Source: Oxalicibacterium faecigallinarum
GTDB lineage: Bacteria; Pseudomonadota; Gammaproteobacteria; Burkholderiales; Burkholderiaceae_D
NCBI RefSeq assembly: GCF_014635705.1
Contig: NZ_BMDI01000001.1
Span: 372,001-436,000, forward strand
DNA: 64,000 bases
Direction: 5' to 3'
Both the position numbers and the translations under genes were made by a program. This document shows positions 1 through 64,000 of the stretch, in pieces. Each line of letters begins with the position of its first letter. Position 1 is the first letter of the stretch. The notes under the pieces were generated by a model, which was given only the letters and a program-made list of their open reading frames with translations, made no database searches and had not been told where the DNA came from.

Positions 1-47
1 AGCAGCAGAAATGCAAAGGCACGGCGCAGAAAAGCGTGATTAGCCAT
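1..47 (-). CDS. fliP: Flagellar export protein FliP, 5' end only
   Basis: Only the first 15 codons are in the window, and the gene runs off the left edge. They read MANHAFLRRAFAFLL, a basic start followed by a hydrophobic run, as expected for the signal sequence of FliP, a membrane protein of the flagellar type III export gate. The ATG overlaps the last 8 bases of fliO, the usual fliO-fliP order. The identification rests on this position and the signal-like start, since the conserved body of the protein is not visible. Confidence 0.75.
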   Translation of the reverse strand, partial: MANHAFLRRAFAFLL

Positions 48-480
48 TGCGTTTATCCATTGTCTTGGCAAGCCAGTTGGAGAAGTTTTTGGCAGGTTCC
101 GCATCCGTCGCGATGCTGGTTTCCTGCTTGGTCATGGTTGCCAGTGCGTTCACGCGGCCCGGCGCCACGCCGACCACGATCCATTGATCGGCAATCTCGA
201 CGACTACGACGCGTTCCCTCGTACCGACACTGACACCACCGACGATGCGAATGTCCGAGTTACCCAAAACCTTGCTGGCATTGAAGCGGCGCAATACCCA
301 AGCCAGCAGGGCCATCAGGGCGAGCACAACAATCAGGCCAAACAGTACCTGCAGCAGATTGCCGGCTGAAGAGGCAGAAGGAAGGGCGGACGGTGCCTTG
401 GCGGTGACAGCGGCGGCGGCATCCAGCGACAACAATGGCAGCGCGGAGGCTGCCAGTACGGTGAGCAAGCGGCGGCGCAT
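40..480 (-). CDS. fliO: Flagellar biosynthesis protein FliO
   Basis: This 146-residue protein has an N-terminal hydrophobic start (about residues 5-24) and a second membrane segment near residues 42-64. A small cytoplasmic domain follows (GTRERVVVVEIADQWIVVGV), which is the FliO pattern. FliO helps assemble the FliP ring of the flagellar export gate. Its ATG shares one base with the fliN stop (TGATG), so translation is probably coupled. It lies between fliN and fliP in the standard order. The family is poorly conserved in sequence, so gene order carries much of the call. Confidence 0.9.
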   Translation of the reverse strand: MRRRLLTVLAASALPLLSLDAAAAVTAKAPSALPSASSAGNLLQVLFGLIVVLALMALLAWVLRRFNASKVLGNSDIRIVGGVSVGTRERVVVVEIADQWIVVGVAPGRVNALATMTKQETSIATDAEPAKNFSNWLAKTMDKRNG

Positions 481-893
481 CAGCGATTCAGCTTGCGAAT
501 GCGTTCGGAGGGCGAAATGATGTCTGTCAGGCGAATACCGAACTTGTCATTAACGACAACCACCTCACCCTGAGCGATCAGACAGCCGTTGACCAGGACA
601 TCCATCGGCTCACCGGCCAGACCATCGAGCTCCACGACGGAACCTTGTGCCAGTTGCAGCAGATTCTTGATCGCAATCTTGGTGCGTCCCAGTTCAACCG
701 TCAGCTGCACCGGAATATCGAGGATGAAGTCGATATCGTTGTGCGTTCCGGTTTTCAGGTCGCCGCCGGAGAAATCCTTGAACACCGTGGCAGTCGCCGG
801 TTTTCCCTGGAGCGCGGCGGTTTCTGCCTGCTCCTGCTCGGCCATTGCGGCACCCCAGTCATCTTCTGCTGCTGTTTGATTTTCATCCGCCAT
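480..893 (-). CDS. fliN: Flagellar motor switch protein FliN
   Basis: This 137-residue protein has a variable acidic N-terminal half and a C-terminal SpoA/FliN domain from about residue 55 (IPVQLTVELGRTKIAIKNLL, then GEPMDVLVNG and IAQGEVVVVNDKFGIRLTDI). FliN forms the lower part of the C-ring with FliM and helps dock the FliH-FliI export complex. Length and domain are normal for the family. The start overlaps the end of fliM by 11 bases and the stop touches fliO, so it belongs to the tightly packed fliLMNOP series. Confidence 0.97.
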   Translation of the reverse strand: MADENQTAAEDDWGAAMAEQEQAETAALQGKPATATVFKDFSGGDLKTGTHNDIDFILDIPVQLTVELGRTKIAIKNLLQLAQGSVVELDGLAGEPMDVLVNGCLIAQGEVVVVNDKFGIRLTDIISPSERIRKLNR

Positions 894-1884
894 GTTCTTC
901 TCCTTGCGTTGAGTCGTTTGCGCTATAGATCAGTTTTTCCACGCGCAATGCATATTGTCCGTTGAGTTTGCCGTAGGAACATTCCATCACCGGTACACCA
1001 TCGACTTCGGCTGTGACGCGTTCCGGAACGGTGATGGGAATAACGTCGCCTGCCTTCATATTCAGAATGTCGCCAAGCGTGACATTGGCTGAACCCATGT
1101 TGGCCAAAATCTCCACCTCGGCTGTCTGGATCTGCTGCGTCATCAGACGAATCCAGCGTTTATCCATTTCCAGCGTTTCACCCTGCATGCTGCTGGTCAG
1201 CAGATCACGGATCGGTTCGATCATCGAGTAGGGCACGCAGAAGTGCATGTCGCCGCTGACCGGACCCAGTTCGATGGTAAAAGTGGTCGAGACCACCACC
1301 TCGTTCGGCGTGGCGATGTTGGCAAACTGGGTATTCATCTCGGAACGAATGTATTCGAACTCGACCGGATACACAGGCTCCCATGACTTGGCATAGGTAT
1401 CGAAAATAATCGCGAGAATACGCTGGATGATGCGCTGCTCGGTTTGCGTAAAGTCGCGACCTTCAACCCGCGTATGAAAACGGCCATCCCCGCCAAACAG
1501 GTTGTCAACCAGCAGAAAAACCAGATTCGGATCGAGCACAATCAATCCGGTGCCGCGCAGCGGTTTCATGTGGACCAGATTCAGATTGGTCGGCACGACC
1601 AGATTGCGGATGAACTCGCTGTACTTGGAAACGCGGACCGGACCAATCGAGACTTCGGCGCTGCGATGCAGAAAATTGAACAGGCCGATACGCAACAGAC
1701 GCGAGAAACGCTCGTTGATGATTTCCAGGGTCGGCATGCGGCCGCGTACGATACGTTCCTGCGTCGCCAGATTGTAGGGGCGAACGCCGGACGTATCTTC
1801 TTGCTTGCCGTTGTCATCCTGATCGCCATTGACGCCTTTCAGGAGTGCATCGACTTCTTCCTGGGAAAGAAAATTATCGGCCAT
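883..1884 (-). CDS. fliM: Flagellar motor switch protein FliM
   Basis: The 333-residue protein starts with the conserved CheY-P binding peptide (FLSQEEVDALLKG, residues 5-17). The middle FliM domain (about 45-230) and a C-terminal SpoA domain (about 250-320) follow. FliM is the C-ring subunit that receives phospho-CheY and sets rotation direction. Length is typical. It sits 7 bases downstream of fliL and overlaps fliN. The ribosome-binding site before its ATG is weak, so coupling to fliL translation is plausible. Confidence 0.98.
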   Translation of the reverse strand: MADNFLSQEEVDALLKGVNGDQDDNGKQEDTSGVRPYNLATQERIVRGRMPTLEIINERFSRLLRIGLFNFLHRSAEVSIGPVRVSKYSEFIRNLVVPTNLNLVHMKPLRGTGLIVLDPNLVFLLVDNLFGGDGRFHTRVEGRDFTQTEQRIIQRILAIIFDTYAKSWEPVYPVEFEYIRSEMNTQFANIATPNEVVVSTTFTIELGPVSGDMHFCVPYSMIEPIRDLLTSSMQGETLEMDKRWIRLMTQQIQTAEVEILANMGSANVTLGDILNMKAGDVIPITVPERVTAEVDGVPVMECSYGKLNGQYALRVEKLIYSANDSTQGEEHGG

Positions 1885-1891
1885 GATTTAC

Positions 1892-2398
1892 TTATTGCAC
1901 GACGAATGAAGTAAACAACACACTCATCACCTTCACACTCGGACCGCCGGGCGAAAATGGCTGACCCAGCGAATCGATGATTTCCTGTGCCAGCTTGTTC
2001 TTGCCTTCTGCCGACAGGATGTCCGATGCCTTTTTGCTGGACAGCAAAAGAAGCAGGCGGCTGCGGACATGCGGCATATACAGCTTGATCAGATCGACCT
2101 GCTCCTGTCCGGCAAGTTGCAAGGTCAGGCCGGTTTGCAGGAAGCGCTCTCCCTCTTCGGATTGCAGATTGACGGTAAAGACATCCATCGGCAGGAAGAC
2201 GGGTGGCTTGGGTGCTTGCGCCTTGGCTTCTTGATGTTCGGCAGGCGCCTTGTTAAAGACCAGAAAGTACCAAGCTGCTGCACCACCTGCACCCAGTACG
2301 ACGACCAGAATCAGGATGATGAGCATGAGTTTGGATTTCTTCGGCTTGCTTTCCGAATCCTCAGCTTTTTTGGGAGCGCCTTTGCCCGATGTTGCCAT
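1892..2398 (-). CDS. fliL: Flagellar basal-body associated protein FliL
   Basis: This 168-residue single-pass membrane protein has a lysine-rich cytoplasmic start, a transmembrane helix at about residues 24-48, and a periplasmic domain with the family-typical VFTVNLQ...RFLQTGLTL region. FliL surrounds the stators and supports torque under load. A good ribosome-binding site (GAGGAAAACAG then ATG) supports this start. It is the first gene of the fliLMNOP block and is separated from fliK by a 345-base non-coding gap, so it may have its own promoter. Confidence 0.96.
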   Translation of the reverse strand: MATSGKGAPKKAEDSESKPKKSKLMLIILILVVVLGAGGAAAWYFLVFNKAPAEHQEAKAQAPKPPVFLPMDVFTVNLQSEEGERFLQTGLTLQLAGQEQVDLIKLYMPHVRSRLLLLLSSKKASDILSAEGKNKLAQEIIDSLGQPFSPGGPSVKVMSVLFTSFVVQ

Positions 2399-2743
2399 CT
2401 GTTTTCCTCAAGTACGTCACGGTGCAATACAAGACTGCAATCAACACCATGCCATTATTAAAAAAAAACGACACGCAGGATGCGCTGAAAAGAGAGGCGA
2501 ACATGGACCAGTTCGGCGTATTCACAAGGATGGCATCCTGAGGTCGCTCGAGTTTGGCTGCACTGATCTGCCGGCAAGGCGATGACGAGTGCGCTACTCA
2601 GGTTGCTATTAAACCATTATTAGCAGCGCACGACACCCGCCTTATGGGAAAACAACACGATTTTTTCTCTCTCATGCAACCTGCCGCCGGCTATCCAGCA
2701 ATACAGGCGCAGGCGAGAGAGTAAGGGAGGGGAAAGTGCGGGG
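2399..2743. other. Non-coding gap between fliK and fliL
   Basis: I see no gene in these 345 bases. On the minus strand there is a run of nine T (about 2461-2469) just after a weak CGCA-TCC-TGCG hairpin. This could be a poor terminator for the fliF-K unit or an upstream element of a fliL promoter. I found no convincing sigma-28 or sigma-54 motif. The gap suggests that fliL onward can be transcribed separately. Confidence 0.4.
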
Positions 2744-3922
2744 TCAGGCGAAGGTGTCGACCATGCCGGTACCACTGGTTGTAACGGTGGCCTGGCTGAC
2801 GATCGGGGCCGCTTCCACCTGCGACGATGCGCGGCTGCCGCGACCGTTTTGCTGTGAGTCGGCAAAGGCATTGCTTTGCTGGTTGGACGAACCGGCACTG
2901 ACGCTGGATTCGCTCAACTGAATACCTGCATCGTTCAACATCTCGCGCAAGCGTGGCATGGCAGCTTCCAGTGCGTGTCGTACTTCAGGCTGTGGCGCGG
3001 TGAAGTTGGCGGTTGCCTGATTGTTATGCACGTTCACGGTCACTTGCATTGGCCCCAAATCCGGCGGATTGAGCGTCAATGTAGCGGTCTGCTGCAAGCC
3101 CTGGACCATCCACACGACTTTTTGCCCCAGTGCCTGATCCCAGCCTTGCGTGCCGACATGCGGGGTCAGGCGGTTGCTGGCTTGCTGGTTCTGCAGATCG
3201 TTGAGTTGCTGCAAGGTTGCCGCAGCACTGGCGGCCGAAATGTTCTGCGGTGTCGGCGCTGCCGGCATGTCAATCGCCTTGGCGGTTTGGACAATGGCTT
3301 TCTCGATGTCAGCCTTGACTGGCGAGACAGCCGCTTTGGCACCTGCCTCCATGTTTTTTCCGGCTTTATCCAATGCCGCAACAAAGTCTTCAGGTTTTCC
3401 CGCAGCTTCTTTCGTCGTGGTGTTGGTTGCGCCGGGCATGGTGCTCTCGGTTTTGAGCTCAAGCGCGGTATCGTCGGTTGTATCGGTGGCAAGTTGCTTG
3501 CCGATGTCGACCGCGATGTCTGCGGCGCCTGCGGCATTGTTGGCAGCGGCAGGGGCCGGATTGGCTTGCGTCAATGCAGCCATGAAGGCTGCCAGTTCGG
3601 CGGCTGCAGCTGGATCAACTTCGGACTCATCCACTTTGGGTTCGCTTGTCGTCGCCGTTGTTTTATCTTCGTCGCTGACGGCGGTGGTGTCCTTGCCGGA
3701 TGCCTGTGGCGTATCCGTGCTGTCGCTTTTCGCCTTGTCGCCAGTGCTTCCCTGATTGTCCTTTCTGGCGGCGTTCGTCGATGTCGGTGCGCCTTGATCC
3801 TTCATTTCGCGCGACAAGACCTGACCGAAAGAGCCTGCTTCGGTTGCATTGCTGTCTGGTTTGGCGGTACTGGCCTGATTGGGCAAGACGCTGAAAACGT
3901 TACTGATCGCTTGGGTGTTCAT
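2744..3922 (-). CDS. fliK: Flagellar hook-length control protein FliK
   Basis: The 392-residue protein begins MNTQAISNVFSVLPNQ. An upstream extension in frame only reads through fliJ and is not used. The long Ala/Thr/Lys-rich N-terminal region (about 20-240) is of low complexity, as in other FliK rulers. The C-terminal Flg_hook domain lies at about 260-345 and carries the signature LNPPDLGPMQV (284-294). FliK is secreted during hook growth, measures hook length and switches FlhB to filament export. It lies between fliJ and fliL as usual. Confidence 0.95.
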   Translation of the reverse strand: MNTQAISNVFSVLPNQASTAKPDSNATEAGSFGQVLSREMKDQGAPTSTNAARKDNQGSTGDKAKSDSTDTPQASGKDTTAVSDEDKTTATTSEPKVDESEVDPAAAAELAAFMAALTQANPAPAAANNAAGAADIAVDIGKQLATDTTDDTALELKTESTMPGATNTTTKEAAGKPEDFVAALDKAGKNMEAGAKAAVSPVKADIEKAIVQTAKAIDMPAAPTPQNISAASAAATLQQLNDLQNQQASNRLTPHVGTQGWDQALGQKVVWMVQGLQQTATLTLNPPDLGPMQVTVNVHNNQATANFTAPQPEVRHALEAAMPRLREMLNDAGIQLSESSVSAGSSNQQSNAFADSQQNGRGSRASSQVEAAPIVSQATVTTSGTGMVDTFA

Positions 3923-3941
3923 GAGATACCTGTCTGGTCGA

Positions 3942-4382
3942 TTATCGTTTGTACAGCAAGCGTCTTGCTGCGTGTTCATCCATCTGTTTCTGGTCGCGCT
4001 TGTTTTCTTTTGCCAACTGCACTTTCTCTGCCCGATCGGCCAAGGTGCCGTATGACATGCGTTTGCGTTCGCAGGACTGCCAGTGTTCCTTTTCGCGATC
4101 CACACGGATCTTTGCATCGCGTACCACCAGTTGCTGGCTTTGAATCGCCTGATCGAGCTTGCCGATGAACTGCTGGTAGTTCGCGTACGCCATGGCGCTC
4201 AGGCCGGCGCTCAGATTGTTCTGAAAGCGCACCATGTAATCGTCGCGGTACTGATTCAGTAAAGCCAGTTTCTGTTCGGCATCCTCAACACCTTTCATCG
4301 CGACACCCAGCCGTTTGGCAGCGTCGTCAGTTTCCTTGGTAGCCAGCTCAATCAGCGTGCCGAGAGCGGAGGAAGTAGCCAT
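3942..4382 (-). CDS. fliJ: Flagellar export chaperone FliJ
   Basis: This 146-residue, almost fully helical, charged protein has heptad-like character throughout (for example LIELATKETDDAAKRLGVAM and QSCERKRMSYGTLADRAEKV). FliJ is the central stalk of the FliI ATPase ring and an escort for export chaperones in the cytoplasm. Length matches the family (about 145-150). It is 34 bases downstream of fliI and 19 bases upstream of fliK. Confidence 0.94.
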   Translation of the reverse strand: MATSSALGTLIELATKETDDAAKRLGVAMKGVEDAEQKLALLNQYRDDYMVRFQNNLSAGLSAMAYANYQQFIGKLDQAIQSQQLVVRDAKIRVDREKEHWQSCERKRMSYGTLADRAEKVQLAKENKRDQKQMDEHAARRLLYKR

Positions 4383-4416
4383 ATCGTCCGATTATATTTT
4401 TTCAAGCCCGATTCAA

Positions 4417-5847
4417 TCAGGAGAACAGAGCGGTTAATTGCCCCAAACTCTCGCTTACGCCTGCGCGTTCGGTGATGTCCTGTTGCAAAAATGACTCGAT
4501 CTTTGGATTGAGTTTGATGGCTTCATCCAGTACCGGGTCGGTACCAGCACTATAGGCGCCAACGCTGATCAGATCACGGTTACGTTGATAGCGGGACGTC
4601 AGTTGTTTCAGTTTTCGCGTCTGTTTCTGATGTTCTGGGGAGGTGATGTTGTGCATGGCACGGCTGATCGATTGTTCGATATCGATCGCTGGATAATGGC
4701 CGGCTTCTGCCAGTGAGCGATTGAGAACGATATGACCATCCAGAATGGCGCGTGCGGAATCGGCAATCGGATCTTGCTGGTCGTCACCTTCAGTCAGCAC
4801 AGTGTAAAACGCGGTGATCGACCCGCCGCCTTCCTTGCCATTGCCGGCGCGCTCGACCAGTGCCGGCAGCTTGGCAAAAACCGATGGCGGATACCCCTTG
4901 GTTGCTGGTGGCTCGCCGATTGCCAGTGCAATTTCACGTTGTGCCATTGCGTAACGGGTTAGCGAATCCATGATCAGCAAGACATCCTTGCCTTCATCGC
5001 GGAAATGCTCGGCAATCGTGGTCGCATACGCGGCGCCCTGCAGACGCATCAACGGCGGCGTATCTGCCGGTGCGGCGACGACGACCGAGCGTGCCAGACC
5101 TTCCGGTCCCAGAATCTGTTCGATGAATTCCTTGACCTCGCGCCCCCGTTCACCGATCAGGCCGACGACGATGACATCCGCCGTGGTGTAACGTGCCATC
5201 ATGCCAAGCAGCACACTTTTACCCACACCGGAACCTGCAAACAGGCCCATGCGCTGGCCCCGACCAACGGTAAGCATGCTGTTGATGGCGCGGACACCGA
5301 CATCAAGGACATCGGTGATGGGCGCGCGACCGAGCGGATTGGCGGCACGAACATTGAGCGGGGAGGAGTGGACGGCATTGAGCGGTCCCAGACTATCGAG
5401 CGGGCGACCTGCGCCATCCAGTACGCGCCCAAGCAACTCTGCGCCAACCGGCAAATGACGACCACGATCGCTTGGACGGCGGCGTGGATGCGTGACGGCA
5501 CCCGGGCGTGGCAGAGACTGCATGATTTCAACCGGATAGACGCGCGCACCGGGGACAATGCCTTCCACATCGCTTTGCGGCATGAGAAACAGTTTGTCGT
5601 CGGCAAAGCCGACCACTTCCGCTTCAATCCGCGAACCATTCGGCAATGGAATCGTACAGGCGCTGCCGACTGCGAGTTTGATCCCCACGGCTTCCATCAC
5701 CAGACCGGCAACGCGCGTGATGCGGCCGGAGACTTGCATCGGCTCTGCAATGTCGAGCAGAGCGCGGCAATCGTTCAGGTAGGCTTGCCAGCGTCCGCTA
5801 TGCGGGACGTTGCCTTGGTCCGAGTCGGGAAGGGCAGGCGTGTTCAT
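4417..5847 (-). CDS. fliI: Flagellum-specific ATPase FliI
   Basis: The 476-residue protein starts at [10 protein letters not shown]. The ATG overlaps the fliH stop by four bases (ATGA), and longer in-frame extensions only shadow fliH. It has the F1-beta-like fold of FliI, with Walker A GSGVGKS (205-211), Walker B LLIMD near 289-293, and the conserved [11 protein letters not shown] and SRAMHNI segments. FliI is the hexameric ATPase that energises unloading of export substrates at the flagellar gate. Its N-terminus is slightly longer than in E. coli. Confidence 0.98.
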
Positions 5848-6539
5848 GCGCGATCCAGCCAGTCCAGTTCCTTGCCCAGGGCTGCGGCAATGCGTTGCCA
5901 GCGCATCGATGTGGTGGCATCGACTTGATTGGTTGCGGTCTCGACACGGCAGCCGCCGCGGTCCTGATGCATGTCTTCGACGACGCGCCAGCCGGCGGCG
6001 GTCAGTTCGTCTCCCATGTGCTTGGCCAGCACGGCCGCATCTTCGGGATGGACATGCAGCAGTGCAGGTTGCTGCAAGGTCGGCAGATAGTGAATGGCTT
6101 CGCGGACGACGGGCACAATCAGCTCCGGCTTGACGGGCAACGCCGTTTTCAGCATGGCTTTGGCAATATCGAGCGAGAGCGACAGCATGTCGGCTGCGAT
6201 CAGTTCGTTGGCTTGCGCCACTTCCGTACCGAATGCTTCGGCGATTTGCTTCAATTGCTGACATTCGGCCTCTGCTGCGGCACGACCTTCAGCAAAACCG
6301 GCAAGACGGCCCTCTTCCAGGCCCGTCTGACGTCCTTCCTTCAATCCCGCGGCCAGACCTTCTGCATGTGCTTGTGCCCGTGCCTGATCGATTTGCTTTT
6401 GCAACGCCAGCTGGCTGGCTTTGCTGGCAGCGGCGGCGGTACTTTCAGAAGCGGCGCGTCGGTCTTCGCCGAACGACTCCATCTCCCAGCGCTGATACGC
6501 CGATTGCTGCTCTTTTGGGATGACGTTAGACATAAGCAT
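5844..6539 (-). CDS. fliH: Flagellar assembly protein FliH
   Basis: The 231-residue protein regulates the FliI ATPase and links it to FliN. The middle contains Gly/Ala-x3 repeats typical of FliH ([20 protein letters not shown] and following, about residues 58-85). The C-terminal half resembles the V/F-type ATPase peripheral stalk domain. The start overlaps the end of fliG by 14 bases. Two ATGs two codons apart (6539 and 6533) are possible. It is coupled to fliI by an ATGA overlap. Confidence 0.95.
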
Positions 6540-7518
6540 CTTGTGCGTTTCCGCCGAGTGTCAGCTGACCTTCATCTGCCAGGCGGCGAATGATCTGCAG
6601 AATTTCTTTCTGATTTGCCTCTACTTCGGAAAGACGGACCGGGCCTTTCGATTCCAGATCTTCGCGCATCATTTCACTCGCGCGTTGCGACATGTTCTTG
6701 AAGAACTTCTCACGCAATTCAGGCGTCGCACCTTTCAATGCAACGATCAGCGATTCGGACTGCACTTCGCGCAGCAGCAGCTGGATGCCGCGATCTTCGA
6801 TATCCATGATGTTATCGAAGACAAACATCTCATCCATGATGCGTTGTGCCATGTCGGCATCGTAGCTTTTGAGATTGTTCATCACCGACAGCTCGTTTTC
6901 GCCGCTGAAGAAGTTGAGAATCTCGGCCGCAGCGCGAATGCCGCCCATCGGCTTTTTCTTCAGGTTTTCGTTACCTGTCAGCAGCTTGGTCAGGACTTCG
7001 TTCAGTTCGCGCAATGCTGCTGGCTGCACGCCATCGAGTGTGGCAATGCGCAACACGACATCGTTACGCAGACGCTCGGTGAAATGATCGAGCACTTCGC
7101 TGGCATGATCGCGTTCCAGGTGAACCAGAACCGTGGCGATGATCTGTGGATGTTCGTTACGCACCAGATCCGCGACGGACTGGCCATCCATCCATTTGAG
7201 GCTTTCGATACCGCTGGAGTCACGTGCACCCAGAATGCGATTGAGCAGAGACGCTGCCTTGTCGTCCCCCAGGGCTTTGGTCAGCACGTCGCGAATATAG
7301 TCGTCGGAATCCAGACCGAGCGAGGTATTTTTTTCCGTTTCTGCACGAAATTCTCCCAGCACGGAAACCAGCTCTTCGCTCTGGATCGCCTTCATGGTCG
7401 ACATGGCGGCACCCAGCTTCTGCACTTCACGCGGGCCAAGGTAGCGCATGACTTCTGCGGCTTCGTCGGCACCGAGAGCCAGCATCAGAATGGCTCCTTT
7501 TTGTACGCCGTCACTCAT
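6526..7518 (-). CDS. fliG: Flagellar motor switch protein FliG
   Basis: The 330-residue protein has all three FliG domains. The N-terminal part binds FliF, the middle carries the EHPQIIATVLVHL armadillo motif (about 133-145), and the C-terminal torque domain includes the charged helix near MRE-DLESKGPVRL. FliG converts stator force into rotation in the C-ring. Length is standard. It overlaps the fliF stop by 8 bases, so the two proteins, which bind each other, are probably made coordinately. Confidence 0.98.
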   Translation of the reverse strand: MSDGVQKGAILMLALGADEAAEVMRYLGPREVQKLGAAMSTMKAIQSEELVSVLGEFRAETEKNTSLGLDSDDYIRDVLTKALGDDKAASLLNRILGARDSSGIESLKWMDGQSVADLVRNEHPQIIATVLVHLERDHASEVLDHFTERLRNDVVLRIATLDGVQPAALRELNEVLTKLLTGNENLKKKPMGGIRAAAEILNFFSGENELSVMNNLKSYDADMAQRIMDEMFVFDNIMDIEDRGIQLLLREVQSESLIVALKGATPELREKFFKNMSQRASEMMREDLESKGPVRLSEVEANQKEILQIIRRLADEGQLTLGGNAQDAYV

Positions 7519-9289
7519 TTCCCACCCACGCTTTCACAATATTGGCGACGACCTTCGGGTCCTTGCGGGCCAGTTCCTTGGCGGCTTCCAGATTCTGCTG
7601 ATAAGTATGTTGTGACACACCCATCGGCCTGACTTCCGTTTCAAGATCCTGTACGTCGTTGGCATGGCTACCACCGGTGATGGGCACGCCGGCTTCGTTC
7701 GTCAGAGCCAATGGCTGTTCAGGTGACAGCTTTTGCAGCATCGGGCTCAGGATTTTGCGATACATGATGAACAGAACGATCGCGAGAGCCAGATACTTGG
7801 CGGCCTGGATAGCCATATCGATGATTTCAGGACGTTCCCACAGTGGCAGCGGTTCAGCTTCCGGATTGTTCATGCCGGCAAACGGGCTGTTGACCACATT
7901 GAGTGTATCGCCGCGATCACGGTTGTAACCCATGGCTTCCTTGACCAGATCGTTGATCTGGTTCTTTTCGACGTCGGACAGCGGTACGAAGGTGGTTTTG
8001 CCATCCTTGTCCACACTTCGTTTGTAATTGACGACGACGGCCACGGACAGACGCTTCAGACCGCCCATCGGCTGTTGTACATAACGGACGGTCTTGTCGA
8101 CTTCATAGTTGGTCGTGACATCGCGTTGTGTAGGCGTCGATCCCGCAGCTGTCGCACCGGCTGCTCCGCCAGCGCCGGCCGTTGCTGTTTGCGCGCCCGT
8201 TGCGGCAGGATTGGGCGTGCCATCCGGATTGAGCGCTGGCGCCTGCGGTGTGGTATTGAGTGGTGCGGTTGCATTGGCTGCCGGCTGATTGGTCAGTGCG
8301 CCGGGCACGCCGGTTGCATTCGCGCCGGCGCCATTGTTCGACTCGCTGCTTTGCATGCTGCGTACGGTGGCGCTATTGGGCAACTGGTTGGGTTTATAGA
8401 TTTCCGCAGCTTGTTCGCTGGTCGAGAAGTCAACGTCTGCTGTTGCTTCGGCACGGACGTTATTGGCGCCAACGATCGGTGTGATGATGGACTCCACCCG
8501 ACGTGCAATGCTTTGTTGCAGTTCCTGCACATACTTCAATTGCGATGGATCGAGCGTGTTGGCTCCAGCAGGCTTGCTGTTGTTTTCGGACAGCAAGTTG
8601 CCGGCCTGATCAACAATGGTGACATTCTTCGGCGGCATGTCCGGCACGCTGCTGGCGACCAGATGGACGATCGCGCTGACCTGTTGCTGGTCCAGCGAAC
8701 GGCCAGGATAGAGTGTCAACAGGACAGAAGCGGTTGGCTTTTGCTGGTCACGCACAAACACGGTTTGTTTTGGCATGGCCAGATGGATACGTGCCGATTG
8801 CACGGAGCCGACCGCCTGGATTGAACGTGCCAACTCACCTTCCAGCGCGCGCTGGAAATTGACCTGCTCAAGAAATTGGGAAATGCCGAGCTTCTGGTTT
8901 TCCATCAGTTCGAAGCCGACATTGCCACCTTTGGGCAGGCCTTCGGCAGCCAGTTTCAGGCGCAGATCATGTACGCGGTCCGCGGGAACCAGAATCGCGC
9001 TGCCGCCTTCTGCAAACTTGTAGGGCACATTGGCTTGCTGCAGCGACGCCACGATGGCACCGCCATCCCGATCCGAGAAATTGGAGAACAGGACGCGGTA
9101 GTCAGGTTTCTGGCTCCACATGACGAGTCCTGCCATGACGGCGATGACTGCTGCGGCACCGACCATCAGCATGATGCGACGACCGTTCGGCGAACGGGTC
9201 ATGTCCATAAAGGAGTTTCTGGCACTGGTGGCGGCCGGCTCTGTTGTACCGGGTGTCAGTGTGCCTTCTCCTGCTACGACTACAGCCAT
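7511..9289 (-). CDS. fliF: Flagellar MS-ring protein FliF
   Basis: The 592-residue inner-membrane protein has transmembrane segments near residues 40-60 and 485-505. The periplasmic YscJ/FliF ring-building motifs lie between them, together with an Ala/Thr/Gly-rich insert (about 320-385). The C-terminal cytoplasmic tail that holds FliG follows. It is the first gene of the fliFGHIJK unit, with a clear ribosome-binding site (AGGAG, 7 bases before ATG). It is divergent from fliE, and the promoters of both should lie in 9290-9573. Confidence 0.98.
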   Translation of the reverse strand: MAVVVAGEGTLTPGTTEPAATSARNSFMDMTRSPNGRRIMLMVGAAAVIAVMAGLVMWSQKPDYRVLFSNFSDRDGGAIVASLQQANVPYKFAEGGSAILVPADRVHDLRLKLAAEGLPKGGNVGFELMENQKLGISQFLEQVNFQRALEGELARSIQAVGSVQSARIHLAMPKQTVFVRDQQKPTASVLLTLYPGRSLDQQQVSAIVHLVASSVPDMPPKNVTIVDQAGNLLSENNSKPAGANTLDPSQLKYVQELQQSIARRVESIITPIVGANNVRAEATADVDFSTSEQAAEIYKPNQLPNSATVRSMQSSESNNGAGANATGVPGALTNQPAANATAPLNTTPQAPALNPDGTPNPAATGAQTATAGAGGAAGATAAGSTPTQRDVTTNYEVDKTVRYVQQPMGGLKRLSVAVVVNYKRSVDKDGKTTFVPLSDVEKNQINDLVKEAMGYNRDRGDTLNVVNSPFAGMNNPEAEPLPLWERPEIIDMAIQAAKYLALAIVLFIMYRKILSPMLQKLSPEQPLALTNEAGVPITGGSHANDVQDLETEVRPMGVSQHTYQQNLEAAKELARKDPKVVANIVKAWVGNE

Positions 9290-9573
9290 GATTGTGCTCC
9301 TGTACGGCGATCTTCAACTATGCATCGAATATTCATCTGGAATCCCGCTATGTAAACTTTTTTCCGTAGCGTGATTGTCAGTCTTCCTGCAAATTTCAAT
9401 CGTTGGAATAGAGCATGGTTTTGGTGGCTTATCCGACCGTTTCAAATTCGGGCAGGTGATAACGTATCGGTGTACTCAGGAATGCCGCAGAGGCGTCTGC
9501 TACAGGCGAAACGGGCGGGTCGAAGTGACGATTTGAAGCCGATTATAGTGCGCCTGAAACACGTTGGAGAGAA
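9290..9573. promoter_or_regulatory. Divergent fliF/fliE control region
   Basis: The 284-base gap separates the divergent starts of fliF and fliE, so promoters for both must be here or nearby. I could not recognise a sigma-54 or complete sigma-28 site. A TAAACTTT box near 9352 looks like a sigma-28 -35 element but lacks a matching -10. Regulation by FlhDC is likely from known biology of the group but is not visible as a motif. Confidence 0.5.
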
Positions 9574-9936
9574 ATGATGAAAGTCAGTGGAATTGATTCC
9601 AGTGCAATAGATGCCATGGTTGCCCAGTTGAAGGCTGCCGCAGCGCGCGCTCAGCCAGCCGCCGGCGCAGGCGTGGCCAGTGCGACGTCTGCTGCGGGGC
9701 AAGCTGCGACAAAGGTGGATTTTTCCAAGGCGCTGAAGGCGTCACTGGATAACGTTGCGAGTGCGCAATCCAGTGCCGATGCCTTGGGGCAGCGCTTTAC
9801 GATGGGTGATGACAGTGTGAATCTGTCCGACGTGATGATTTCGATGCAGAAAGCGAGTATCTCGTTCCAGGCAACGTTGCAAGTCCGTAATAAAGTGGTC
9901 TCGGCGTATCAGGAAATGATGAATATGCAGGTATAA
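9574..9936 (+). CDS. fliE: Flagellar hook-basal body protein FliE
   Basis: The 120-residue protein ends with the conserved FliE C-terminus (VNLSDVMISMQKASISFQAT, then VRNKVVSAYQEMMNMQV). FliE is the periplasmic adapter joining the MS ring to the proximal rod and one of the first export substrates. Two adjacent ATGs follow a GGAGAG ribosome-binding site, and either could be the start. It stands alone on the plus strand, divergent from fliF, and ends in a strong terminator. Confidence 0.97.
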   Translation: MMKVSGIDSSAIDAMVAQLKAAAARAQPAAGAGVASATSAAGQAATKVDFSKALKASLDNVASAQSSADALGQRFTMGDDSVNLSDVMISMQKASISFQATLQVRNKVVSAYQEMMNMQV

Positions 9937-9990
9937 GGCGTATCAATCTGGTGTTGCATGGAACAGACGCCTGCAACCCGATAAAAACAA

Positions 9991-10018
9991 AAACGGCATC
10001 TTTCGATGCCGTTTTTTT
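9991..10018. terminator. Bidirectional terminator between fliE and ycgR-like gene
   Basis: A 10-bp perfect stem (AAACGGCATC with GATGCCGTTT, loop TTTC) is flanked by A- and T-runs on both sides, so it can end transcription from fliE (+) and from the convergent PilZ gene (-). The stop codon of the latter lies inside the T-run. Confidence 0.9.
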
Positions 10019-10772
10019 ATCCCAGACCGGTGGCGCGAGCATTACGGTCTCGCTCCAGCTTGGTGATGTACTTTTGGATTGCTCCCAGTGCCGCGTTGGA
10101 AGGATTGATGAACTGACAACCAATCCGGTTGGTGCTGCGTCCATTAGGCAGAGACAGCTCCAGCATATTGCGAACCTGCAAAGTCATCGTGATCGGGCCG
10201 GATGGCAGGTCGATGCGACAGTTGTCGTAAATGCGGCCAAAGGTGGTGTCGATCAGTTTCTTCTCATCCATGATGGCAATCCCGCCACCGCTGATATTGT
10301 GCAGTGTTGTCACAACCGGCATGGGTTCGGATTCGGTTTTGACCGGAATCGTGCATAAAACAGGATTGGTGACAGGCGTCGGCACACGGTAATACTCGCG
10401 ACGCTGCAGACGGATCATGTAATCAGGTAGCGGTACGATGAATGCGGGCAAGCCTTCGTGAATGCAGCTTTCTGCCTCTGACGAGGCAAACAGGATACGA
10501 ATGCTATCCAGCATGGTTTCGAAAGACAGCTTTTTGCTTTCGAGGACGCGCTGGTTCATGAATTCGGTTGGTGCGCAATCGAGCAGCATGGTGCCGTGAT
10601 CGTCATCGACTTCGAGGATGGAGGTGACGATTGTGTCGGCACCATGGTTGAGAACCATGCGCACCAGTTGATTGCGTTCCCCGATGTTACGCAACAGGGC
10701 AATAATCTCGCGGCGCGAGGTCACCCGAAACTGGTCTAGATCTTCGTCTTCGTAATTACTGGCTGCAGTCAT
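10017..10772 (-). CDS. YcgR-type flagellar brake, c-di-GMP binding PilZ protein
   Basis: The 251-residue protein has an N-terminal YcgR domain (about 15-115) and a C-terminal PilZ domain. The c-di-GMP binding motifs are visible: RxxxR as R125-EYY-R129 and (N/D)xSxxG as N159-ISGG-G164. Proteins of this kind bind c-di-GMP and act on the FliG/FliM/MotA interface to slow the motor. It sits next to flagellar genes and in the same cluster as a diguanylate cyclase (17409-18968), which could supply the signal. It is not named ycgR outright because orthology was not tested. Confidence 0.9.
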   Translation of the reverse strand: MTAASNYEDEDLDQFRVTSRREIIALLRNIGERNQLVRMVLNHGADTIVTSILEVDDDHGTMLLDCAPTEFMNQRVLESKKLSFETMLDSIRILFASSEAESCIHEGLPAFIVPLPDYMIRLQRREYYRVPTPVTNPVLCTIPVKTESEPMPVVTTLHNISGGGIAIMDEKKLIDTTFGRIYDNCRIDLPSGPITMTLQVRNMLELSLPNGRSTNRIGCQFINPSNAALGAIQKYITKLERDRNARATGLG

Positions 10773-10823
10773 TGTTCTGTACTTAACTGATGGAGCGGGG
10801 AAAAACGCCCATCCAATCCGCCA

Positions 10824-11108
10824 TCATACATGGCTGTTGCCCTGTTTGGCGGCTTCGACGCGATACAACCACGCCAAAAGCTCGGCAACAGCGCGATACA
10901 ACGCCGGCGGAATGTGATCATCCAGATCGACCTGCATCAGCAGGGCGACCAGCTCCTTGGATTCATGAATTGCGACGCCATGCTCCTTGGCACGCGCAAT
11001 GATTTCCTCTGCAATCAGGCCACGTCCCTGTGCCACGACACGTGGTGCTGTATCGCCGGTTTGATAGGCAAGGGCGACGGCACTGGCTGGCGGTTTGGGC
11101 TGATCCAC
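10824..11108 (-). CDS. FlhB C-terminal-domain-like protein
   Basis: The 94-residue protein is a free-standing version of the cytoplasmic C-terminal part of FlhB/YscU export-switch proteins (AVALAY, then APRVVAQGRGLIAEEIIARA, then IPPALYRAVAELLAWLY). It lacks membrane segments and the NPTH self-cleavage motif of FlhB. GTG is the start, with AAGGAG upstream. Such genes are often found beside a second FliK-like gene, as here (2 bases from the FliK-like stop). It may help set export specificity. The exact role is unknown. Confidence 0.85.
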   Translation of the reverse strand: MDQPKPPASAVALAYQTGDTAPRVVAQGRGLIAEEIIARAKEHGVAIHESKELVALLMQVDLDDHIPPALYRAVAELLAWLYRVEAAKQGNSHV

Positions 11109-11110
11109 GC

Positions 11111-12283
11111 TCAGTGCTCCTTCTTGACCAGAAGCGTATCGAGCTTTGTACCTGCTGCATCCAGTGCAGAGGCAAGTTGCGGGCCATGTTCGCGTAGCGT
11201 TTGTGCCGTCTCGTCATCGGCTGCCGTGATATGTAACTGTACATGATCACCCGTCAGCCGGATCGTGGCGGAAATCGCGCCGAGGCTTGGCATGGAAAAG
11301 CGCACGGTGCTATTCCAGACAGGTTGCTCGGCAGGCTCGTCCGGCTTGCCTTTCGGCGTGTCATCGGCAATTTCCCATTCCATGGCTTGTCCGGGAAAGA
11401 GTTCGCCTTGCCAAAGGAAGCGCCGTTGTTCCAGCGTGTCGAGCTGTTGATTGAGCAAGCGTGCATGCTCGACGATTGTGCTCTCGTGCGTTTGCCCGGC
11501 GCGCGCCATCAGCGGCTCGATGGCATCCTGGGTTGTCATGTGCCGCAGTGGCGCGTGGCGCAGTACATCGCTGAGCTGGCGTTCGCCGCCAACCCATTCC
11601 CTGACGTTGCTGACAAGACGCTGCAATTCGTTGTCTGGCATCTCTTCAGGTGCGGCGGTTGTGATGGCAACAGCCATGCCGGAGGTGACGCTGGAAGTGC
11701 GTTTGATCGCGGGTTCGCGTGACAGCTCGCTGAGGGGGCGATTGCCCGCAGCCCATTGGGCGACGTGCGATTCGTAAAACAAGCCGCTTGAGGCCACGGC
11801 CTGCTGCATGGCACCTGCAATTTGCGTCGCAATTTGTGGCGTGGTGGGGAGTGTGGCGGCCGTCGCCGCCGGCAGGAGCGGACTACGTGCCATGACGGCA
11901 GGATTATTGCCGTCCTGTCGGGCCATTTGCAGCATGGTGTCGATCAGACGTCCTGCCGTGCTAAGCGAGGTCATCGCGCCAGGTTCGGATTTTCCCAGCA
12001 AAAAAGTCGGGCGCGGTTCCGTTGCCAGTAGCGTGAGATCAAGCGTATCACCGGTCTTGATGCCGGGCGGCAGTTTCATGCTGGCGGCAGCAGTGTCGAC
12101 CTTGACCAGAAAATTGCCGTCCGTCAGACGCGCCAGCACTTGCGCCTGATATTCTTTGCCAAGCGTCAGTTGCAGCAACCGCTCCAGTGTCTCCTGTCGC
12201 GGCTGCCCAATGGTCGAGGCCGGTACGCTGGCCTCGATCAGGACAACGGGCCGGGTTCCTGTAATGTCGGCCCGGGGAAGCAT
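11111..12283 (-). CDS. Second FliK-like (hook-length control domain) protein
   Basis: The 390-residue protein has a Flg_hook-like C-terminal domain (about 285-385), including VRFSMPSLGAISATIRLTGD and then VQLHITAADDETAQTLREHG. The N-terminal part shares the TIGQPRQETLERLLQLTLGK region seen in such proteins. It is distinct from the main fliK at 2744-3922, which carries the canonical LNPPDLG motif. It is coupled to the FlhB-tail-like gene downstream and to fliT upstream. The role is uncertain and may be accessory control of export switching. Confidence 0.75.
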   Translation of the reverse strand: MLPRADITGTRPVVLIEASVPASTIGQPRQETLERLLQLTLGKEYQAQVLARLTDGNFLVKVDTAAASMKLPPGIKTGDTLDLTLLATEPRPTFLLGKSEPGAMTSLSTAGRLIDTMLQMARQDGNNPAVMARSPLLPAATAATLPTTPQIATQIAGAMQQAVASSGLFYESHVAQWAAGNRPLSELSREPAIKRTSSVTSGMAVAITTAAPEEMPDNELQRLVSNVREWVGGERQLSDVLRHAPLRHMTTQDAIEPLMARAGQTHESTIVEHARLLNQQLDTLEQRRFLWQGELFPGQAMEWEIADDTPKGKPDEPAEQPVWNSTVRFSMPSLGAISATIRLTGDHVQLHITAADDETAQTLREHGPQLASALDAAGTKLDTLLVKKEH

Positions 12284-12288
12284 TTAGC

Positions 12289-12627
12289 TCAGCCTGAGTG
12301 ACTGATGCCGTAAGCGTGATTGAGCTTGCGTTCGGCACCGGTGCTGTTGATCAAGAGCGACAGCTTTTCCATCCATGGCTGCGTGATGTTCCGGATTTCC
12401 CGGTCGTCTGCCAGAATTTTCTTGATGATCTCTACCTTGCGTTCGCGCGAGGCGCCTGTCAGTGCCAATGGTGGCTCGCCGGTTTTGAGCATGCTGACCT
12501 GATCCGAACAGCGTGTTTCCAGCGCGACCAGCCGATCCCAGTCTCCCTCGCGTGCAGCAGCGAGCATCTCGGTCGTGATGCTGGCGACGTTTTCATACAG
12601 ATAAATGACTTCTTGTTCGTTCATCAT
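12289..12627 (-). CDS. fliT: Flagellar export chaperone FliT
   Basis: The 112-residue helical protein lies directly after fliS and fliD, where FliT is expected. It carries the FliT-like region EMLAAAREGDWDRLVALETRC (about residues 18-38, written here in part) and a helical C-terminus. FliT is the chaperone of the filament cap FliD and in enterobacteria also an FlhDC antagonist. I chose the first ATG of a tandem pair 4 bases from the fliS stop. A TTG one codon upstream is possible. Confidence 0.88.
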   Translation of the reverse strand: MMNEQEVIYLYENVASITTEMLAAAREGDWDRLVALETRCSDQVSMLKTGEPPLALTGASRERKVEIIKKILADDREIRNITQPWMEKLSLLINSTGAERKLNHAYGISHSG

Positions 12628-12630
12628 CAA

Positions 12631-13119
12631 TCAGGCTTTCATTAGGCGTGGCATGTGAGGGGCAAGTGCATCGTAGGACGACGCGGCCGAATGTTGAGGT
12701 GCAGCAGGAACAGGCGTTTGCGCATCCGGCTGTGGCGCAATTTCATCCCACGCGCTCTTGATGTCATTGAGCAGGGCAAGGACTTCCTGAATAGTCTCTG
12801 CTTGGTTATTCAGATTGGCGACCAGCAAACGGTTGCTCATGTATTCGTACAAGGCATCAAGATTGGTTGCGATCTGTCCTCCGACGGATTTGTCGAGACT
12901 GGCGCGCAAGCCGTTATCGATGATCATGATGGCCTTGGTAATGGCTTTACCCTTTTCAGGGATATTGCCTGCTTGCATGTGCTGCAAAGCGTTGTTCAGC
13001 GCGACTTGGGCGCCTTCAAACAGCATGACAATCAGTTTGTGCGGATTGGCAGCAATGACACCGGTTTCCATGCCGATCTTGGCATAGGCATTGGCACCGC
13101 TTTTCATGGTTCCAAACAT
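12631..13119 (-). CDS. fliS: Flagellin chaperone FliS
   Basis: The 162-residue protein has the FliS core (AYAKIGMETGVIAANPHKLI, then MLFEGAQVALNNA, then VGGQIATNLDALYEYM). FliS binds the flagellin C-terminus and delivers it to the export gate. A Pro/Ala-rich tail of about 30 residues after residue 128 makes it longer than the usual 130-140. The ribosome-binding site AGGAG precedes ATG. It lies between fliD and fliT in the usual fliDST order. Confidence 0.96.
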   Translation of the reverse strand: MFGTMKSGANAYAKIGMETGVIAANPHKLIVMLFEGAQVALNNALQHMQAGNIPEKGKAITKAIMIIDNGLRASLDKSVGGQIATNLDALYEYMSNRLLVANLNNQAETIQEVLALLNDIKSAWDEIAPQPDAQTPVPAAPQHSAASSYDALAPHMPRLMKA

Positions 13120-13144
13120 CGGACTTCTCCTAAGATCCTAAGCG

Positions 13145-15163
13145 TTAGCTTTTGCTGTTCGCTTTGATTTGTTCGAGTTGCTGCGTTAAAAAATCACCGG
13201 TCGATTGCATACTGGCGATCATGACATCCAGTGCCGAGAACTGTTTGCGATAGCGCGCCTCAATATCGGTAAGACGAGCTTCCATCGCGTCATAGCGCTT
13301 GGTCAGGTCCTTGATGGACGCATTCAATCCATCGCGCAGGGCCGATATCTTGCCGTCTGTTCCAATGAAACTGCTGGCCAGTTTGTTGAGCCGGTCCGCA
13401 AAACCTTGCGAGAAGTCGATGGTGCCCCGTGAGCCAGTGGTGCCACCAACGATTTCCAGTTTCAGTCCACCGACGTCGCCCGATACACCGGTCAGGAATT
13501 GACCGGAACCGGTCGCTGACAGGCCACCGATCGTGCCCGCAACATCGACGCCTTCGGTGCCCGTCCGGGAGGTGCCAAGGAACGAGGCAACCGAGGTACC
13601 GCCAGAGTTGTTTACAGTGATTTTGGAGGCGGAACCATAGCGGTCCGATACGAGCTTCAGATTGCCGTTGTCATCGATCGTCGCAGTGACTTTGGCATCG
13701 GCGGTCTTGAAGGCTGCCGTTCCGTTGATGGCCGATTGCACCATGGCTGCCAGTTGCTTGGCGTTGTACGAGCCTTCAGTCAAATAGACTTTGGACGTGA
13801 CGCCATCGAGCATCACGCTGATTGCCGTGTTCGGCGTAATGGTCGTATTGCCAGCGTTCAGGTTGACGGTGCCGGTCAGCGATGCCTGCGTCGCCATTCT
13901 GGTGACATTGATTGCGTAGCTGCCAGCCTTGGTTGCATTGCTGGAATTCGTAAAATTGACCAGACTGTCGGTCGCCTTGCCAACGGTCGCAAACAGGCTG
14001 GCAATATCGCCGTAATTGTCGGTCATGGCTTTGTTGAGCTTGCCCGAATCCACGGCGAGCGAACCATCTTTCTGGAATGCGACGCCGATTTTCGAGAGTG
14101 ACATCGACGTGTTGCTCAAACCATCCAGCGAGCTGGTCAGCATTTTGCGGACTTGCTCCTGGATGGAACGTGCGGTCGAATCGCCATTCAGTGCGCCCGC
14201 CGTCTGCGTGGTCGCGTTATAGCCCATCAAGCCAGACAAAACGGTGTTGAGTTCGTTGTACGCCTTGACGAAATTGTTGACGCCGGTTTCAACAGCCGAG
14301 GTGTCTCTCGTGATATTCATGCTGCTGCTGCCAACTTTCAGCACATCCAGTGTGACGCCTTGAATGGCTTCCGATACGCTGTTGGTCTTGCTGCTGATTT
14401 CCAGTCCATTGACGGTCAGCTTGGTGTCCTGTGCTGCACTTTGCTGCGTCAGATTTTGCGTGCCGGTTGGATCGTATTCAAGCAGATTCTGCAAGGCAGA
14501 ATCACCTTCGACGGTGATCTTCATGCTTGAACTTTCGCCCGTCTTGGTCGAGGTCAGTACGAGGCGATCTGGTGTCGCACTACCGTCAGAGACCAGTGTC
14601 GCGGTGACGCCCATATTGGCGGCATTGATAGCGTCACGAATACCTTGCAGCGAATTATTGGAGCTATTGATCGTGATGGACCCGGTGGCCTGTTCAGCAT
14701 CTTGCGTAAACGTCGCTCCCGAATACACACCATTGGTCAACGTGCCACCGGTAATGGAGCCGAACTGGAACGAGATGGTCGTGGCGGTACCGCTGCCAAT
14801 CGAGGCAGTCTTGCTGGTTTGACCGGAGGTTGCCAGCGTCTGGGCTTGCGCGAGTTGGGTGACATTGACCTGATACGTACCAGGAATGGCGTTGGTTGCC
14901 GATTTTGCCGTGTAGATCAACGGATCGGCCACACTGGTCTTTAATGCTTCAAATGTAGACGCCTTGCCCAGCGTCGCCATGGCGGATTGAAAACTGCTGA
15001 CAGCACTGTTGAGTGTGCCATAGGCAGACAGCTTGGCCTGGTAGGATGCTTCCTTCTTTGCGAGCGCAGCCAGCGGCTTTTGCTCGACCGCCATGAGTTG
15101 GCTGATGATGCTATCAATCTCTAGGCCCGAGCCAAGGCCGGTTGATGATGTAATGGAGGCCAC
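13145..15163 (-). CDS. fliD: Flagellar filament cap protein FliD
   Basis: The 672-residue protein has FliD_N at the start (GLGSGLEIDSIISQLMAVEQ) and FliD_C at the end (VGGLKLEIVGG, then a long coiled-coil ending in MIASMQSTGDFLTQQLEQI). FliD forms the filament cap and guides flagellin folding. It is longer than enterobacterial FliD (about 470) because of a large middle insertion, which is common in this protein. The start is GTG with AGGAG eight bases upstream. Confidence 0.97.
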   Translation of the reverse strand: MASITSSTGLGSGLEIDSIISQLMAVEQKPLAALAKKEASYQAKLSAYGTLNSAVSSFQSAMATLGKASTFEALKTSVADPLIYTAKSATNAIPGTYQVNVTQLAQAQTLATSGQTSKTASIGSGTATTISFQFGSITGGTLTNGVYSGATFTQDAEQATGSITINSSNNSLQGIRDAINAANMGVTATLVSDGSATPDRLVLTSTKTGESSSMKITVEGDSALQNLLEYDPTGTQNLTQQSAAQDTKLTVNGLEISSKTNSVSEAIQGVTLDVLKVGSSSMNITRDTSAVETGVNNFVKAYNELNTVLSGLMGYNATTQTAGALNGDSTARSIQEQVRKMLTSSLDGLSNTSMSLSKIGVAFQKDGSLAVDSGKLNKAMTDNYGDIASLFATVGKATDSLVNFTNSSNATKAGSYAINVTRMATQASLTGTVNLNAGNTTITPNTAISVMLDGVTSKVYLTEGSYNAKQLAAMVQSAINGTAAFKTADAKVTATIDDNGNLKLVSDRYGSASKITVNNSGGTSVASFLGTSRTGTEGVDVAGTIGGLSATGSGQFLTGVSGDVGGLKLEIVGGTTGSRGTIDFSQGFADRLNKLASSFIGTDGKISALRDGLNASIKDLTKRYDAMEARLTDIEARYRKQFSALDVMIASMQSTGDFLTQQLEQIKANSKS

Positions 15164-15262
15164 GTGCTTCTCCTGCTATGAGTACTGCACACAATATAAA
15201 GGAGTGCCGTTCAAGGCGAGACGAAGGTAAGAGGGGGATTTACCTCTTTATTTTTTGACTTG

Positions 15263-15637
15263 TCAGGCTTGCGATTTGATCAGCAGCCCTTGCAATTTAT
15301 CCAATGCCTTGGAAATCTCAAGCGCTTCTTCGGTTGGCATCTGCCGGATCACTTCTTTCGTTTCCTGATCGACAACCTTGACGATCGTGCGCTGGCTTTC
15401 CTGATCGACCGAAAACTGCAGGTTGGAAGACATGGATTGCAAGGCGTTGTTGATGCTTTGCAGCGCTTCACCGACAGGCATTTGTGCTGCTGTCGCATCC
15501 GGTTCCTGAACAGCGGTTTCTGTAATGACTGGCGAGACGGCTTTTGCTGCGGCTTTGGGTGTGCCGACGTGAGCAACACTCTGTGTGTCTGCCCAGCTGG
15601 CTGCTCTGGCTGCCGAACCGATTTGACCAATATCCAT
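15263..15637 (-). CDS. flaG: FlaG family protein
   Basis: The 124-residue protein has the FlaG C-terminal domain (LQFSVDQESQRTIVKVVDQE, then TKEVIRQMPTEEALEISKAL). FlaG proteins influence filament length and often lie between flagellin and fliD, as here. I chose the ATG at 15637 because AGGGGA precedes it. An upstream in-frame start would add seven residues without a better site. The N-terminal half is variable and Ala-rich. Confidence 0.93.
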   Translation of the reverse strand: MDIGQIGSAARAASWADTQSVAHVGTPKAAAKAVSPVITETAVQEPDATAAQMPVGEALQSINNALQSMSSNLQFSVDQESQRTIVKVVDQETKEVIRQMPTEEALEISKALDKLQGLLIKSQA

Positions 15638-15660
15638 GATATTCCCCTGTTGTGACAAAT

Positions 15661-15687
15661 CCCCGACGCCATTTTCTGCCGTCGGGG
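15661..15687 (-). terminator. Terminator-like hairpin after fliC
   Basis: An 8-bp perfect GC-rich stem (CCCCGACG with CGTCGGGG, 11-base loop) lies 28 bases downstream of the fliC stop. The tail on the minus strand is only ATTTG, so it may act as an mRNA-stabilising end or partial terminator that lets some transcription reach flaG. Confidence 0.6.
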
Positions 15688-15715
15688 ATTACTTCAGATC
15701 ACTGACTTACCGTGA

Positions 15716-16903
15716 TTAGCCTTGCAGCAGAGCGAGGACGCCGTTTGGCAGCGAGTTCGCTTGTGCCAGCATGGCGGTACCTGCTTGTTGCAGGATCTGA
15801 CCACGGGTCAGGTTAGCCGTTTCTGCAGCAAAGTCGGTATCCTGAATGCGGCTACGCGATGCGGTCAGGTTTTCCGAGCTGGTTTGCAGGTTGGTCACCA
15901 CCGAAGCAAAACGGTTCTGGATCGCACCCATGTCTGCACGCGAGGTGCTGACAGTGGTCAATGCTTTATCGATAATTTCCAGTGCTTTCTGCGAACCGGC
16001 GACTGAAGTGATGTCAACACTAGACAAGAATGTTGCATCGCTGGCAGTTGCTTCGACTTCCGTGGTGGAGATGCCAGCTTCTGCAAAAGTAATGCCAGTA
16101 CCACCGTCAATTGCGCCTGCAGTGAACTCGAAATTCTTATCTGCTTTAACGGATTCCAGTTTCAGTTTGCCCGTATCGTCAATCGAAGCATACACTCCGG
16201 TTTGATCAAGCTTTGAATTGATAGCGCCGACGAGTTTCTTAGCAACGTCAGTTCCAGTATCGCCAACTTCAATATCGATTGAATCGATCGTGGTGCCATT
16301 GATTTCCATATCAGCATACGAACCTGATGCAGTCGCAGTGCCTGTTGCAATGGCCGCCGTAGACTCTTGCGTTTCAGCAAAGAAAGCTTTACCGATTGCG
16401 CTAGTTTGTGTATTGGCGATGGTGTCGACCGAAATTGTTTGGCCTGCATCTGCACCCACCTGGAACAATGCGCCAGCAAACGAACCGTCGAGCAGTTTGG
16501 TGCCGTTGAAGTTGGTGTTGCTTGCAACACGGTCGATTTCTGCTGTCAGCTGTTTAACTTCAGCATTCAATGCGTCACGGTCGGATTGCGAGTTGGTCGC
16601 GTTGGCCGACTGAACCGCCAGTTCACGGATACGTTGCAGGTTGTTACCGATTTCGGACATCGCGCCTTCTGCCGTTTGTGCCAGCGAGATACCGTCGTTT
16701 GCGTTACGAACAGCTTGGTTCAGACCACGGATCTGGGTCGTGAAGCGTTCGGAAATTGCCAGGCCTGCTGCGTCATCTTTTGCGCTGTTGATACGCAGAC
16801 CGGAAGACAGACGTTGCAACGACGTAGCGAGCGAATTCTGGGACGTCGTGAGGTTGCGTTGTGCATTCAGCGACGGCATGTTGGTGTTGATGACTGATGC
16901 CAT
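15716..16903 (-). CDS. fliC: Flagellin
   Basis: The 395-residue protein has the conserved D0/D1 ends of flagellins: [20 protein letters not shown], then [20 protein letters not shown] at the N-terminus, and the [20 protein letters not shown] region with a C-terminus ending LALLQG. The central variable region (about 175-290) is short and Ala/Thr-rich. It is the filament subunit, exported unfolded with FliS. AGGAG precedes the ATG, and a sigma-28 promoter lies 97 bases upstream of the start. Confidence 0.99.
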
Positions 16904-16999
16904 GGTGTTTCTCCTGTGAGTAGTCCGATTAGAGGTCTGACCGAGTCTTCCGATGCCTGCGTGCCTAATTACCTTGCAATCACAGCGCCTTTGAAAGTT

Positions 17000-17026
17000 T
17001 TATCGGACGGTTCCTGAAAAAGTTTA
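17000..17026 (-). promoter_or_regulatory. Sigma-28 (FliA) promoter of fliC
   Basis: On the minus strand the sequence reads TAAACTTT, an 11-base spacer, then TCCGATAA. This fits the FliA consensus TAAAGTTT-N11-GCCGATAA with one mismatch in each box and exact spacing. It lies upstream of fliC and makes fliC a class III flagellar gene. Confidence 0.9.
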
Positions 17027-17337
17027 GCGTCGGGGTGAAACTAATTTTTTTCAGGTCTCGCTCGCATCACTGCAGCCAGATAAGTTCTTTGACGGTTGCC
17101 TCCCGGAAAATCTTTAAGAAATTCTGTACAGTTTTTGCACAATAAATTTCACAATTCACCCTAAATATTTCCTGAAAGCTGTCGATTGGGGCATCGCTTT
17201 TGCTGATTGCAGGCGGGGGAGTATCGGTGTTGTATTTCTACGAAATCACAGCCAGCTTCGGACCGAAGTTGGCAGGTCGAAAGGGCGAGGCAGAAGTTTT
17301 GTTGCGAATAAATAAATATGGATTGGCTGATGCCGAT
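17027..17337. other. Gap upstream of fliC, no gene seen
   Basis: This AT-rich stretch lies between the fliC promoter and the terminator of the GGDEF gene. A short plus-strand reading frame here lacks a ribosome-binding site and a proper start, so I do not call it. I see nothing else I can support. Confidence 0.5.
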
Positions 17338-17366
17338 GTAAAAAGCCACGGAACGAGGTCCGTGGC
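17338..17366 (-). terminator. Terminator of the GGDEF gene
   Basis: An 8-bp perfect stem (GCCACGGA with TCCGTGGC, six-base loop) is followed on the minus strand by TTTTTAC. It lies about 40 bases past the stop of the diguanylate cyclase. Confidence 0.8.
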
Positions 17367-17408
17367 GATCGCCTCAGCCAAATATCTTGTAGGGTAAAGG
17401 GCTGCAGT

Positions 17409-18968
17409 CTAGGCGGCAGGCACGACCCGGTTTTTGCCTGCCTTTTTTGCAGCATAGAGTGCAATGTCGGCTCGTTTTACCAGGCTTTGCTGGTCTTCGT
17501 CCTCGCGCCGCTGCGCAACGCCGGCACTAAAGGTCATCAGCAGACGTGTGTGGTTGTGCATAAAGATTTGCTTGGTCAGTTCGCGCTGCACGCGTGTGAC
17601 GGTTTGCACGGCTTCATCCAGCTCGGTTTCCGGTAAGACGATCAGGAATTCCTCACCGCCGAATCGCGCGATCACATCCATGGTACGCAGCGTATGTTTA
17701 ATGACGCGCACTAGGTGAATCAAGGCTTCATCGCCAGCCGAGTGGCCGTATTTGTCATTGATTTTCTTGAAATCATCCAGATCCAGCATGGCGATGCAGA
17801 GCGGAATGCCTTTGCGATTGGCGCGTGCAATCTCGCGCTCAAAGACATCCTCCAGGCCACGTCGATTCAGGCTGCCTGTCAGTTGATCTTCTCGTACGAG
17901 TTCGCTCATCTGTTGCAGTTTGTTTTCCATGGCATGGATGCGGGCTTCTGCCTCTTCCACACTCTTGCGCGCAGCGAGAATCGTGGCGCGTGAGCGCAAG
18001 GCTTCCGTATGCGTGATGCGTGTTTCTTTCATCACCTCGTCGAGAATCTTGCTGACGGCTCCCGGATCGGCCGTAGTTTCAAGCTGGCGTGCGTATTGAT
18101 CGATCTTCTTCTGATAGTTGTCCGTGGTGCTGGCAATGTCACCCAGACTGCCGATAAAGGCTTCCATCATCTGTTTGACGGAGTCCTTGGCCTCGGTCAG
18201 GCTTTCCTTGAGTGCGCTTTGCTTGTAGATGACATCCTTCAGGCTGCGCATGATTTCACGCAGTGCGATGTCGTCGATCGGGCCATCCAGCAAAGACTGC
18301 ACGGCGGCAATCTGTCCACGCATCCAGGAGTCGTCATCAAGCAATTCGGTGACGTTTTCCAGCAGCAGTTTGAAAAGACGCATCAGCATTTCGTGCTGCT
18401 CGGCCATATCGCCGCTTTTCAGCTCGATCTTGAAGCACAATTGCTTGAGCTGGGCCGATACCTCGTTGAGCGCCTGTTCGCTATGCGCATCCTTGATGGA
18501 GCGGCCAAGCGTATCTGCTTCCTGTGCCAGCGCCGGCACGCCTTGCAAGAGCGAAGCGACGGCGAGTGTGAGTGTGCGCGTGAGCAGATCGCGCAGCAGT
18601 AACGACTGCGGATCATCGTCAAGCAAGGACGTTGCGGATGGCGTGGCAGAGTTGCGTGCGCTTTGTGCACGTAAATGGTCAACCAGCTGTGTCAGTGCCT
18701 TGCCGTAATCCGGCCAGTAAGGCGCGGCAGCGGCTTGCTGTAAGGCCGCGCCAATGGTGGCCGTGCCGTCTGGCGCATTGAGCAGGCTGCGTGCAAATTC
18801 GCCGAGGACCTGTTCAGGCGTTGGTTCCTGAACATAACCGGCAATTTCATCGTAGACATTTTTATAGGCGTCCGGCGTTGGTGCAATTTTGCGGATGGCC
18901 AGCTGGCGAAATGCTTCCCGCGCAATGTCGACGGGATTCTGGTTGGAAAGGTCTGATTTGTCTGGCAT
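17409..18968 (-). CDS. Diguanylate cyclase (GGDEF domain)
   Basis: The 519-residue soluble protein has a long helical N-terminal sensory or signalling region (about 1-345) and a C-terminal GGDEF domain. The active-site motif is GGEEF (437-441). An inhibitory I-site RxxD (RTMD) ends five residues before it, so product inhibition is expected. It should make c-di-GMP, probably for motility control given the neighbouring YcgR-type brake. A GTG four codons upstream is an alternative start. No membrane segment is visible. Confidence 0.92.
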   Translation of the reverse strand: MPDKSDLSNQNPVDIAREAFRQLAIRKIAPTPDAYKNVYDEIAGYVQEPTPEQVLGEFARSLLNAPDGTATIGAALQQAAAAPYWPDYGKALTQLVDHLRAQSARNSATPSATSLLDDDPQSLLLRDLLTRTLTLAVASLLQGVPALAQEADTLGRSIKDAHSEQALNEVSAQLKQLCFKIELKSGDMAEQHEMLMRLFKLLLENVTELLDDDSWMRGQIAAVQSLLDGPIDDIALREIMRSLKDVIYKQSALKESLTEAKDSVKQMMEAFIGSLGDIASTTDNYQKKIDQYARQLETTADPGAVSKILDEVMKETRITHTEALRSRATILAARKSVEEAEARIHAMENKLQQMSELVREDQLTGSLNRRGLEDVFEREIARANRKGIPLCIAMLDLDDFKKINDKYGHSAGDEALIHLVRVIKHTLRTMDVIARFGGEEFLIVLPETELDEAVQTVTRVQRELTKQIFMHNHTRLLMTFSAGVAQRREDEDQQSLVKRADIALYAAKKAGKNRVVPAA

Positions 18969-19125
18969 GACTGCACGCACGCTTGGATGGGATCACCGAT
19001 GCACGGCTTGTGACGCCATCATATGCCAATCAAAGACATGCTATGTGGAAATCAGACGGGCAAAATGTTGTCAATTTGCCGCATGTATGCTGTCGGAGGG
19101 AGCGTTGTGCTGTCGCTCGTGAAGC

Positions 19126-19773
19126 TCAGTCGACCAGGTGATTCTTGATCGCGTAATGCGTCAGTTCGGCATTGTGGCGAAGTTTCATTTTTTGCAACAA
19201 GCGCGAGCGGTACATGCTGATGGTCTTCACCGACAGCACCAGCTCCGTAGCGATGTCGCTAACGGTCTTGCCGGAGGCGATCATCACCAATGTCTGGTAT
19301 TCGCGGTCGGACAACGTTTCGTGCAGCGGAACGTCGTAGTCATCGCCAACCTGATTCGCCAGTTCCTGCGCCAGTGCTGCACTGACGTATTTGCGACCGC
19401 CAGCAACCTGCCGAATGGCGTTCACCAGTTCTGCCGGCGCGCTTTGCTTATTCAGGTAGCCAGCTGCGCCAGCCTTGAGTGAGCGGATCGCGTATTGGTC
19501 TTCGCGATGCATGGACAACATGAGAACGGCAAGCTTGGGCGACTCCTTGCGAACCTGCTTGAGGACATCAATTCCGCTGCGATCCGGCATGGAAATATCG
19601 AGTAGCAAGACATCGCAGATGTCATCGCGTGACAGACGAATGGCTTCATTGCCATTCTCGGCGTGTCCTGCAACGACAATATCCTTGGTATCGGCGAGAA
19701 TTTGCTTCAATCCCTCTCGCACGATCGCATGATCATCGGCAATCAGGACGCGGATGGTGTTCTTGCTGGTCAT
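19126..19773 (-). CDS. NarL/FixJ family response regulator
   Basis: The 215-residue protein has a receiver domain with the phosphorylation site D59 in LLLDISMPD, and acidic residues ADD near 12-14. A C-terminal LuxR-type helix-turn-helix follows (LSDREYQTLVMIASGKTVSD, then IATELVLSVKTISMYRSRLL). It should be phosphorylated by the adjacent kinase (19894-21411) and act as a transcription factor. The target genes are unknown. The pair is in one direction, with a 120-base gap between kinase and regulator. Confidence 0.95.
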   Translation of the reverse strand: MTSKNTIRVLIADDHAIVREGLKQILADTKDIVVAGHAENGNEAIRLSRDDICDVLLLDISMPDRSGIDVLKQVRKESPKLAVLMLSMHREDQYAIRSLKAGAAGYLNKQSAPAELVNAIRQVAGGRKYVSAALAQELANQVGDDYDVPLHETLSDREYQTLVMIASGKTVSDIATELVLSVKTISMYRSRLLQKMKLRHNAELTHYAIKNHLVD

Positions 19774-19893
19774 TGGCTTGCTGTAAAGACGATGGTCGCG
19801 ATGCGTACGATGGATTGTGACGGATAACCGCAGTTTGAATAGGACAAGAGTAACGGATCAGGTGATTTTATGGCAATGAAAACAATGGGCCAA

Positions 19894-21411
19894 TCAGCTT
19901 GCCGTGACGCGTAACGGTACATTGATCGCAACGATCGTGCCTCCTTTGGGCGCCGTACTGACCGACAGACTCCCGCCGAGCGCAATGGAACGCTCGACCA
20001 TGCCGCGTATGCCAAACGATTTTGATTTTTCTTGATCAATGGTCTGGATGCCACGGCCATTGTCAGTAATGACCAGACGCACATAGGCTTCGGTGTGCGT
20101 CAGTTCGACTTCCACTCGGCTGGCTCTGGCGTGTTTGGCGATATTGGTCAGCGCCTCCTGAAAGATGCGGAAGAGTGCGGTTGCGTGGTCGATCTCCAGA
20201 TCAATATCCGTTATGTTGGAGCTGAACAGGCAGGGCAGGCCGGATTGCTTTTCAAACTCCTTGGATTGCCATTCGATTGCCGCAATGAGACCGAAATCCA
20301 GCACGCCCGGGCGCAGATCACCGGCGATCCGGTGTACGGTTTCAATGGTGCGGTCGACAAGCTGATCAACGTAGTCGGCTTTTTCCATCAGCGATTTCTC
20401 GTCCGGTGGCAGGCGACGTGTCAATAATGTCAGTGCCATCTTGATGGCTGTCAGGTTGCCGCCAAGATCATCATGGATTTCGCGCGAGATGCGTGTGCGC
20501 TCCTTTTCCTTGACGTTGGTGATGTGATCAGACAGTTCTGCCAATTGCGCGCGCGAGCGGGTAATTTCTTCCTGCTCCAGTCGGCTGGTGGTGATGTTGG
20601 TCATCAAGCCTTCCCATTGCACCGCGCCGTTGTCCAATGCGCGTGGTGTGGCGCGCAGATTGATCCACTTGATGTCATTCCATTCCTGAATCCAGATGCG
20701 GCCTTCCCAGTTCCACGTCGTCAGGGTGGTAAACGATGCCTGCATCGTGTCCAGATAGGATTGACGATCCTCAGCCAGAATCAGATTGAGAAACAAATGC
20801 GGCGTGGCATGCAAAACTTCGGGGCTCATGCCAAGTAGTGCTTCACAGCCTTCGCTGAGATAAGGGAAGGAAAAATACCCGCTGTCATCCAGCCGGCATT
20901 GATAAACCAAGCCCGGCATGTTCGATACCATGGCATTCAGCCGGGATTCGCTTTCGCGCAGCGCCTTGCCGGACTGATCGCGCAGACTCACATCTTCACC
21001 AATCGCGATCACGACCGGGCCAGAACTGGACGACAGATAAAACAACTGACATTCAATCGGATAGCTGGAGCCGTCCTTTCGTGTGTGTAATTGTTTTATC
21101 AGCAAAGGCGCGGCACGTCCTTCACGCAAAGCTTCAAGCCATGTCTGGTAAACGGCAGGATCGGTGGTCGGAGCGATACATGTCGGCGACATCGTCTGGA
21201 GTTCCGTGATGTCGTACTGCAGATTGTTGATGGCTGCCGGATTAATGTATTCAAACCGCAAGGTGTCGCAATTGACGACATAGATTTCGCTAAGTGAACC
21301 GTTGAGGATGGTGGGCAGCCATTCGGCATGTATCTGATTAATGATGCGTCCTTCCGTGTAACTTAATGATTGCCGCTGGCTGTGCGTCATCGATGGCTTT
21401 GACTTTAGCAC
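19894..21411 (-). CDS. PAS-domain sensor histidine kinase (NarX/DegS-type)
   Basis: The 505-residue protein has two PAS domains (about 35-145 and 155-280), a HisKA_3 dimerisation domain with the phospho-acceptor H313 in REIHDDLGGNL, and an HATPase domain with FQEALTNIAKHA and DNGRGI. No membrane segments are seen, so it is probably a cytoplasmic sensor. It is the likely partner of the regulator downstream. The start is either GTG at 21411 or the ATG at 21390, and ribosome-binding signals do not decide. Confidence 0.93.
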   Translation of the reverse strand: MLKSKPSMTHSQRQSLSYTEGRIINQIHAEWLPTILNGSLSEIYVVNCDTLRFEYINPAAINNLQYDITELQTMSPTCIAPTTDPAVYQTWLEALREGRAAPLLIKQLHTRKDGSSYPIECQLFYLSSSSGPVVIAIGEDVSLRDQSGKALRESESRLNAMVSNMPGLVYQCRLDDSGYFSFPYLSEGCEALLGMSPEVLHATPHLFLNLILAEDRQSYLDTMQASFTTLTTWNWEGRIWIQEWNDIKWINLRATPRALDNGAVQWEGLMTNITTSRLEQEEITRSRAQLAELSDHITNVKEKERTRISREIHDDLGGNLTAIKMALTLLTRRLPPDEKSLMEKADYVDQLVDRTIETVHRIAGDLRPGVLDFGLIAAIEWQSKEFEKQSGLPCLFSSNITDIDLEIDHATALFRIFQEALTNIAKHARASRVEVELTHTEAYVRLVITDNGRGIQTIDQEKSKSFGIRGMVERSIALGGSLSVSTAPKGGTIVAINVPLRVTAS

Positions 21412-21504
21412 AGTGCCTTTTGCCTCCCAAGCCTCTTGGTGAAACGAATGTTGAGTGTCATAGGGATATTTTTAAGTTAATTGATAAAAAGAATGGAAAT
21501 AGGC

Positions 21505-21534
21505 TTCCCAAATCATTTTCTCTGGTGCTATAAT
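21505..21534 (+). promoter_or_regulatory. Promoter of tRNA-Arg
   Basis: A perfect TATAAT (21529-21534) lies ten bases upstream of the tRNA 5' end. A weak -35 TTCCCA (21505-21510) lies 18 bases before it. The placement fits transcription starting just before the tRNA. Confidence 0.6.
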
Positions 21535-21544
21535 TTTGTTTTTC

Positions 21545-21621
21545 GCGGCTGTAGCTCAGCTGGATAGAGTACTTGGCTACGAACCAAGGGGTCGTGGGTT
21601 CGATTCCTGCCAGCCGCACCA
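21545..21621 (+). tRNA. tRNA-Arg (anticodon ACG)
   Basis: The 77-base cloverleaf has acceptor arms GCGGCTG and CAGCCGC, discriminator A, encoded CCA, and anticodon loop CTACGAA with ACG at 21579-21581. The prophage integrated here: the 3' part from the anticodon loop onward is repeated at attR, so the gene stays intact and functional. Confidence 0.97.
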
Positions 21622-21626
21622 AAACA
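21576..21626. repeat. attL: prophage left attachment site
   Basis: These 51 bases, from the anticodon loop through CCA and five bases beyond, are repeated without change at 59191-59241. The integrase gene begins its run within 40 bases of this site. The repeat defines a 37,615-bp insertion. Position in a tRNA 3' half is typical of tyrosine recombinases. Confidence 0.97.
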
Positions 21627-21640
21627 TAGTAGTAAGATCA

Positions 21641-21676
21641 ACGGGTTAGCGCCACAAGTGCTAACCCGTTTTTCTT
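21641..21676 (+). terminator. Phage-supplied terminator of tRNA-Arg (also overlaps int stop)
   Basis: A 10-bp perfect stem (ACGGGTTAGC with GCTAACCCGT) is followed by TTTTCTTT. It lies inside the prophage just right of attL. A diverged copy lies at the same offset right of attR (59253-59292), so the phage carries a replacement for the host terminator that it displaced. Confidence 0.85.
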
Positions 21677-22839
21677 TGTGTGGGTGACTTTTGGGTGACT
21701 CGTTTTTCCGCTGCCTGGCTGATCAAGCTGGCCAGACTGATGTTCCAGCGGTTTGTTTCATCCTTGATCTTCTCTAATGCCTCGAAGATTTCGACGATTT
21801 GGGCCATGCTGTAATGCGCCGTCACCGTCTTGTTGCTATGCCAAAAGATGGAAGAGATCGTCGATTCGGCCACGCCTGCTTCTCGCAAGCGCAATCCCAC
21901 CGTGTGACGCAGGTCATGCACGTGCAAATCACCTAGGCCAGCCTTTGTCCGACCGTTCTGCCAGGCAGTGTTATTCATTGCCTCGATCGGCCGATACGGC
22001 ATGGCCGGTTGCTGATGGTGATTCTTGGTGCGTTCCCTGCGGTACACAAAGACATGGGTCTTGTGCTTGCCACGTTGCCGCTCAACAATCGATTGCGCCA
22101 CGGTATTGCAGACCAGGACGCGATCGGTCTTCTTACCTTCCTCGCCTTTTACGTGCTTTCTCGGCACCACAAAGACTGATATGCCGAGTTCTGCTATCGG
22201 AACCTCCCAGTCCCATTGCAGATTGCAGATCACCTCATCACGCGCGCCGGTATTGAGATCGAATAACGCCATCTCGGCCAGATGATCGGGCAGGGCGGGC
22301 AACAGCCTGCGCTGCTCCGGCCACATGATCGGCCTTGGTGGACGTGCATCGGTCAATGGCAGCATGGTGATCAGCGGGGCAGTCGTCAGCCAGGTATAGC
22401 CGTTGCTGTCGCGCCAGTCACGTGCGGCCAAATTCAATATCCGACGAACAATGCTCAGTGAGAGATTGATGGTCTTGTTCTTGCGACCAGCTTTCTGCCG
22501 CGCCTTGATGAATGGCTCAAGCGTTTCGTTGTGTACCTGATCAATAAACAGATCACCGATATACGGAATCACTGCCTTGAGGTGGTACACCTCGGACGCT
22601 AACGATGCCTTGCCTGCAAACTTCTGCAGGTAGTGCACCGCCGCCTCTTCAAATGTGCGTCTGATACGTTGACCAATCGTCTTCTCTCGATTGATCCGAT
22701 CCATTTCATTGACTAGCCAGCTTTCGGCTGCTTCAAAACTTTCGAAGCCGCGCTGGCGAAGTCGTACAGTTTTGTGGATCTTGTCAACGTCATAGCCGGT
22801 TTCCGTGCTTTGGATGCCGGCCGTTTTGGTTCGTCCCAT
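21661..22839 (-). CDS. int: Phage integrase (tyrosine recombinase)
   Basis: The 392-residue protein has an N-terminal arm-binding part (about 1-50), a core-binding domain (60-150) and the catalytic domain. Active residues are visible: R200 (TGAR), H308 and R311 (HDLRH), H334 (FWH) and the nucleophile Y343 (AHYS). It integrates and excises the prophage at the tRNA-Arg att core next to it. Its first 127 bases overlap the end of the upstream excisionase-like gene in another frame. The N-terminal sequence still looks integrase-like, so I keep this start. Confidence 0.97.
   Translation of the reverse strand: MGRTKTAGIQSTETGYDVDKIHKTVRLRQRGFESFEAAESWLVNEMDRINREKTIGQRIRRTFEEAAVHYLQKFAGKASLASEVYHLKAVIPYIGDLFIDQVHNETLEPFIKARQKAGRKNKTINLSLSIVRRILNLAARDWRDSNGYTWLTTAPLITMLPLTDARPPRPIMWPEQRRLLPALPDHLAEMALFDLNTGARDEVICNLQWDWEVPIAELGISVFVVPRKHVKGEEGKKTDRVLVCNTVAQSIVERQRGKHKTHVFVYRRERTKNHHQQPAMPYRPIEAMNNTAWQNGRTKAGLGDLHVHDLRHTVGLRLREAGVAESTISSIFWHSNKTVTAHYSMAQIVEIFEALEKIKDETNRWNISLASLISQAAEKRVTQKSPTQRKTG
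21681..21702 (+). promoter_or_regulatory. Candidate integrase arm-type site, left
   Basis: A tandem pair of TGGGTGACT boxes, 11 bases apart, lies 55 bases inside attL. The same 22-base element with one change occurs at 59079-59100, inside attR. Such paired short repeats on both sides of a core are what lambda-type integrases bind with their N-terminal domain. The left copy overlaps the 3' end of int. Confidence 0.55.
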
Positions 22840-23057
22840 GAACTTGCTCCTTCTTCTACTTCAGGACGTTCGCCACCAGCGGCAATCTTATACGATTCCC
22901 ATGCGGCGTCGAGATCCTTGATTTCATAAACAATACTGGTGCCACACTTGATGCCTTTGCCGCTCAGTCGCGGCTGCAGCTGTGTTTCAAAGAACCGGCG
23001 TTTGACGCCGAGGTACTGCAAGGCCTCGGCAGTGTTGTAGCAGCGGGGCGTGACCAT
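22713..23057 (-). CDS. Excisionase/AlpA-like small DNA-binding protein
   Basis: The 114-residue protein starts MVTPRCYNTAEALQYLGVKR, a MerR/AlpA-type helix-turn-helix in which a tyrosine-rich start is followed by a site-recognition helix. The C-terminal half is basic and variable. Its place just upstream of int suggests an excisionase or a regulator of int, though this is inference. It starts two bases from the ParB-like stop and overlaps int by 127 bases, which is unusually long. Confidence 0.7.
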   Translation of the reverse strand: MVTPRCYNTAEALQYLGVKRRFFETQLQPRLSGKGIKCGTSIVYEIKDLDAAWESYKIAAGGERPEVEEGASSWDEPKRPASKARKPAMTLTRSTKLYDFASAASKVLKQPKAG

Positions 23058-23059
23058 AC

Positions 23060-24958
23060 TCAATCCTTGGCTCTTGGGAATGGCCAGCCAGGCACTGGTT
23101 TCAGTTTGGTCGTATCTGCTGTGGCGACGGCAGATTCCACCTTGACCAGATCCTCGATCGTTTTGCCGCTGTCGAGAAACACTTTCAGCCACTTCGGTTG
23201 ACGGCCTTTGCCTGACCAGGTGAGGGTGGTGTCGTCTGGGTGGTGATAAGTGGCTTTGCCGGTTGTGGCGGTCTGTGGTGCTGATGGCTCGACTTCACCT
23301 GGTGGAGCAGAATCTGCCGCAGGTGGTTCGGAATCTTCTTGGACGTCCGGCTCGGTAAAGTCGGCGCGGATCTGATTGACATCGACGCGTGCGGCACTGA
23401 TCAGTTCATTGAATAAGGCTGCATTCTTGCAGTCTTCATCTTCAGCCATTAGTTCAAGATCGTTGTTAATGTCTTCTGGTATGACGACCAGATAGTTACT
23501 GGCGTCTACGAGCATGTCCATTAGGATCGCTTCAATCTCTGCTGCAGAGGCTTCATCTACAAAGCTTTCGAATGCCTCCAGAAAGCTGGTGCCGAATTTA
23601 TCGGCAAACGGATACACATCAGGCAGATCGCTTGTTGGTAGGTAGTAGTCACCGCGATGCATGTGCTTTACTAGCGCACGCAGCATCGATATCGAAAGGC
23701 CTTCTTCCTGGATGCATTCTTCGCGTACCTTGCGATATGCAGCAACGCGGATTCTCGATTCCAGATTAGCTGCAGCTTCCTTCAGTTCGCTCTGCTTAGC
23801 ACCTCTAAGTTGAGATTCGGTTGGTGGTCGCACTGGATTCTTAAGTTTGTCCTGGATCTGCGCGTTGTGTTTCTCGATGGAGTCGCACAGGCCGGCTTTC
23901 TCAAGCGCCAGTTGGACGGCTGTTTTCTCGTAGTAAGGCACTGCGCGATCGTCCACGCGCAGGTAGCCTACAGGTTCGGGCAGATTCTCTGCTGCGATCT
24001 GCTCACCAATCGGTCCCCATTTGCCGTTACTGCGTGAAAAGTTCTGGAAAGGTGTATTGCGCGTTGCAAACTGTTCCTTGTCCAGTTCGCGTGGTTCCAT
24101 CACCGGCAGGCCTTTCTCTTCAGCCTCCTCCAAGGTGCGAAGATGATAAGTCCGCGTTTTTGAATCAAGGCAGTCCGGATCTGTGCAGATGTCTGCACCG
24201 GCCATGTCGGCGTACAGTTCTGGTTGATTAGACGTGCACTTAACACACTCCGAGCAGCTACCTGCGCTTGGTACCAAGGTGGCATCCATCAAAGGAAAAA
24301 CGACACCGCTCAAGTCCAGCGTGTAGCGATTCTTGAGCCATGATTTGGCTTCACGGTACGACATCGGCTTTCCATCGTCACCGTCCATGATCTCTTCCAT
24401 TGCCTGGATCTGCAGTGCCGCGATCGGCATGCGGGCGATCAGCTGTGCAGTCGATACATCCAGCTTGCCATCGAGACAGGCTTCACGTGCCGCCTGTGGC
24501 AGCGCGAGCAGCTTGATTGTGTTGTAGATGTACGTGCGGCTCTTGCTGACGCTCTTGGCGATCTGGTCGGCAGTGTGGTGGAACTGCTTCATCAGGCGGT
24601 CATAGCCTTCGGCCTCCTCGATCGGATGCACGTCCTCGCGCTGGATGTTCTCGATCAGCTGCAGCTCGATCACGTCCTCGTCGCCCATGTCTTTGACCAT
24701 CACATAGATCGACTGCAGGCCAGCCATCTGCGATGCTCGGTAGCGTCGAGCGCCGGAGATGATCTCGACGCACTGCGGATGGTTTTCTGGATCTGGATGT
24801 GGGCGCACCAGGATCGGCTGGCAGAGTCCTTTTGTCTTGATGCTGTCTGACAGCTCCTGCAGCTTGATAGGGTCAAAACGTTGCCGGGGGTTGGTATGGG
24901 ACTCTCGGACGAGTGACAGGTCAACAACGCCGAATGCGGGTTCTACAATAGCGTTCAT
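23060..24958 (-). CDS. ParB-like protein with C-terminal H-NS-type DNA-binding motif
   Basis: The 632-residue protein has the ParB N-terminal CTP-binding signatures GARRYRA (69-75) and ENIQRED (103-109) and a helix-turn-helix at about 128-150. A cysteine cluster follows (C235, C238, C241, C258, C263), possibly metal-binding. After an acidic, Pro-rich linker (about 535-565), the last 67 residues contain TWSGKGRQPKWL, the core of H-NS-family C-terminal domains that bind the minor groove of AT-rich DNA. No ParA gene is visible. It may organise phage DNA or regulate genes. A cognate site could be the 16-bp palindrome found four times in the prophage, which is untested. Confidence 0.85.
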   Translation of the reverse strand: MNAIVEPAFGVVDLSLVRESHTNPRQRFDPIKLQELSDSIKTKGLCQPILVRPHPDPENHPQCVEIISGARRYRASQMAGLQSIYVMVKDMGDEDVIELQLIENIQREDVHPIEEAEGYDRLMKQFHHTADQIAKSVSKSRTYIYNTIKLLALPQAAREACLDGKLDVSTAQLIARMPIAALQIQAMEEIMDGDDGKPMSYREAKSWLKNRYTLDLSGVVFPLMDATLVPSAGSCSECVKCTSNQPELYADMAGADICTDPDCLDSKTRTYHLRTLEEAEEKGLPVMEPRELDKEQFATRNTPFQNFSRSNGKWGPIGEQIAAENLPEPVGYLRVDDRAVPYYEKTAVQLALEKAGLCDSIEKHNAQIQDKLKNPVRPPTESQLRGAKQSELKEAAANLESRIRVAAYRKVREECIQEEGLSISMLRALVKHMHRGDYYLPTSDLPDVYPFADKFGTSFLEAFESFVDEASAAEIEAILMDMLVDASNYLVVIPEDINNDLELMAEDEDCKNAALFNELISAARVDVNQIRADFTEPDVQEDSEPPAADSAPPGEVEPSAPQTATTGKATYHHPDDTTLTWSGKGRQPKWLKVFLDSGKTIEDLVKVESAVATADTTKLKPVPGWPFPRAKD

Positions 24959-24996
24959 GCTAGGATTCCTTCGCGAAAAATGGGGGATAAAACAGA

Positions 24997-25647
24997 ATGA
25001 GAAACGACAGCTTTACTCTTGCGATGCGATGGATCGTTGGTTCGCTTTGCATTCTCTGGATCATCTACATGCTTGGTCTTGCGTTTGGCGTTACCAGAGC
25101 GGAAGCGCCCGCATGGGTGCAGGCGCTTGGCTCGATAGCTGCGATTGGAGTTGCGATTTTTATTGCTGATAAGCAACGCAAGGATTTGCGTCAACAGCGC
25201 ATTGATGAAATTAGAATTCACCAAGATCGAGTACTGAAAGGCTTGCGTTCTGAAATGACGTTGGCTTTTGAAGGTGTGAAAAACATTGCAGCGGACATTG
25301 CAAGCCAATATGCAAGTAACAAGCTGACGGTCTATAACGAGCACCATAATGTGTACGTCTTTGACGCCGTTCATGAGGTGGTATTGTCGATTCCCAACGA
25401 TGAAATCCGCGTGCAGATCATTCGGTTTTATAGCGGCGTTCGCAGTTTCGCTAGAGAATTGGAAATACATTCTCAGCGCGTCAAGAATACGGAAGATACT
25501 GGGACCATTCGTGATTCGCTTAGAGAGGATCAAGAATGGTTGTTGACGTGCGCCAAAGACCTGGCGGATATCAAACAATCTTTCGATGATGCGATGGAGA
25601 AATATGTTTTTTTGGAGGATGATCACGCTGCCTCCGCAAACACATGA
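24997..25647 (+). CDS. Hypothetical membrane protein, likely moron
   Basis: I do not recognise this 216-residue protein. It has two membrane helices (about 10-31 and 38-58) followed by a basic stretch and a long helical cytoplasmic domain. It lies on the opposite strand to the surrounding leftward genes and its composition looks more AT-rich, as for cargo genes of temperate phages. The start has GGGGGAT upstream. Its 3' end overlaps the convergent 162-residue gene by 25 bases. Superinfection exclusion or another lysogen function is possible, without direct evidence. Confidence 0.8.
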   Translation: MRNDSFTLAMRWIVGSLCILWIIYMLGLAFGVTRAEAPAWVQALGSIAAIGVAIFIADKQRKDLRQQRIDEIRIHQDRVLKGLRSEMTLAFEGVKNIAADIASQYASNKLTVYNEHHNVYVFDAVHEVVLSIPNDEIRVQIIRFYSGVRSFARELEIHSQRVKNTEDTGTIRDSLREDQEWLLTCAKDLADIKQSFDDAMEKYVFLEDDHAASANT

Positions 25648-26111
25648 CCAGCAACCGCACGGCGTCTGACTTCATCAAACGCTGCGCGGATCTCGCCTTT
25701 GTTGGCATGCTCGACCTGTAGATCGTGCATCTCCAGCGCTTCACGGATGGCGCAGATCGCGTTGCCGTCGTAGCGCCACACACCCAGTCCGTCGGCGCGT
25801 AGTTTCGAGCGCCACGCGCCTTCGAGCGCCACGTTGATCGTGTCTACCCAGTCAGCGCCAAAGCCTTGCTCGCACAGAATCAAGGCGGTGTTGAGTGCGA
25901 CCGTGACCATCGTCCAGTCCTCCTCACGCGCCTGGCCGTGCAGCATCTGGTGGAACGCTGCCCAGTACGCGATGCCAAGATCTGTCATGTCCATCGGATC
26001 GAGCAGCTTCTGATCCTCAACGCGGCCGAGCAGCTGGAAGATACGGTTGGCATTGCCAGTCGTGTGCGCGCGGCGTGGCGTATAGCGTTTGGTTCGTTTC
26101 TTGGATGCCAT
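25623..26111 (-). CDS. Hypothetical phage protein (162 residues)
   Basis: I do not recognise a domain. The N-terminus is very basic (MASKKRTKRYTPRRAH). The rest is helical with conserved-looking aromatic segments (DMTDLGIAYWAAFHQML). No membrane segments or signal peptide are seen. It belongs to the leftward early unit from the OL/PL region and lies 9 bases from the next gene. The basic start suggests nucleic-acid contact, which is speculation. Confidence 0.7.
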   Translation of the reverse strand: MASKKRTKRYTPRRAHTTGNANRIFQLLGRVEDQKLLDPMDMTDLGIAYWAAFHQMLHGQAREEDWTMVTVALNTALILCEQGFGADWVDTINVALEGAWRSKLRADGLGVWRYDGNAICAIREALEMHDLQVEHANKGEIRAAFDEVRRRAVAGHVFAEAA

Positions 26112-26120
26112 GATGTGCTT

Positions 26121-26402
26121 TCAGAAAAGACCAGGCAGGGCAGGGAACAGCCCGCGCAGGTAGGAATAGGTAAAGACCAGCGTCAGGCCGAACATGCCCC
26201 ACTGGCGAGCCTTGAACGTGCAGTAGAGCCAGCAGGGCTGGCCAAGCAGGCCGATGATGAAGCCAACACGTACGACGTCGGCATGCGGGCTGGTGATGAG
26301 CATGATGGCCAGGGCGCCGGTGATGGCGATCAGGATCTGCAGCAGTCGATCACGCAAGGTGACGATGGACAGATTTACGGTGACGGTGCGGCGCTTCAGC
26401 AT
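26121..26402 (-). CDS. Small phage membrane protein (93 residues)
   Basis: The protein begins MLKRRTVTVNLSIVTLRDRL. It has hydrophobic segments at about 20-36, 42-60 and 67-83, so about three membrane passes. Longer in-frame extensions only shadow the neighbour. It overlaps the end of the next upstream gene by seven bases and so sits in the compact leftward operon. Function unknown. Confidence 0.65.
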   Translation of the reverse strand: MLKRRTVTVNLSIVTLRDRLLQILIAITGALAIMLITSPHADVVRVGFIIGLLGQPCWLYCTFKARQWGMFGLTLVFTYSYLRGLFPALPGLF

Positions 26403-26695
26403 GCTTGCACCTCGACGAAAAAGGCCAGTACGCCGGACCAGCCACCTTTGGCCACTGGCACGTGCCATTCGATATGCGAGATCTTGCGCGATGGTGTGTG
26501 ACGCATCACTTCGCCAACGATGTAGCCGTTGTTGCGCATCTCTTGCAGCGTTGCTGCCAGATCCTCTGTGGTGTCCGGAAGCAGGTCCGGCACACGGTGC
26601 GCAGGGTCGACGGCCATCAGGTTCTGCCGGCAGACCAGCGCGGACAATTCGTGGATGGCCAGCTTTGATGGGATATGTTGGACGTGGTGTCTCAT
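26396..26695 (-). CDS. Hypothetical phage protein (99 residues)
   Basis: The protein starts MRHHVQHIPSKLAIHELSAL, with an Asp/Leu-rich middle (DLLPDTTEDLAATLQEMRNN) and a beta-like C-terminus (ISHIEWHVPVAKGGW). No family is recognised. The middle looks like a small winged-helix or helix-turn-helix, but this is weak. It overlaps its neighbours by four and seven bases in the leftward operon. Confidence 0.65.
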   Translation of the reverse strand: MRHHVQHIPSKLAIHELSALVCRQNLMAVDPAHRVPDLLPDTTEDLAATLQEMRNNGYIVGEVMRHTPSRKISHIEWHVPVAKGGWSGVLAFFVEVQAC

Positions 26696-27129
26696 GCGCC
26701 GGCTCCTTTGGGAACAATCCAGAAGCGGCGATCGCCGACGTCCTTCGATAGAAAGTCCTTGGAGCCAGTGACAAAGGTGTACTGGCCACATGCGTCTGCA
26801 CAATCAAGGCTGTTGCGTTGCGACGCGATAGCGGCGCTTGTAGTGGTCGCCATGCGACCACTGTTGATTGCCTTTACGATGTGCGCGGCGTCAGCCGCGT
26901 CCATCGGCTGTTGGTTTTCGCCCTCCCACCCCTCCTTGGCTTGCCCCTCCCCCCCAGTAAAATGACTATCCGAAGGGGTAGGCGCGATTTCGGCTGGCAA
27001 AGGTGCGCGGTTGAAGAGTTCGCGGCCGCAGCAGTCGCAGTACGAGCGTGAATGCTGGCAGCCTATGACTGGGTTGTCGTAGCGGTGGCCGGTGAGCAGG
27101 CAACGCAACCAGTTGAGTGCTGCGTTCAT
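26692..27129 (-). CDS. Hypothetical phage protein with Cys cluster and VapE-like tail
   Basis: The 145-residue protein starts MNAALNWLRC, with GAGAGG before the ATG. The N-terminal part has H16 and a Cys-rich stretch (CQHSRSYCDCCGRELF) like a zinc ribbon. The C-terminus reads SKDVGDRRFWIVPKG, which resembles the sensor region of VapE/virulence-associated E helicases but lacks the rest of that domain. It could be a remnant or a small partner of the replication machinery. Its ATG overlaps the stop of the 58-residue gene (ATGA). Confidence 0.65.
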   Translation of the reverse strand: MNAALNWLRCLLTGHRYDNPVIGCQHSRSYCDCCGRELFNRAPLPAEIAPTPSDSHFTGGEGQAKEGWEGENQQPMDAADAAHIVKAINSGRMATTTSAAIASQRNSLDCADACGQYTFVTGSKDFLSKDVGDRRFWIVPKGAGA

Positions 27130-27302
27130 TTGGCACCTCTCGTGCATTCTGGTTGGCGCTCCGTACTTGCTTTGCCTTCGTATGTATGGTGCTTCCAGTA
27201 GTGCCACTCAGCGCCATCAAAGCCACAACGAGTGCAAACAGCATCGTCATCGAAGTCGTGCAGTAGCCGCTTGTTTTTAAGCTGATCATCACAGCGAGTC
27301 AT
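27126..27302 (-). CDS. Small zinc-finger-like protein (58 residues)
   Basis: The reading frame encodes MTRCDDQLKNKRLLHDFDDD followed by AVCTRCGFDGAEWHYWKHH, a CxxC pair followed by two His, suggesting a tiny metal-binding protein. Its start overlaps the stop of the upstream 52-residue gene and its stop overlaps the start of the next, both as ATGA. Such chaining on both sides makes it a real gene despite its size. Function unknown. Confidence 0.65.
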   Translation of the reverse strand: MTRCDDQLKNKRLLHDFDDDAVCTRCGFDGAEWHYWKHHTYEGKASTERQPECTRGAK

Positions 27303-27457
27303 TGCGTTGCTCCTGGAATGTCATCAGCCAGAACAAGCCACAGCGTCAGGATGACGCGGCTGATGGTTGTTTCGGGGAATACGATCAAGAGAAGCAAGAT
27401 CGCGGGAATGACGCAGGCGCCCATGAGGGCGAGCAGTACCGGCGGAGTAAGCCTCAT
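27299..27457 (-). CDS. Very small membrane protein (52 residues)
   Basis: The frame encodes MRLTPPVLLALMGACVIPAI followed by LLLLIVFPETTISRVILTL and ends in ADDIPGATQ, so there are one or two membrane helices. Both ends overlap neighbouring genes by ATGA junctions. It is a member of the chain of micro-genes in the leftward operon. Function unknown. Confidence 0.6.
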   Translation of the reverse strand: MRLTPPVLLALMGACVIPAILLLLIVFPETTISRVILTLWLVLADDIPGATQ

Positions 27458-27603
27458 GCAGCACCTCGCGTCGTTACGCGGATGCCTTGCACCTGCTCGT
27501 GTACATCAAACGCGTTGCCCCATGCGTCGAAGCTGGTTGGCGCGATCGCGTCGTAGTGGTATGTGCCTTGCGTCGTTAGCACGGTGACGGTAAAGGCAAA
27601 CAT
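27454..27603 (-). CDS. Very small phage protein (49 residues)
   Basis: The frame encodes MFAFTVTVLTTQGTYHYDAI, then APTSFDAWGNAFDVHEQVQG and IRVTTRGAA. The beta-rich sequence with a WGNAFD segment is reminiscent of small phage proteins, but I name no family. Its start shares a base with the stop of the ATPase gene (TGATG) and its stop overlaps the next start (ATGA), so it is translationally coupled on both sides. Confidence 0.6.
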   Translation of the reverse strand: MFAFTVTVLTTQGTYHYDAIAPTSFDAWGNAFDVHEQVQGIRVTTRGAA

Positions 27604-27932
27604 CAGTGCGCCTGGTACTTCAGGATGGCGGGCAGGGTGTCTTTTGCCAGTGCAGACGTCTGCACAAGACGGATTGCCTCGTGGAATTTGAAAACGCGGG
27701 CGGTCAGGACATGGGTGCCCAGTTCGTACAGGCTGACGGTGTGCGCCAAACGCTCATCGCTGGTCAGATGGATGGCGTTGTTGTGCAGGCGATCGCCGCG
27801 CTTCCAATCTTCGATGATGCCGGCTTTGCCCAGCGTTTCGGCAATGGCGCGACTGTGGGTGGTCTTACCGCAACCCGCTGGCCCGTAGATCACGACCGGC
27901 TTGTCGGCGTAGTTTTCTGCTGGTGTTGGCAT
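27603..27932 (-). CDS. Small P-loop NTPase-like protein
   Basis: The 109-residue protein has a clear Walker A motif GPAGCGKT (17-24) after a short beta strand. The rest is helical and too short for a full AAA+ or kinase fold. It is the first gene of the leftward operon, downstream of the OL-like operators. It contains one copy of the 16-bp palindrome (27650-27665), read as VQTSA. The role is unknown. Confidence 0.75.
   Translation of the reverse strand: MPTPAENYADKPVVIYGPAGCGKTTHSRAIAETLGKAGIIEDWKRGDRLHNNAIHLTSDERLAHTVSLYELGTHVLTARVFKFHEAIRLVQTSALAKDTLPAILKYQAH
27650..27665. repeat. 16-bp palindrome, copy 1
   Basis: GTGCAGACGTCTGCAC is a perfect palindrome inside the small NTPase gene. Identical copies lie at 34903, 41469 and 50187. 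Chance recurrence of one 16-mer four times in 38 kb is negligible. Confidence 0.85.
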
Positions 27933-27978
27933 GTTCTGCTCCCATCGTTTAAGCCAGATCGGGCTGGCGATGGAGCGG

Positions 27979-28008
27979 ATTAAAGCATACTTTAATCCAT
28001 ATAATCAA
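27979..28008 (-). promoter_or_regulatory. Leftward early promoter (PL-like)
   Basis: On the minus strand TTGATT and TTTAAT are separated by 18 bases, the same boxes as the rightward promoter at 29184-29212. Both operators cover it. It would drive the chain from the small NTPase gene toward int. Confidence 0.65.
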
Positions 28009-28020
28009 GTATGCTTTAAT
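27979..28020. promoter_or_regulatory. OL-like operator pair
   Basis: Two 18-bp sites with centres 24 bases apart: ATTAAAGCATACTTTAAT (27979-27996) and, in opposite orientation, the related AATCAAGTATGCTTTAAT (28003-28020). They match three sites between the repressor and Cro-like genes. They overlap the leftward promoter, so the CI-like protein should repress the leftward operon from here. Confidence 0.8.
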
Positions 28021-28042
28021 TAAAATTGTGCGAACAGGCAAC

Positions 28043-28070
28043 AAAAAACCGCCACAGAGGGCGGTTTTTT
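28043..28070. terminator. Bidirectional terminator after the lipoprotein gene
   Basis: An 11-bp perfect stem (AAAAAACCGCC with GGCGGTTTTTT, six-base loop) lies 18 bases past the lipoprotein stop. It isolates that gene from the OL region. Confidence 0.9.
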
Positions 28071-28087
28071 CTTGAATATGATTGGTT

Positions 28088-28459
28088 TTATGGGGCGTTC
28101 TTGATCAGGTCGGCCCATTCCTGAATGCGTGATGAAAGTGTGCCGCGTTCGAATGTCGTCACTTTCGTGCTTGTGTCTGATAAGGCTCGCAATTCGATCA
28201 TGCCGTAGTAAGGCCCATTTCCAATGGTGATTTCAGCAATCTGATCACTTTCCCAAATCGTCATGAAGCTAGCGCCTTTGAAATCAATCGTTTGTTTGGT
28301 GGCGTTGTCGTCCCAATACTTGGCGAGGACTTTGTAATTACGGTCTTTGACAAAACTGGATGTGGGTTCTTCCTTGAGTTTTGCCTTGTTCATGGCGGGA
28401 ACTGTGCATCCGGTAAGTAGCGAGATTGCAACGATGGCTATGAGCGCGCGGCGTTTCAC
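28088..28459 (-). CDS. Prophage lipoprotein of unknown function
   Basis: The 123-residue protein has a typical lipoprotein signal (MKRRALIAIVAISLLTGC, lipobox LTGC, acylated Cys18). A small soluble domain of about 105 residues follows. It sits alone between the OL terminator and the regulatory gap near the repressor, with its own terminator, so it may be expressed in the lysogen. The location suggests lysogenic conversion or superinfection exclusion, but this is inference. No family recognised. Confidence 0.85.
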   Translation of the reverse strand: MKRRALIAIVAISLLTGCTVPAMNKAKLKEEPTSSFVKDRNYKVLAKYWDDNATKQTIDFKGASFMTIWESDQIAEITIGNGPYYGMIELRALSDTSTKVTTFERGTLSSRIQEWADLIKNAP

Positions 28460-28522
28460 GATGTTTTACATTCCTTGTTTGATAAGTGGTTCGGACTGTA
28501 TCAGGGCTACCTTGTACTCAAC

Positions 28523-28540
28523 ATCCCATATACATGGGAT
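28523..28540. promoter_or_regulatory. Inverted repeat in divergent gap
   Basis: ATCCCAT and ATGGGAT flank ATAC in the gap between the lipoprotein gene and the 61-residue gene. It is a possible operator and is unrelated to the CI-like sites. Confidence 0.4.
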
Positions 28541-28588
28541 CGCTCGCTTTCTTCCTCCTTAGTACCGTCGGTCAGCAGCCCGGTCGCG

Positions 28589-28608
28589 CCCTTTGTTTAA
28601 ACAAAGGG
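28589..28608. promoter_or_regulatory. 20-bp palindrome covering a ribosome-binding site
   Basis: CCCTTTGTTTAAACAAAGGG is a perfect palindrome ending in the ribosome-binding site of the next gene. In RNA it would hide the site. As DNA it could be an operator. Confidence 0.65.
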
Positions 28609-28615
28609 GAGTTGT

Positions 28616-28801
28616 ATGCATCAGCGACAAGAAGAGGAGTTGGTAGGTCTTTTTAGACGTATGCATCCAGAGGATCGCATGATTCTGCTGGAGTTCGCCG
28701 CCTTGCGAGCGAAGTCGAACACGCCGCGGAGGGTGCATCTAACTCTCGTTAGCAACCCTGCGCCAGCGCAGCGTGTTCTGCTTGACGGCGCTACGGGCTA
28801 A
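28616..28801 (+). CDS. Small helical protein resembling repressor C-terminal segment
   Basis: The 61-residue protein starts after a good ribosome-binding site (GGGGAG, five bases). Its segment ELVGLFRRMHPEDRMILLEF resembles the C-terminal helix region of the adjacent repressor (ELIALYQQASERGRSNILDL), with matching hydrophobic positions. It is convergent with the repressor gene and overlaps its last 63 bases. A free oligomerisation segment could bind and modulate the repressor, but this is a hypothesis. Confidence 0.55.
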   Translation: MHQRQEEELVGLFRRMHPEDRMILLEFAALRAKSNTPRRVHLTLVSNPAPAQRVLLDGATG

Positions 28802-29149
28802 GTCAAGGATGTTGGAGCGGCCACGTTCTGAGGCCTGCTGGTACAAGGCAATCAGTTCGATGATCTCATCGGTAGTCGCTGTCGCGTTGTACGGCTCAGT
28901 TCGTTGGCTAACTTGCGGTACAGGCTGACTGCCATCTGGTTTGCCTTCACCTGTGGCTAGCCAATACAAATCCACGCCAAGAAAGCGTCCTGCTTTCGCT
29001 GTGTTCTCGGCAGTAAGTGCCTTCGTCTTTCCAATGAAAACATGGCTTAAAGCCTGCACGCTGATACCTAGAGCCGCGGCTAGTTCTTGTCGTTCTTTAC
29101 CGCTGTGCTTGAGAGCTTGCTCAAGGCGGGTGCTGAATTGCGTATCCAT
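28739..29149 (-). CDS. CI-like phage repressor without protease domain
   Basis: The 136-residue protein starts MDTQFSTRLEQALKHSGKER and has an XRE helix-turn-helix (ELAAALGISVQALSHVFIGK, about 19-38). A linker and a C-terminal helical part (ELIALYQQASERGRSNILDL) follow. It lacks the S24 peptidase domain of lambda CI, so self-cleavage on RecA activation is not expected. Divergent from the Cro-like gene, with three operators between. An upstream in-frame extension runs through the operators and is not used. Confidence 0.85.
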   Translation of the reverse strand: MDTQFSTRLEQALKHSGKERQELAAALGISVQALSHVFIGKTKALTAENTAKAGRFLGVDLYWLATGEGKPDGSQPVPQVSQRTEPYNATATTDEIIELIALYQQASERGRSNILDLARSAVKQNTLRWRRVANES

Positions 29150-29150
29150 G

Positions 29151-29212
29151 ATTAAAGAATACTTACATTCAATGAAAGTATGGTTGATTATTGATTTAAA
29201 GCATGCTTTAAT
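29151..29212. promoter_or_regulatory. OR-like triple operator
   Basis: Three related 18-bp sites at 29151-29168, 29172-29189 and 29195-29212 have centres 21 and 23 bases apart. The third holds the perfect palindrome TTAAAGCATGCTTTAA. The first two match the consensus less well. The layout is that of lambda OR, between divergent repressor and Cro-like genes. Confidence 0.8.
29184..29212 (+). promoter_or_regulatory. Rightward early promoter (PR-like)
   Basis: TTGATT (29184-29189), a 17-base spacer and TTTAAT (29207-29212) form a good sigma-70 promoter. The expected transcript start (about 29218-29220) falls at the Cro-like ATG, so that message is probably leaderless. Confidence 0.65.
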
Positions 29213-29219
29213 CCGAGGC

Positions 29220-29459
29220 ATGAAAAAAACAGTCGCAACTTCTCTTCTCGGTGGCACGCCAACAGCAGCAGCCGAAGCAATCGGAATCAGGCCGCAGGCT
29301 TATTCGCAATGGCCGGATGTGCTGAATCGTCGATTGACTGATCGCGTCCAGGCGGCGATTGCTCGCCAGCATTTGTCGCCGAGTTTGCTCGGCATCGAGC
29401 AGCCGTCTGGCGAAGCTCCCGACGATGACCATTCTCAGACAGACGATGCGGCTCCGTAG
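29220..29459 (+). CDS. Cro-like regulator
   Basis: The 79-residue protein has the Cro/YdaS-type helix-turn-helix GTPTAAAEAIGIRPQAYSQW (about 11-30), with an acidic C-terminus. It is the first rightward gene, divergent from the CI-like repressor and next to the strongest operator. It should oppose the repressor in lytic growth. Start chosen at MKKTVATSLL, directly after the PR-like promoter. There is no room for a Shine-Dalgarno leader. Confidence 0.8.
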   Translation: MKKTVATSLLGGTPTAAAEAIGIRPQAYSQWPDVLNRRLTDRVQAAIARQHLSPSLLGIEQPSGEAPDDDHSQTDDAAP

Positions 29460-29624
29460 CTTTCGCGAGTGATTTGAACTTGCGCGTTTGTAGTGGGCGA
29501 GAGGATGTCAGCGCCAGCTCAAGCAGTTGAGTGCGCAGGTTGTCGAGAGTTGTTTTGTTTTTCATGCACGAATCATAAGAACGATGGCGGTGGTTTACAT
29601 CGTTAATCGAAGGGGAGTTTTAGC

Positions 29625-30119
29625 GTGACGCAAGAGTATTCGGACATGAATCAGCACGACGCCTTATACAAGGCGGCGCGTAATTATCCAGGTGGTGTTG
29701 AAGCACTGGCCAAGCGTATGGGAATCAGCGCAGCCGTCCTGTATAGCAAGCTGCGACCGGGGTGCGATACACATCATGTGTCGTTTGAACAGGTTTCCGA
29801 GATCACTGATCATCTGGTTGAGGCACGTGTGCCGAATGCTCTCCAAGCCTTGCAGGCGTTGACATGGCGCCACGGCATGGTGGCGATATCGCTGCCGCCA
29901 CTATCCGAGCAAGAGACAGATTGCCTGGTGCAGTCGATCTGCAAATCGGTGGTGGAATTTGGTCACCTGACGTCCGCTGTTTCCGAAGCAATGGCCGACG
30001 GCAAAATCTGCGGCAAGGAATGGGATGAGATCGACAGAGAGTTTTCGCACGCGATCGGTGCGTTGACTGAGCTGCGTGAGCGTATCCGTGCAAAGGTCAC
30101 TGTGAAGGCCGACAAGTAA
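29625..30119 (+). CDS. CII-type phage regulatory protein
   Basis: The 164-residue protein resembles the phage CII regulatory family (CP76 type): NYPGGVEALAKRMGISAAVL, then YSKLRPGCDTHHVSFEQVSE, with a predominantly helical C-terminus. The start is GTG with AGGGGAG upstream. An ATG seven codons later is an alternative. It is the second rightward gene, and its stop overlaps the replication gene start (TAATG). By position it should promote lysogeny or control replication. Confidence 0.8.
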   Translation: MTQEYSDMNQHDALYKAARNYPGGVEALAKRMGISAAVLYSKLRPGCDTHHVSFEQVSEITDHLVEARVPNALQALQALTWRHGMVAISLPPLSEQETDCLVQSICKSVVEFGHLTSAVSEAMADGKICGKEWDEIDREFSHAIGALTELRERIRAKVTVKADK

Positions 30120-32923
30120 TGGCAACACTGGATCAGATCCTTGACGCGATGATCGCTCAAGGCATGCCTCTCCCTGCAAACAACAAGATTGAGGCCGACG
30201 GTGCAGTGCATCGATTCGGCCCGAAGAAGAAAGCCTGGTACAAGCTACAAGAGCGCACGCTGAAGGATGGCGGCTCTGCGTACTACGGCGCGTTTGGTGT
30301 CTGGCGCGGTGATGACAACGGCGCGATTAGTGTCACGTTGGCTGAGGGTGAAGTGTCGGAGGAGGATCTGGCCGACATCCGCAAACGGCAGGAAGAACAG
30401 GCCATCGCGCTGGAAGCCAAGCGGCAGGATGACGCCAAGAAAGCTGCTGGCCGCGCTGCCAATCAATGGAAGGATGCAGCCGAGACCGGCCAATCCGACT
30501 ATCTAATCCGCAAGCAGGTCACGCCAGAAGCGGTGCGTTTTGCTGATGATGGTGTGTTGCTGGTGCCGATGAAGCGTTACGCGCTGAACGGTAGCAAGCT
30601 GGTCGGCGTGCAGAAGATCAAGGCTGACGGCAGCAAGACATTCAACAAGGGTATGGAGAAGGTGGGCGCGGCCTGTCTGCTCGGTAAGCTCAAGCCTGAT
30701 TCTGCCTTGTTGATGATCGGTGAGGGCTATGCGACATGCCGTAGCGTACGCATGGCAACCGATGACCAATATCCCGCGATGGTGGCGTTTGATGCTGGCA
30801 ATCTGTTGCCGGTGGCGACGGCCTTGCGGCGCGACTTTCCTGATGTGCCTTTCCTGTTCCTGGCTGACGATGACTGGATGCTGTGCAAGCGTCTGGCCAA
30901 GCGTTTGGTCAAGGACTTTAAAATCGCCGCGACCTTGCAAATCGATGGTGAGTTGTGGCCACTGTATCAGTCCGACTTTGAGGATGATGATGAGGTTGAT
31001 AAGCAGCTGATCGCAATCTTGGAGAAGGGCGCAAGTAGGGTGCTTACTGTCGCTACCGATGGTAGTGAGACCAAGCTACTGAATGATGCTGGCGAGCAGG
31101 TGCGTGTCGTGGCCAGTTGGTATGAGGATGCCAACGGTATCAACTACATCAAGGCCGAAGTGTCGTGCGGCCGCGTCAATAAAACCTACACGCTTGAGAA
31201 CGCAGGCATGGCCAAGGCCAGTGCTGTGGCCAAGGTGGTGGGCAATGCATACGTGTGGAAACCTGCCTTTGTGGATCGTGGCCAGCGCAAGCTGACCGAC
31301 TGGAATGATCTGCACTGTGAGCAAGGGCTTGATGCGGTGCGCGACCAGCTGGCGGGCATGCTGTTGCACATCGTGTCGTGCCTCGATCAGCCGGCTGATG
31401 ATGTGCCGGAACTTCCCCCATTCCCCATTGATGATGCCTGCGGCGATCTTCCAGAAAGCGATGCTGCAGCGCCAGCGGGTGGTTTGCACCTGGCAGTCGA
31501 TAACACCAAGCCGCCCCAGCCTGAATATGGGGAAGAAGCACCGGCGGCGGCGCCCGCGGAGGCTGGGGGCGGGGCGGGCGGCAAGAAGCCGCCCAAGAAG
31601 GTCTACCCGAAAGAGTTCTGGGAGAAGGTCGATTACCTGCTCGAAAACTATGTGCTGATCTACGGCACCGAGGACGCATGGGATAACGACAACAGGATGA
31701 TTTTGCGCGTCGCGCACATGCGTCTTGCGCACGGTAACGATGCGGTCAAATTCTGGCTCGGCAACGGGTCGCGCAAGATGGTCAACAAGGATCGCGTCGT
31801 GTTTGATCCGACGATGACGTGTGATCCGGAAACGTCCGTCAATCTGTATCACGGCTTTGACATGATGCCGAAGCCTGGTAAGCATCAGAACATTCTGCTT
31901 CTGCTCGATCACCTATGTGGTGGCAATGAGGATGTGTTCGAGTGGGTGCTTAACTGGCTGGCGTATCCGCTGCAGAACAAGGGCGCAAAGATGCGCACCT
32001 CGATCATCGTGCATGGCGATGAGGGTTCCGGTAAGAACCTGTTTTTTGAGAACGTCATTAAGCGGATCTACGGCGAGTATGGTGGTGTGATCGGCAATGC
32101 GCAGATCGAATCGCAGTTCAACGAGTGGGCGTCGAGAAAGCTGTACTTCGTTGCTGATGAGGTTGTGACGCGCAACGAGCTGCGCCAGTTGAAGGGCAAG
32201 CTCAAGCACATGATCACCGGCGAGACGATCATGATCAACCCAAAGAACATGACGGAGCGCTCCGAGGCAAATCACATGAACTTTGTGTTTTTGTCGAACG
32301 AACTGCAGCCGCTTGCGCTGGATAAGACTGATCGGCGTTACCTGGTCATCTGGACGCCGCCAAACAAGCCGCCTGAGTTCTACAAGGATGTAGCTGACGA
32401 GATCGCGGCTGGCGGTGCAGAGTCGTTTCTGGACTTCCTGTTGAAGCTCGATCTGGGTGACTTTAACGAGCACACCAAGCCACTCAACACAGAAGCGAAG
32501 GTCAAGCTGATCGGCCTTGGTCTGACACCGTCTGAGAAGTTCTATCGGGAATGGAGCCTTGGTTTCCTTCCCCTTCCTTACATGACCTGCTCGGCGCAGC
32601 AGCTTTATACGGGCTTCTTGCGCTGGTGCCACCTCAATGGCGAGAAATTCCCTCCCACACAAACACTGTTCGGTCGAATGATTGAACGGACAGGCTTTGG
32701 GCAACTGTCGCGGGCGGTGATCAAGTTTGACCTGGGCACGGTGTGCAAGCAAAGAACCGTGTACCTCGTCGGTGATATGCCGGAAGGGTCGAGTCGAAAA
32801 GATTGGGCTGAGCAAGCTTCCAGCTTGTTTGAAAAATGTTTGAAGCAGTACCGACATGTGCATGACCAGCCGATGGATTTGGCGACAGATGTGCATGGGC
32901 AGCAGGAGAGTGTTAACAGTTAA
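30119..32923 (+). CDS. Phage replication protein: TOPRIM primase with DUF5906-type helicase
   Basis: The 934-residue protein has a TOPRIM-type region (MIGEGYATCRSVRMATDD near 199, ADDDW near 257). After a Pro/Ala/Gly-rich linker (about 465-495) comes a C-terminal helicase domain, with Walker A GDEGSGKN near residue 633, VADEVV near 677 and a sensor segment FVFLSNE. Such fused primase-helicases start replication of phage and plasmid DNA. A structured, origin-like non-coding region follows directly. It is coupled to the CII-type gene by TAATG. Confidence 0.93.
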   Translation: MATLDQILDAMIAQGMPLPANNKIEADGAVHRFGPKKKAWYKLQERTLKDGGSAYYGAFGVWRGDDNGAISVTLAEGEVSEEDLADIRKRQEEQAIALEAKRQDDAKKAAGRAANQWKDAAETGQSDYLIRKQVTPEAVRFADDGVLLVPMKRYALNGSKLVGVQKIKADGSKTFNKGMEKVGAACLLGKLKPDSALLMIGEGYATCRSVRMATDDQYPAMVAFDAGNLLPVATALRRDFPDVPFLFLADDDWMLCKRLAKRLVKDFKIAATLQIDGELWPLYQSDFEDDDEVDKQLIAILEKGASRVLTVATDGSETKLLNDAGEQVRVVASWYEDANGINYIKAEVSCGRVNKTYTLENAGMAKASAVAKVVGNAYVWKPAFVDRGQRKLTDWNDLHCEQGLDAVRDQLAGMLLHIVSCLDQPADDVPELPPFPIDDACGDLPESDAAAPAGGLHLAVDNTKPPQPEYGEEAPAAAPAEAGGGAGGKKPPKKVYPKEFWEKVDYLLENYVLIYGTEDAWDNDNRMILRVAHMRLAHGNDAVKFWLGNGSRKMVNKDRVVFDPTMTCDPETSVNLYHGFDMMPKPGKHQNILLLLDHLCGGNEDVFEWVLNWLAYPLQNKGAKMRTSIIVHGDEGSGKNLFFENVIKRIYGEYGGVIGNAQIESQFNEWASRKLYFVADEVVTRNELRQLKGKLKHMITGETIMINPKNMTERSEANHMNFVFLSNELQPLALDKTDRRYLVIWTPPNKPPEFYKDVADEIAAGGAESFLDFLLKLDLGDFNEHTKPLNTEAKVKLIGLGLTPSEKFYREWSLGFLPLPYMTCSAQQLYTGFLRWCHLNGEKFPPTQTLFGRMIERTGFGQLSRAVIKFDLGTVCKQRTVYLVGDMPEGSSRKDWAEQASSLFEKCLKQYRHVHDQPMDLATDVHGQQESVNS

Positions 32924-32974
32924 CCCTTCAACAGCGCCGAACTATTAACACGTCAAGACCGTTTATCCATGCGG

Positions 32975-33137
32975 CTTTGTGAACAGTTCGAATAGTTGAA
33001 GAGTTCATTTTTGCCCCATGTGTGCGGGCGCGCGCGCGAGTGCATGCATGTACGTGTTTGTGAATTGATGTTTCCCCATGTGTGTTTTGTACCGACTTTG
33101 TTTTTTAACCCTTCAACTATTCGAACTATTCACAAAG
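32975..33137. repeat. Origin-like region: 27-bp inverted repeat
   Basis: Arms at 32975-33001 and 33111-33137 are complementary at 26 of 27 positions. Between them lie a direct repeat CCCCATGTGTG (33014-33024 and 33074-33084, exactly 60 bases apart) and an alternating purine-pyrimidine tract. The region lies just after the primase-helicase gene and holds no gene. A replication origin is the simplest reading. A large RNA hairpin is the alternative. Confidence 0.6.
33018..33056. other. Alternating purine-pyrimidine (Z-DNA-prone) tract
   Basis: Thirty-nine bases alternate purine and pyrimidine with few breaks, including GCGCGCGCGCG and TGCATGCATGTACGTG. Such tracts can adopt Z-form or ease strand opening. 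It lies in the loop of the 27-bp inverted repeat. Confidence 0.6.
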
Positions 33138-33192
33138 CTAATAGGCATAAGGCTTTTGATGATGAAGAGTTGTTTAAGAGTGTGGACAGTTT

Positions 33193-33522
33193 ATGAAAAA
33201 ACAAGATATGCGCGAAGCCATGCCAGAGACTGCGGCCTTCATCGACAAGATGCGTGCTGCGTTTGGAGTTGAGTCGATAAACGAGTCGATCAAGGGCGGC
33301 ATGCGTGGGCAAGGAGCATTTTGGGCGAAAGAGAACGGGCAAGAGGTCGGCTCGCGTCAGCCAGTGCCAAAAAGCATTGTGGGCTGGGACAAGTTTGGGC
33401 GGTCGTTCACGTTTGACGTGCCAGCTGGTGCAACACATGACGACGTGCAGGTGATGTTCGCCGCCGAGCAAAAGAAAGCAAACGATCTGGCGATGCAGCG
33501 CCGTGGCTTGCCGATCGACTGA
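33193..33522 (+). CDS. Hypothetical phage protein (109 residues)
   Basis: No family recognised. The sequence is mixed and soluble, with a segment IVGWDKFGRSFTFDVPAGAT that looks like a beta hairpin. It follows the origin-like gap and precedes a larger regulator-like gene in the same direction. The region is consistent with a middle gene expressed from the rightward operon. Confidence 0.7.
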   Translation: MKKQDMREAMPETAAFIDKMRAAFGVESINESIKGGMRGQGAFWAKENGQEVGSRQPVPKSIVGWDKFGRSFTFDVPAGATHDDVQVMFAAEQKKANDLAMQRRGLPID

Positions 33523-33557
33523 AGACAGACATTGAGTAACCTAGGGAAGAAAACAGC

Positions 33558-34355
33558 ATGACAAACCAAACAAACCAGCCAACAGCGATCTTCACCAGCG
33601 TCGGGCAAGCGCTGCATGTGGCGTACTTGATCATGGCGTCGGATGCGCGTCAGGACAGCCCGCTACGTAAGGCGCTGGTTCGCATGATGAGCGACATCGA
33701 TCTGTCCGCTCAACAGACCGAGTGGCTTAATCAGCTGCGAGGAGAAGCAACAGGCACGGTGAACTTTGCTGGTCTGTCAGCTGACGATGTACGAGCGCAA
33801 TGTGCCTTGATCGTCTCGGCTGTGGATTCAAAGTTGATGGCGCAAGAGAAGTGGGTAATCCATGCCAAGTACATGCAGATGGTATCAACCGGCAGCAAGA
33901 CGACTGAAAGGCAGCGCTCGGCACAGCAATACGTCAAATTCTGCCAGCACGCGCTTGATTCAGTTCGCATACCTATGCATGCACGTCGTCAGCAGGAAGA
34001 GCTGGAAGAGGCACAGCGACAATTGGATAAGCTGAAGTGCTGTCCTGCGGTTAGTTATTCCACTGGTCGCGTCGATGCGATAAAGGGCTTGTCGGAATGG
34101 TTGGCCGGATCGTTCCCGACGATCAACGTGATGGCGCTGGATATGATTGTTGCCAAAATCTACGCGAATCATGTGAAGACAGCGATTAGCTACCGAGATC
34201 TGGAAAAAACTTTTGGCAGTAGCAAGTCTACCTATGCTCGCATCGCGCCAGCCATTAAGGATCGACTCTATCGATTGGAGCTGATAGCGCAGGATCGACT
34301 GCGTCCTTACTTCGAGGAACAAGGTATTGTCGAGGTGTTTGAAAAAACCGCTTGA
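33558..34355 (+). CDS. Hypothetical phage protein, possible late regulator
   Basis: The 265-residue soluble protein is largely helical. Near the C-terminus TAISYRDLEKTFGSSKSTYA looks like a helix-turn-helix. It is the last gene before a terminator, a moron and the packaging genes, where phages often encode the late antiterminator or activator. Another terminator lies just upstream of the late genes (34965-34996). I infer a late-gene regulator only from place and the possible DNA-binding motif. Confidence 0.65.
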   Translation: MTNQTNQPTAIFTSVGQALHVAYLIMASDARQDSPLRKALVRMMSDIDLSAQQTEWLNQLRGEATGTVNFAGLSADDVRAQCALIVSAVDSKLMAQEKWVIHAKYMQMVSTGSKTTERQRSAQQYVKFCQHALDSVRIPMHARRQQEELEEAQRQLDKLKCCPAVSYSTGRVDAIKGLSEWLAGSFPTINVMALDMIVAKIYANHVKTAISYRDLEKTFGSSKSTYARIAPAIKDRLYRLELIAQDRLRPYFEEQGIVEVFEKTA

Positions 34356-34409
34356 CGATGTTGGGACAGTGCAAGTATATTTTCGCTATTCTCGAAGCAG
34401 TTACGACCT

Positions 34410-34442
34410 AAGCCCTTACCGTTGATCGGAAGGGCTTTTTTG
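34410..34442 (+). terminator. Terminator after the middle genes
   Basis: An 8-bp stem (AAGCCCTT with AAGGGCTT) with a 12-base loop is followed by TTTTT. It ends rightward transcription before the minus-strand membrane gene. Confidence 0.8.
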
Positions 34443-34814
34443 TTATTTTTCTTCGTTCTCAATCCGCTTGTTTGCTACCCAGTGGCAGATGTACAAGAGC
34501 AACCCCATTACAGGTGCGAATACTACGGATGCTAATGAGCACATATCAGTGACTGGCCGAATTGAGCGACTGATATCAAGATAGATGGAAAAATCGATTG
34601 TTTCTGCTTCAACTAACTTACCAAGATATTCATTGCATACCTGAGATACCAAGCTGGCTCCAATAGTGACGCCAAGCAGGATCGCGCCAATGAATGCCGA
34701 AGTTATCATCAAGTGATTTTGAATGGACTGAAAGAACCTCGGATATTTAATCGTGTATCGGATTGATACAGCGAACATTGATCCTACTGCGATAGCAAAT
34801 GACCACCAGTTCAT
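34443..34814 (-). CDS. Small membrane protein, likely moron
   Basis: The 123-residue protein has three or four membrane helices (about 4-22, 36-58, 92-112). It is AT-rich and on the opposite strand to the flanking phage genes, with terminators on both sides. This arrangement is typical of independently expressed cargo genes. No family recognised. Exclusion of other phages is possible but unproven. Confidence 0.75.
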   Translation of the reverse strand: MNWWSFAIAVGSMFAVSIRYTIKYPRFFQSIQNHLMITSAFIGAILLGVTIGASLVSQVCNEYLGKLVEAETIDFSIYLDISRSIRPVTDMCSLASVVFAPVMGLLLYICHWVANKRIENEEK

Positions 34815-34902
34815 GAGGGCTCCTTATAAGATTGCCGGATTGTAACTCAGGCAACATAAAATATTAGATGGCGAGGTCGGCGCTATATCCGACCACCAAC
34901 AT

Positions 34903-34918
34903 GTGCAGACGTCTGCAC
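34903..34918. repeat. 16-bp palindrome, copy 2 (non-coding)
   Basis: GTGCAGACGTCTGCAC, identical to copies at 27650, 41469 and 50187. This is the only copy outside a gene. It lies upstream of the packaging genes, between the moron and a terminator. Confidence 0.85.
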
Positions 34919-34964
34919 GCACCGTGTCCTGTCCGTCGTCCTCCTCATAATGGCGATGAGCGTT

Positions 34965-34996
34965 GCCACCAGTCTTAGCGGATTGGTGGCTTTTTT
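34965..34996 (+). terminator. Terminator just upstream of the late genes
   Basis: A 7-bp stem (GCCACCA with TGGTGGC, 12-base loop) is followed by TTTTTT. It sits 25 bases before the first late gene. A terminator in this place suits control of late genes by antitermination. Confidence 0.75.
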
Positions 34997-35020
34997 ATTT
35001 GTGTCCTGTGAGGTGAACTT

Positions 35021-35239
35021 ATGACCGACAGCGATCTTGAATTGAAAGTAGCAAAGCTGGAGCTGAAGCCAACAGACATACTTGTTGTCGAGTCTCAGCG
35101 AATGCTTAGACCAGAAGACGTCGAGCGCATTCAGTCTTATATGGCCAAGGCTGTACCGGATGGCGTAAAGACAATGGTTCTCTGTGCTGGTTTGACCTTG
35201 AAGGTTGTATCGCCTTCATCTGAAGAGCATTGGTGCTAA
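35021..35239 (+). CDS. Small hypothetical phage protein (72 residues)
   Basis: The protein reads MTDSDLELKVAKLELKPTDI and then LVVESQRMLRPEDVERIQSY. It is acidic and mixed alpha/beta, with no recognised family. A ribosome-binding site (GAGG, seven bases) supports the start. It is the first gene of the late unit, four bases before the HNH gene. Confidence 0.75.
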   Translation: MTDSDLELKVAKLELKPTDILVVESQRMLRPEDVERIQSYMAKAVPDGVKTMVLCAGLTLKVVSPSSEEHWC

Positions 35240-35242
35240 CAG

Positions 35243-35659
35243 ATGGCGATGCGTGGCAAGTCTGTATGTCGCCATGCGGGTTGCTCCAAGCTGCTGGATG
35301 CGCCTGGCTACTGTGAACCGCACGCCAAGCTGTCCTACCAGCAGATTGATCAGCATCGAGGTAGTGCAAGCTCTCGTGGGTATAACCGACGCTGGCAGAA
35401 GGCACGTGAGACTTATCTGCAAAGTCATCCGCTTTGCGTGCGTTGTGCAGAGCAAGGCTTAGTCGTTCAATCAACCGTAGTCGATCACATCATCCCCCAT
35501 CGTGGCGACTCGACTCTGTTCTGGGATTCCAAAGGCAACTGGCAAGCGCTGTGCAAAACCTGTCACGACCGGAAGACCGCGACGGAAGACGGCGGTTTCG
35601 GTAACGCATCGATAAGCAAGGGAGGGGCGGGTCAAAAGTCTGATCCCTTTGCCCTGTAG
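35243..35659 (+). CDS. HNH endonuclease
   Basis: The 138-residue protein has an HNH fold with Cys pairs C65/C68 and C104/C107, catalytic D81-H82 in VVDHIIPH, N99 and H108 (CKTCHDRK). HNH genes next to terminases take part in specific DNA packaging in many siphoviruses with HK97-type heads. It lies 63 bases upstream of the small terminase gene. A second in-frame ATG two codons in is also possible. Confidence 0.95.
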   Translation: MAMRGKSVCRHAGCSKLLDAPGYCEPHAKLSYQQIDQHRGSASSRGYNRRWQKARETYLQSHPLCVRCAEQGLVVQSTVVDHIIPHRGDSTLFWDSKGNWQALCKTCHDRKTATEDGGFGNASISKGGAGQKSDPFAL

Positions 35660-35676
35660 ACCGGCAGTGTAGGTCG

Positions 35677-35712
35677 ATTTTTGTGCGTGCAAGTTTTGGA
35701 GGGGGGGTATTA
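35677..35712. other. Candidate cos region between HNH and terS
   Basis: The only gap in the packaging block contains a T-run, GTGCGTGCAAG and a run of seven G after GGA (GGAGGGGGGG). G-rich stretches just after an HNH gene are seen at cohesive ends in some phages. I cannot define the cut. It is a place to test, not a demonstrated site. Confidence 0.3.
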
Positions 35713-35722
35713 GGAGCCAATC

Positions 35723-36262
35723 ATGGGTAATCGTGGACCTCAGCCACTCCCGCCAAACGTTCTCGCGCTTCGCGGAGGCAAACCTCGCTCGAAAAATCTG
35801 GCGGATGGTGTCCAGCCGCTCATCCAAGTACCTGACGCGCCACGCCACCTGAGTGCCACGGCCAAGAAAGAATGGAAGCGCATCACGCCCCTGCTCGTCG
35901 AGGAAGGACTGATTGCCAAGATGGATCGATCTATCCTGGCGCTGTATTGCCAGAACTGGGGGCGGATGGTCGAGCTGGAGACAGCGCTCGCAAAAAAAAT
36001 CGACCTGAAGGTAGCCGAGGGGATGGAGTACAACGATGCCGTCGAATTCTGTTGCTATGACTGGACGCCTAAAGGCTACCGCCAGCAGGCCGCGATCGTC
36101 AGCATGATCCGTGGCCACGCCGAGCAGGTCGCCAAGTACGCCGGCCACTTTGGCATGTCGCCGTCGCAACGAGCGCGAATCACACCGTCCAGCAATCAAC
36201 CACAGCTCCCTGGAATGGAAGGAAACGACCAAGGGGGATGGGGAGACTTCGGAAGAAGATAA
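35723..36262 (+). CDS. terS: Terminase small subunit (P27 family)
   Basis: The 179-residue protein has the P27-type start MGNRGPQPLPPNVLALRGGK. A helical body follows with APRHLSATAKKEWKRITPLL, and a conserved MIRGHAEQVAKYAGHFGMSP region. It recognises phage DNA for packaging. Its TAA abuts the ATG of the large subunit. Length fits the family. Confidence 0.95.
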   Translation: MGNRGPQPLPPNVLALRGGKPRSKNLADGVQPLIQVPDAPRHLSATAKKEWKRITPLLVEEGLIAKMDRSILALYCQNWGRMVELETALAKKIDLKVAEGMEYNDAVEFCCYDWTPKGYRQQAAIVSMIRGHAEQVAKYAGHFGMSPSQRARITPSSNQPQLPGMEGNDQGGWGDFGRR

Positions 36263-37963
36263 ATGAGTTACGTCGCGATCTCCAACCAGTACATCGAGGA
36301 TGTTCTGGGAGGAAGGATCGTCGCGTGCAAGTGGGTCAAGCTAGCCTGTGAGCGGCAGCAGCGGGATCTGAAGCGCAACCCGATTGTTGAGGTCGCTTTC
36401 CCGTATCGATTCGATGACGATGCGGCAAACCGCATCTGTAAATTCGTTGAGAAGCTGCCGCACACAAAAGGCAAGTGGGCGCGGGAGCGTCAGCGTATCA
36501 AGCTAGAGCCGTGGCAGTGCTTCATCCTGACGACGGTGTTTGGCTGGTTGCATGTCGATACCGGCATGCGTCGCTTCCGTCGTGCTTATGAAGAGGTAGC
36601 ACGCAAGAACGCCAAGTCCACCAAAAGTTCTGGCATCGCGCTCTACCTGTTCGGCGCTGACGGTGAGGCTGGCGCCGAGGTCTACAGCGCCGCCACCACG
36701 CGTGACCAAGCAAAGATCGTGTTTGACGATGCGCGGGCAATGGCGCTGCGCGAGCCTGAGATGTGTGCGGTGCTCGGCATTGATGTCCTGCAGCACCAGA
36801 TGCACATCGAGGATGAGTCGTCTAAGTTTCTTCCGCTGTCTGCAGAAGGCTCGACGCTCGACGGTCTCAATGTGCATGGCGGCATCATCGATGAGCTGCA
36901 CGCGCACAAGACGCGTGCTGTGTTTGACGTTATCGATTCCGCAACCGGCTCGCGTGACCAGTCGCTGCTGTGGATGATCACGACGGCAGGAACGAATCGC
37001 AGCGGCATTTGCTACGAGCAACGGATTCACGTAACCAAGATCCTGAATGGATCAGTGGTGGATGAGACGTTCTTCGGCATCATCTTCACGCTGGATGAGG
37101 GTGACGATTGGGCGGATCCGCTGGTCTGGATCAAGGCGAACCCGAATTTGAATGTTTCCGTCTTCATGGATGACATGGAGATGGCCTGCCGCAAGGCGCT
37201 GTCGATGCCGTCAGCTGTGGCCAACTTCCTGACCAAGCGGCTTAACGTCTGGGTCAATGCTGACAGCGCCTGGATGAACATGCGGGCATGGGATGCCTGC
37301 GGCGATCCGACGCTGAGCATCGATGACTTTGAAGGCGAGGACTGCATCGTCTCGCATGACTTGGCCAGCAAGATCGACATCGCAGCAAAGATGCGGCTGT
37401 TCACGCGAGACATTGATGGTGTCACGCACTACTACGGCTTTGGTCGTTACTTCCTCAATGAGGAAGCGATCGAGAAGGCTGGAAACGCGCAGTACTCGGG
37501 CTGGGCCCGACAGGATCTGTTGGTAGCTACGCCTGGCAACGTCACAGACTTTGGTGTGATCGAGCAGGATCTGTTGGATGACGCGGTGCGTTTCAACATA
37601 ACGGAAGCGCCATACGATCCGTTCCAGGCGACGCAGTTTAGCCAGCGCATGGTCGAGGCTGGTCTGCCGATGATCGAGGTCGGCTCGACCGTCAAGAACT
37701 TTAGCGAGCCAATGAAGTGGCTGGAGGCATTGGTGCTGCAGGGCCGCTTCCACCATGATGGTGATCCGGTGTTGACCTGGATGATCAGTAACGTGGTCTG
37801 CCATCGCGACGCGAAGGAAAACATCTTCCCGCGCAAAGAGCGTGAAGAGAACAAGATCGACGGCGCGGTGGCGCTGCTGATGTGTCTGAATCGTGCAGTG
37901 AACCTGGAGCCGGTGACTGACGGCGCTCTGGACGATTTTATTAACTCTCCGATTCATTCCTGA
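36263..37963 (+). CDS. terL: Terminase large subunit
   Basis: The 566-residue packaging motor has an ATPase domain with the variant Walker A RKNAKST (114-120) and Walker B region GGIIDELHAHK (near 207-217). A C-terminal RNase H-like nuclease includes VSHDLASKIDIAA. It cuts concatemers and drives DNA into the HK97-type prohead. It follows terS directly and precedes the portal by two bases. Confidence 0.97.
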   Translation: MSYVAISNQYIEDVLGGRIVACKWVKLACERQQRDLKRNPIVEVAFPYRFDDDAANRICKFVEKLPHTKGKWARERQRIKLEPWQCFILTTVFGWLHVDTGMRRFRRAYEEVARKNAKSTKSSGIALYLFGADGEAGAEVYSAATTRDQAKIVFDDARAMALREPEMCAVLGIDVLQHQMHIEDESSKFLPLSAEGSTLDGLNVHGGIIDELHAHKTRAVFDVIDSATGSRDQSLLWMITTAGTNRSGICYEQRIHVTKILNGSVVDETFFGIIFTLDEGDDWADPLVWIKANPNLNVSVFMDDMEMACRKALSMPSAVANFLTKRLNVWVNADSAWMNMRAWDACGDPTLSIDDFEGEDCIVSHDLASKIDIAAKMRLFTRDIDGVTHYYGFGRYFLNEEAIEKAGNAQYSGWARQDLLVATPGNVTDFGVIEQDLLDDAVRFNITEAPYDPFQATQFSQRMVEAGLPMIEVGSTVKNFSEPMKWLEALVLQGRFHHDGDPVLTWMISNVVCHRDAKENIFPRKEREENKIDGAVALLMCLNRAVNLEPVTDGALDDFINSPIHS

Positions 37964-37965
37964 CT

Positions 37966-39201
37966 ATGGCAAATTTTCTTACGAGCGTCCGCACGTGGTT
38001 CGGTGGCGGGGCCATAGCTGAGAGGGAGGGTGACCAAGCACGCCCGCCAACGACGGTGCTGATTCCTGATACGCGATCAGTCGGTGAGGATGGTGCGCTG
38101 CAGATCGATACGGTGTGGGCGTGTATCGATCGTCGCGCCAGCGCAATCGCCAGCTTGCCATTCTTTGTTTATGAGGCGATGGCGGGTGAAAAGAAGCTGG
38201 CGCGTAATGCACGGCTTTACCAACTGCTGCACGACTCGCCAAATGCGCGTATGACGCCGTTCGAGTTTTGGCGTGCGATGGTTATGAACCATGATCTGCG
38301 CGGCAATGCCTATGCGCGCATCCAGCGCGACTCCGCTGATGAGCCGCTTGCGCTGTGGCCAATGCCTTCGAGCCAGGTGAAGTCTGTAGTGCTGCCGTCA
38401 GGCGACATGGTTTATGAGTATCGCTTTGGCAATGATGTGGCTGTCCTGGCTGCAGACAATGTTCTGCATATCAAAAATCTGGGCAACGGAACCACTGGCC
38501 TGGACAAGCTGGAGTTCATGCGGGCCGGTCTGGATGAAGTCAGTAAAGCGCAGGAAGCAGCTTCGCGCATGTTTGCCAATGGCGGCAAGCCAAGTGGTGT
38601 GCTGATGATTGATAAGGTTTTGAAGCCTGATCAACGTGATGCTGTACGTCGCAACTTCGAGCAAATGACAGAAGGGCCGATGCATCGCCTGCACGTGCTG
38701 GAAGCTGGGATGGAGTACGAGCAGATCTCGCTCTCGCCTGAGCAGATCCAGTTGCTGCAGACGCGGCAATACGCTGTCGAGACAATCTGCCGCTGGTACG
38801 ACGTGCCACCAGTGTTGATCCATCACAGCAATGTGACGGCATGGGGCTCGGGGATCGAGCAGATTGTGAACGGTTTCTACACGCTGTCGTTGCGGCCACT
38901 CACGATCAATATAGAGCAGGCCGTACAGAAGCGCGTGCTGACATCGCGTCAGCGTGCGCGATACAAGGTTGAGTTCAGCATGGATGCGCTGCTGCGGGCG
39001 AATCCGAAGGATCGTGCCGAGATCCATGCCAAGTATTCACAGAACGGCATCATGACTCGCGCCGAGATTCGTCAGCTGGAAGGCTTGCCGCACATGGCTG
39101 GTACGGACGAACTCACCGCGCAAAGCAACCTCGCACCACTGCACATGCTGGGCAAAACGCCGCAACGTGGTGGCGCTGCAATATCCGACATCGCTCAATA
39201 G
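37966..39201 (+). CDS. Portal protein (HK97 family)
   Basis: The 411-residue protein has the HK97 portal pattern: VWACIDRRASAIASLPFFVY near the start, YQLLHDSPNARMTPFEFWRA, and a C-terminal region with NGIMTRAEIRQLEGLP. It forms the dodecameric DNA channel at one head vertex. Length is typical. It lies between terL and the prohead protease. Confidence 0.96.
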   Translation: MANFLTSVRTWFGGGAIAEREGDQARPPTTVLIPDTRSVGEDGALQIDTVWACIDRRASAIASLPFFVYEAMAGEKKLARNARLYQLLHDSPNARMTPFEFWRAMVMNHDLRGNAYARIQRDSADEPLALWPMPSSQVKSVVLPSGDMVYEYRFGNDVAVLAADNVLHIKNLGNGTTGLDKLEFMRAGLDEVSKAQEAASRMFANGGKPSGVLMIDKVLKPDQRDAVRRNFEQMTEGPMHRLHVLEAGMEYEQISLSPEQIQLLQTRQYAVETICRWYDVPPVLIHHSNVTAWGSGIEQIVNGFYTLSLRPLTINIEQAVQKRVLTSRQRARYKVEFSMDALLRANPKDRAEIHAKYSQNGIMTRAEIRQLEGLPHMAGTDELTAQSNLAPLHMLGKTPQRGGAAISDIAQ

Positions 39202-39210
39202 GGGATAAAC

Positions 39211-39882
39211 ATGGAACACAAATCGCTGGCACTGGCCGATGTGCAGTTCAAGCTGCAGGCAGATGATCGCACCTTTACTGGCTATGCCTCAGCATTCAAT
39301 CGTGTCGACTCCTATGGCGACACTATCGTCAAAGGTGCTTATGCCGAGACTCTGCAAAAGAATGGCTTGCCCAAAATGTTCTTCAACCATCGCTCGTTTG
39401 ATGTGCCGATCGGCAAGTGGCTCAAGGCCGAGGAAGATGATTACGGCCTGCTGCTGACTGGCGAGTTCACGCCCGGCAATCGTCAGGGCGAGGAAGTCCG
39501 AGCAGCGCTCAAGCATGGCACGCTGGATTCGCTGTCGATCGGTTTCAGCCTGACAAAAGGTGACTACGACGAAGCAACTGGTGGCCGCGTGATCCGTAAA
39601 GTGGATCGTCTGCGAGAAACATCGATTGTCACATTCCCTGCTGACAAGTTCGCATCGATCGATATGGCCAGCGTCAAGTCGTTCGATGATGATCTGGAAG
39701 CGGTGAAAACAATTCGTGATTTTGAATACTTCTTGCGGGATGTAGGAAGTTTCAGCAAGGGGGCAGCGCAAGCGTTGACTGCCCGCGCCAAAGTCGTGTT
39801 CGGTACGCGGGATGCTACCCCAGACGATGACGGCGAGAAGATGGCCCAGATACTCAAGCGACTTGAGCAGCTTGGTACATAA
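39211..39882 (+). CDS. Prohead protease (HK97 family)
   Basis: The 223-residue serine protease has the HK97 protease motifs: FTGYASAFNRVDSYGDTIVK, catalytic H in FNHRSFDVPIG, and the nucleophile Ser in LDSLSIGFSL. It cleaves the capsid delta domain during head maturation. Nine bases separate it from the portal stop. A strong hairpin terminator follows at 39902. Confidence 0.95.
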   Translation: MEHKSLALADVQFKLQADDRTFTGYASAFNRVDSYGDTIVKGAYAETLQKNGLPKMFFNHRSFDVPIGKWLKAEEDDYGLLLTGEFTPGNRQGEEVRAALKHGTLDSLSIGFSLTKGDYDEATGGRVIRKVDRLRETSIVTFPADKFASIDMASVKSFDDDLEAVKTIRDFEYFLRDVGSFSKGAAQALTARAKVVFGTRDATPDDDGEKMAQILKRLEQLGT

Positions 39883-39901
39883 ACGCACGTTCCGCAAGAT
39901 G

Positions 39902-39923
39902 GCCGCCTTCGGGCGGCTTTTTT
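39902..39923 (+). terminator. UUCG-loop hairpin between protease and capsid genes
   Basis: GCCGCC, TTCG and GGCGGC are followed by TTTTTTA. The compact tetraloop terminator may trim protease relative to capsid expression. Similar hairpins follow other late genes. Confidence 0.85.
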
Positions 39924-39947
39924 ATTTTCTATTATCGAAAGGCAATC

Positions 39948-41288
39948 ATGAAGCGCTCCTGGAATTACATTCAACAGCACGTGCCACTGCACGTCATCAT
40001 CCTGCTCTCGCTGGCAGTTATCGGCTTGTTCCTGCAATGCGTGGGCGTCGATGTTAAAACCTACATGATGGACAACTCAATGGCGATGGCCGGCCTATCG
40101 GCATTCGGCGTTGTCGGTGAGATCAAAAGCGAACAGATCATGCAGGCGCTCGACAATGTCGAGAAGAAGCTGACGACCATGTCGCAGAAGGCTGAGGAGG
40201 AAATGAAGACCATCGGTAAGGTCACCTCTGATACCAAGACGGCGCTCGACACCATTGGCACTGAGCAGCGTGAGCTCGCAGATCGTTTGCTCAAGCTTGA
40301 GCAGAAAGCAGATAAACCTGCGGATGAGCCACCAGCAGAAGACAGCATTGGTGAGACCTTCACCAAATCTGAAGAATACAAAAAGTTTCAAACCAAAACT
40401 GGCGAAGGTCGCGCTGCATTTGAAGTCAAGAACACGGTAACGAATGCTGTTGCCAATACGTTCTCCGAGCGCCGTCCTGGTGTTGTGGAGGGTGCATTCC
40501 GCGTCTTTACGATCGAAGATTTGCTGGTGACACTCCCAACTAGCAGTTCGTCGATTGACTACGTCAAGGAAAACGTATTCACGAACAATGCGGCTGAAGC
40601 GGCAGAAGGCACGCAAATCAACCAATCCAGCATCACGTTCACACCTGAAACGATGCCGGTATCGAACGTTGCGCACTTCATCAAGATCACGCGTCAACTG
40701 GCGCAAGACAATGCGGCGTTGGCAGCCTACATCAATCGCCGCATGATCTACGGCGTCAACCTGCGAGTGGAGAATCAGCTGATCGCTGGAAACGGTACTT
40801 CGCCAAATCTGTCTGGCTTGACCAAGGCCGGCAACTTCACCGCTCACGGCTACACCTTGGCCAGCATGGAGGCATTAGATCTGACGAACAATAAGTTTGA
40901 TCTGATCGGCAAGATGATTGGGGACGTGGCTGCTTCTGACTATGCCGCTGACTGTGTGCTGCTGAATATCGCAGACTGGTGGACGTTGCGTCTGGCGAAA
41001 GATGCGCAGGGTCGTTACATCTTGGGCGATCCTGGTTCTTCGGTGCCGCCAGCGTTGTTCGGCTTGCCGGTCGTTGCTAGCAACGCACTTGCAGCAGGCA
41101 AGGTCTGGGTCGGTGGTATCAAACAGGCAGCGACCAAGCATGACCGCGAAGGCGTGGTCATTGATTTGTCCGACTCGGATGAAAACAACTTCCAGCTGGG
41201 CCTCGTCACGATCCGCGCAATGCGCCGTCTGGCACTGACCGTCGAGAAACCTATCGCCACACGCTACGGCGACTTGGTACTGGCATAA
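39948..41288 (+). CDS. Major capsid protein (HK97 family) with N-terminal hydrophobic extension
   Basis: The 446-residue protein has a helical delta domain (about 63-110) and the HK97 fold from about 165 (for example IEDLLVTLPTSSSSIDYVKE and NQLIAGNGTSPNLSGL). Unusually, residues 14-33 (PLHVIILLSLAVIGLFLQCV) form a clear membrane-like helix before the delta domain. The GAAAGG site before ATG 39948 supports this start. Later Met codons lack ribosome-binding sites. The extension should be removed with the delta domain by the adjacent protease. Confidence 0.93.
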   Translation: MKRSWNYIQQHVPLHVIILLSLAVIGLFLQCVGVDVKTYMMDNSMAMAGLSAFGVVGEIKSEQIMQALDNVEKKLTTMSQKAEEEMKTIGKVTSDTKTALDTIGTEQRELADRLLKLEQKADKPADEPPAEDSIGETFTKSEEYKKFQTKTGEGRAAFEVKNTVTNAVANTFSERRPGVVEGAFRVFTIEDLLVTLPTSSSSIDYVKENVFTNNAAEAAEGTQINQSSITFTPETMPVSNVAHFIKITRQLAQDNAALAAYINRRMIYGVNLRVENQLIAGNGTSPNLSGLTKAGNFTAHGYTLASMEALDLTNNKFDLIGKMIGDVAASDYAADCVLLNIADWWTLRLAKDAQGRYILGDPGSSVPPALFGLPVVASNALAAGKVWVGGIKQAATKHDREGVVIDLSDSDENNFQLGLVTIRAMRRLALTVEKPIATRYGDLVLA

Positions 41289-41330
41289 CCCACGCGGGCC
41301 AGTCCGCTGGCCCGCAACTTGGAGAAATCA

Positions 41331-41762
41331 ATGGAACAAGTCAAAGTCCGATTCCTTGGCACTGCGGTTACTGGTGTTGGTTCATTTTCTACAGGGGATG
41401 AACGCTCGTTCGATGCAGCGTTTGCAAAACACCTGGTTGAAGAAGCCAAGGCTGCCGAATATGTCGATGTGCAGACGTCTGCACAGATTGAAGAAACTGT
41501 CACTGCTGTGGTGATCGATCTCGAAGCTGAGAAGCAGCGTCTGGCAGATGAGGCGGCCAAGTCGCTCGAAGCTGAGAAAGCCCGTCTGGCAGATGAGGCA
41601 AACAAGGCAGTCGAAGCCGAGAAGCAACGTCTGGCAGATGAAGCAGCCAAGGCAATCGAAGCCGAGAAGCAACGTCTGGCAGATGAAGCAGCCAAGGCAA
41701 TCGAAGCCGAGAAGCAACGTCTGGCAGATGAAGCAGCCAAGGTCAAACAGAAATCCAAGTAA
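41331..41762 (+). CDS. Repeat-containing coiled-coil protein after the capsid gene
   Basis: The 143-residue protein has a globular N-terminal part (about 1-62). Five tandem 15-residue repeats (EAEKQRLADEAAK plus two) follow at about 64-138 and should form a long charged helix. ATG 41331 with GGAG upstream is the start. Place between capsid and connector genes suggests a head protein or assembly factor. It holds one 16-bp palindrome, read as VQTSA. No family recognised. Confidence 0.8.
   Translation: MEQVKVRFLGTAVTGVGSFSTGDERSFDAAFAKHLVEEAKAAEYVDVQTSAQIEETVTAVVIDLEAEKQRLADEAAKSLEAEKARLADEANKAVEAEKQRLADEAAKAIEAEKQRLADEAAKAIEAEKQRLADEAAKVKQKSK
41469..41484. repeat. 16-bp palindrome, copy 3
   Basis: GTGCAGACGTCTGCAC, here extended to 18 bp by flanking T and A. 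It lies in coding sequence and is read VQTSA, 36 bases before the tandem repeats. Confidence 0.85.
41520..41744 (+). repeat. Five tandem 45-bp coding repeats
   Basis: Five in-frame units of 45 bp encode (L/V/I)-EAEKQRLADEAAK-x. Units 3 to 5 are almost identical in DNA while units 1 and 2 have diverged. This suggests recent unit duplication, so copy number may vary between strains. Confidence 0.9.
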
Positions 41763-41771
41763 GGGAATCAC

Positions 41772-42116
41772 ATGTCCATCATCGATATCGAAATCGCAAA
41801 AAATCATCTTCGCGTTGACGATGGCGATGATGGCGACCTGATCCAGATGTATCTCGACGGCGCAGAGGATGCTGCAGAGCAGTTTCTGAATCGTCGAGTC
41901 TTCAAGGATGCGGATGCTCTGCAGGCTGCCGTGATCGCTGGTAACGCCGGTGAGTTACCCATCGTGATGACGCCATCCATGAAGAATGCCGTGCTGTTGA
42001 TCTTGGGTGACCTATATGCCAACCGCGAGGATACGGTGATCGGCACAATTGTCGCGTCCCTGCCGCGTGGTGCACAGGCATTGCTGCAACCTTATCGTGT
42101 CCAGATGGGGGTCTGA
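41772..42116 (+). CDS. Head-tail connector protein (gp6-like)
   Basis: The 114-residue protein starts with DIEIAKNHLRVDDGDDGDLI and then YLDGAEDAAEQFLNRR. This is the pattern of HK97 gp6-type adaptor rings that attach below the portal. Size and position fit. Its last base is shared with the next start. Confidence 0.92.
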   Translation: MSIIDIEIAKNHLRVDDGDDGDLIQMYLDGAEDAAEQFLNRRVFKDADALQAAVIAGNAGELPIVMTPSMKNAVLLILGDLYANREDTVIGTIVASLPRGAQALLQPYRVQMGV

Positions 42117-42454
42117 TGAGAGCCGGCAAACTTAACAAGCGGGTCCAGCTGCAGATGCCGCATCGCGTCAAAGGTGATGACGGTGGCTTCACGCAGTCGT
42201 GGGTTGATGTGGGCGGCAAACGCTGGGCGGAGATTGTTCCGATTAGTGGGCGTGAGGCCAACCGATCAAACCAGACCATTGCCAGCACTGAGGCGCGCAT
42301 TACGCTCCGTTACTCCAGCGTGACCGCTGAGATTTCCGAAACCTGGCGTGTCCTTCATGGCGAGAAGGTCTACGACATCAAGCGCATTGCCAATCTGGAA
42401 TCCGCAGATGAAGTGATCGAGCTGACCTGTGAAGCTGGGGTAAATGATGGTTAA
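42116..42454 (+). CDS. Head closure / head-tail adaptor protein
   Basis: The 112-residue protein has the phage head-tail adaptor pattern: MRAGKLNKRVQLQMPHRVKG, DDGGFTQSWVDVGGKRWAEI, and YDIKRIANLESADEVIELTC. It should close the head after packaging. It overlaps the genes on both sides, so translation is coupled. Confidence 0.93.
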   Translation: MRAGKLNKRVQLQMPHRVKGDDGGFTQSWVDVGGKRWAEIVPISGREANRSNQTIASTEARITLRYSSVTAEISETWRVLHGEKVYDIKRIANLESADEVIELTCEAGVNDG

Positions 42455-42962
42455 AACAACGATCAAGGTACGTGGACTGCGTGAACTGGGCGAAGCCATG
42501 AAAGGCTTGGAGAACGATATCAAACTGCGGATCTGCCGCGCCGCTGTGCAGGAAGGCGCAAAGATCATCCGCAATCTGGCGCAGAGCAAGGCACCGGTCG
42601 CGCCGCAAGCGTATGACGTTGTGGACGAAACCTACAACCGCAGCAGCCGCAAAGGTAAAAAGCGGGCGGCAAACGTAAAGATCGTCCAGCCGCGCAATAT
42701 TGCTAAGAACATTGTCACCAAGCGTGTGCCGAGATCCAAGATGACAGCTGAGACCGTCGTGGCGATCCGTGGCAAGTTTGAGCATGGTTACGCAAACCGC
42801 ATTGGCATCCTGCAGGAATTTGGCACCGTAAAGACGCCAGCTCAACCGTTCATGCGGCCAGCCTTCAACCAAGGCAAGGCACCGGCGGTAGCAGTGATCA
42901 AGAACACGCTGAAGAAACGCATAGACAGCGCGGTGAAGAAGAATGCGAAGAAGCCAAAATGA
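42444..42962 (+). CDS. HK97 gp10-like tail completion protein
   Basis: The 172-residue protein has the gp10 signature at the start (IKVRGLRELGEAMKGLENDI) and the characteristic ILQEFGTVKTPAQPFMRPAF near residue 125. A lysine-rich tail follows. The family joins or terminates the tail at the head interface. It overlaps the previous gene by 11 bases. Either of two ATGs may be used. Confidence 0.93.
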   Translation: MMVKTTIKVRGLRELGEAMKGLENDIKLRICRAAVQEGAKIIRNLAQSKAPVAPQAYDVVDETYNRSSRKGKKRAANVKIVQPRNIAKNIVTKRVPRSKMTAETVVAIRGKFEHGYANRIGILQEFGTVKTPAQPFMRPAFNQGKAPAVAVIKNTLKKRIDSAVKKNAKKPK

Positions 42963-43351
42963 GCGTTGAAGCCAAAATCACGACAGCTTTGTCTGCCATT
43001 GATGAACTGGCGCTGCCAGATGGCGAGGCTGCGGTATATCAGGATGATTTTCCGCAGCCGGAGAAAGGTGAGCCGAAATGGCCTGCTGTGCGCTTCACGC
43101 TTATGCCTGGGGAAGTCCATGCAGACATCAGTGGTGATGGCGATGAAGACACCGACGATATCCGCGTCCAGATCGACGTGGTATCAAAAACGCCGAAAGA
43201 GCGGCGCGTGATCTGGGACAAGGTGCGTGCTGCCATGAAAAAGATTGATCCGCCTGCCTTGTTGCAGGCGCCGCCAGATATGTCGCGCGACTTGGAAACA
43301 AAGACATATCGTGCGATGGGTGACTGGGTTATCTACGGGTCATCTGAATAA
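42959..43351 (+). CDS. Tail terminator-like protein (DUF3168 type)
   Basis: The 130-residue protein has the usual layout: an N-terminal helix, then PAVRFTLMPGEVHADISGDG, then VQIDVVSKTPKERRVIWDKV. DUF3168-type proteins end the tail tube. It overlaps gp10-like by four bases and precedes a terminator and the tail tube gene. Confidence 0.88.
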   Translation: MSVEAKITTALSAIDELALPDGEAAVYQDDFPQPEKGEPKWPAVRFTLMPGEVHADISGDGDEDTDDIRVQIDVVSKTPKERRVIWDKVRAAMKKIDPPALLQAPPDMSRDLETKTYRAMGDWVIYGSSE

Positions 43352-43373
43352 AACTTTTAGGCTTTACAACCAG

Positions 43374-43393
43374 GCGCCTCCGGGCGCTTTTTC
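43374..43393 (+). terminator. Hairpin terminator before the tail tube gene
   Basis: GCGCC, TCCG and GGCGC are followed by TTTTTC, 20 bases after the tail terminator-like stop. The tail tube gene, needed in many copies, starts 20 bases later. Confidence 0.8.
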
Positions 43394-43413
43394 TTTATCT
43401 GAAAGGAAACATC

Positions 43414-44067
43414 ATGTCCGGAGGCAAGCGCTTTAAATTCGCCGGTTCTAAGATTGCAGTACTGCTCGGTTTCGATGAGGCAGGCGAGCTTGAAATCACC
43501 GAGATCACCAATACGAATCCAGCCGTGCTGACTATTGCGGATCACGGGCTGGAAATCGGCGGCATTCTTCACCTCAAAGATATCGAGGGCATGGAAGAGC
43601 TAAACGAAACCGTCGTTGTCATCGAGGCGGTAACGGAAAACTCCATCACGCTCGCAGATGTGGATGCGACCGAGTATGGTGTGTTCGCTGGTGCCGGTAC
43701 CGCTGTGCCTGGCGTGGTATCCAACTTCTGTGAACTGACGCAGTACACCCGCACGGGCGGTACGTCTGGCGAGATGGATGCAACCACGATCTGCAGTAAG
43801 GCCAAGGAATTTGAAGTCGATCTGCCGGACTTTGGCACCACGCAGCTGGGCTATAACTTTGCGCCGCGCACTGCAGTGCAAGGCAAGTTGGAAGATGCCT
43901 ATCGATCCAGTGATGTGACTGGCGTGGTCGTCAAACTGCCGAAAAATGGAGGTCACATGATTCAGCTGGGCTATGTCCAGCAGACCAGCGAGACTTCTGG
44001 CAACGGCACATTGTGGACGGCCACGGCCACCATCCGTAACACCGGTGCGCGTATCGATTTGCAGTAA
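43414..44067 (+). CDS. Major tail tube protein
   Basis: The 217-residue protein is of the siphovirus tail tube type: a beta-rich N-terminus with a Big-like region (about 20-95) and CELTQYTRTGGTSGEMDATT followed by DLPDFGTTQLGYNF. It stacks in rings to form the tail shaft. A strong site (GAAAGG) precedes the start. It lies before the tail chaperone pair and the tape measure gene, as expected. Confidence 0.92.
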   Translation: MSGGKRFKFAGSKIAVLLGFDEAGELEITEITNTNPAVLTIADHGLEIGGILHLKDIEGMEELNETVVVIEAVTENSITLADVDATEYGVFAGAGTAVPGVVSNFCELTQYTRTGGTSGEMDATTICSKAKEFEVDLPDFGTTQLGYNFAPRTAVQGKLEDAYRSSDVTGVVVKLPKNGGHMIQLGYVQQTSETSGNGTLWTATATIRNTGARIDLQ

Positions 44068-44076
44068 GGGAAAACA

Positions 44077-44430
44077 ATGGATCTCAATACCGACCAACTC
44101 ATTGCAGGCTTGAGGGCCGCTGCCAGCCTGCCTCCGATCAAAGTTCCCATGCCAGAGTGGGGTGGCGTGGTATACGTGCGCCCGCTGACGGTTGCCGAAG
44201 TCGAGGCGCAAACCGCTGTTGTCGACAAGGATGAAAAGACCAAGATTGCACGTAGCACCTGCCGTGTCCTGTGCGATGCGGATGGCAATCGTCTGCTGGA
44301 TGGCGACAATCCCGAGCACGTGGCCCACATTGCCCAACAGGAGTGGTCTGTTCTACAGCGCATCATGAATGCCAAGCGGCAGGCGAATGGCGAAGGTGAA
44401 GAAGGGCTTGCTGAAGCAAAAAACGTCTGA
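44077..44430 (+). CDS. Tail assembly chaperone (gpG-like)
   Basis: The 117-residue protein (LPPIKVPMPEWGGVVYVRPL, then TVAEVEAQTAVV) matches small phage tail assembly chaperones. Its last codons carry the slippery heptamer A-AAA-AAC in the right frame, five codons before the end counted with the stop. A -1 shift there joins it to the next frame to give a 217-residue fusion, like G-GT of lambda. The chaperone coats the tape measure protein during assembly. Confidence 0.88.
   Translation: MDLNTDQLIAGLRAAASLPPIKVPMPEWGGVVYVRPLTVAEVEAQTAVVDKDEKTKIARSTCRVLCDADGNRLLDGDNPEHVAHIAQQEWSVLQRIMNAKRQANGEGEEGLAEAKNV
44418..44424 (+). other. -1 ribosomal frameshift site
   Basis: The heptamer AAAAAAC is phased as A-AAA-AAC in the upstream gene, the strongest class of bacterial -1 slippery site. 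The stop follows two codons later, and the -1 frame is open to 44729. Confidence 0.85.
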
Positions 44431-44729
44431 CAGGTCGTCAGGAGTTTCTGATTGACCTGGCCTTCGAATTTGGCGTGCCGGCACACCAGCTGGCAGCCAT
44501 TTTGCCTGAGCGTGAATTTGTTCTGTACCAGGCATATGCGGTAAAGCGCATGCTGCCGCAGCGTCGGCAGGAAATGTATCTGGCCCAGATCTGCAGCGTG
44601 CTGGCGCAGGTGCATAGCAATACCGATGTCAGTGTGATGGATTTTCTGTTTGATCCTGTTGAAGAGATCGAGCTGGATGAGGATGAAGTGCTGGCGCACT
44701 TTGACTTCAAGCCGCGTAACAAAGGGTAG
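44424..44729 (+). CDS. Tail assembly chaperone T part, made by -1 frameshift
   Basis: The -1 frame encodes 101 residues (LTGRQEFLIDLAFEFGVPAH onward) with an acidic end (VEEIELDEDEVLAHFDF). It has no good independent start: the only early candidate is a GTG at 44475 without a ribosome-binding site. It is therefore best read as the C-terminal part of the G-T fusion, whose T domain contacts the tail tube protein in lambda. Confidence 0.85.
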   Translation, partial: RLTGRQEFLIDLAFEFGVPAHQLAAILPEREFVLYQAYAVKRMLPQRRQEMYLAQICSVLAQVHSNTDVSVMDFLFDPVEEIELDEDEVLAHFDFKPRNKG

Positions 44730-44731
44730 CT

Positions 44732-46999
44732 ATGTCTAACGGTATCGGCGCAATTGCGGTTTCGCTCGGCTTGGATGCTGCTGAATTTGTGAGCGGCCTG
44801 ACCAGATCGGAACGTGAAGCAGCACGTTCGATGAAAAAGATCGAACGAGAAGTCAGCTCGGCAGCTACAGCCATCCGGGCTGGCTTTATGGGCATCACTG
44901 CTGGTGTGACGATCAGCAAGTTCATCCGTGAAACGGTTGATGCCCAGAACGAAGCAGCTCAGCTACGTGCTGTGCTACGGTCAACTGGCGAGGCTGCGGG
45001 GTACGGTGAGGAAAAGCTGAATGCAATGGCGGTCGCGTTATCGCAAAACAGCATCTTCAGCGATGGTGATATCACGCAGGCGCAAACACGCCTGCTTTCC
45101 TATACTGGCGTGGTTGGCGAGCAGTTTCCAGCTGCGATGCAGGCGGCGATCGACATGGCGTCACGTATGGGCATGGATGTCACCTCTGCTGCCGAGATGG
45201 TTGGCAAGGCGTTGGATGTTCCTTCGCAGGGGCTTACGGCCTTGAGCAAACAAGGCTTCCGCTTCACGGAAGAAGAAAAGAAGCTGGTTGAAGCGTTGGA
45301 AAAAACTGGCCGTACGGCCGAGGCGCAGGCGATCGTTCTGAAGGCGCTGGAAACGTCTTATGGTGGCGCCGCAAGGGAAGCGCGCGACACGTTGGGTGGT
45401 GCACTGGCAGGGCTCAAAAACGAATTTGACAGCCTGATGACAGGTGAGGGTGGCAATGTCAATTCTGCGCGTGATGCGATTGAAAATCTGACCAAGACCT
45501 TGGGTTCGTCAGAAACCAAAGAAGCCTTTGCCACCGCAACACAGGCTATGGCCACACTGGTTGGATGGGCAGTCACAGGAACAAACGCATTTTTGGGATT
45601 CGGCAAGCATCTAGGCGAATCGCTGGCACGCGGTATTCATGGTTCTGCCGATCCAATCAATGATCAGATCAAGTCGCTGGAAGTGCGGGCGCGTAACGCC
45701 GCAACTTCGATCGAACTGGCCTCCAAGGCGACTGATTCTGGTCGTGATAAGCGACTCGCCAATCTGCGTGCCGAAGCCGCATTTGTTGATAAAGAACTGT
45801 CGCGCCTGCGGGGCATGCTGCCAGCAACTGCGGCGCCGGATTCGGGGATATTACCAACGGTCTCTGTGCAAGCGCCAAAGCGCGCATTGCCGGCAATTGA
45901 AGGTGAAAAGGCCAAGGTCACGGAAGCGCAACGCTATCTTGAGAGTCTGCAAAAACAGGCGATCACGGCACGCGACCTGACTACAGCAGAGACGGCATTG
46001 GCCGAGATCCAGTCTGGTCGTCTTGGCAAGGTCACCGCTGCACAGCAACGCCAGATTCTGGTCGTGGCTGAGCAGATCGACAATGAAAAGCGCTTGAAAG
46101 AAATCCGCGATGCTGACGACAACATCGTCAAGAAAACGCAGGACTACGCACAGTCCATTGAGGATAGTAACCTGCTGCTGCAGGCCGAGCTGAGTCTGAT
46201 TGGCAAATCCAATGAAGAGAAGCAGGTGGCAATGGACAACCTGCGTATCGAACTGGAGCTACGGCGCAAGATCCGCGATGTGCAGGCAATGGGTGGTTCT
46301 GATGCGGCAACGAAGAAAGCGATTGACGATCTGACTGCATCGGCTGGCATGGACAAGGCGAGTGTGCAGACACGAGCATTTATCGCAGAACAGGAAAAAC
46401 AGGCTGCTGAAGCCATGAAGGTTTGGGACAACTTCCGAGAAAATGTACAGCGGAACATGGGTGATCAGTTTTACAACATCATGCAAGGAAACTTTGACAG
46501 CGTTGGCGATGCGTTTAAGTCGATGGTGATGCGGATGGTGGCTGATGCGATGGCGGCGAACCTGACACAGGCTTTGATGGGTGGCGCCGGAAGTGCAGGC
46601 GGTGGCGTGTTCGGGAGCTTGCTGAAATTCGGTGTTGGCTTGTTAAGCGGAGGAAGTTCTGCTGCTGCCAATCCCGGTGCCGGTGCCAATGGTTTTGTGG
46701 ACTGGAGTGCCTCTAACCCGGCACTTTCAGGCTACATGCCTTCTTTTTCTGTGGGTATCGATAACGTCCCGCGAGATATGGTCGCCAAGATCCACAAAGG
46801 CGAGCGCATCCTGACGGCCAACGAAAACCGCAACTTCATAGGTGGTGGCAACGCATCACCATCGATTGTCTTCTCGCCGGTTTACCAGATCGACAGCCGC
46901 AGCGATCGTGCAGCCATCATGCAGGATATGCAGCGTCAATCACAGCAAACAAAAGCCGAGCTGGTGGAAGAGTTACAAAGAGCGCGAGTTATCACATGA
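44732..46999 (+). CDS. Tail tape measure protein
   Basis: The 755-residue, mostly helical protein has the lambda/TP901-like start (MSNGIGAIAVSLGLDAAEFV) and SREREAARSMKKIEREVSSA-like coiled coils, written from residues 21-45. A hydrophobic region lies near 640 and the C-terminal lambda tail-length motif near 725-755. It sets tail length and is ejected with DNA. At about 0.15 nm per residue the tail would be some 110 nm, an estimate from general knowledge. Confidence 0.94.
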   Translation: MSNGIGAIAVSLGLDAAEFVSGLTRSEREAARSMKKIEREVSSAATAIRAGFMGITAGVTISKFIRETVDAQNEAAQLRAVLRSTGEAAGYGEEKLNAMAVALSQNSIFSDGDITQAQTRLLSYTGVVGEQFPAAMQAAIDMASRMGMDVTSAAEMVGKALDVPSQGLTALSKQGFRFTEEEKKLVEALEKTGRTAEAQAIVLKALETSYGGAAREARDTLGGALAGLKNEFDSLMTGEGGNVNSARDAIENLTKTLGSSETKEAFATATQAMATLVGWAVTGTNAFLGFGKHLGESLARGIHGSADPINDQIKSLEVRARNAATSIELASKATDSGRDKRLANLRAEAAFVDKELSRLRGMLPATAAPDSGILPTVSVQAPKRALPAIEGEKAKVTEAQRYLESLQKQAITARDLTTAETALAEIQSGRLGKVTAAQQRQILVVAEQIDNEKRLKEIRDADDNIVKKTQDYAQSIEDSNLLLQAELSLIGKSNEEKQVAMDNLRIELELRRKIRDVQAMGGSDAATKKAIDDLTASAGMDKASVQTRAFIAEQEKQAAEAMKVWDNFRENVQRNMGDQFYNIMQGNFDSVGDAFKSMVMRMVADAMAANLTQALMGGAGSAGGGVFGSLLKFGVGLLSGGSSAAANPGAGANGFVDWSASNPALSGYMPSFSVGIDNVPRDMVAKIHKGERILTANENRNFIGGGNASPSIVFSPVYQIDSRSDRAAIMQDMQRQSQQTKAELVEELQRARVIT

Positions 47000-47607
47000 G
47001 CGTAAGAAACTGGCCACGATATGGCGTTGCGTCGTTCAACTGGACACTCATGCCGCAAGCGATCGCTTTCAAAGGTGCATTTGGTTCGCAAGCACTGGAA
47101 ACCGGTTCGCCGCGATGGGAAGTCAGTCTGACTGGCATTCACCAAAAGCACATCAAGTCGCTGGAAATTCAGCGCTTCATTGAATCTCTTGGTGGTTTTC
47201 GGCACCAGTTGGCTTTGTATCACTTGTTGCAGCCGGTGCCGCGTGGCACGCTTCGCGGCTCGCCTGAAGTGGCTGTACTGGCTTCGCGTGGCGCAACTGC
47301 ACTGACTCTAGATGCCGGTGCTGCGCAGGCAAACCGTACCTTGCTTGCAGGCGACTATATCGGTGTCGGAGCTAATCTGACGCAGCAGGTGTTGCGCCTG
47401 GACGCGGATGCTATTGCTGATGCAGCGGGCATCATCACAGTGCAGCTGGCGACGCCTTTGCGTAATGATTTCAATGTTGGATCTGCAGTAGTCTGGGATA
47501 AGCCAACCGCATTATTTAGACAGCGAGAGTTGTCTACTGGCATCAACTTCATTCCCAAATTCGGACAGCCTTGGTCATTAAATTTGCTTGAGGATTGGCG
47601 TCCATGA
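46996..47607 (+). CDS. Minor tail protein (203 residues)
   Basis: The protein (MSVRNWPRYGVASFNWTLMP, then GIHQKHIKSLEIQRFIESLG) is beta-rich and lies right after the tape measure gene, where distal tail proteins are found. Its ATG overlaps the tape measure stop (ATGA). I assign it to the tail tip by position and composition and name no family. Confidence 0.8.
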   Translation: MSVRNWPRYGVASFNWTLMPQAIAFKGAFGSQALETGSPRWEVSLTGIHQKHIKSLEIQRFIESLGGFRHQLALYHLLQPVPRGTLRGSPEVAVLASRGATALTLDAGAAQANRTLLAGDYIGVGANLTQQVLRLDADAIADAAGIITVQLATPLRNDFNVGSAVVWDKPTALFRQRELSTGINFIPKFGQPWSLNLLEDWRP

Positions 47608-48179
47608 CTGTGACAACCGAACAGCAGGCCGCGCTGGAGAAGCCACTCGTGGTGCCGGCGTATTTTGCGTTGTTTGACTTTGCATCGGCGCCGGTCCGTG
47701 TCACCAACTTTAATGCCAACTTTGACTGGGACGGTCATCAATGGTCCGGTTTGGGGGCGATCAGCAAAGTCAGTGAGGTGGAAGAAAGTGACGGCATGAC
47801 CACCAAGTCACTCAATTTCACGCTCAATGTCGCGGATACCTCGCTGCTTGCATTGGCGGCCGGCGCGGTTGAAGAGTATCGAGGCCGAGCTGCAACCATG
47901 TGGATGTGCCCGCTTGACGACCAGTATCGTCTGATCGATGAGCCGCAAGTTTGCTGGCGCGGCATCATGGACATGATGAGTCTGGGCATCGATGGTGATG
48001 AAGGGCAGATCGTACTGAAGTGCGAAACCAGTGCGTATGGTCTCAAGCGACAGCCATCGATACGACTCAATGCCGCCCAGCAAAAGAAGAAGTATCCAAC
48101 CGACACAGGTCTCGATTACCAGAACGACATGATTTCCAATCCGGTTGTCTGGTTGTCGCGACGATTCCAGCAGATCTAG
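47604..48179 (+). CDS. Minor tail protein (191 residues)
   Basis: The protein (LFDFASAPVRVTNFNANFDW, then DGHQWSGLGAISKVSEVEES) is a beta-rich tail-tip type protein, reminiscent of lambda gpL-like or DUF2163-like adaptors. The ATG overlaps the previous stop (ATGA). It is followed by a tetraloop terminator. The exact family is not certain. Confidence 0.8.
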   Translation: MTVTTEQQAALEKPLVVPAYFALFDFASAPVRVTNFNANFDWDGHQWSGLGAISKVSEVEESDGMTTKSLNFTLNVADTSLLALAAGAVEEYRGRAATMWMCPLDDQYRLIDEPQVCWRGIMDMMSLGIDGDEGQIVLKCETSAYGLKRQPSIRLNAAQQKKKYPTDTGLDYQNDMISNPVVWLSRRFQQI

Positions 48180-48183
48180 CCAG

Positions 48184-48204
48184 GCGCCTTCGGGCGCTTT
48201 TTTT
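48184..48204 (+). terminator. UUCG-loop hairpin terminator in the tail genes
   Basis: GCGCC, TTCG and GGCGC are followed by TTTTTTT. The next gene begins with the ATG at 48205, right at the end of the T-run. Confidence 0.85.
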
Positions 48205-48570
48205 ATGTCCCTTGCCGACTACATCAAGGCGCACTTGTGCACGCCATTCAAGTGGGGCGAGCACGACTGCGTGTTGTTTGCCGCACGGTGGGCATTGCTT
48301 GCAACTGGCACGGATCATCTGGCGGGCGTATCGCCTTGGCGTGATGCGCGAGCAGCAATGCGTATGGTGCGCCGCATGGGGGGCATGCAGGCATTGATGG
48401 ATGCCCGGCTCGCGAGGGTGCATGTAAACCTGGCACGCGATGGCGACATTGCCTTGTATCGGCGCTGTCTTTGCATCGTCAGTGGGGCGCATTTGGTAGG
48501 CCCGAATCATCACGGCCTGGAATTTATTAAAAGAACGGAAGCGGAATGCGCCTGGTCATTGCACTCCTGA
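48205..48570 (+). CDS. Tail-associated NlpC/P60-like or DUF6950-type protein
   Basis: The 121-residue protein starts MSLADYIKAHLCTPFKWGEH and then DCVLFAARWAL. The WGxHDC pattern is typical of small tail proteins related to NlpC/P60 cysteine peptidases (lambda gpK position). A catalytic Cys would be C22, with His partners downstream (PNHHGLEF). No ribosome-binding site precedes the ATG, which directly follows a terminator T-run. The start or its translation is therefore odd. Confidence 0.8.
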   Translation: MSLADYIKAHLCTPFKWGEHDCVLFAARWALLATGTDHLAGVSPWRDARAAMRMVRRMGGMQALMDARLARVHVNLARDGDIALYRRCLCIVSGAHLVGPNHHGLEFIKRTEAECAWSLHS

Positions 48571-51500
48571 TATTGCTGTTGCCGGTTGGCGCACAAGCAG
48601 AGCCGGTAACAGCGTTTCTCGGTACCGTTGCTTTTGCCGGCGTGACGTATGGACAGATCATCCTGTTTGTCGGGACGATGGTCTACGGTATGGCGCAGCA
48701 AAAAAAGGCTGAGCGCCGCCAGCGTGCGGCAGCTGCCGCGCAGCGCGATGCCTATAATGCAGGCCTGCAGGACCGCACACTCAACAGGATGGCGACGGAT
48801 TCCCCGTATACCTTCGTGTATGGCCGTGCACGCGTTGGTGGTGATCTGGCGGGCATTCTAACCAGCGGCAGCCGTGATGAATATCAGCACGTGATCATTG
48901 TGCACGCCGCACATGAGTGTGACGGGGTCGAAGAGTTCTACGTCAATGGTGAGGCCTTGGGCCCGCTGGATGCGAATGGCGATGTCACGACTGGGAAGTA
49001 CGTGTCTGTTGCGACAGGGACGCACACCCAGCAAACGACGGCTTCGTCAATCGTCTTGACCTACACACCTGTTACCGGAACGGTGACCGGTTTGATCGAA
49101 ACAACCTTCGATTTTGAGTCTGGTCAGCAGGGCTGGGCGACGATTGCAGTTAGCGTTGTTGGAAGCGTTGTGACGTTCAGCAACCCAGGCGGCAAGGTCG
49201 TTCAACTGAATTATCAGTATCGACAGGTGACATCCATGGTCCGAGTGCGTACGCACCTTGGCACGCCGGACGATCCTGTTGACGCGCATCTGCATGCCAC
49301 GTTGCCATCTAAATGGCCAGCAACATCGGTGTTACGTGGATTGACGTATAGCGTGGTCACGCTCAACCTCAATCAGCCGGAGTTTCAAAATGGGCTTCCG
49401 CAGCTGGAAATCCTGTTGCGCGGAAAAAAGCTGCTCAACTTCCGCACTGGTGAAACGGTCTGGAGTCAGAATCCCGCCGAGGTGATCTACGATTACTTGC
49501 TGAGCGACATTTGCGGCGTGGATGCGGCAGATCTGCCCATGGCCGATTACATCGCCGCAGCAAACGATTGCGACGATGCAATTACCATTGGCCCGCGTTA
49601 CACCTTCAATGGCACTGTCACGTCCGACATGAATCAGAGCGAAACGCTCGAACGCATGGCGCAGGCAATGGCAGGTGGCATTGTGGCGACCACATGGGGC
49701 ATTTACGCAGGCAAATACTCGGCGCCGGTAATGGCGCTGTTTCAGGATGACATCGTTGGCGCTTTTGCGCTCACACCGGGCATCTCAGATGCGGATCTGT
49801 ATAACGGGGTGCGTGGACAGTACACCGGTGTGGAGACCGGTTACGTCGCAACGGACTTTGCGCCGTACCAGAACGCAGCATTTGTTGAGGCCGATGGCCG
49901 AGAGTTGTGGACGGACATACCGATGCCGTTCACAGATGCATTGCAACGCGCACACAACTTGTGCCGGATCTTCACTGAAGATCAGCGCAATGCCTACATG
50001 TTCAAGGCGGAGTTTTCGCTGAAGACATGGCGGCTTCGCGTTGGGCAACGCATTACGATGACAAGCCCGCTGTTTGGCTGGCAGGACAAGGTTTTTCGCG
50101 TTACCGACAAACGCTTCTCGCCATCATCCATGGTCGAGCTGAGCTTGAAAGTCGATGATCCATCGATCTGGGATGAGGCAGATGCCGTGCAGACGTCTGC
50201 ACAGCCAAACACCAATCTGCCGAATCCTTTCGATATCTCGCCGCTTGCAAGCCTGTCTTGTCAGTCCGGAAGTGAACACCTGATCGCCAAGGATGGCACG
50301 ATCATTTCGCGCATCTTGGTCACATGGCCAGTTGCAACGACCCCATCGGTGGTGCGTAACGGTCAGATCGAGGTGGAATGGCAACTGGTCGGTGCGGATG
50401 TCTGGAACAAGGTGGCCGTCAGTGGTAGCGATACCGAGGTCTATGTGTCGCCAGCGGAGGACGGTAGTTTCTACAAGGTGCGCGGACGGGCGGTCAACAG
50501 CACGCTCAACGTCAAATCCGACTGGACCTATGCAGCTCTGCACCAGGTGGTCGGCAAAACCGCGCCGCCAGCGAATATGCAGAACCTGTCCATCACCGGC
50601 AGCGTGCTCAGCTGGGCGCCAAACCGTGAGCTGGATCTGAAGGGGTACATCTTCCGATCGCACTACGGCAACAATCTCGATTGGAACAGCGCCGCGCCAT
50701 TGCATGAAGGGGTGATTACAGAGATGCCGTTTGAGCTGGTGACCCGGCCTAATGGCGTCGTGACCATCATGGGCAAGTGTCTGGATACGTCCGGCAACGA
50801 GTCCATGGCCACGGCCAACATTGTCACCAATCTGGGTGACCCAGTCATCGCCAACGTCGTGGAAGTGTTCGATTTCCACGGCGACGGCTTTCCGGGCGAG
50901 TTGCAAGGTGCCGTGCTGGAAGCTGGCGATCTGGTTGCGCTGGAAACCGACTCGTTCTACGGGTCGGACAACCAGTCTGCCTACGGCCCGGATAACGAGC
51001 CAGCTTACGCGCTGTCGTCCTATGCGCAGTTGCGCTACACCACGGAAGAAGTATCGGTGGCATCGGTGCTTGCCGGTTCGATCATGACGCTGGAGATCGA
51101 GTATCAAGGCATCGACTTGTTCATCGAGTATCGGTTGGCCGGTCCCGGATCGGCTTACGGTGCGGATTCGGATTCTGCCTATGGCCCTGATGAAGAACCG
51201 TTCTACGGCGGACCGGGTGTCTGGCAACCATGGCCGGGGCAGATCCTTGCCGCAAACGACGTGTATCAGTGGCGAGTAACGCTCGGCGCTGGCTCAACGC
51301 AGGCCCGGATTACCGAGCTGACGGTGACGATCGACGCGCCCGACCTGGTCGAGTATCTGGAAGACGTGTTGATTGATGCCGCCGGTACCGTTGTTCCCTA
51401 TACGAAAAACTTTCGGTCGATCAAGACCGTGACGCCCACGCTGCAAGCCAACGCCAGCGGCGCTGTCACGATCGAGGCCGACAAATCCACCAACCTTGCG

Positions 51501-51578
51501 CCCGTTCTGCGGGCCTACAACGCCGCGCACGTCCCGGTTTCGGGCGCCACGGCAGATGTCATTGTGAAAGGGTATTGA
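48546..51578 (+). CDS. Tail tip / host specificity protein (gpJ-like)
   Basis: The 1010-residue protein has an N-terminal hydrophobic part (about 1-50), a phage tail-tip hub region (about 60-520), fibronectin-like beta domains (about 560-760) and a C-terminal beta-rich receptor-binding part. Two short repeats of the type YGxDxxSAYGPDxxPxY lie near residues 800-823 and 868-890. It overlaps the previous gene by 25 bases. It should form the tail tip that contacts the host surface. A 16-bp palindrome lies within (50187). Confidence 0.9.
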   Translation: MRLVIALLILLLPVGAQAEPVTAFLGTVAFAGVTYGQIILFVGTMVYGMAQQKKAERRQRAAAAAQRDAYNAGLQDRTLNRMATDSPYTFVYGRARVGGDLAGILTSGSRDEYQHVIIVHAAHECDGVEEFYVNGEALGPLDANGDVTTGKYVSVATGTHTQQTTASSIVLTYTPVTGTVTGLIETTFDFESGQQGWATIAVSVVGSVVTFSNPGGKVVQLNYQYRQVTSMVRVRTHLGTPDDPVDAHLHATLPSKWPATSVLRGLTYSVVTLNLNQPEFQNGLPQLEILLRGKKLLNFRTGETVWSQNPAEVIYDYLLSDICGVDAADLPMADYIAAANDCDDAITIGPRYTFNGTVTSDMNQSETLERMAQAMAGGIVATTWGIYAGKYSAPVMALFQDDIVGAFALTPGISDADLYNGVRGQYTGVETGYVATDFAPYQNAAFVEADGRELWTDIPMPFTDALQRAHNLCRIFTEDQRNAYMFKAEFSLKTWRLRVGQRITMTSPLFGWQDKVFRVTDKRFSPSSMVELSLKVDDPSIWDEADAVQTSAQPNTNLPNPFDISPLASLSCQSGSEHLIAKDGTIISRILVTWPVATTPSVVRNGQIEVEWQLVGADVWNKVAVSGSDTEVYVSPAEDGSFYKVRGRAVNSTLNVKSDWTYAALHQVVGKTAPPANMQNLSITGSVLSWAPNRELDLKGYIFRSHYGNNLDWNSAAPLHEGVITEMPFELVTRPNGVVTIMGKCLDTSGNESMATANIVTNLGDPVIANVVEVFDFHGDGFPGELQGAVLEAGDLVALETDSFYGSDNQSAYGPDNEPAYALSSYAQLRYTTEEVSVASVLAGSIMTLEIEYQGIDLFIEYRLAGPGSAYGADSDSAYGPDEEPFYGGPGVWQPWPGQILAANDVYQWRVTLGAGSTQARITELTVTIDAPDLVEYLEDVLIDAAGTVVPYTKNFRSIKTVTPTLQANASGAVTIEADKSTNLAPVLRAYNAAHVPVSGATADVIVKGY
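50187..50202. repeat. 16-bp palindrome, copy 4
   Basis: GTGCAGACGTCTGCAC inside the tail-tip gene, read VQTSA as in copies 1 and 3. Confidence 0.85.
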
Positions 51579-51580
51579 AG

Positions 51581-52540
51581 ATGCCAGCGCCACCAGAAAG
51601 AAATGAAATCTCGGATGCCTACCCGAATCCTTCAAACGCGACCATGCGGATCGGCATGGGGCGGCTTTGGGATTTCGTTACCGGCCTCCTAGGTCTTACC
51701 GGCAATGCAGCCGATGCGCGATCAGCATTGGGTGTGCCGTCTGAAACAGACGCCATGCTGCTTGGTAATCCGGTAGCGTCAACGCAGTCTGCAGGAAACA
51801 AGAGCACGCGGCTTGCGACCACGGAGTTTGCTGATCGTGTATTTAACGGCGTAACCACACTATCAGTAGCTGGCACTGGTGACATTACGTTGACGGCAAC
51901 TGAGTGCGGGACAGGCATTTTGATTTTGACGGGGGCGAGAACGGCCAACGGGAATATCATCGTTCCGACTGCTGGATGGCGTCAGATTGTAGAGAACTCC
52001 ACAACAGGTGCCTTCTCACTTACCGTTAAAACTGTCGCGGGTGCGGGCGTCACTGTCACGCAGGGTAAGCAGAAAGAACTATTCAGCGATGGTGTGGCTG
52101 TGCTTGATGCAAATACTGATATCAATGCTCTACCCGTTGGCGCGATCTTCGACCACGCTGGTACGACTGCGCCTGCTGGTTCTCTGATATGTCCTACCGC
52201 GCCCACAACGGTATCGCGCACGACTTACGCCGCCTTATGGACTGCTATCGGTACGACGTGGGGGGCGGGTGACGGAAGTACGACGTTCAACATCCCTTGG
52301 TTTCCCGTTGGTCAGGTTGGGGTTCAAGCGAATGGCAATGTTGGCACCAACACAGTGGGGCAGAACTTAACCCACATACACGAAGGTTCGTCAGGGGTTA
52401 CTGGGTACGTTGGCACAGGTTCGGGTGGGGCGGCAGGCGGCGGAAACCCAGTCCCTAGCGGCGCTTCTCAAATGCTTTCCAACGGCGGTTCCGCGAACTT
52501 GCCTGCAGGCCAGCGCGTCCTCAAGTGCGTCAAATTTTAA
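51581..52540 (+). CDS. Tail fibre protein with collar domain
   Basis: The 319-residue protein has a short N-terminal attachment region and a beta-rich middle. The C-terminal phage tail-collar domain starts at LPVGAIFDHAGTTAPAGSLI and continues ALWTAIGTTWGAGDGSTTFN. A Gly-rich end follows. It is probably a side or tip fibre involved in host binding. ATG 51581 follows the previous stop by two bases. A TTG two codons upstream is an alternative. Confidence 0.88.
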   Translation: MPAPPERNEISDAYPNPSNATMRIGMGRLWDFVTGLLGLTGNAADARSALGVPSETDAMLLGNPVASTQSAGNKSTRLATTEFADRVFNGVTTLSVAGTGDITLTATECGTGILILTGARTANGNIIVPTAGWRQIVENSTTGAFSLTVKTVAGAGVTVTQGKQKELFSDGVAVLDANTDINALPVGAIFDHAGTTAPAGSLICPTAPTTVSRTTYAALWTAIGTTWGAGDGSTTFNIPWFPVGQVGVQANGNVGTNTVGQNLTHIHEGSSGVTGYVGTGSGGAAGGGNPVPSGASQMLSNGGSANLPAGQRVLKCVKF

Positions 52541-52549
52541 GGGGTGATG

Positions 52550-53203
52550 ATGGAAGTTAAAACAGTCTATTTGTTTGATGAGGTAACGGGCGAACACAAG
52601 GGTGAATATCGGGCGCAGGCTTGCCCGATGAATCCAGGGAAATTCATCGTTCCTACTCATTCGACTGATGTGCTGCCACTGGCGCCGCGTGCTGGATTTG
52701 CCGACGTATGGAACGGCACCGAACGCACTTACGTGCCTGACCACCGTGGACAAACCATTTATGACCAGGCGACTGGACTGCCTGCTGAATGTGACTACCT
52801 TGGCGATCTGCAAGCAGGGTGGGGCATGTCGCCGCCTTTCCATGTCATTAAGCAAAACAAGCTGGTCCAGATCGATCAGAAGTGGGCTGTTGCCAACATG
52901 TCTCACTTTGAATACGGCAGCTATCTGATTGGTTGTGACCAGATCGACCGTATGAATATCGATGGTGTGGCCGGTCACATCGCATTGTTTGGCACTTTCC
53001 CGGCTGACTTCCCCGGCTTCTGGAAGGCGAAAGACTTGGCCGGCCAGACCGCACTGGTGCCGATGAATTCGGTCAACGATTTTCGTGCGATGTACGCCGC
53101 CATGACAGCGCGTGGATCGGCCAACTTTGCACACGCGCAATCGCTCAAGGCGACATTGGCGGATGCCACCACCGAAGCGGAGATTGCCGCAATCGTCTGG
53201 TAG
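52550..53203 (+). CDS. Tail fibre assembly-like protein (DUF4376 type)
   Basis: The 217-residue protein has an N-terminal part resembling tail fibre assembly proteins (VYLFDEVTGEHKGEYRAQAC) and a C-terminal DUF4376-like region (FWKAKDLAGQTALVPMNSVN, then DFRAMYAAM). It should help fold or attach the preceding fibre. I chose the second of two tandem ATGs because AAGGGG then lies five bases away. Confidence 0.8.
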   Translation: MEVKTVYLFDEVTGEHKGEYRAQACPMNPGKFIVPTHSTDVLPLAPRAGFADVWNGTERTYVPDHRGQTIYDQATGLPAECDYLGDLQAGWGMSPPFHVIKQNKLVQIDQKWAVANMSHFEYGSYLIGCDQIDRMNIDGVAGHIALFGTFPADFPGFWKAKDLAGQTALVPMNSVNDFRAMYAAMTARGSANFAHAQSLKATLADATTEAEIAAIVW

Positions 53204-53222
53204 AGCGACTTCGCATACACAC

Positions 53223-53236
53223 AAGGCACCTTCGGG
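53223..53236 (+). terminator. UUCG-loop hairpin before the lysis genes (core)
   Basis: AAGGCACC, TTCG and GGTGCCTT (53223-53242) are followed by TTTCTTTTT. It separates fibre genes from the lysis cassette and is the fourth hairpin of this kind in the late region. Confidence 0.8.
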
Positions 53237-53260
53237 TGCCTTTTTCTTTTTGGGGAATCC

Positions 53261-53632
53261 ATGGCTGAGCCAAATTTGACCGGTGCCGCAATTGCCGGCA
53301 CCGCGATCACGTTCTCCGGAACGCTGATTGGCATGCCCTTTGACACGCTGCTGGCTGGCTTTGCGGGCGGGCTGGTGGCGTTGTCTTACCTGCCCGGATC
53401 GCTGACGGTGGCGCGGGTAGTGGGGTCGTTGCTCAGCTCTACCTTGCTTGCCGGCTTCTTTGCGCAGCTGGTCGCGCAATGTGCCTTCACTTACTTGCCC
53501 TGGACGCGCGAGCTTGGCGAGACCATGCGCGTGGCGTCGGCCGGTGGCTTGGGTATCTGTTCGCAGGTACTGATACCGCTGGGTCTTAACTGGATCACGT
53601 CAAGGAGCAATCGCACGGGAGGTCAATCTTGA
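53261..53632 (+). CDS. Putative holin
   Basis: The 123-residue hydrophobic protein has three or four membrane segments (about 8-26, 30-48, 55-75, 95-112) and a charged tail. It lies directly before the second small membrane protein, endolysin and spanins, so a holin role is likely. No sequence family is named. Its stop shares a base with the next ATG. Confidence 0.75.
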   Translation: MAEPNLTGAAIAGTAITFSGTLIGMPFDTLLAGFAGGLVALSYLPGSLTVARVVGSLLSSTLLAGFFAQLVAQCAFTYLPWTRELGETMRVASAGGLGICSQVLIPLGLNWITSRSNRTGGQS

Positions 53633-53901
53633 TGACGCTAATCGTTTCCATGGTGGCGGCACTCGTCATCCTCGTTCACGGCGTGTTCTTCGCCATCAAC
53701 CGCATGTCGCGCTGCACGCCTTTGCCATTCCGGCTGGGGTGGCTTGCCGTCACGATCGGGGCATTGGCCTATCTGGTCAGCCCTTTTTACGGTTACCGGC
53801 CTCCATCGATTCTGGAGGCTTTTTTGTTGTCCGGTCTGGCCATGTTCGTTTTGTTTGATAAGCGATGCCGCCAGCGTAGAAAAGGAGATGTGCCGCGATG
53901 A
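53632..53901 (+). CDS. Second putative holin or antiholin
   Basis: The 89-residue protein has membrane segments at about 3-22, 35-50 and 61-77 and a strongly basic tail (DKRCRQRRKGDVPR). Two small membrane proteins in a row before an endolysin suggest a holin/antiholin pair. GGGAGG precedes the start. It overlaps both neighbours (TGATG, ATGA). Confidence 0.75.
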   Translation: MTLIVSMVAALVILVHGVFFAINRMSRCTPLPFRLGWLAVTIGALAYLVSPFYGYRPPSILEAFLLSGLAMFVLFDKRCRQRRKGDVPR

Positions 53902-54338
53902 ATCTGAGTAAACACTTCACATTGGCCGAGTTGACGATATCGCAGGAGGCCGCACGTAGAGGTATCGACAACACGCCATCACCAACAGCGTTGGCGAACC
54001 TAAAACGCGTAGCAGCCGTTCTGGAAGAGGTGCGTGCGTTGTTCGGCATGCCGATCGTCGTGTCGAGTGGGTACCGCTCGCCAGAATTGAATGCGGCAAT
54101 TGGTGGTAGTCGCACCAGCGCACATGTTCTGGGTCTGGCTGCCGACATCAATTGCCCTGGTATCACCCCGACTGTGCTGGCGAGAAAGATCAGAGACAGC
54201 CGCATCATTTTTGACCAGCTGATCCTGGAATATCCAGATCGCGGTGGCTGGGTGCATATTGGCTTATCCGAAAAGTCCCCTCGCGAACAATTGTTCACGA
54301 AGCGCAGCGGAACCGGTTACATGCCGGGGATCGCATGA
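53898..54338 (+). CDS. Endolysin, M15-type peptidase
   Basis: The 146-residue protein has the peptidase M15 pattern: SSGYRSPELNAAIGGSRTSA, then HVLGLAADI, then WVHIG. Zinc ligands are H76, D83 and H120. It should cut the peptide cross-links of murein. No signal peptide is seen, so release depends on the holin. It overlaps both neighbours by four bases. Confidence 0.94.
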   Translation: MNLSKHFTLAELTISQEAARRGIDNTPSPTALANLKRVAAVLEEVRALFGMPIVVSSGYRSPELNAAIGGSRTSAHVLGLAADINCPGITPTVLARKIRDSRIIFDQLILEYPDRGGWVHIGLSEKSPREQLFTKRSGTGYMPGIA

Positions 54339-54844
54339 GTGCCGGTGGCGGTTTCCGCACCTTCATCGATCCGTACCTCGGCGTTCTCAAAGCCGTCGTG
54401 ATCATCGCCGGTGCGCTTGGCCTGATCTGGCTGGGTATGAAAGTCGAGCGGGCTGGATGGGAAAAGAAGCAACGGCTGGCGATCGAGCGGGCGCTGGATG
54501 GTGAGCGTGCTTTGCAGGCCGAGATCAACCAATCCACGTCGGATTACATCGACCAACTAAAGAGACAGATTGCGAGGGCAAATGCACTACCCAAAATTAC
54601 GATGGCCAATGATTGCACTGTTCCTGCCGCTGTTGGTAGCGTGCTCAACGACGCCCAGCGGATGCATGCAGATGCCGGCGATGAGTCCGGAACTGGCGCA
54701 GCCCGCCCGGCAGCTGATTCCACATGCGCAGCCGAGCTCGACATCGCCAAGCGAAACTATGCAGAAGTCTGCATCCCCAACGCCGCGCAGTTGAACAAGC
54801 TGCAGGAACAGTGGGAGTTGGTTCGCTCTGGGATGCTAAAGTGA
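54335..54844 (+). CDS. Inner-membrane spanin (Rz-like)
   Basis: The 169-residue protein has one N-terminal membrane helix (about 16-35) and a long coiled-coil periplasmic domain (40-80), with further helices and several Cys. This is the layout of an i-spanin. The Rz1-type lipoprotein gene is nested inside it in another frame. It follows the endolysin with an ATGA overlap. The pair should join inner and outer membranes in lysis. Confidence 0.88.
   Translation: MSAGGGFRTFIDPYLGVLKAVVIIAGALGLIWLGMKVERAGWEKKQRLAIERALDGERALQAEINQSTSDYIDQLKRQIARANALPKITMANDCTVPAAVGSVLNDAQRMHADAGDESGTGAARPAADSTCAAELDIAKRNYAEVCIPNAAQLNKLQEQWELVRSGMLK
54582..54794 (+). CDS. Outer-membrane spanin (Rz1-like), nested in Rz-like gene
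   Basis: The 70-residue lipoprotein lies entirely within the i-spanin gene in the +1 frame. It has a signal sequence with lipobox LVAC (Cys21) followed by a short Pro/Ser-rich mature part, the features of Rz1. GAGGG lies close before ATG 54582. Nested Rz/Rz1 pairs are well known, which supports the call. Confidence 0.85.
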   Translation: MHYPKLRWPMIALFLPLLVACSTTPSGCMQMPAMSPELAQPARQLIPHAQPSSTSPSETMQKSASPTPRS

Positions 54845-54932
54845 TGTGCATGGTTAATCGTGATTTATATGGCTGCAATTCTCTTGGCTTGTGAAGTTGT
54901 GGCTTTGAGTAGTTTTGAAATGGAGTTTAAAA

Positions 54933-55190
54933 ATGGCATCTTGGTATGAAATGCTGAAGGAAGCTATGGTCCGCGATGGAGAGGACTTTGATAAGCGATC
55001 TTGCACGCTAGATGAAGAGGCGCTGAAAAAAGAATTTGACAGTGTGCACGGCGATCCTGAGGGCGCTGCATTCACTGCGTGGGGTGAGAAGTGGGTGTAT
55101 TTCCCGCTTTGCTACGATGGTGGGGAGTGGGTTGGGCATGCGCCACGTAACGTATGCGACATCTCTATGGCGCATCAGGGTGGCTGGTAA
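54933..55190 (+). CDS. Small hypothetical phage protein (85 residues)
   Basis: The protein has an acidic N-terminal part (MLKEAMVRDGEDFDKRSCTL) and a compact aromatic C-terminus (WGEKWVYFPLCYDGGEWVGH). GGAG lies eight bases before the ATG. It follows the spanin genes. The C-terminal pattern recurs in small phage proteins but I assign no function. Confidence 0.75.
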   Translation: MASWYEMLKEAMVRDGEDFDKRSCTLDEEALKKEFDSVHGDPEGAAFTAWGEKWVYFPLCYDGGEWVGHAPRNVCDISMAHQGGW

Positions 55191-55193
55191 TAA

Positions 55194-55505
55194 TTACTGA
55201 CGCCTTGTCGAGTGGTGAAAATTAAGTAAGGGCGGGATCTTACGACCCCGCTTGACGCTTACAGAAGTTTGCTCATTACCTCGCTGGCAAGAGCGCCAGT
55301 AATCAAGGTAATGTGCAAGCTTCTGATGGCGACCTTCTCGCTGACGCATAGCGCCAGCTTGAAGCTTTTTGTGAAAAAGTAGATCTTCACAATTGCCTTT
55401 CTGGAAAGGCGCTCCGTTGCATTTGTGCGTGCATTTGCAATTAGCGTTTGCTTGATTACAAAACTGTACGTTATGCTTAATGCATCGAAGCCACTTTCCT
55501 CGCAT
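55194..55505 (-). CDS. Possible Cys-rich small protein
   Basis: The 103-residue frame starts MRGKWLRCIKHNVQFC and contains a cluster of six Cys (also ANCKCTHKC and KGNC), then a basic, helical tail. The Cys spacing looks like a metal site and the sequence is protein-like. There is no ribosome-binding site, and the start lies next to a terminator hairpin. I give it as a weak candidate. Another frame here is less convincing. Confidence 0.35.
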   Translation of the reverse strand: MRGKWLRCIKHNVQFCNQANANCKCTHKCNGAPFQKGNCEDLLFHKKLQAGAMRQREGRHQKLAHYLDYWRSCQRGNEQTSVSVKRGRKIPPLLNFHHSTRRQ

Positions 55506-55526
55506 GGGTTGGTCGGTGTAGATACC

Positions 55527-55557
55527 AAAGACCCCGCCCACCGGGGTCTTTATTCTT
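55527..55557 (+). terminator. Terminator after the lysis region
   Basis: A 10-bp perfect stem (AAAGACCCCG with CGGGGTCTTT, five-base loop) is followed by ATTCTTT. It ends the late rightward transcript. Confidence 0.85.
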
Positions 55558-55779
55558 TCTACGCATGGTTGTCTCAAGCTGTGTCCACTTGGCAACGTGT
55601 TTCCATTGTAAAGATTTCTAGAAATCGCGTTTTTTAGTGGCCGGTATTTCTGCGTTTTTTATGTCATTTGCTTAAGCGCGAAATTGTCGATGAGGCTGTA
55701 ACCCGCATGCGGTATAGCTGAAAATATTTTGTCTGAAATTCGCAACAGTTATAGATCGGCTCATATGCTGTGTTGAAAT
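55558..55779. other. Gap before the SOS cassette
   Basis: I see no gene here. The stretch is AT-rich. With the weak candidate to its left, about 590 bases (55191-55779) lack a firm gene and may be a site of cargo exchange between phages. Confidence 0.4.
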
Positions 55780-56451
55780 TCAGAACAAGGAATCGCTCGT
55801 TGCCTGCTTCTTGCGTGGCGCTTGTGGCGCTGGCTCTGCCGCCATCAACTCAGCCGGATACGTTCTAAAAAACGTCCGCGCCTCTTCCGTATCCCTGCAT
55901 CCTAGCCAGTCATCCCAGTGATCGCGTGGCACGATGATCAGCGATCGCTTCTCGTCACCTGGTCGGTGAAAGCGTCGCATCAAAGGGTGATCGTCCGAAT
56001 TGACGGTCAGCTGCGTGAAGGATCGCGCCGCGATCTCATCACCATCCATCCAGTTCTTCCAGATACCGGCCACGGCAAACAGCGAGCCGTCGGCCATGCC
56101 GATCTTCCAGCGCACGGCCTTGCCGGTTTCCCAATTGGGTTCGTAAAAGTGGCGTAGCGGCACCAGGCAGCGCTGGCCATCTTTCCATGCGCGCGAAAAA
56201 CTGCGCTTCTGGCCAACGGTTTCGGCCCTGGCATTCATGGTGCTGAATTTGCGCACGCCTTCCGGAATCCGTTTTTGCGGCACCATGCCATAGCTGGCCA
56301 GCATGCCGGTACGTGAGTCGCCGTTGCCAGTGATGATCGGTGCCAGATAATCCTGCCAGACTTCTTCCTTCCATTCCGTCTGTTCAAAGACCGGCGCGCT
56401 GAACGTCTCGATCATCTCGGTCGGGGTAGGTGCTTTGTAGTTGACGCACAT
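55780..56451 (-). CDS. SRAP-domain protein (YedK/HMCES family)
   Basis: The 223-residue protein has the SRAP catalytic set: Cys2 exposed after Met removal (MCVNYKAPTP), N73 in MNARAE, E104 in HFYEP and a downstream His (155 or 162). These enzymes bind abasic sites in single-stranded DNA covalently and shield them. I chose the ATG that places Cys at position 2. An upstream extension would destroy the active site. It is divergent from umuDC across a LexA box, so SOS co-regulation is likely. Confidence 0.93.
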   Translation of the reverse strand: MCVNYKAPTPTEMIETFSAPVFEQTEWKEEVWQDYLAPIITGNGDSRTGMLASYGMVPQKRIPEGVRKFSTMNARAETVGQKRSFSRAWKDGQRCLVPLRHFYEPNWETGKAVRWKIGMADGSLFAVAGIWKNWMDGDEIAARSFTQLTVNSDDHPLMRRFHRPGDEKRSLIIVPRDHWDDWLGCRDTEEARTFFRTYPAELMAAEPAPQAPRKKQATSDSLF

Positions 56452-56538
56452 GGCGGTCCTTTTACTGTTGCTGCAATGATTGCATGAATTGCAATACAAG
56501 GCAGATTTAATTGCCAATCGGTTAGGCGTCTGCATATA

Positions 56539-56554
56539 CTGTATGCACATACAG
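56539..56554. promoter_or_regulatory. LexA (SOS) box between SRAP gene and umuD
   Basis: CTGTATGCACATACAG fits the CTGT-N8-ACAG LexA box, and the palindrome arms extend to 10 bp on each side. It ends eight bases before umuD, so bound LexA would block umuDC, and possibly the divergent SRAP gene 88 bases away. Confidence 0.9.
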
Positions 56555-56562
56555 TATAAATC

Positions 56563-57024
56563 ATGACGAAAATTATCACACCCACAGGCACACTGCCGTT
56601 TAAGCTGATTCCAGCGGCGCATAATCCGCTCAAGCTGCCACTGCCATTTTCCATTTGCCGACTGCCGGCTGGATTTCCATCGCCAGCACAGGACTATATC
56701 GAGCAGTTTTTGGATCTAACGGAGCATTTGGTCCGCAATAAAACTGCGACTTTCTATTTTCGTGTTGCCGGTTGGTCAATGCGTGATGCTGGAATTGAGG
56801 AGGATGATATTTTGGTGGTGGATCGCTCGATTGGCCCCAGGCATGGACATATTGTCGTGGCGACTGTTGATGGGGACTTCACCGTCAAGAAGTTGTACCG
56901 TCGCGCTGGCGTAGTGGAGTTGCGACCGGCCAATCCTGACTTCAAACCGATTGAGTTCTCTGACGGGCAGGAGCTGGTGATCTGGGGCGTGGTCACCTCA
57001 ATCGTACGCAAATTGCAGGCCTGA
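56563..57024 (+). CDS. umuD: UmuD-like SOS mutagenesis protein
   Basis: The 153-residue protein has the LexA/UmuD fold: cleavage site A36-G37 in [13 protein letters not shown], nucleophile S72 (GWSM) and K109 (FTVKK). RecA-driven self-cleavage would yield the active form that joins UmuC as polymerase V. The LexA box lies directly upstream. It precedes umuC by two bases. Phage-borne umuDC can raise mutation rates or DNA damage tolerance. Confidence 0.97.
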
Positions 57025-57026
57025 TC

Positions 57027-58295
57027 ATGTTTGCCCTGGTGGACGTCAATAACTTCTACGTGAGCTGCGAGCGGGTGTTCGATCCCAAGCTGGTCGGGCG
57101 CCCGGTCGTGGTGCTGTCGAATAACGACGGTTGCGCGGTGGCCAGATCCAACGAGGTCAAGGCGCTGGGCGTCAAGATGGGTGCGCCGTGGTTTCAGATG
57201 GCCGACCTGGCCAAGAAGCACGGCATCGTCGCGCTGTCATCCAATTACACGCTGTACGGCGACATGTCCGACCGTGTGATGCAAATCCTCAAAAGCTATG
57301 TGCCCAACGTTGAGGTGTATTCCATCGATGAGAGCTTCCTGCAGCTGGACGGCCTGACCAGTGTGTATCCGTGCTTTACCGACCTTGGCCAGCAGATCAG
57401 GGGCAGGGTGTTGCAGTGGACCGGCCTGCCGGTTTGTGTGGGTATGGCGCCATCCAAGACGCTGGCCAAGCTGGCTAATCATCTGGCAAAGAAAAATCCG
57501 GAATTCGACGGCGTCTGCGATCTGACGGCCATGTCCTTGGCGGACATTGATCGCTACTTCTCCAAGCTGGATGTGGCTGAGGTGTGGGGTATTGGCAGAC
57601 GTCTGTGCGTGCAACTGATCGACCTCGGCATCGAGACCGTGCAGGATCTGCGTAACGCCGATCCGAAGCGCCTGCGCGAGCGCTTCGGCGTGGTGATGGA
57701 GCGCACCGTTAATGAGCTGCAGGGCGTCTCGTGCCTGGCACTGGAAGAGGTCACGCCGCCACGCAAACAGATTGTATCTTCCCGATCATTCGGCCAGATG
57801 GTCACCACCTTCAACGAGCTGCGCGAATCGGTATCTACATACATGACCAGTGCTGCAGAAAAGCTGCGTGGCCAAGACAGCGTGTGCAACCTGGTACACG
57901 TGTTTGTCGAGACCAACCGATTCCGCGAGGATCACAAACAATACAACGCCAGCATGACGGTCCCGCTTACCGAGGCAACCAACGACACCCGCCGCCTGAT
58001 CGCTGCAGCCACGTTTGGCCTGAAGCAGATCTATCGACCAGGCTTTCAGTACAAAAAGGCAGGCGTGATCCTGATGGAGCTGCAGCCGGCAGCGGTGCGG
58101 CAGCAATTGCTATTCAAAGAAGAAGACCCGCGATCGGCAAAGCTGATGCAGACATTGGACGCGCTCAATGGCCAGTTCGGCCGCAATACGCTGTTCATGG
58201 GATCGTCAGGCATCCAGCATCGCTGGTCGGCCAAGTTTGAGAGTAAGACGCCGAGATACACGACGGATTGGAGCGAATTGCCGACAGTAAATTAG
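57027..58295 (+). CDS. umuC: UmuC-like translesion DNA polymerase
   Basis: The 422-residue Y-family polymerase has catalytic D6 ([14 protein letters not shown]) and D101-E102 (SIDESF). The helix-hairpin-helix region and the little-finger domain follow, with a C-terminal UmuC-specific part. With UmuD it should make polymerase V. Length matches E. coli UmuC. It is cotranscribed with umuD. Confidence 0.97.
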
Positions 58296-58330
58296 AGGTG
58301 TTATTGTGCGCAAAAAAACTAGGAGTGTGC

Positions 58331-59068
58331 ATGTCTGCTTCATATAAAGCTGCGGTATTAGCAATAAACTCGCTTACGAAAGCCGGGGCTGTGGTTCTAG
58401 GTTTGTCCGCACTGCTTATAGCGGCTGGTTGGCATGAGGTGACAATTTACTATGCTCAGCTAGGAGCATCATGGGCGGTGCAGCTATATTCGCCAGGCAT
58501 GTTAATGACTGCTGGATTGCTAAATATTGCGATGCTAGCAACGACAAGCTACGTCGCATTGATAATTTTGATTAGAAGCGATTATTCAGAGCAAAAATTG
58601 CAGGTTTTTGCCCAAGCATGCATGGGTTTAGGATTTGTTCTAGGTACTGCCACACTTCACACTCAGGACTTGATATCCCACGAAATATTGATTGGTGGGC
58701 TTGTTCTATTTTCGAGGTGCATATTCACAATGGGCGTGGGGATGAGCTTCGCTGCCTTAGTGAGAAGAATTAGGGACGATGGTCTTGAGTGGAATGAAAA
58801 GCATCTTGGTTTGATGGTGGCGTGGCTCTATTTCGGTATCGTCATGAGTGCGTTACCGCAAGCACAGTACACAGCAAAAAGGGATTCGTCTTTAGAGAGA
58901 AGCGCGCTGGCAAATGTCAAAATTAAAGATGAAGATGGTGTTTGGAGACTTTTGGCCGCGGGCGATAAGCTGATTTTGATGCAAATTCAAGAAGGGCATG
59001 CATCGATTTTTAAAGTTATCCAGCCGGAGACCGCTGAATGGATATCAAAAGATAAGTCCTTAAAGTGA
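58331..59068 (+). CDS. Membrane protein next to attR, likely cargo gene
   Basis: The 245-residue protein has about five membrane helices (about 16-38, 52-72, 77-98, 115-150, 160-178). A C-terminal soluble domain of about 60 residues follows. ATG 58331 has AGGAG at ideal spacing. A longer frame overlaps umuC and is not used. It is AT-rich compared with umuC and is the last prophage gene, a common place for defence or exclusion genes. No family recognised. Confidence 0.8.
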   Translation: MSASYKAAVLAINSLTKAGAVVLGLSALLIAAGWHEVTIYYAQLGASWAVQLYSPGMLMTAGLLNIAMLATTSYVALIILIRSDYSEQKLQVFAQACMGLGFVLGTATLHTQDLISHEILIGGLVLFSRCIFTMGVGMSFAALVRRIRDDGLEWNEKHLGLMVAWLYFGIVMSALPQAQYTAKRDSSLERSALANVKIKDEDGVWRLLAAGDKLILMQIQEGHASIFKVIQPETAEWISKDKSLK

Positions 59069-59078
59069 TAGTAATCTC

Positions 59079-59100
59079 TGGGTGACTTTTGGGTGAGTCG
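59079..59100 (+). promoter_or_regulatory. Candidate integrase arm-type site, right
   Basis: The same tandem TGGGTGA box pair as at 21681-21702, with one base changed, lies 90 bases inside attR. In the excised phage the two elements would flank the attP core on both sides in the same orientation. Confidence 0.55.
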
Positions 59101-59190
59101 ATACGGATTTACTGTGCATAACAGGGCATGAATAGGTGGCGAACGCTCTTCAGTACTGTTTAAAATCAATCACTTAGAATCAACAGGCAA

Positions 59191-59241
59191 GCTACGAACC
59201 AAGGGGTCGTGGGTTCGATTCCTGCCAGCCGCACCAAAACA
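59191..59241. repeat. attR: prophage right attachment site
   Basis: These 51 bases are identical to attL (21576-21626) and reproduce the 3' half of tRNA-Arg, without its 5' half. It is thus a tRNA fragment marking the host-phage junction. Confidence 0.97.
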
Positions 59242-59252
59242 AGCAGTAAAGA

Positions 59253-59292
59253 AACGGGTCAGTGCCACAAGCGCTGGCCCGTTTTTCTTTTT
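59253..59292 (+). terminator. Original host terminator of tRNA-Arg
   Basis: The stem ACGGGTCAG with CTGGCCCGT (one G-T pair) is followed by TTTTTCTTTTT. It matches the phage-side terminator at 21641-21676 in place and partly in sequence. Before integration it ended the tRNA-Arg transcript. Confidence 0.8.
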
Positions 59293-59604
59293 GCGTAACG
59301 GTTTTCCCTGCATTACCTATCTGCGGTCGGTGTCGCGTAATGTTCCGACACATTGCTTGGCGTATGGCCATCAAAACTGCCTATCCTGATCGGGTGTCAG
59401 AACACAAGGCGCAATCGGATGGCAATGCAAAGGCGTAACTGCTGCATCTGTTTTCCCCACGCAACGGGCTTTTTCCTTTCGTGGTGCCAGTGATGAAGGG
59501 TCTGTTGCCATCGACTTGACAGACTAGGTGTGAAGAATCACCGCGCCTCTTCCAGATGGCTGCAGCTACGTTTGCTTAAAAGAGATCTACCGCTCAGACT
59601 CTAT
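59293..59604. other. Host intergenic region without recognised gene
   Basis: No open frame with a ribosome-binding site was found. A TTGACA at 59516-59521 could be a -35 box, but no fitting -10 is seen. The stretch may hold the promoter of the structured RNA or tRNA unit to its right. Confidence 0.4.
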
Positions 59605-59753
59605 CGAGATTGAATTGAGGGGGTATATTGCCAAGTGGCTGCACTTCGGTCATAATCGCAAACTTGCTTGGCAAGCGAAAGTTTGCCGGCGACGAAGAAT
59701 TCCACGTCTTCATGTTCAGGATTTCCAAGAGGAAGCTGATGCTTCCTTTTTTG
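59605..59753 (+). ncRNA. Candidate structured small RNA upstream of tRNA-Cys
   Basis: The stretch contains a hairpin at 59658-59686 with an 8-bp outer stem (GCAAACTT with AAGTTTGC) and an inner GCTT/AAGC stem. It ends in a strong terminator at 59731-59753 (AGGAAGC, TGAT, GCTTCCT, then TTTTT). No protein frame explains the terminator. It could be a small RNA or the processed leader of the tRNA unit. The promoter is not identified. Confidence 0.3.
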
Positions 59754-59815
59754 TTCATGAGGAAGTTGCAAGTCGTTGGTGTGTTTCAGAAAATCGAAAT
59801 CACAACGCACCCTAT

Positions 59816-59889
59816 GGCGGGGTAGCAAAGTGGTTATGCAGCGGCCTGCAAAGCCGTCTACGCCGGTTCGATTCCGGCCTCCGCCTCCA
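59816..59889 (+). tRNA. tRNA-Cys (anticodon GCA)
   Basis: The 74-base cloverleaf has acceptor arms GGCGGGG and CTCCGCC, discriminator U as required for Cys identity, encoded CCA and anticodon loop CTGCAAA with GCA at 59848-59850. A hairpin terminator follows. Confidence 0.97.
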
Positions 59890-59899
59890 AGTTTCTGAA

Positions 59900-59922
59900 A
59901 AGCGCCCATGGCGCTTTTTTTA
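59900..59922 (+). terminator. Terminator between tRNA-Cys and tRNA-Leu
   Basis: AAGCGCC, CAT and GGCGCTT are followed by TTTTTA. The stem is short but strong, with a three-base loop. Confidence 0.75.
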
Positions 59923-59943
59923 TGCTGTTTATACTTACGGCAT

Positions 59944-60030
59944 GCCCTGATGGTGAAATTGGTAGACACAAGAGACTTAAAATCTCTCGCTCGAAAGGGC
60001 GTGCCGGTTCGATTCCGGCTCGGGGCACCA
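59944..60030 (+). tRNA. tRNA-Leu (anticodon TAA)
   Basis: The 87-base class II tRNA has acceptor arms GCCCTGA and TCGGGGC, a long variable arm, encoded CCA and anticodon loop CTTAAAA with TAA at 59978-59980. It lies 5 bases before the DUF1178 gene. Confidence 0.97.
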
Positions 60031-60035
60031 CTCTC

Positions 60036-60470
60036 ATGAAAGTCTACGATCTTCAATGTGCGCAGGATCATCGCTTCGAAGGCTGGTTTGCCTCCGAGGA
60101 GGATTTCTTGTCGCAGAATGAACGGCACCTGATCGATTGTCCAATGTGCGGCAATCAGCAAGTCAATCGCTTGCCTTCTTCGCCTCGTCTCAACCTGTCC
60201 GGCGCGACGAAGGCTACATCGTCCGAAAACCGTCGCTTGCAGGAAAAATTGCAGGATGAGCTACTGAGTGCGGCACGTGCCATCATTGCCAATACGGAAG
60301 ATGTCGGTGACGCCTTTGCTGAAGAGGCGCGTCGTATTCATTACAACGAGAGTGAAGAGCGCGGCATTCGGGGGATCACGACCGCAGCAGAAAGAATGGC
60401 ATTGGCCGATGAGGGAATCGATGTCTTTTCACTACCTGTAGCAGATGTGGTGAAGCAAACTTTGCAGTAG
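60036..60470 (+). CDS. DUF1178 family protein
   Basis: The 144-residue protein begins MKVYDLQCAQDHRFEGWFAS. It has CPMCGNQQVNRLPS, which with C8 and H12 could form a small metal site. The C-terminal ERGIRGITTAAERMALADEG is typical of DUF1178. Function unknown. It follows tRNA-Leu by five bases, without its own clear ribosome-binding site, so it may be translated from a tRNA-linked transcript. Confidence 0.93.
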   Translation: MKVYDLQCAQDHRFEGWFASEEDFLSQNERHLIDCPMCGNQQVNRLPSSPRLNLSGATKATSSENRRLQEKLQDELLSAARAIIANTEDVGDAFAEEARRIHYNESEERGIRGITTAAERMALADEGIDVFSLPVADVVKQTLQ

Positions 60471-60492
60471 CCGTATTTGGGTACTTTTCAGC

Positions 60493-60526
60493 AAAAACGG
60501 CAGCCGATCAAAAGGCTGCCGTTTTT
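60493..60526. terminator. Bidirectional terminator, DUF1178 / GST genes
   Basis: A 13-bp perfect stem (AAAAACGGCAGCC with GGCTGCCGTTTTT, eight-base loop) serves both convergent genes. Confidence 0.92.
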
Positions 60527-60552
60527 TGTTGGCGCTGCAACAAGTAGTGCGA

Positions 60553-61245
60553 TCACCGTTTGGCGTACTGGGTAGCACCATAAAGCACTTCACGCGCCTT
60601 GTCATCGATGACGGTGTTGCGTGCATCGACAAACAAGGTGGTGCCTTTTTTGACTGCCGGACGCTCGGCGATTTCTTCGAACCAGCGTTGCAGGTTCGGA
60701 TAATCCGACAAGGTGATGCCTTGCTTTTCCCATGAACGCAGCCAAGGGAAAGTAGCAATGTCTGCGATGGTATAGCTATTGCCTGCGAGGTACTGGCTTT
60801 CGGCCAGGCGACGATCAATCACGCTATACAGTCGCTTGGCTTCGTTGGTGTAGCGATCGATGGCGTACTCGATTTTTTCCGGTGCATACATGCGGAAGTG
60901 ATGCGCTTGTCCCAGCATCGGGCCTACGCCGCCCATCTGAAACATCACCCATTGCAGGGTTTCGAATTTTTCGCGGTCGGTGGTGCCGAGAAATTTGCCG
61001 ACCATGCTGGCCAGATAAACCAGAATGGCGCCGGATTCAAATAACGACATCGGTTTGCCATCCGGACCATCGCTATCGACGATTGCGGGAATCTTGTTAT
61101 TTGGCGAGATCTTCAAGAAGTCCGGTTTGAACTGGTCACCGGCACCGATATCGATATGGTGTTGGCGATAGTCAAGCCCGCATTCTTCCAGCATGACGTG
61201 CACTTTGTGACCATTGGGGGTTGCTGTTGAGTAAAGGTCGATCAT
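60553..61245 (-). CDS. Glutathione S-transferase family protein (YfcG/YghU-like, nu class)
   Basis: The 230-residue protein has the nu-class start MIDLYSTATPNGHKVHVMLE, with TPNGHK replacing a catalytic Ser or Tyr. SPNNKIPAIVDSDGPDGKPM and FESGAILVYLA (glutathione site) follow, and a helical C-terminal domain. Such proteins act as glutathione-dependent disulfide reductases in the cytoplasm. Length is typical. Confidence 0.94.
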   Translation of the reverse strand: MIDLYSTATPNGHKVHVMLEECGLDYRQHHIDIGAGDQFKPDFLKISPNNKIPAIVDSDGPDGKPMSLFESGAILVYLASMVGKFLGTTDREKFETLQWVMFQMGGVGPMLGQAHHFRMYAPEKIEYAIDRYTNEAKRLYSVIDRRLAESQYLAGNSYTIADIATFPWLRSWEKQGITLSDYPNLQRWFEEIAERPAVKKGTTLFVDARNTVIDDKAREVLYGATQYAKR

Positions 61246-61336
61246 GTTTTCTCCAGATGGCAGAACAAGCGAATGGCAGGATTATGCAGAAAGTCGGCCT
61301 GTTCTGCAGGGCGCGCCACGAAACGCGTCGGAGAGT

Positions 61337-62035
61337 TCAAAGTCCGCGTGAGCGTTTGTAGTGATGCAGCACTTCTTCCATGGTGGTCAGACGTGTATGC
61401 GTATGCAGCGGTAACAACGGAGCATGATTGATGGTGTGGATCAGCCAGTCGTTTCGCTTGTGTCCAACATCGAGCACATTGATGCAGCCGGGCGATTGTT
61501 CCAGATTGCCGAGAAAATGCCGCTGTCCGGTAATGGCATAAGAAAGCAGGGCACGATTGACGCCGCCGTGCAGCACCAGCAAAACGGTATCCCAAGATGG
61601 ATCGGCACGCAGGCGATCGACTTGCGGATGAATGCGATCCATCAATTCGCCCACACTCTCGCCGCCAAGAAAACGGCAATGTTCGCCCGCCATGCAGGAA
61701 AAGGCGCTGGTGAAGGCATCTTCCAGATCATCATCGAGAATCGCCTCCAGCGAATGACCGCGCACCTCGGTTAGCTCGGGCCATTGCTCGATCTCGATTT
61801 TCTGCCCGGTTTCGGTCAGCACACGCGTAGCCGATTCAACCGTGCGCGGCAGATTGGAGGTGATAACGCGGTCAAACAGAATGTTTTGTGCGGCAAAACT
61901 GCGCCCGGCAGCAGTCGTTTGATCACGACCGGTTTCGTTCAACGGCACTTCATCCGGTGAGTAAGGGATACCGTTCTCGTCAAAATACGTCACGCTGCCG
62001 TGACGCATCAGGTAAACGCGTCGTCGTTGTGTCAT
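61337..62035 (-). CDS. Histidine phosphatase family protein
   Basis: The 232-residue protein has the RHG motif (VYLMRHGSVTY, phospho-acceptor His12) and the second catalytic His in LLVLHGGVNRALLSY. The substrate cannot be read from the sequence: phosphoglycerate mutase-like and broad-specificity phosphatases look alike. Its ATG overlaps the enoyl-CoA hydratase stop by four bases, so the two may be coexpressed. Confidence 0.93.
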   Translation of the reverse strand: MTQRRRVYLMRHGSVTYFDENGIPYSPDEVPLNETGRDQTTAAGRSFAAQNILFDRVITSNLPRTVESATRVLTETGQKIEIEQWPELTEVRGHSLEAILDDDLEDAFTSAFSCMAGEHCRFLGGESVGELMDRIHPQVDRLRADPSWDTVLLVLHGGVNRALLSYAITGQRHFLGNLEQSPGCINVLDVGHKRNDWLIHTINHAPLLPLHTHTRLTTMEEVLHHYKRSRGL

Positions 62036-62811
62036 TTGTAGTGCGGAGTTCGTTTTTCAATAAAGGCATGAATGCCTTCTTCTGCGTGTGGATGGTTGAG
62101 TGCTTCGACAAAGTGACGTCGCTCCGCTTCAAAGTGACGCGATAACGAGTTGTCGGCAGCTTCACGGACCAGCAGTTTGATGCGATCCATCGCGTTGTCC
62201 GATAGGCCTGCCAGTTCATCCGCCCATTCCAGCGCTTTCGTCAGTGTGCTGCCATCAGCGACAAGACGATTGATCAGCCCGAGGTTGTGCAAACGTTCTG
62301 CCGCAATTGGTTTGCCTTCGATCATCAGTTCGGTTGCCAGTTGACGCGGCAAGGCCTGCGACAGAAACCACGAGCCACCGCCGTCCGGCGTCAAACCGAC
62401 TTTGACGTAGGACATGGCGAATCGTGATGTCTTGCCTGCGACAATCAGATCGCAGGCAAGAGCGAGGGAAAAGCCGGCACCGGCGGCGGCTCCTTCCACT
62501 GCAGCAATGACTGGCTTGGGGCAGTCGCGGATTGCCTCGATCCAGCCCCGCAATAGATCGACGCCTTCTGTCTGCTTCAGTGGATCCATTTTGCGATGTT
62601 CCAGCAAGCGATTCAGATTGCCGCCGGCACAAAAGAAATCGTCGGCACCGGTCAGCACCACGGCGCGGATCGAGTCATCACGCTCAGCCGTGGAGAGCAC
62701 TTCAATGGCAGCGGCGAACATATCCGGATGCAGCGCGTTCTTGGCACCCGGATTGGAGAGCGTGAGAATTAACGTGGCATTGTGACGTGAAGCCTGGATT
62801 TCAGCGGTCAT
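62032..62811 (-). CDS. Enoyl-CoA hydratase/isomerase family protein
   Basis: The 259-residue crotonase-fold protein has the oxyanion-hole segments DDFFCAGGNLNRLL (near 58) and AAVEGAAAGAGFSLALACDL (near 103), and the YVKVGLTPDGGGSWFL region. The first catalytic Glu of hydratases is not obvious, so isomerase or another crotonase activity is possible. It is followed by the phosphatase with an ATGA overlap. Confidence 0.93.
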   Translation of the reverse strand: MTAEIQASRHNATLILTLSNPGAKNALHPDMFAAAIEVLSTAERDDSIRAVVLTGADDFFCAGGNLNRLLEHRKMDPLKQTEGVDLLRGWIEAIRDCPKPVIAAVEGAAAGAGFSLALACDLIVAGKTSRFAMSYVKVGLTPDGGGSWFLSQALPRQLATELMIEGKPIAAERLHNLGLINRLVADGSTLTKALEWADELAGLSDNAMDRIKLLVREAADNSLSRHFEAERRHFVEALNHPHAEEGIHAFIEKRTPHYK

Positions 62812-62928
62812 GGTGTCATGAAGGAGAAGAATGGGTGCGAGAGAATATACAGGATGGTTTCTCGATTGACAGGGATTGCCGCAGAAAGATTCCCATCTTC
62901 TGCATGATGTCGCGTGCGACCTGCTTGC

Positions 62929-63402
62929 TCAGTTTGTCGTGACAGATGATTCAGCCAATGGATTTTCGTACGTCGCCATCCATGTTTCGGGCGTCATGAT
63001 CTCGAACAGGCCTTCGCGCCGGGTTTTGCGGGCGAGTTTGAGCAAAGCCTTATCTTTGGTGATCAGGACAGCGGCTTTGCTGTCGCGCGCGCACTCCAGA
63101 AACTTCTGGTCGTCCTTGTCTTTGCAAACGGGGAGTTTATGCACATCAGGATCGGGAAGCGGGATCGGATGACATTGAATGAGTGCATCAAACATTTTTG
63201 TAACGCTGGCCCGTCGTGTCTCATCCAGCTTCAAATGTGCGTAGTGCAGCACGAACAACCACTCTTGCCTGCAGTCTTCACGCGTGACGACTTCCAGTTC
63301 GCGATGTTCCATCCGGGCGCGTAGTCGGGCCCATCGCGGGTCTTGGAAAACAAACAGATCAAGACACACATTGGTGTCGATCACGATGCGCTTCGGTATC
63401 AT
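62929..63402 (-). CDS. PIN-domain protein (COG1569-like putative ribonuclease)
   Basis: The 157-residue protein has PIN-type acidic residues: [12 protein letters not shown] (D9), [13 protein letters not shown] and [11 protein letters not shown] proteins are metal-dependent RNases and often toxins. No small antitoxin gene is seen next to it: the gaps are 117 bases to the enoyl-CoA hydratase gene and 30 bases to yaaA. It may act alone as in other COG1569-type genes. Confidence 0.88.
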
Positions 63403-63432
63403 TGCCAGCTTTACCCTTGTCCGGAAACAGAA

Positions 63433-64000
63433 ATGCTCATAGTTTTATCGCCTGCCAAGACGCTCGATTACGACACGCCAGCACACACCGACGTCAGCAC
63501 CAAGCCTGATTTCATCAAGCGTTCTGCAGAATTGATCGACATTCTGAGGCAGCACTCGCCGAGTCAGATTGGCAGCCTGATGAAAATTTCGGATCAACTG
63601 GCGACGCTGAACGTCAATCGCTATGCCGAATGGTCGACACGCTTTACGAAAAAAAATGCCAAGCAGGCAGTGCTGGCATTTAACGGTGATGTGTATGAAG
63701 GGCTGGATGCGGCAAGCATGAACGACACGCAACTGCAGTATGCGCAATCACACGTTCGCATTCTATCCGGTCTTTATGGTCTCTTGCGACCTCTGGATCT
63801 GATGCAACCCTATCGACTCGAGATGGGAACGCGCCTCGCCAATCCTGCCGGCAAGGATCTGTATGCATTCTGGGGCGATGAGGTGACGTCGGCCCTGAAT
63901 AAACAAATAGCGGAGAGCAAGGCTTCTGCCTTGATTAATCTGGCGTCAGAAGAATACTTCAAGGTGGTCAAACCGGGCTTGCTGGATGTGCCGGTCATCA
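63433..64000 (+). CDS. yaaA: Peroxide stress protein YaaA, 3' end cut by window
   Basis: The frame is open from ATG 63433 to the window edge (189 codons seen). It has the YaaA/DUF328 pattern [16 protein letters not shown], then [20 protein letters not shown], then [20 protein letters not shown]. In E. coli YaaA lowers free iron during peroxide stress. Normal length is about 255-260 residues, so the last quarter is missing. It is divergent from the PIN gene, with only 30 bases between. Confidence 0.95.

Follow-up and report, generated by a model that had tools for sequence, protein, structure and literature searches.

Dispersed palindromic sites in an Oxalicibacterium prophage are probably loading sites of a phage-encoded orphan ParB

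A 64,000-nucleotide stretch of the Oxalicibacterium faecigallinarum genome (hereafter the window) contains a prophage with five copies of a 16-bp palindrome which, judging from the sequence, very probably serve as loading sites of a ParB protein encoded by the same phage. At 0-1 mismatch the palindrome is confined to the prophage within its host genome; among other phages it is associated with one ParB family, and it is absent from ten relatives that lack this protein. The earlier note on this DNA had reported four exact copies of GTGCAGACGTCTGCAC, and our scan of the window confirmed all of them, at 27650, 34903, 41469 and 50187, and also found a fifth copy with one mismatch (GTGCAGATGTCTGCAC) at 24183, within the ParB-like gene.

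Site 1 (24183-24198) lies in parB, in codons for G-A-D-I-C-T, and site 2 (27650-27665) within the gene of a small P-loop ATPase-like protein. Site 3 (34903-34918) is intergenic, 340 bp ahead of the start of an HNH gene, and no open reading frame of at least 60 amino acids spans it. Site 4 (41469-41484) lies about 180 bp past the major capsid gene, within the next gene, and site 5 (50187-50202) within a 1010-amino-acid tail-tip-like gene. At up to three mismatches the window contained six matches, compared with 0.42 expected from shuffles, the sixth being a doubtful, degenerate copy with three mismatches (54759-54774) that may be due to chance. A weaker match noted previously at 57595 has a 12-bp core with one mismatch, but was left uncounted because it is more than three mismatches away from the 16-mer. 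Across the 3,326,008 bases (10 contigs) of the host genome, the copies with 0-1 mismatch were exactly the five prophage sites, and four copies with two mismatches were located elsewhere. The motif is not common in the host. Canonical parS is TGTTTCACGTGAAACA, and its copies in the host (exact and with one mismatch) all lay outside the prophage; the host parS sites are near the host parB, and the possibility that the 16-mer is the chromosomal parS was ruled out.

A 51-bp repeat marks the two prophage ends, at a tRNA-Arg gene (attL, 21576-21626, in tRNA-Arg; attR, 59191-59241, matching attL), and a tyrosine integrase was identified by Pfam scan at 21661-22839 (minus strand). A CI-like repressor is encoded at 28739-29149 (minus strand; a longer reading frame, to 29257, was the query in family searches). 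TTAAAGCATACTTTAA and a version of it with two mismatches, both resembling repressor operators, lie at 27980-28019, ahead of the leftward, parB-ward genes, of which the first past this left operator is that of the small P-loop ATPase-like protein (27603-27932, minus strand). Two further operator-like copies (29152-29211) occupy the gap from which the repressor gene (start at 29149) and a small Cro-like gene (start at 29220) diverge. This palindrome differs from the 16-mer, which rules out the 16-mer as the operator of the phage repressor. The leftward genes may form a single operon that extends to parB and is controlled by the repressor, and the orphan ParB is probably under repressor control. 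These operators were not part of the earlier note, nor were the fifth site and, as described below, the H-NS domain found in ParB and the lack of a ParA.

The ParB-like protein (23060-24958, minus strand) contains a ParB_N domain (residues 12-106), an HTH_ParB domain (108-192) and a four-cysteine region (235-263), and profile and fold searches matched it to CTP-binding, chromosomal ParB. Its nucleotide-binding box reads GARR where GERR is expected, a change from Glu to Ala; the ParB of M. xanthus is described as requiring this glutamate to hydrolyse CTP. Residues 570-604 matched the C-terminal DNA-binding domain of H-NS (44.2 bits; cut-off, 25.6); no second H-NS model, which an oligomerization domain might have matched, hit the protein in the Pfam scan. 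The closest long ParB model, PRTRC ParB TIGR03734, matched residues 21-270 at 134.5 bits, compared with a cut-off of 278.6. The family is diverse: 48 proteins formed 39 clusters at 60% identity, and aligned members were 26-42% identical to the window ParB. ENxxR was found in all 48, a GxRR-type box was recognized by pattern in 45 (two of these 45 have one Arg changed, giving GACR and GEQR), and each of 16 members scanned had both ParB_N and HTH_ParB. A single-protein search of viral contigs with the window ParB found no relative, and megablast of positions 22500-47000 against phages gave no match. The best 80 of 590 hits in a scan of genome contigs were mostly more distant ParBs, and among these only one (L196) looked close.

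To relate the motif to this ParB family beyond the window, we examined regions that were found by ParB alone. The 16-mer was present in 16 of the 19 regions other than the window, in one to six copies each (15 of 18 without a near-identical second copy in G151). Together, the 20 ParB-selected regions (692,416 bp, including the window and the second G151 copy) contained 53 sites with 0-1 mismatch, whereas 20 shuffles gave 0.05 on average. No site with two mismatches or fewer was found in ten ParB-less phages (372,808 bp), which were hand-picked from terminase and primase hits. Neither finding that the earlier note would have taken as a refutation was made: the motif is uncommon in the host and generally present in relatives with this ParB, and the ten ParB-less relatives lack it. 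In two ParB regions without a site (G037), parB is at the margin of the contig, which lacks the body of the prophage; a third, G074, had none though much of the prophage is on the contig. Three GC-rich near-palindromes were seen in G074.

The reverse selection gave a similar result. When IMG/VR contigs were chosen solely by the exact 16-mer, 62 of 100 encoded this ParB family, as did 55 of the 62 contigs of at least 28 kb, compared with 0 of 13 (0 of 8 at this length) for control contigs chosen by two permuted palindromes. Fisher's test on the longer contigs gave p = 7e-7, a value that is too small because the 28-kb limit was set after the table had been seen and the contigs are partly related, G239 and G241 being apparently the same phage. 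The permuted palindromes matched only 2 and 11 stretches of IMG/VR, and the motif at least 120. No ParB was found in seven of the 62 longer contigs (G237, G203, G245, G252, G262, G283 and G288), of which G237 probably stops just short of parB.

Furthermore, we clustered palindromes without reference to the motif. When run on 80 other parB loci, this procedure recovered canonical parS in 17. The 16-mer or a variant came up in 12 of the 20 ParB-selected regions and in 23 of 31 IMG/VR contigs, whereas the ten ParB-less phages yielded nothing. In the remaining eight regions and eight contigs the motif was missed, in most cases for want of three clear copies. Arm changes occur, such as C/G at positions 6/11 in the Aval form. 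The site profile of the 31 contigs leans towards the exact motif because they were chosen by it, a selection bias from which the ParB-selected regions are free. Distant ParB loci of Acidobacteria (L197-L201, L205, L206 and L208) and the phages POI1126 and yong2 showed no convincing palindrome array. The earlier suggestion that the 16-mers are candidate parS-type sites for the prophage ParB is supported by the 16 of 19 regions, the blind clustering and the near-absence of the permuted palindromes.

We infer that the phage ParB binds the 16-mers. By analogy with known ParBs, each helix-turn-helix of a dimer would read one half-site, and the protein would then close around DNA with bound CTP and slide off the site, i.e., it would behave as a CTP clamp. 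Sliding from five sites at intervals of 3-9 kb, the clamps would cover most of the ~37.6-kb phage genome and none of the host. Such a coat would be absent in quiet lysogeny and made once the phage infects or is induced, because the parB-ward genes start behind the repressor-operator-like sites. Its most likely purpose would be to free phage DNA from silencing by host nucleoid proteins and hence render it transcribable, as with VirB; this purpose is a guess that we hold as possible and somewhat short of even, and the C-terminal H-NS DNA-binding domain of ParB fits it. A broader proposal, equally tentative, is that a family of temperate phages possesses a system for coating its whole genome: an orphan ParB, acting as a CTP clamp and fused in several of the phages to an H-NS DNA-binding domain, loads at about five parS-like sites at recurring landmarks and encloses incoming or induced phage DNA from end to end, keeping host nucleoid silencing away.

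The VirB-virS system of Shigella resembles the phage system in that a mobile element encodes an orphan protein of ParB type, with a CTP-clamp fold (here a fold match) and a possible relation to H-NS. However, virS lies upstream of certain promoters, whereas about five sites tile the phage, and some of the phage ParBs themselves bear an H-NS domain. Noc is likewise a ParB paralogue without ParA that has dispersed palindromic sites, but the sequence of those sites is unlike the phage 16-mer, the ParB here is encoded by a phage, and the Noc model gave the window ParB 150 bits against a cut-off of 315. In the available part of a 2025 PNAS survey, orphan ParBs are described as frequent on prophages and largely unexplored, lacking a ParA motif and often fused to other domains (PMC12704722). 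That part of the survey names no DNA sites for them (PMC12704722); a candidate set is provided here for one family. The same sites occur with the same type of ParB in dozens of other viruses, which opens the role of these partnerless ParBs to experiment, and the 16-mer offers an inexpensive way to find such phages. Should the coat reading be true, ParB clamps would mark and organize a whole small genome, beyond a centromere, and the fusion of ParB with an H-NS DNA-binding domain would unite two DNA-organizing systems that are opponents in the case of VirB.

A coat of clamps could instead recruit or repel host machines (SMC complexes, nucleases) as a self-tag or anti-defence device, or earmark the DNA to be replicated or packaged. 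Sites recur across genomes at common landmarks, near the HNH/terminase end and past the capsid gene (sites with two mismatches or fewer, counting the window and leaving out the second G151 copy), although the landmark intervals were chosen after the layout had been seen and the expectations serve as a guide only. These positions, and the location of parB among annotated DNA-metabolism genes in VarioGold, a phage with a Variovorax host, are consistent with such a tag. Pfam scans did not find a known partner domain, and we regard this alternative as rather unlikely.

Segregation, in which ParB on its sites would partition or position circular phage DNA or its copies with a host ParA or another partner, we judge unlikely. 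In its favour, partition systems are typified by a ParB with sites of the parS type, and the profile and fold matches are to chromosomal ParB. The phage system shares with ParABS the ParB_N and HTH_ParB domains, the nucleotide box, ENxxR and a multi-copy 16-bp palindrome with a central ACGT, but the arms of its sites differ in sequence and its ParB has a long extra C-terminal region. In contrast to ParABS, no ParA-type ATPase (AAA_31 model) was found in 30 ParB contigs and no ParA-binding motif, (L/F/I)G(K/R)G(L/F/I), in the first 120 residues of 48 ParB reading frames; a Pfam scan of 20 window proteins also found no ParA family. Moreover, the integrase and att sites indicate chromosomal lysogeny, and the sites are spread over the whole integrating phage, whereas those of ParABS are grouped near the origin as a single centromere. 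A non-canonical partner, e.g., the small P-loop ATPase at 27603-27932, may exist.

We consider it quite unlikely that ParB is a lysogenic silencer which acts from stoperator-like sites, using its H-NS-like domain to compact the prophage and keep it silent. An H-NS DNA-binding domain is present in the ParBs of the window and of G196, G218, G219 and G231, and sites lie within late genes, as this explanation would have it. However, the domain belongs to a minority of the family (1 of 16 members in one scan and 0 of 10 in another, partly of the same proteins), and the parB-ward genes should be off in lysogeny because they are behind repressor-operator-like sequences. The stoperators of mycobacteriophage L5 are also one site in many copies over a temperate phage, but they lack symmetry and are recognized by the repressor, whereas the 16-mer is a palindrome distinct from the repressor-type operator.

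Reading of the sites by another phage protein, such as a repressor, late activator or methylase, is highly improbable. No ParB was found in 38 of the 100 motif contigs, mostly short fragments, and one of them, G203, is an unrelated phage that has the 16-mer and no ParB_N domain. The difference of the repressor-type operator, and the absence of the motif from the ten ParB-less phages with a similar terminase or primase, argue against such a reader.

Chance or a repeated coding motif, which the VQTSA encoded by three window copies might suggest, has next to no probability, being refuted by the counts, the shuffles, the control palindromes, the other frames elsewhere and codon evidence.

The earlier note had stressed a shared VQTSA frame and even spacing. 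VQTSA is indeed encoded at all three coding exact copies of the window (27650, 41469 and 50187), the fourth, at 34903, being non-coding. Over 193 sites in 47 genomes, however, the longest reading frame at the site (at least 100 amino acids) encoded ADVCT at 70, VQTSA at 58 and CRRLH at 48, while 10 sites were in frames below 100 amino acids and 7 in none; this count is only rough because the longest frame is not always a real gene, and it is the wrong gene at two of the window's own sites. With the same reservation about the choice of frame, a frame-linked protein motif was ruled out by the other frames. For this prophage by itself the evidence of even spacing was weak (p = 0.034). Over 29 genomes it reached p = 9e-8 by Fisher's method, but these genomes are related, and sites less than 1 kb apart had been merged beforehand, which favours evenness. 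Finally, the DNA of the in-parB site is under selection. After leaving out the duplicate G151 copy, one row in which the pattern matched another place (G229) and rows without the pattern or ParB, serine was encoded there by AGT in 19 of 20 cases (10 of 10 in the ParB-selected subset) and alanine by GCA in 28 of 30.

All four exact copies of the palindrome GTGCAGACGTCTGCAC described in the earlier note were recovered (27650, 34903, 41469 and 50187), and a fifth copy with one mismatch was located at 24183, within the gene for the prophage ParB-like protein (23060-24958, minus strand). The prophage extends from 21576 to 59241, is flanked by 51-bp repeats in a tRNA-Arg gene, and encodes a tyrosine integrase, a CI-like repressor, a CII-like regulator, a primase, a terminase, a portal, an S78 protease and capsid genes. 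Across the host genome (3.33 Mb), the places that matched the 16-mer with at most one mismatch were exactly these five sites, in line with the earlier note, which had noticed no copy in the host flanks; four additional places appeared at two mismatches.

We searched for this ParB in 195 genomes of the host's family, the host's own included, and found 17 places with E < 1e-60 in 14 other genomes which, together with the phages VarioGold (a Variovorax phage) and Aval, gave 19 regions selected by ParB alone. The earlier note had expected relatives with the same gene to carry the 16-mer, and 16 of the 19 did so at 0-1 mismatch, with up to six sites each; the 16 include a near-identical pair from one genome (G151). 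The two regions of genome G037 had no 16-mer, with parB at the contig edge and the prophage body missing, and genome G074, with none at 0-1 mismatch, is a real exception. With the window included, these 20 regions held 53 sites (0-1 mismatch), whereas 20 dinucleotide-shuffled versions averaged 0.05. No 16-mer within two mismatches was seen in fifteen weaker, presumably chromosomal ParB matches (L145-L159, ~3.5 kb each) or in ten phages (372,808 bp), hand-picked among terminase and primase matches, for which no ParB of this kind was detected. Microcystis phage yong2 (L360) has a 612-aa ParB-like gene (32243-34081) between integrase and repressor, as in the window; no clear palindrome array was found there.

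The reverse search gave a similar association. An IMG/VR scan for the exact 16-mer returned at least 120 stretches, and 100 of the 109 distinct contigs among the matches listed were tested. Among these listed matches, the ParB family was encoded by 62 of the 100 contigs (30/50 and 32/50) and by 55 of the 62 that were at least 28 kb long (27/29 and 28/33), a limit chosen after the table was seen. Two arm-permuted palindromes of the same composition matched only 2 and 11 stretches of IMG/VR, and none of the 13 contigs chosen with them encoded the family (Fisher p 7e-7 when contigs shorter than 28 kb are set aside, a value that is too small, as some contigs are related). Contig G203 (L343, L344) has a different kind of terminase and carries one exact and three near copies; a ParB_N domain was not found in it.

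The motif also emerged when near-palindromic 16-mers were clustered within each region (at least three members) with no motif named. This blind test gave the new 16-mer or its Aval variant (C/G at positions 6/11) from 12 of 20 ParB-selected regions, the 16-mer or a variant from 23 of 31 IMG/VR contigs, canonical parS or a near form from 17 of 80 other parB loci, and no cluster of any kind from the ten ParB-less phages; the remaining regions gave nothing or GC-rich clusters. A profile of 193 sites (up to two mismatches) was sharp across the 16 bp, with A/T favoured at one flanking base on either side. The 16-mer shares its length and central ACGT with parS, but the arms differ.

The sites recur at particular places, judged with landmark intervals that were set after the oriented maps had been viewed. 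A site lay in parB or within 2 kb upstream in 16 of 19 ParB-selected regions (window included; 5.4 expected) and 25 of 28 motif-selected ones (9.5 expected), just upstream of an HNH gene in 4/9 (0.5 expected) and 6/14 (1.3), and closely following the capsid gene in 4/7 (0.6) and 8/13 (1.8), respectively. The median gap between sites was 6.8 kb (146 gaps). Since ParB complexes usually extend 10-20 kb, as given in the VirB paper (PMC10770331), such spacing could, by analogy, cover the whole phage. Sites can also be paired, 27 bp apart in contig G226 (L321; 14608, 14635) and 60 bp in contig G200 (L293; 17832, 17892).

Many of these parB genes themselves contain a site, at the place where they encode S-A-D-V-C-T. 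There, serine was written AGT in 19 of 20 cases (10/10 in the ParB-selected subset), vs 6.7% of serine codons in the same genes, and alanine GCA in 28 of 30, vs a background of 20.5%. C258 and T259 do not vary among the aligned proteins, so protein and DNA constraints coincide at this site; judging from codon choice, the protein does not account for the rare synonymous codons.

The 632-aa prophage protein combines ParB_N, HTH_ParB and an H-NS C-terminal DNA-binding domain (570-604). Alignment of 18 family members, 26-42% identical to the window ParB, revealed a common four-cysteine region (C235, C238, C258 and C263, all invariant), and 26 of 48 members end in a WPF or WPW tail. The family is diverse: the 48 comparable ParBs fall into 45 clusters when grouped at 80% identity and into 39 at 60%. 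The H-NS domain was also found in the ParBs of at least four IMG/VR relatives, G196, G218, G219 and G231 (the last from a C-terminal piece; fusion loci L290, L312, L313 and L327), and was absent from most members scanned (present in 1/16 in one scan). Other relatives have different C-terminal extensions.

The family profile matched CTP-/CDP-bound ParB structures (7bnk, 7bnr, 7o0n and 6t1f among 14 matches), as did an AlphaFold2 model of the window ParB (mean pLDDT 75). The nucleotide box reads GARR in the window ParB and GERR in 39 of 48 members. In M. xanthus ParB, the E93A substitution is reported to cause a CTP hydrolysis defect (PMC9178275), and the VirB paper seems to assign R94 and R95 of that protein to the GxRR motif (PMC10770331), so that the alanine would correspond to E93. 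By analogy, GARR would predict a slow-release clamp.

No ParA-type ATPase (AAA_31 model) was detected in 30 ParB contigs, and none of 48 ParB ORFs showed a ParA-binding motif within its first 120 residues. A PNAS 2025 survey (PMC12704722) states that the divergent ParBs of plasmids and prophages are, with few exceptions, orphans that lack a consensus ParA-binding motif; DNA sites for them are not named in the passages covered. A small P-loop ATPase-like protein is a possible non-canonical partner. One such protein, of 109 aa, is encoded at 27603-27932 by the gene that directly follows the left operator, and in VarioGold a 98-aa AAA+-type ATPase is annotated close to parB. Ahead of the leftward genes leading to parB, which we infer to be a single operon, an operator-like palindrome, TTAAAGCATACTTTAA, occurs twice; it occurs twice more in the interval from which the repressor and a small Cro-like gene are read divergently, the same layout as in a lambda-like switch. 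This arrangement suggests that parB is probably expressed lytic-early. A promoter and terminator scan gave a result at chance level.

Altogether, the best-supported part of our interpretation is that the 16-mers are predicted loading sites for the phage ParB, which, from family knowledge and fold, would load there as a CTP clamp. As to purpose, the closest functional precedent is VirB, which is likewise an orphan ParB with parS-like sites; it loads at them in a CTP-dependent manner and counters H-NS (PMC10770331). Alternatively, the protein and its sites may serve segregation, self-tagging of phage DNA or silencing. In the literature searched, which took in few subscription papers and no bioRxiv preprints, we found no mention of the 16-mer itself and, in the portions covered, no description of a comparable site array. 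In the part of the VarioGold paper covered (PMC9658991), ParB appears twice, as annotation, and no word begins with pars or palindrom.

The prophage has several other features. Five 45-bp tandem units (41521-41745) in the gene that follows the capsid gene, adjoining the site at 41469, encode EAEKQRLADEAAK-like repeats, and a 32-nt inverted repeat (94%, arms 101 nt apart, 32974-33138) lies immediately behind the primase gene. A UmuC-type polymerase (57027-58295) and an SRAP protein (55780-56622) are encoded near attR. Finally, a second repeat of 41 bp (85%) follows both att sites (21640-21680 and 59253-59293), and its left copy forms a terminator-like hairpin.
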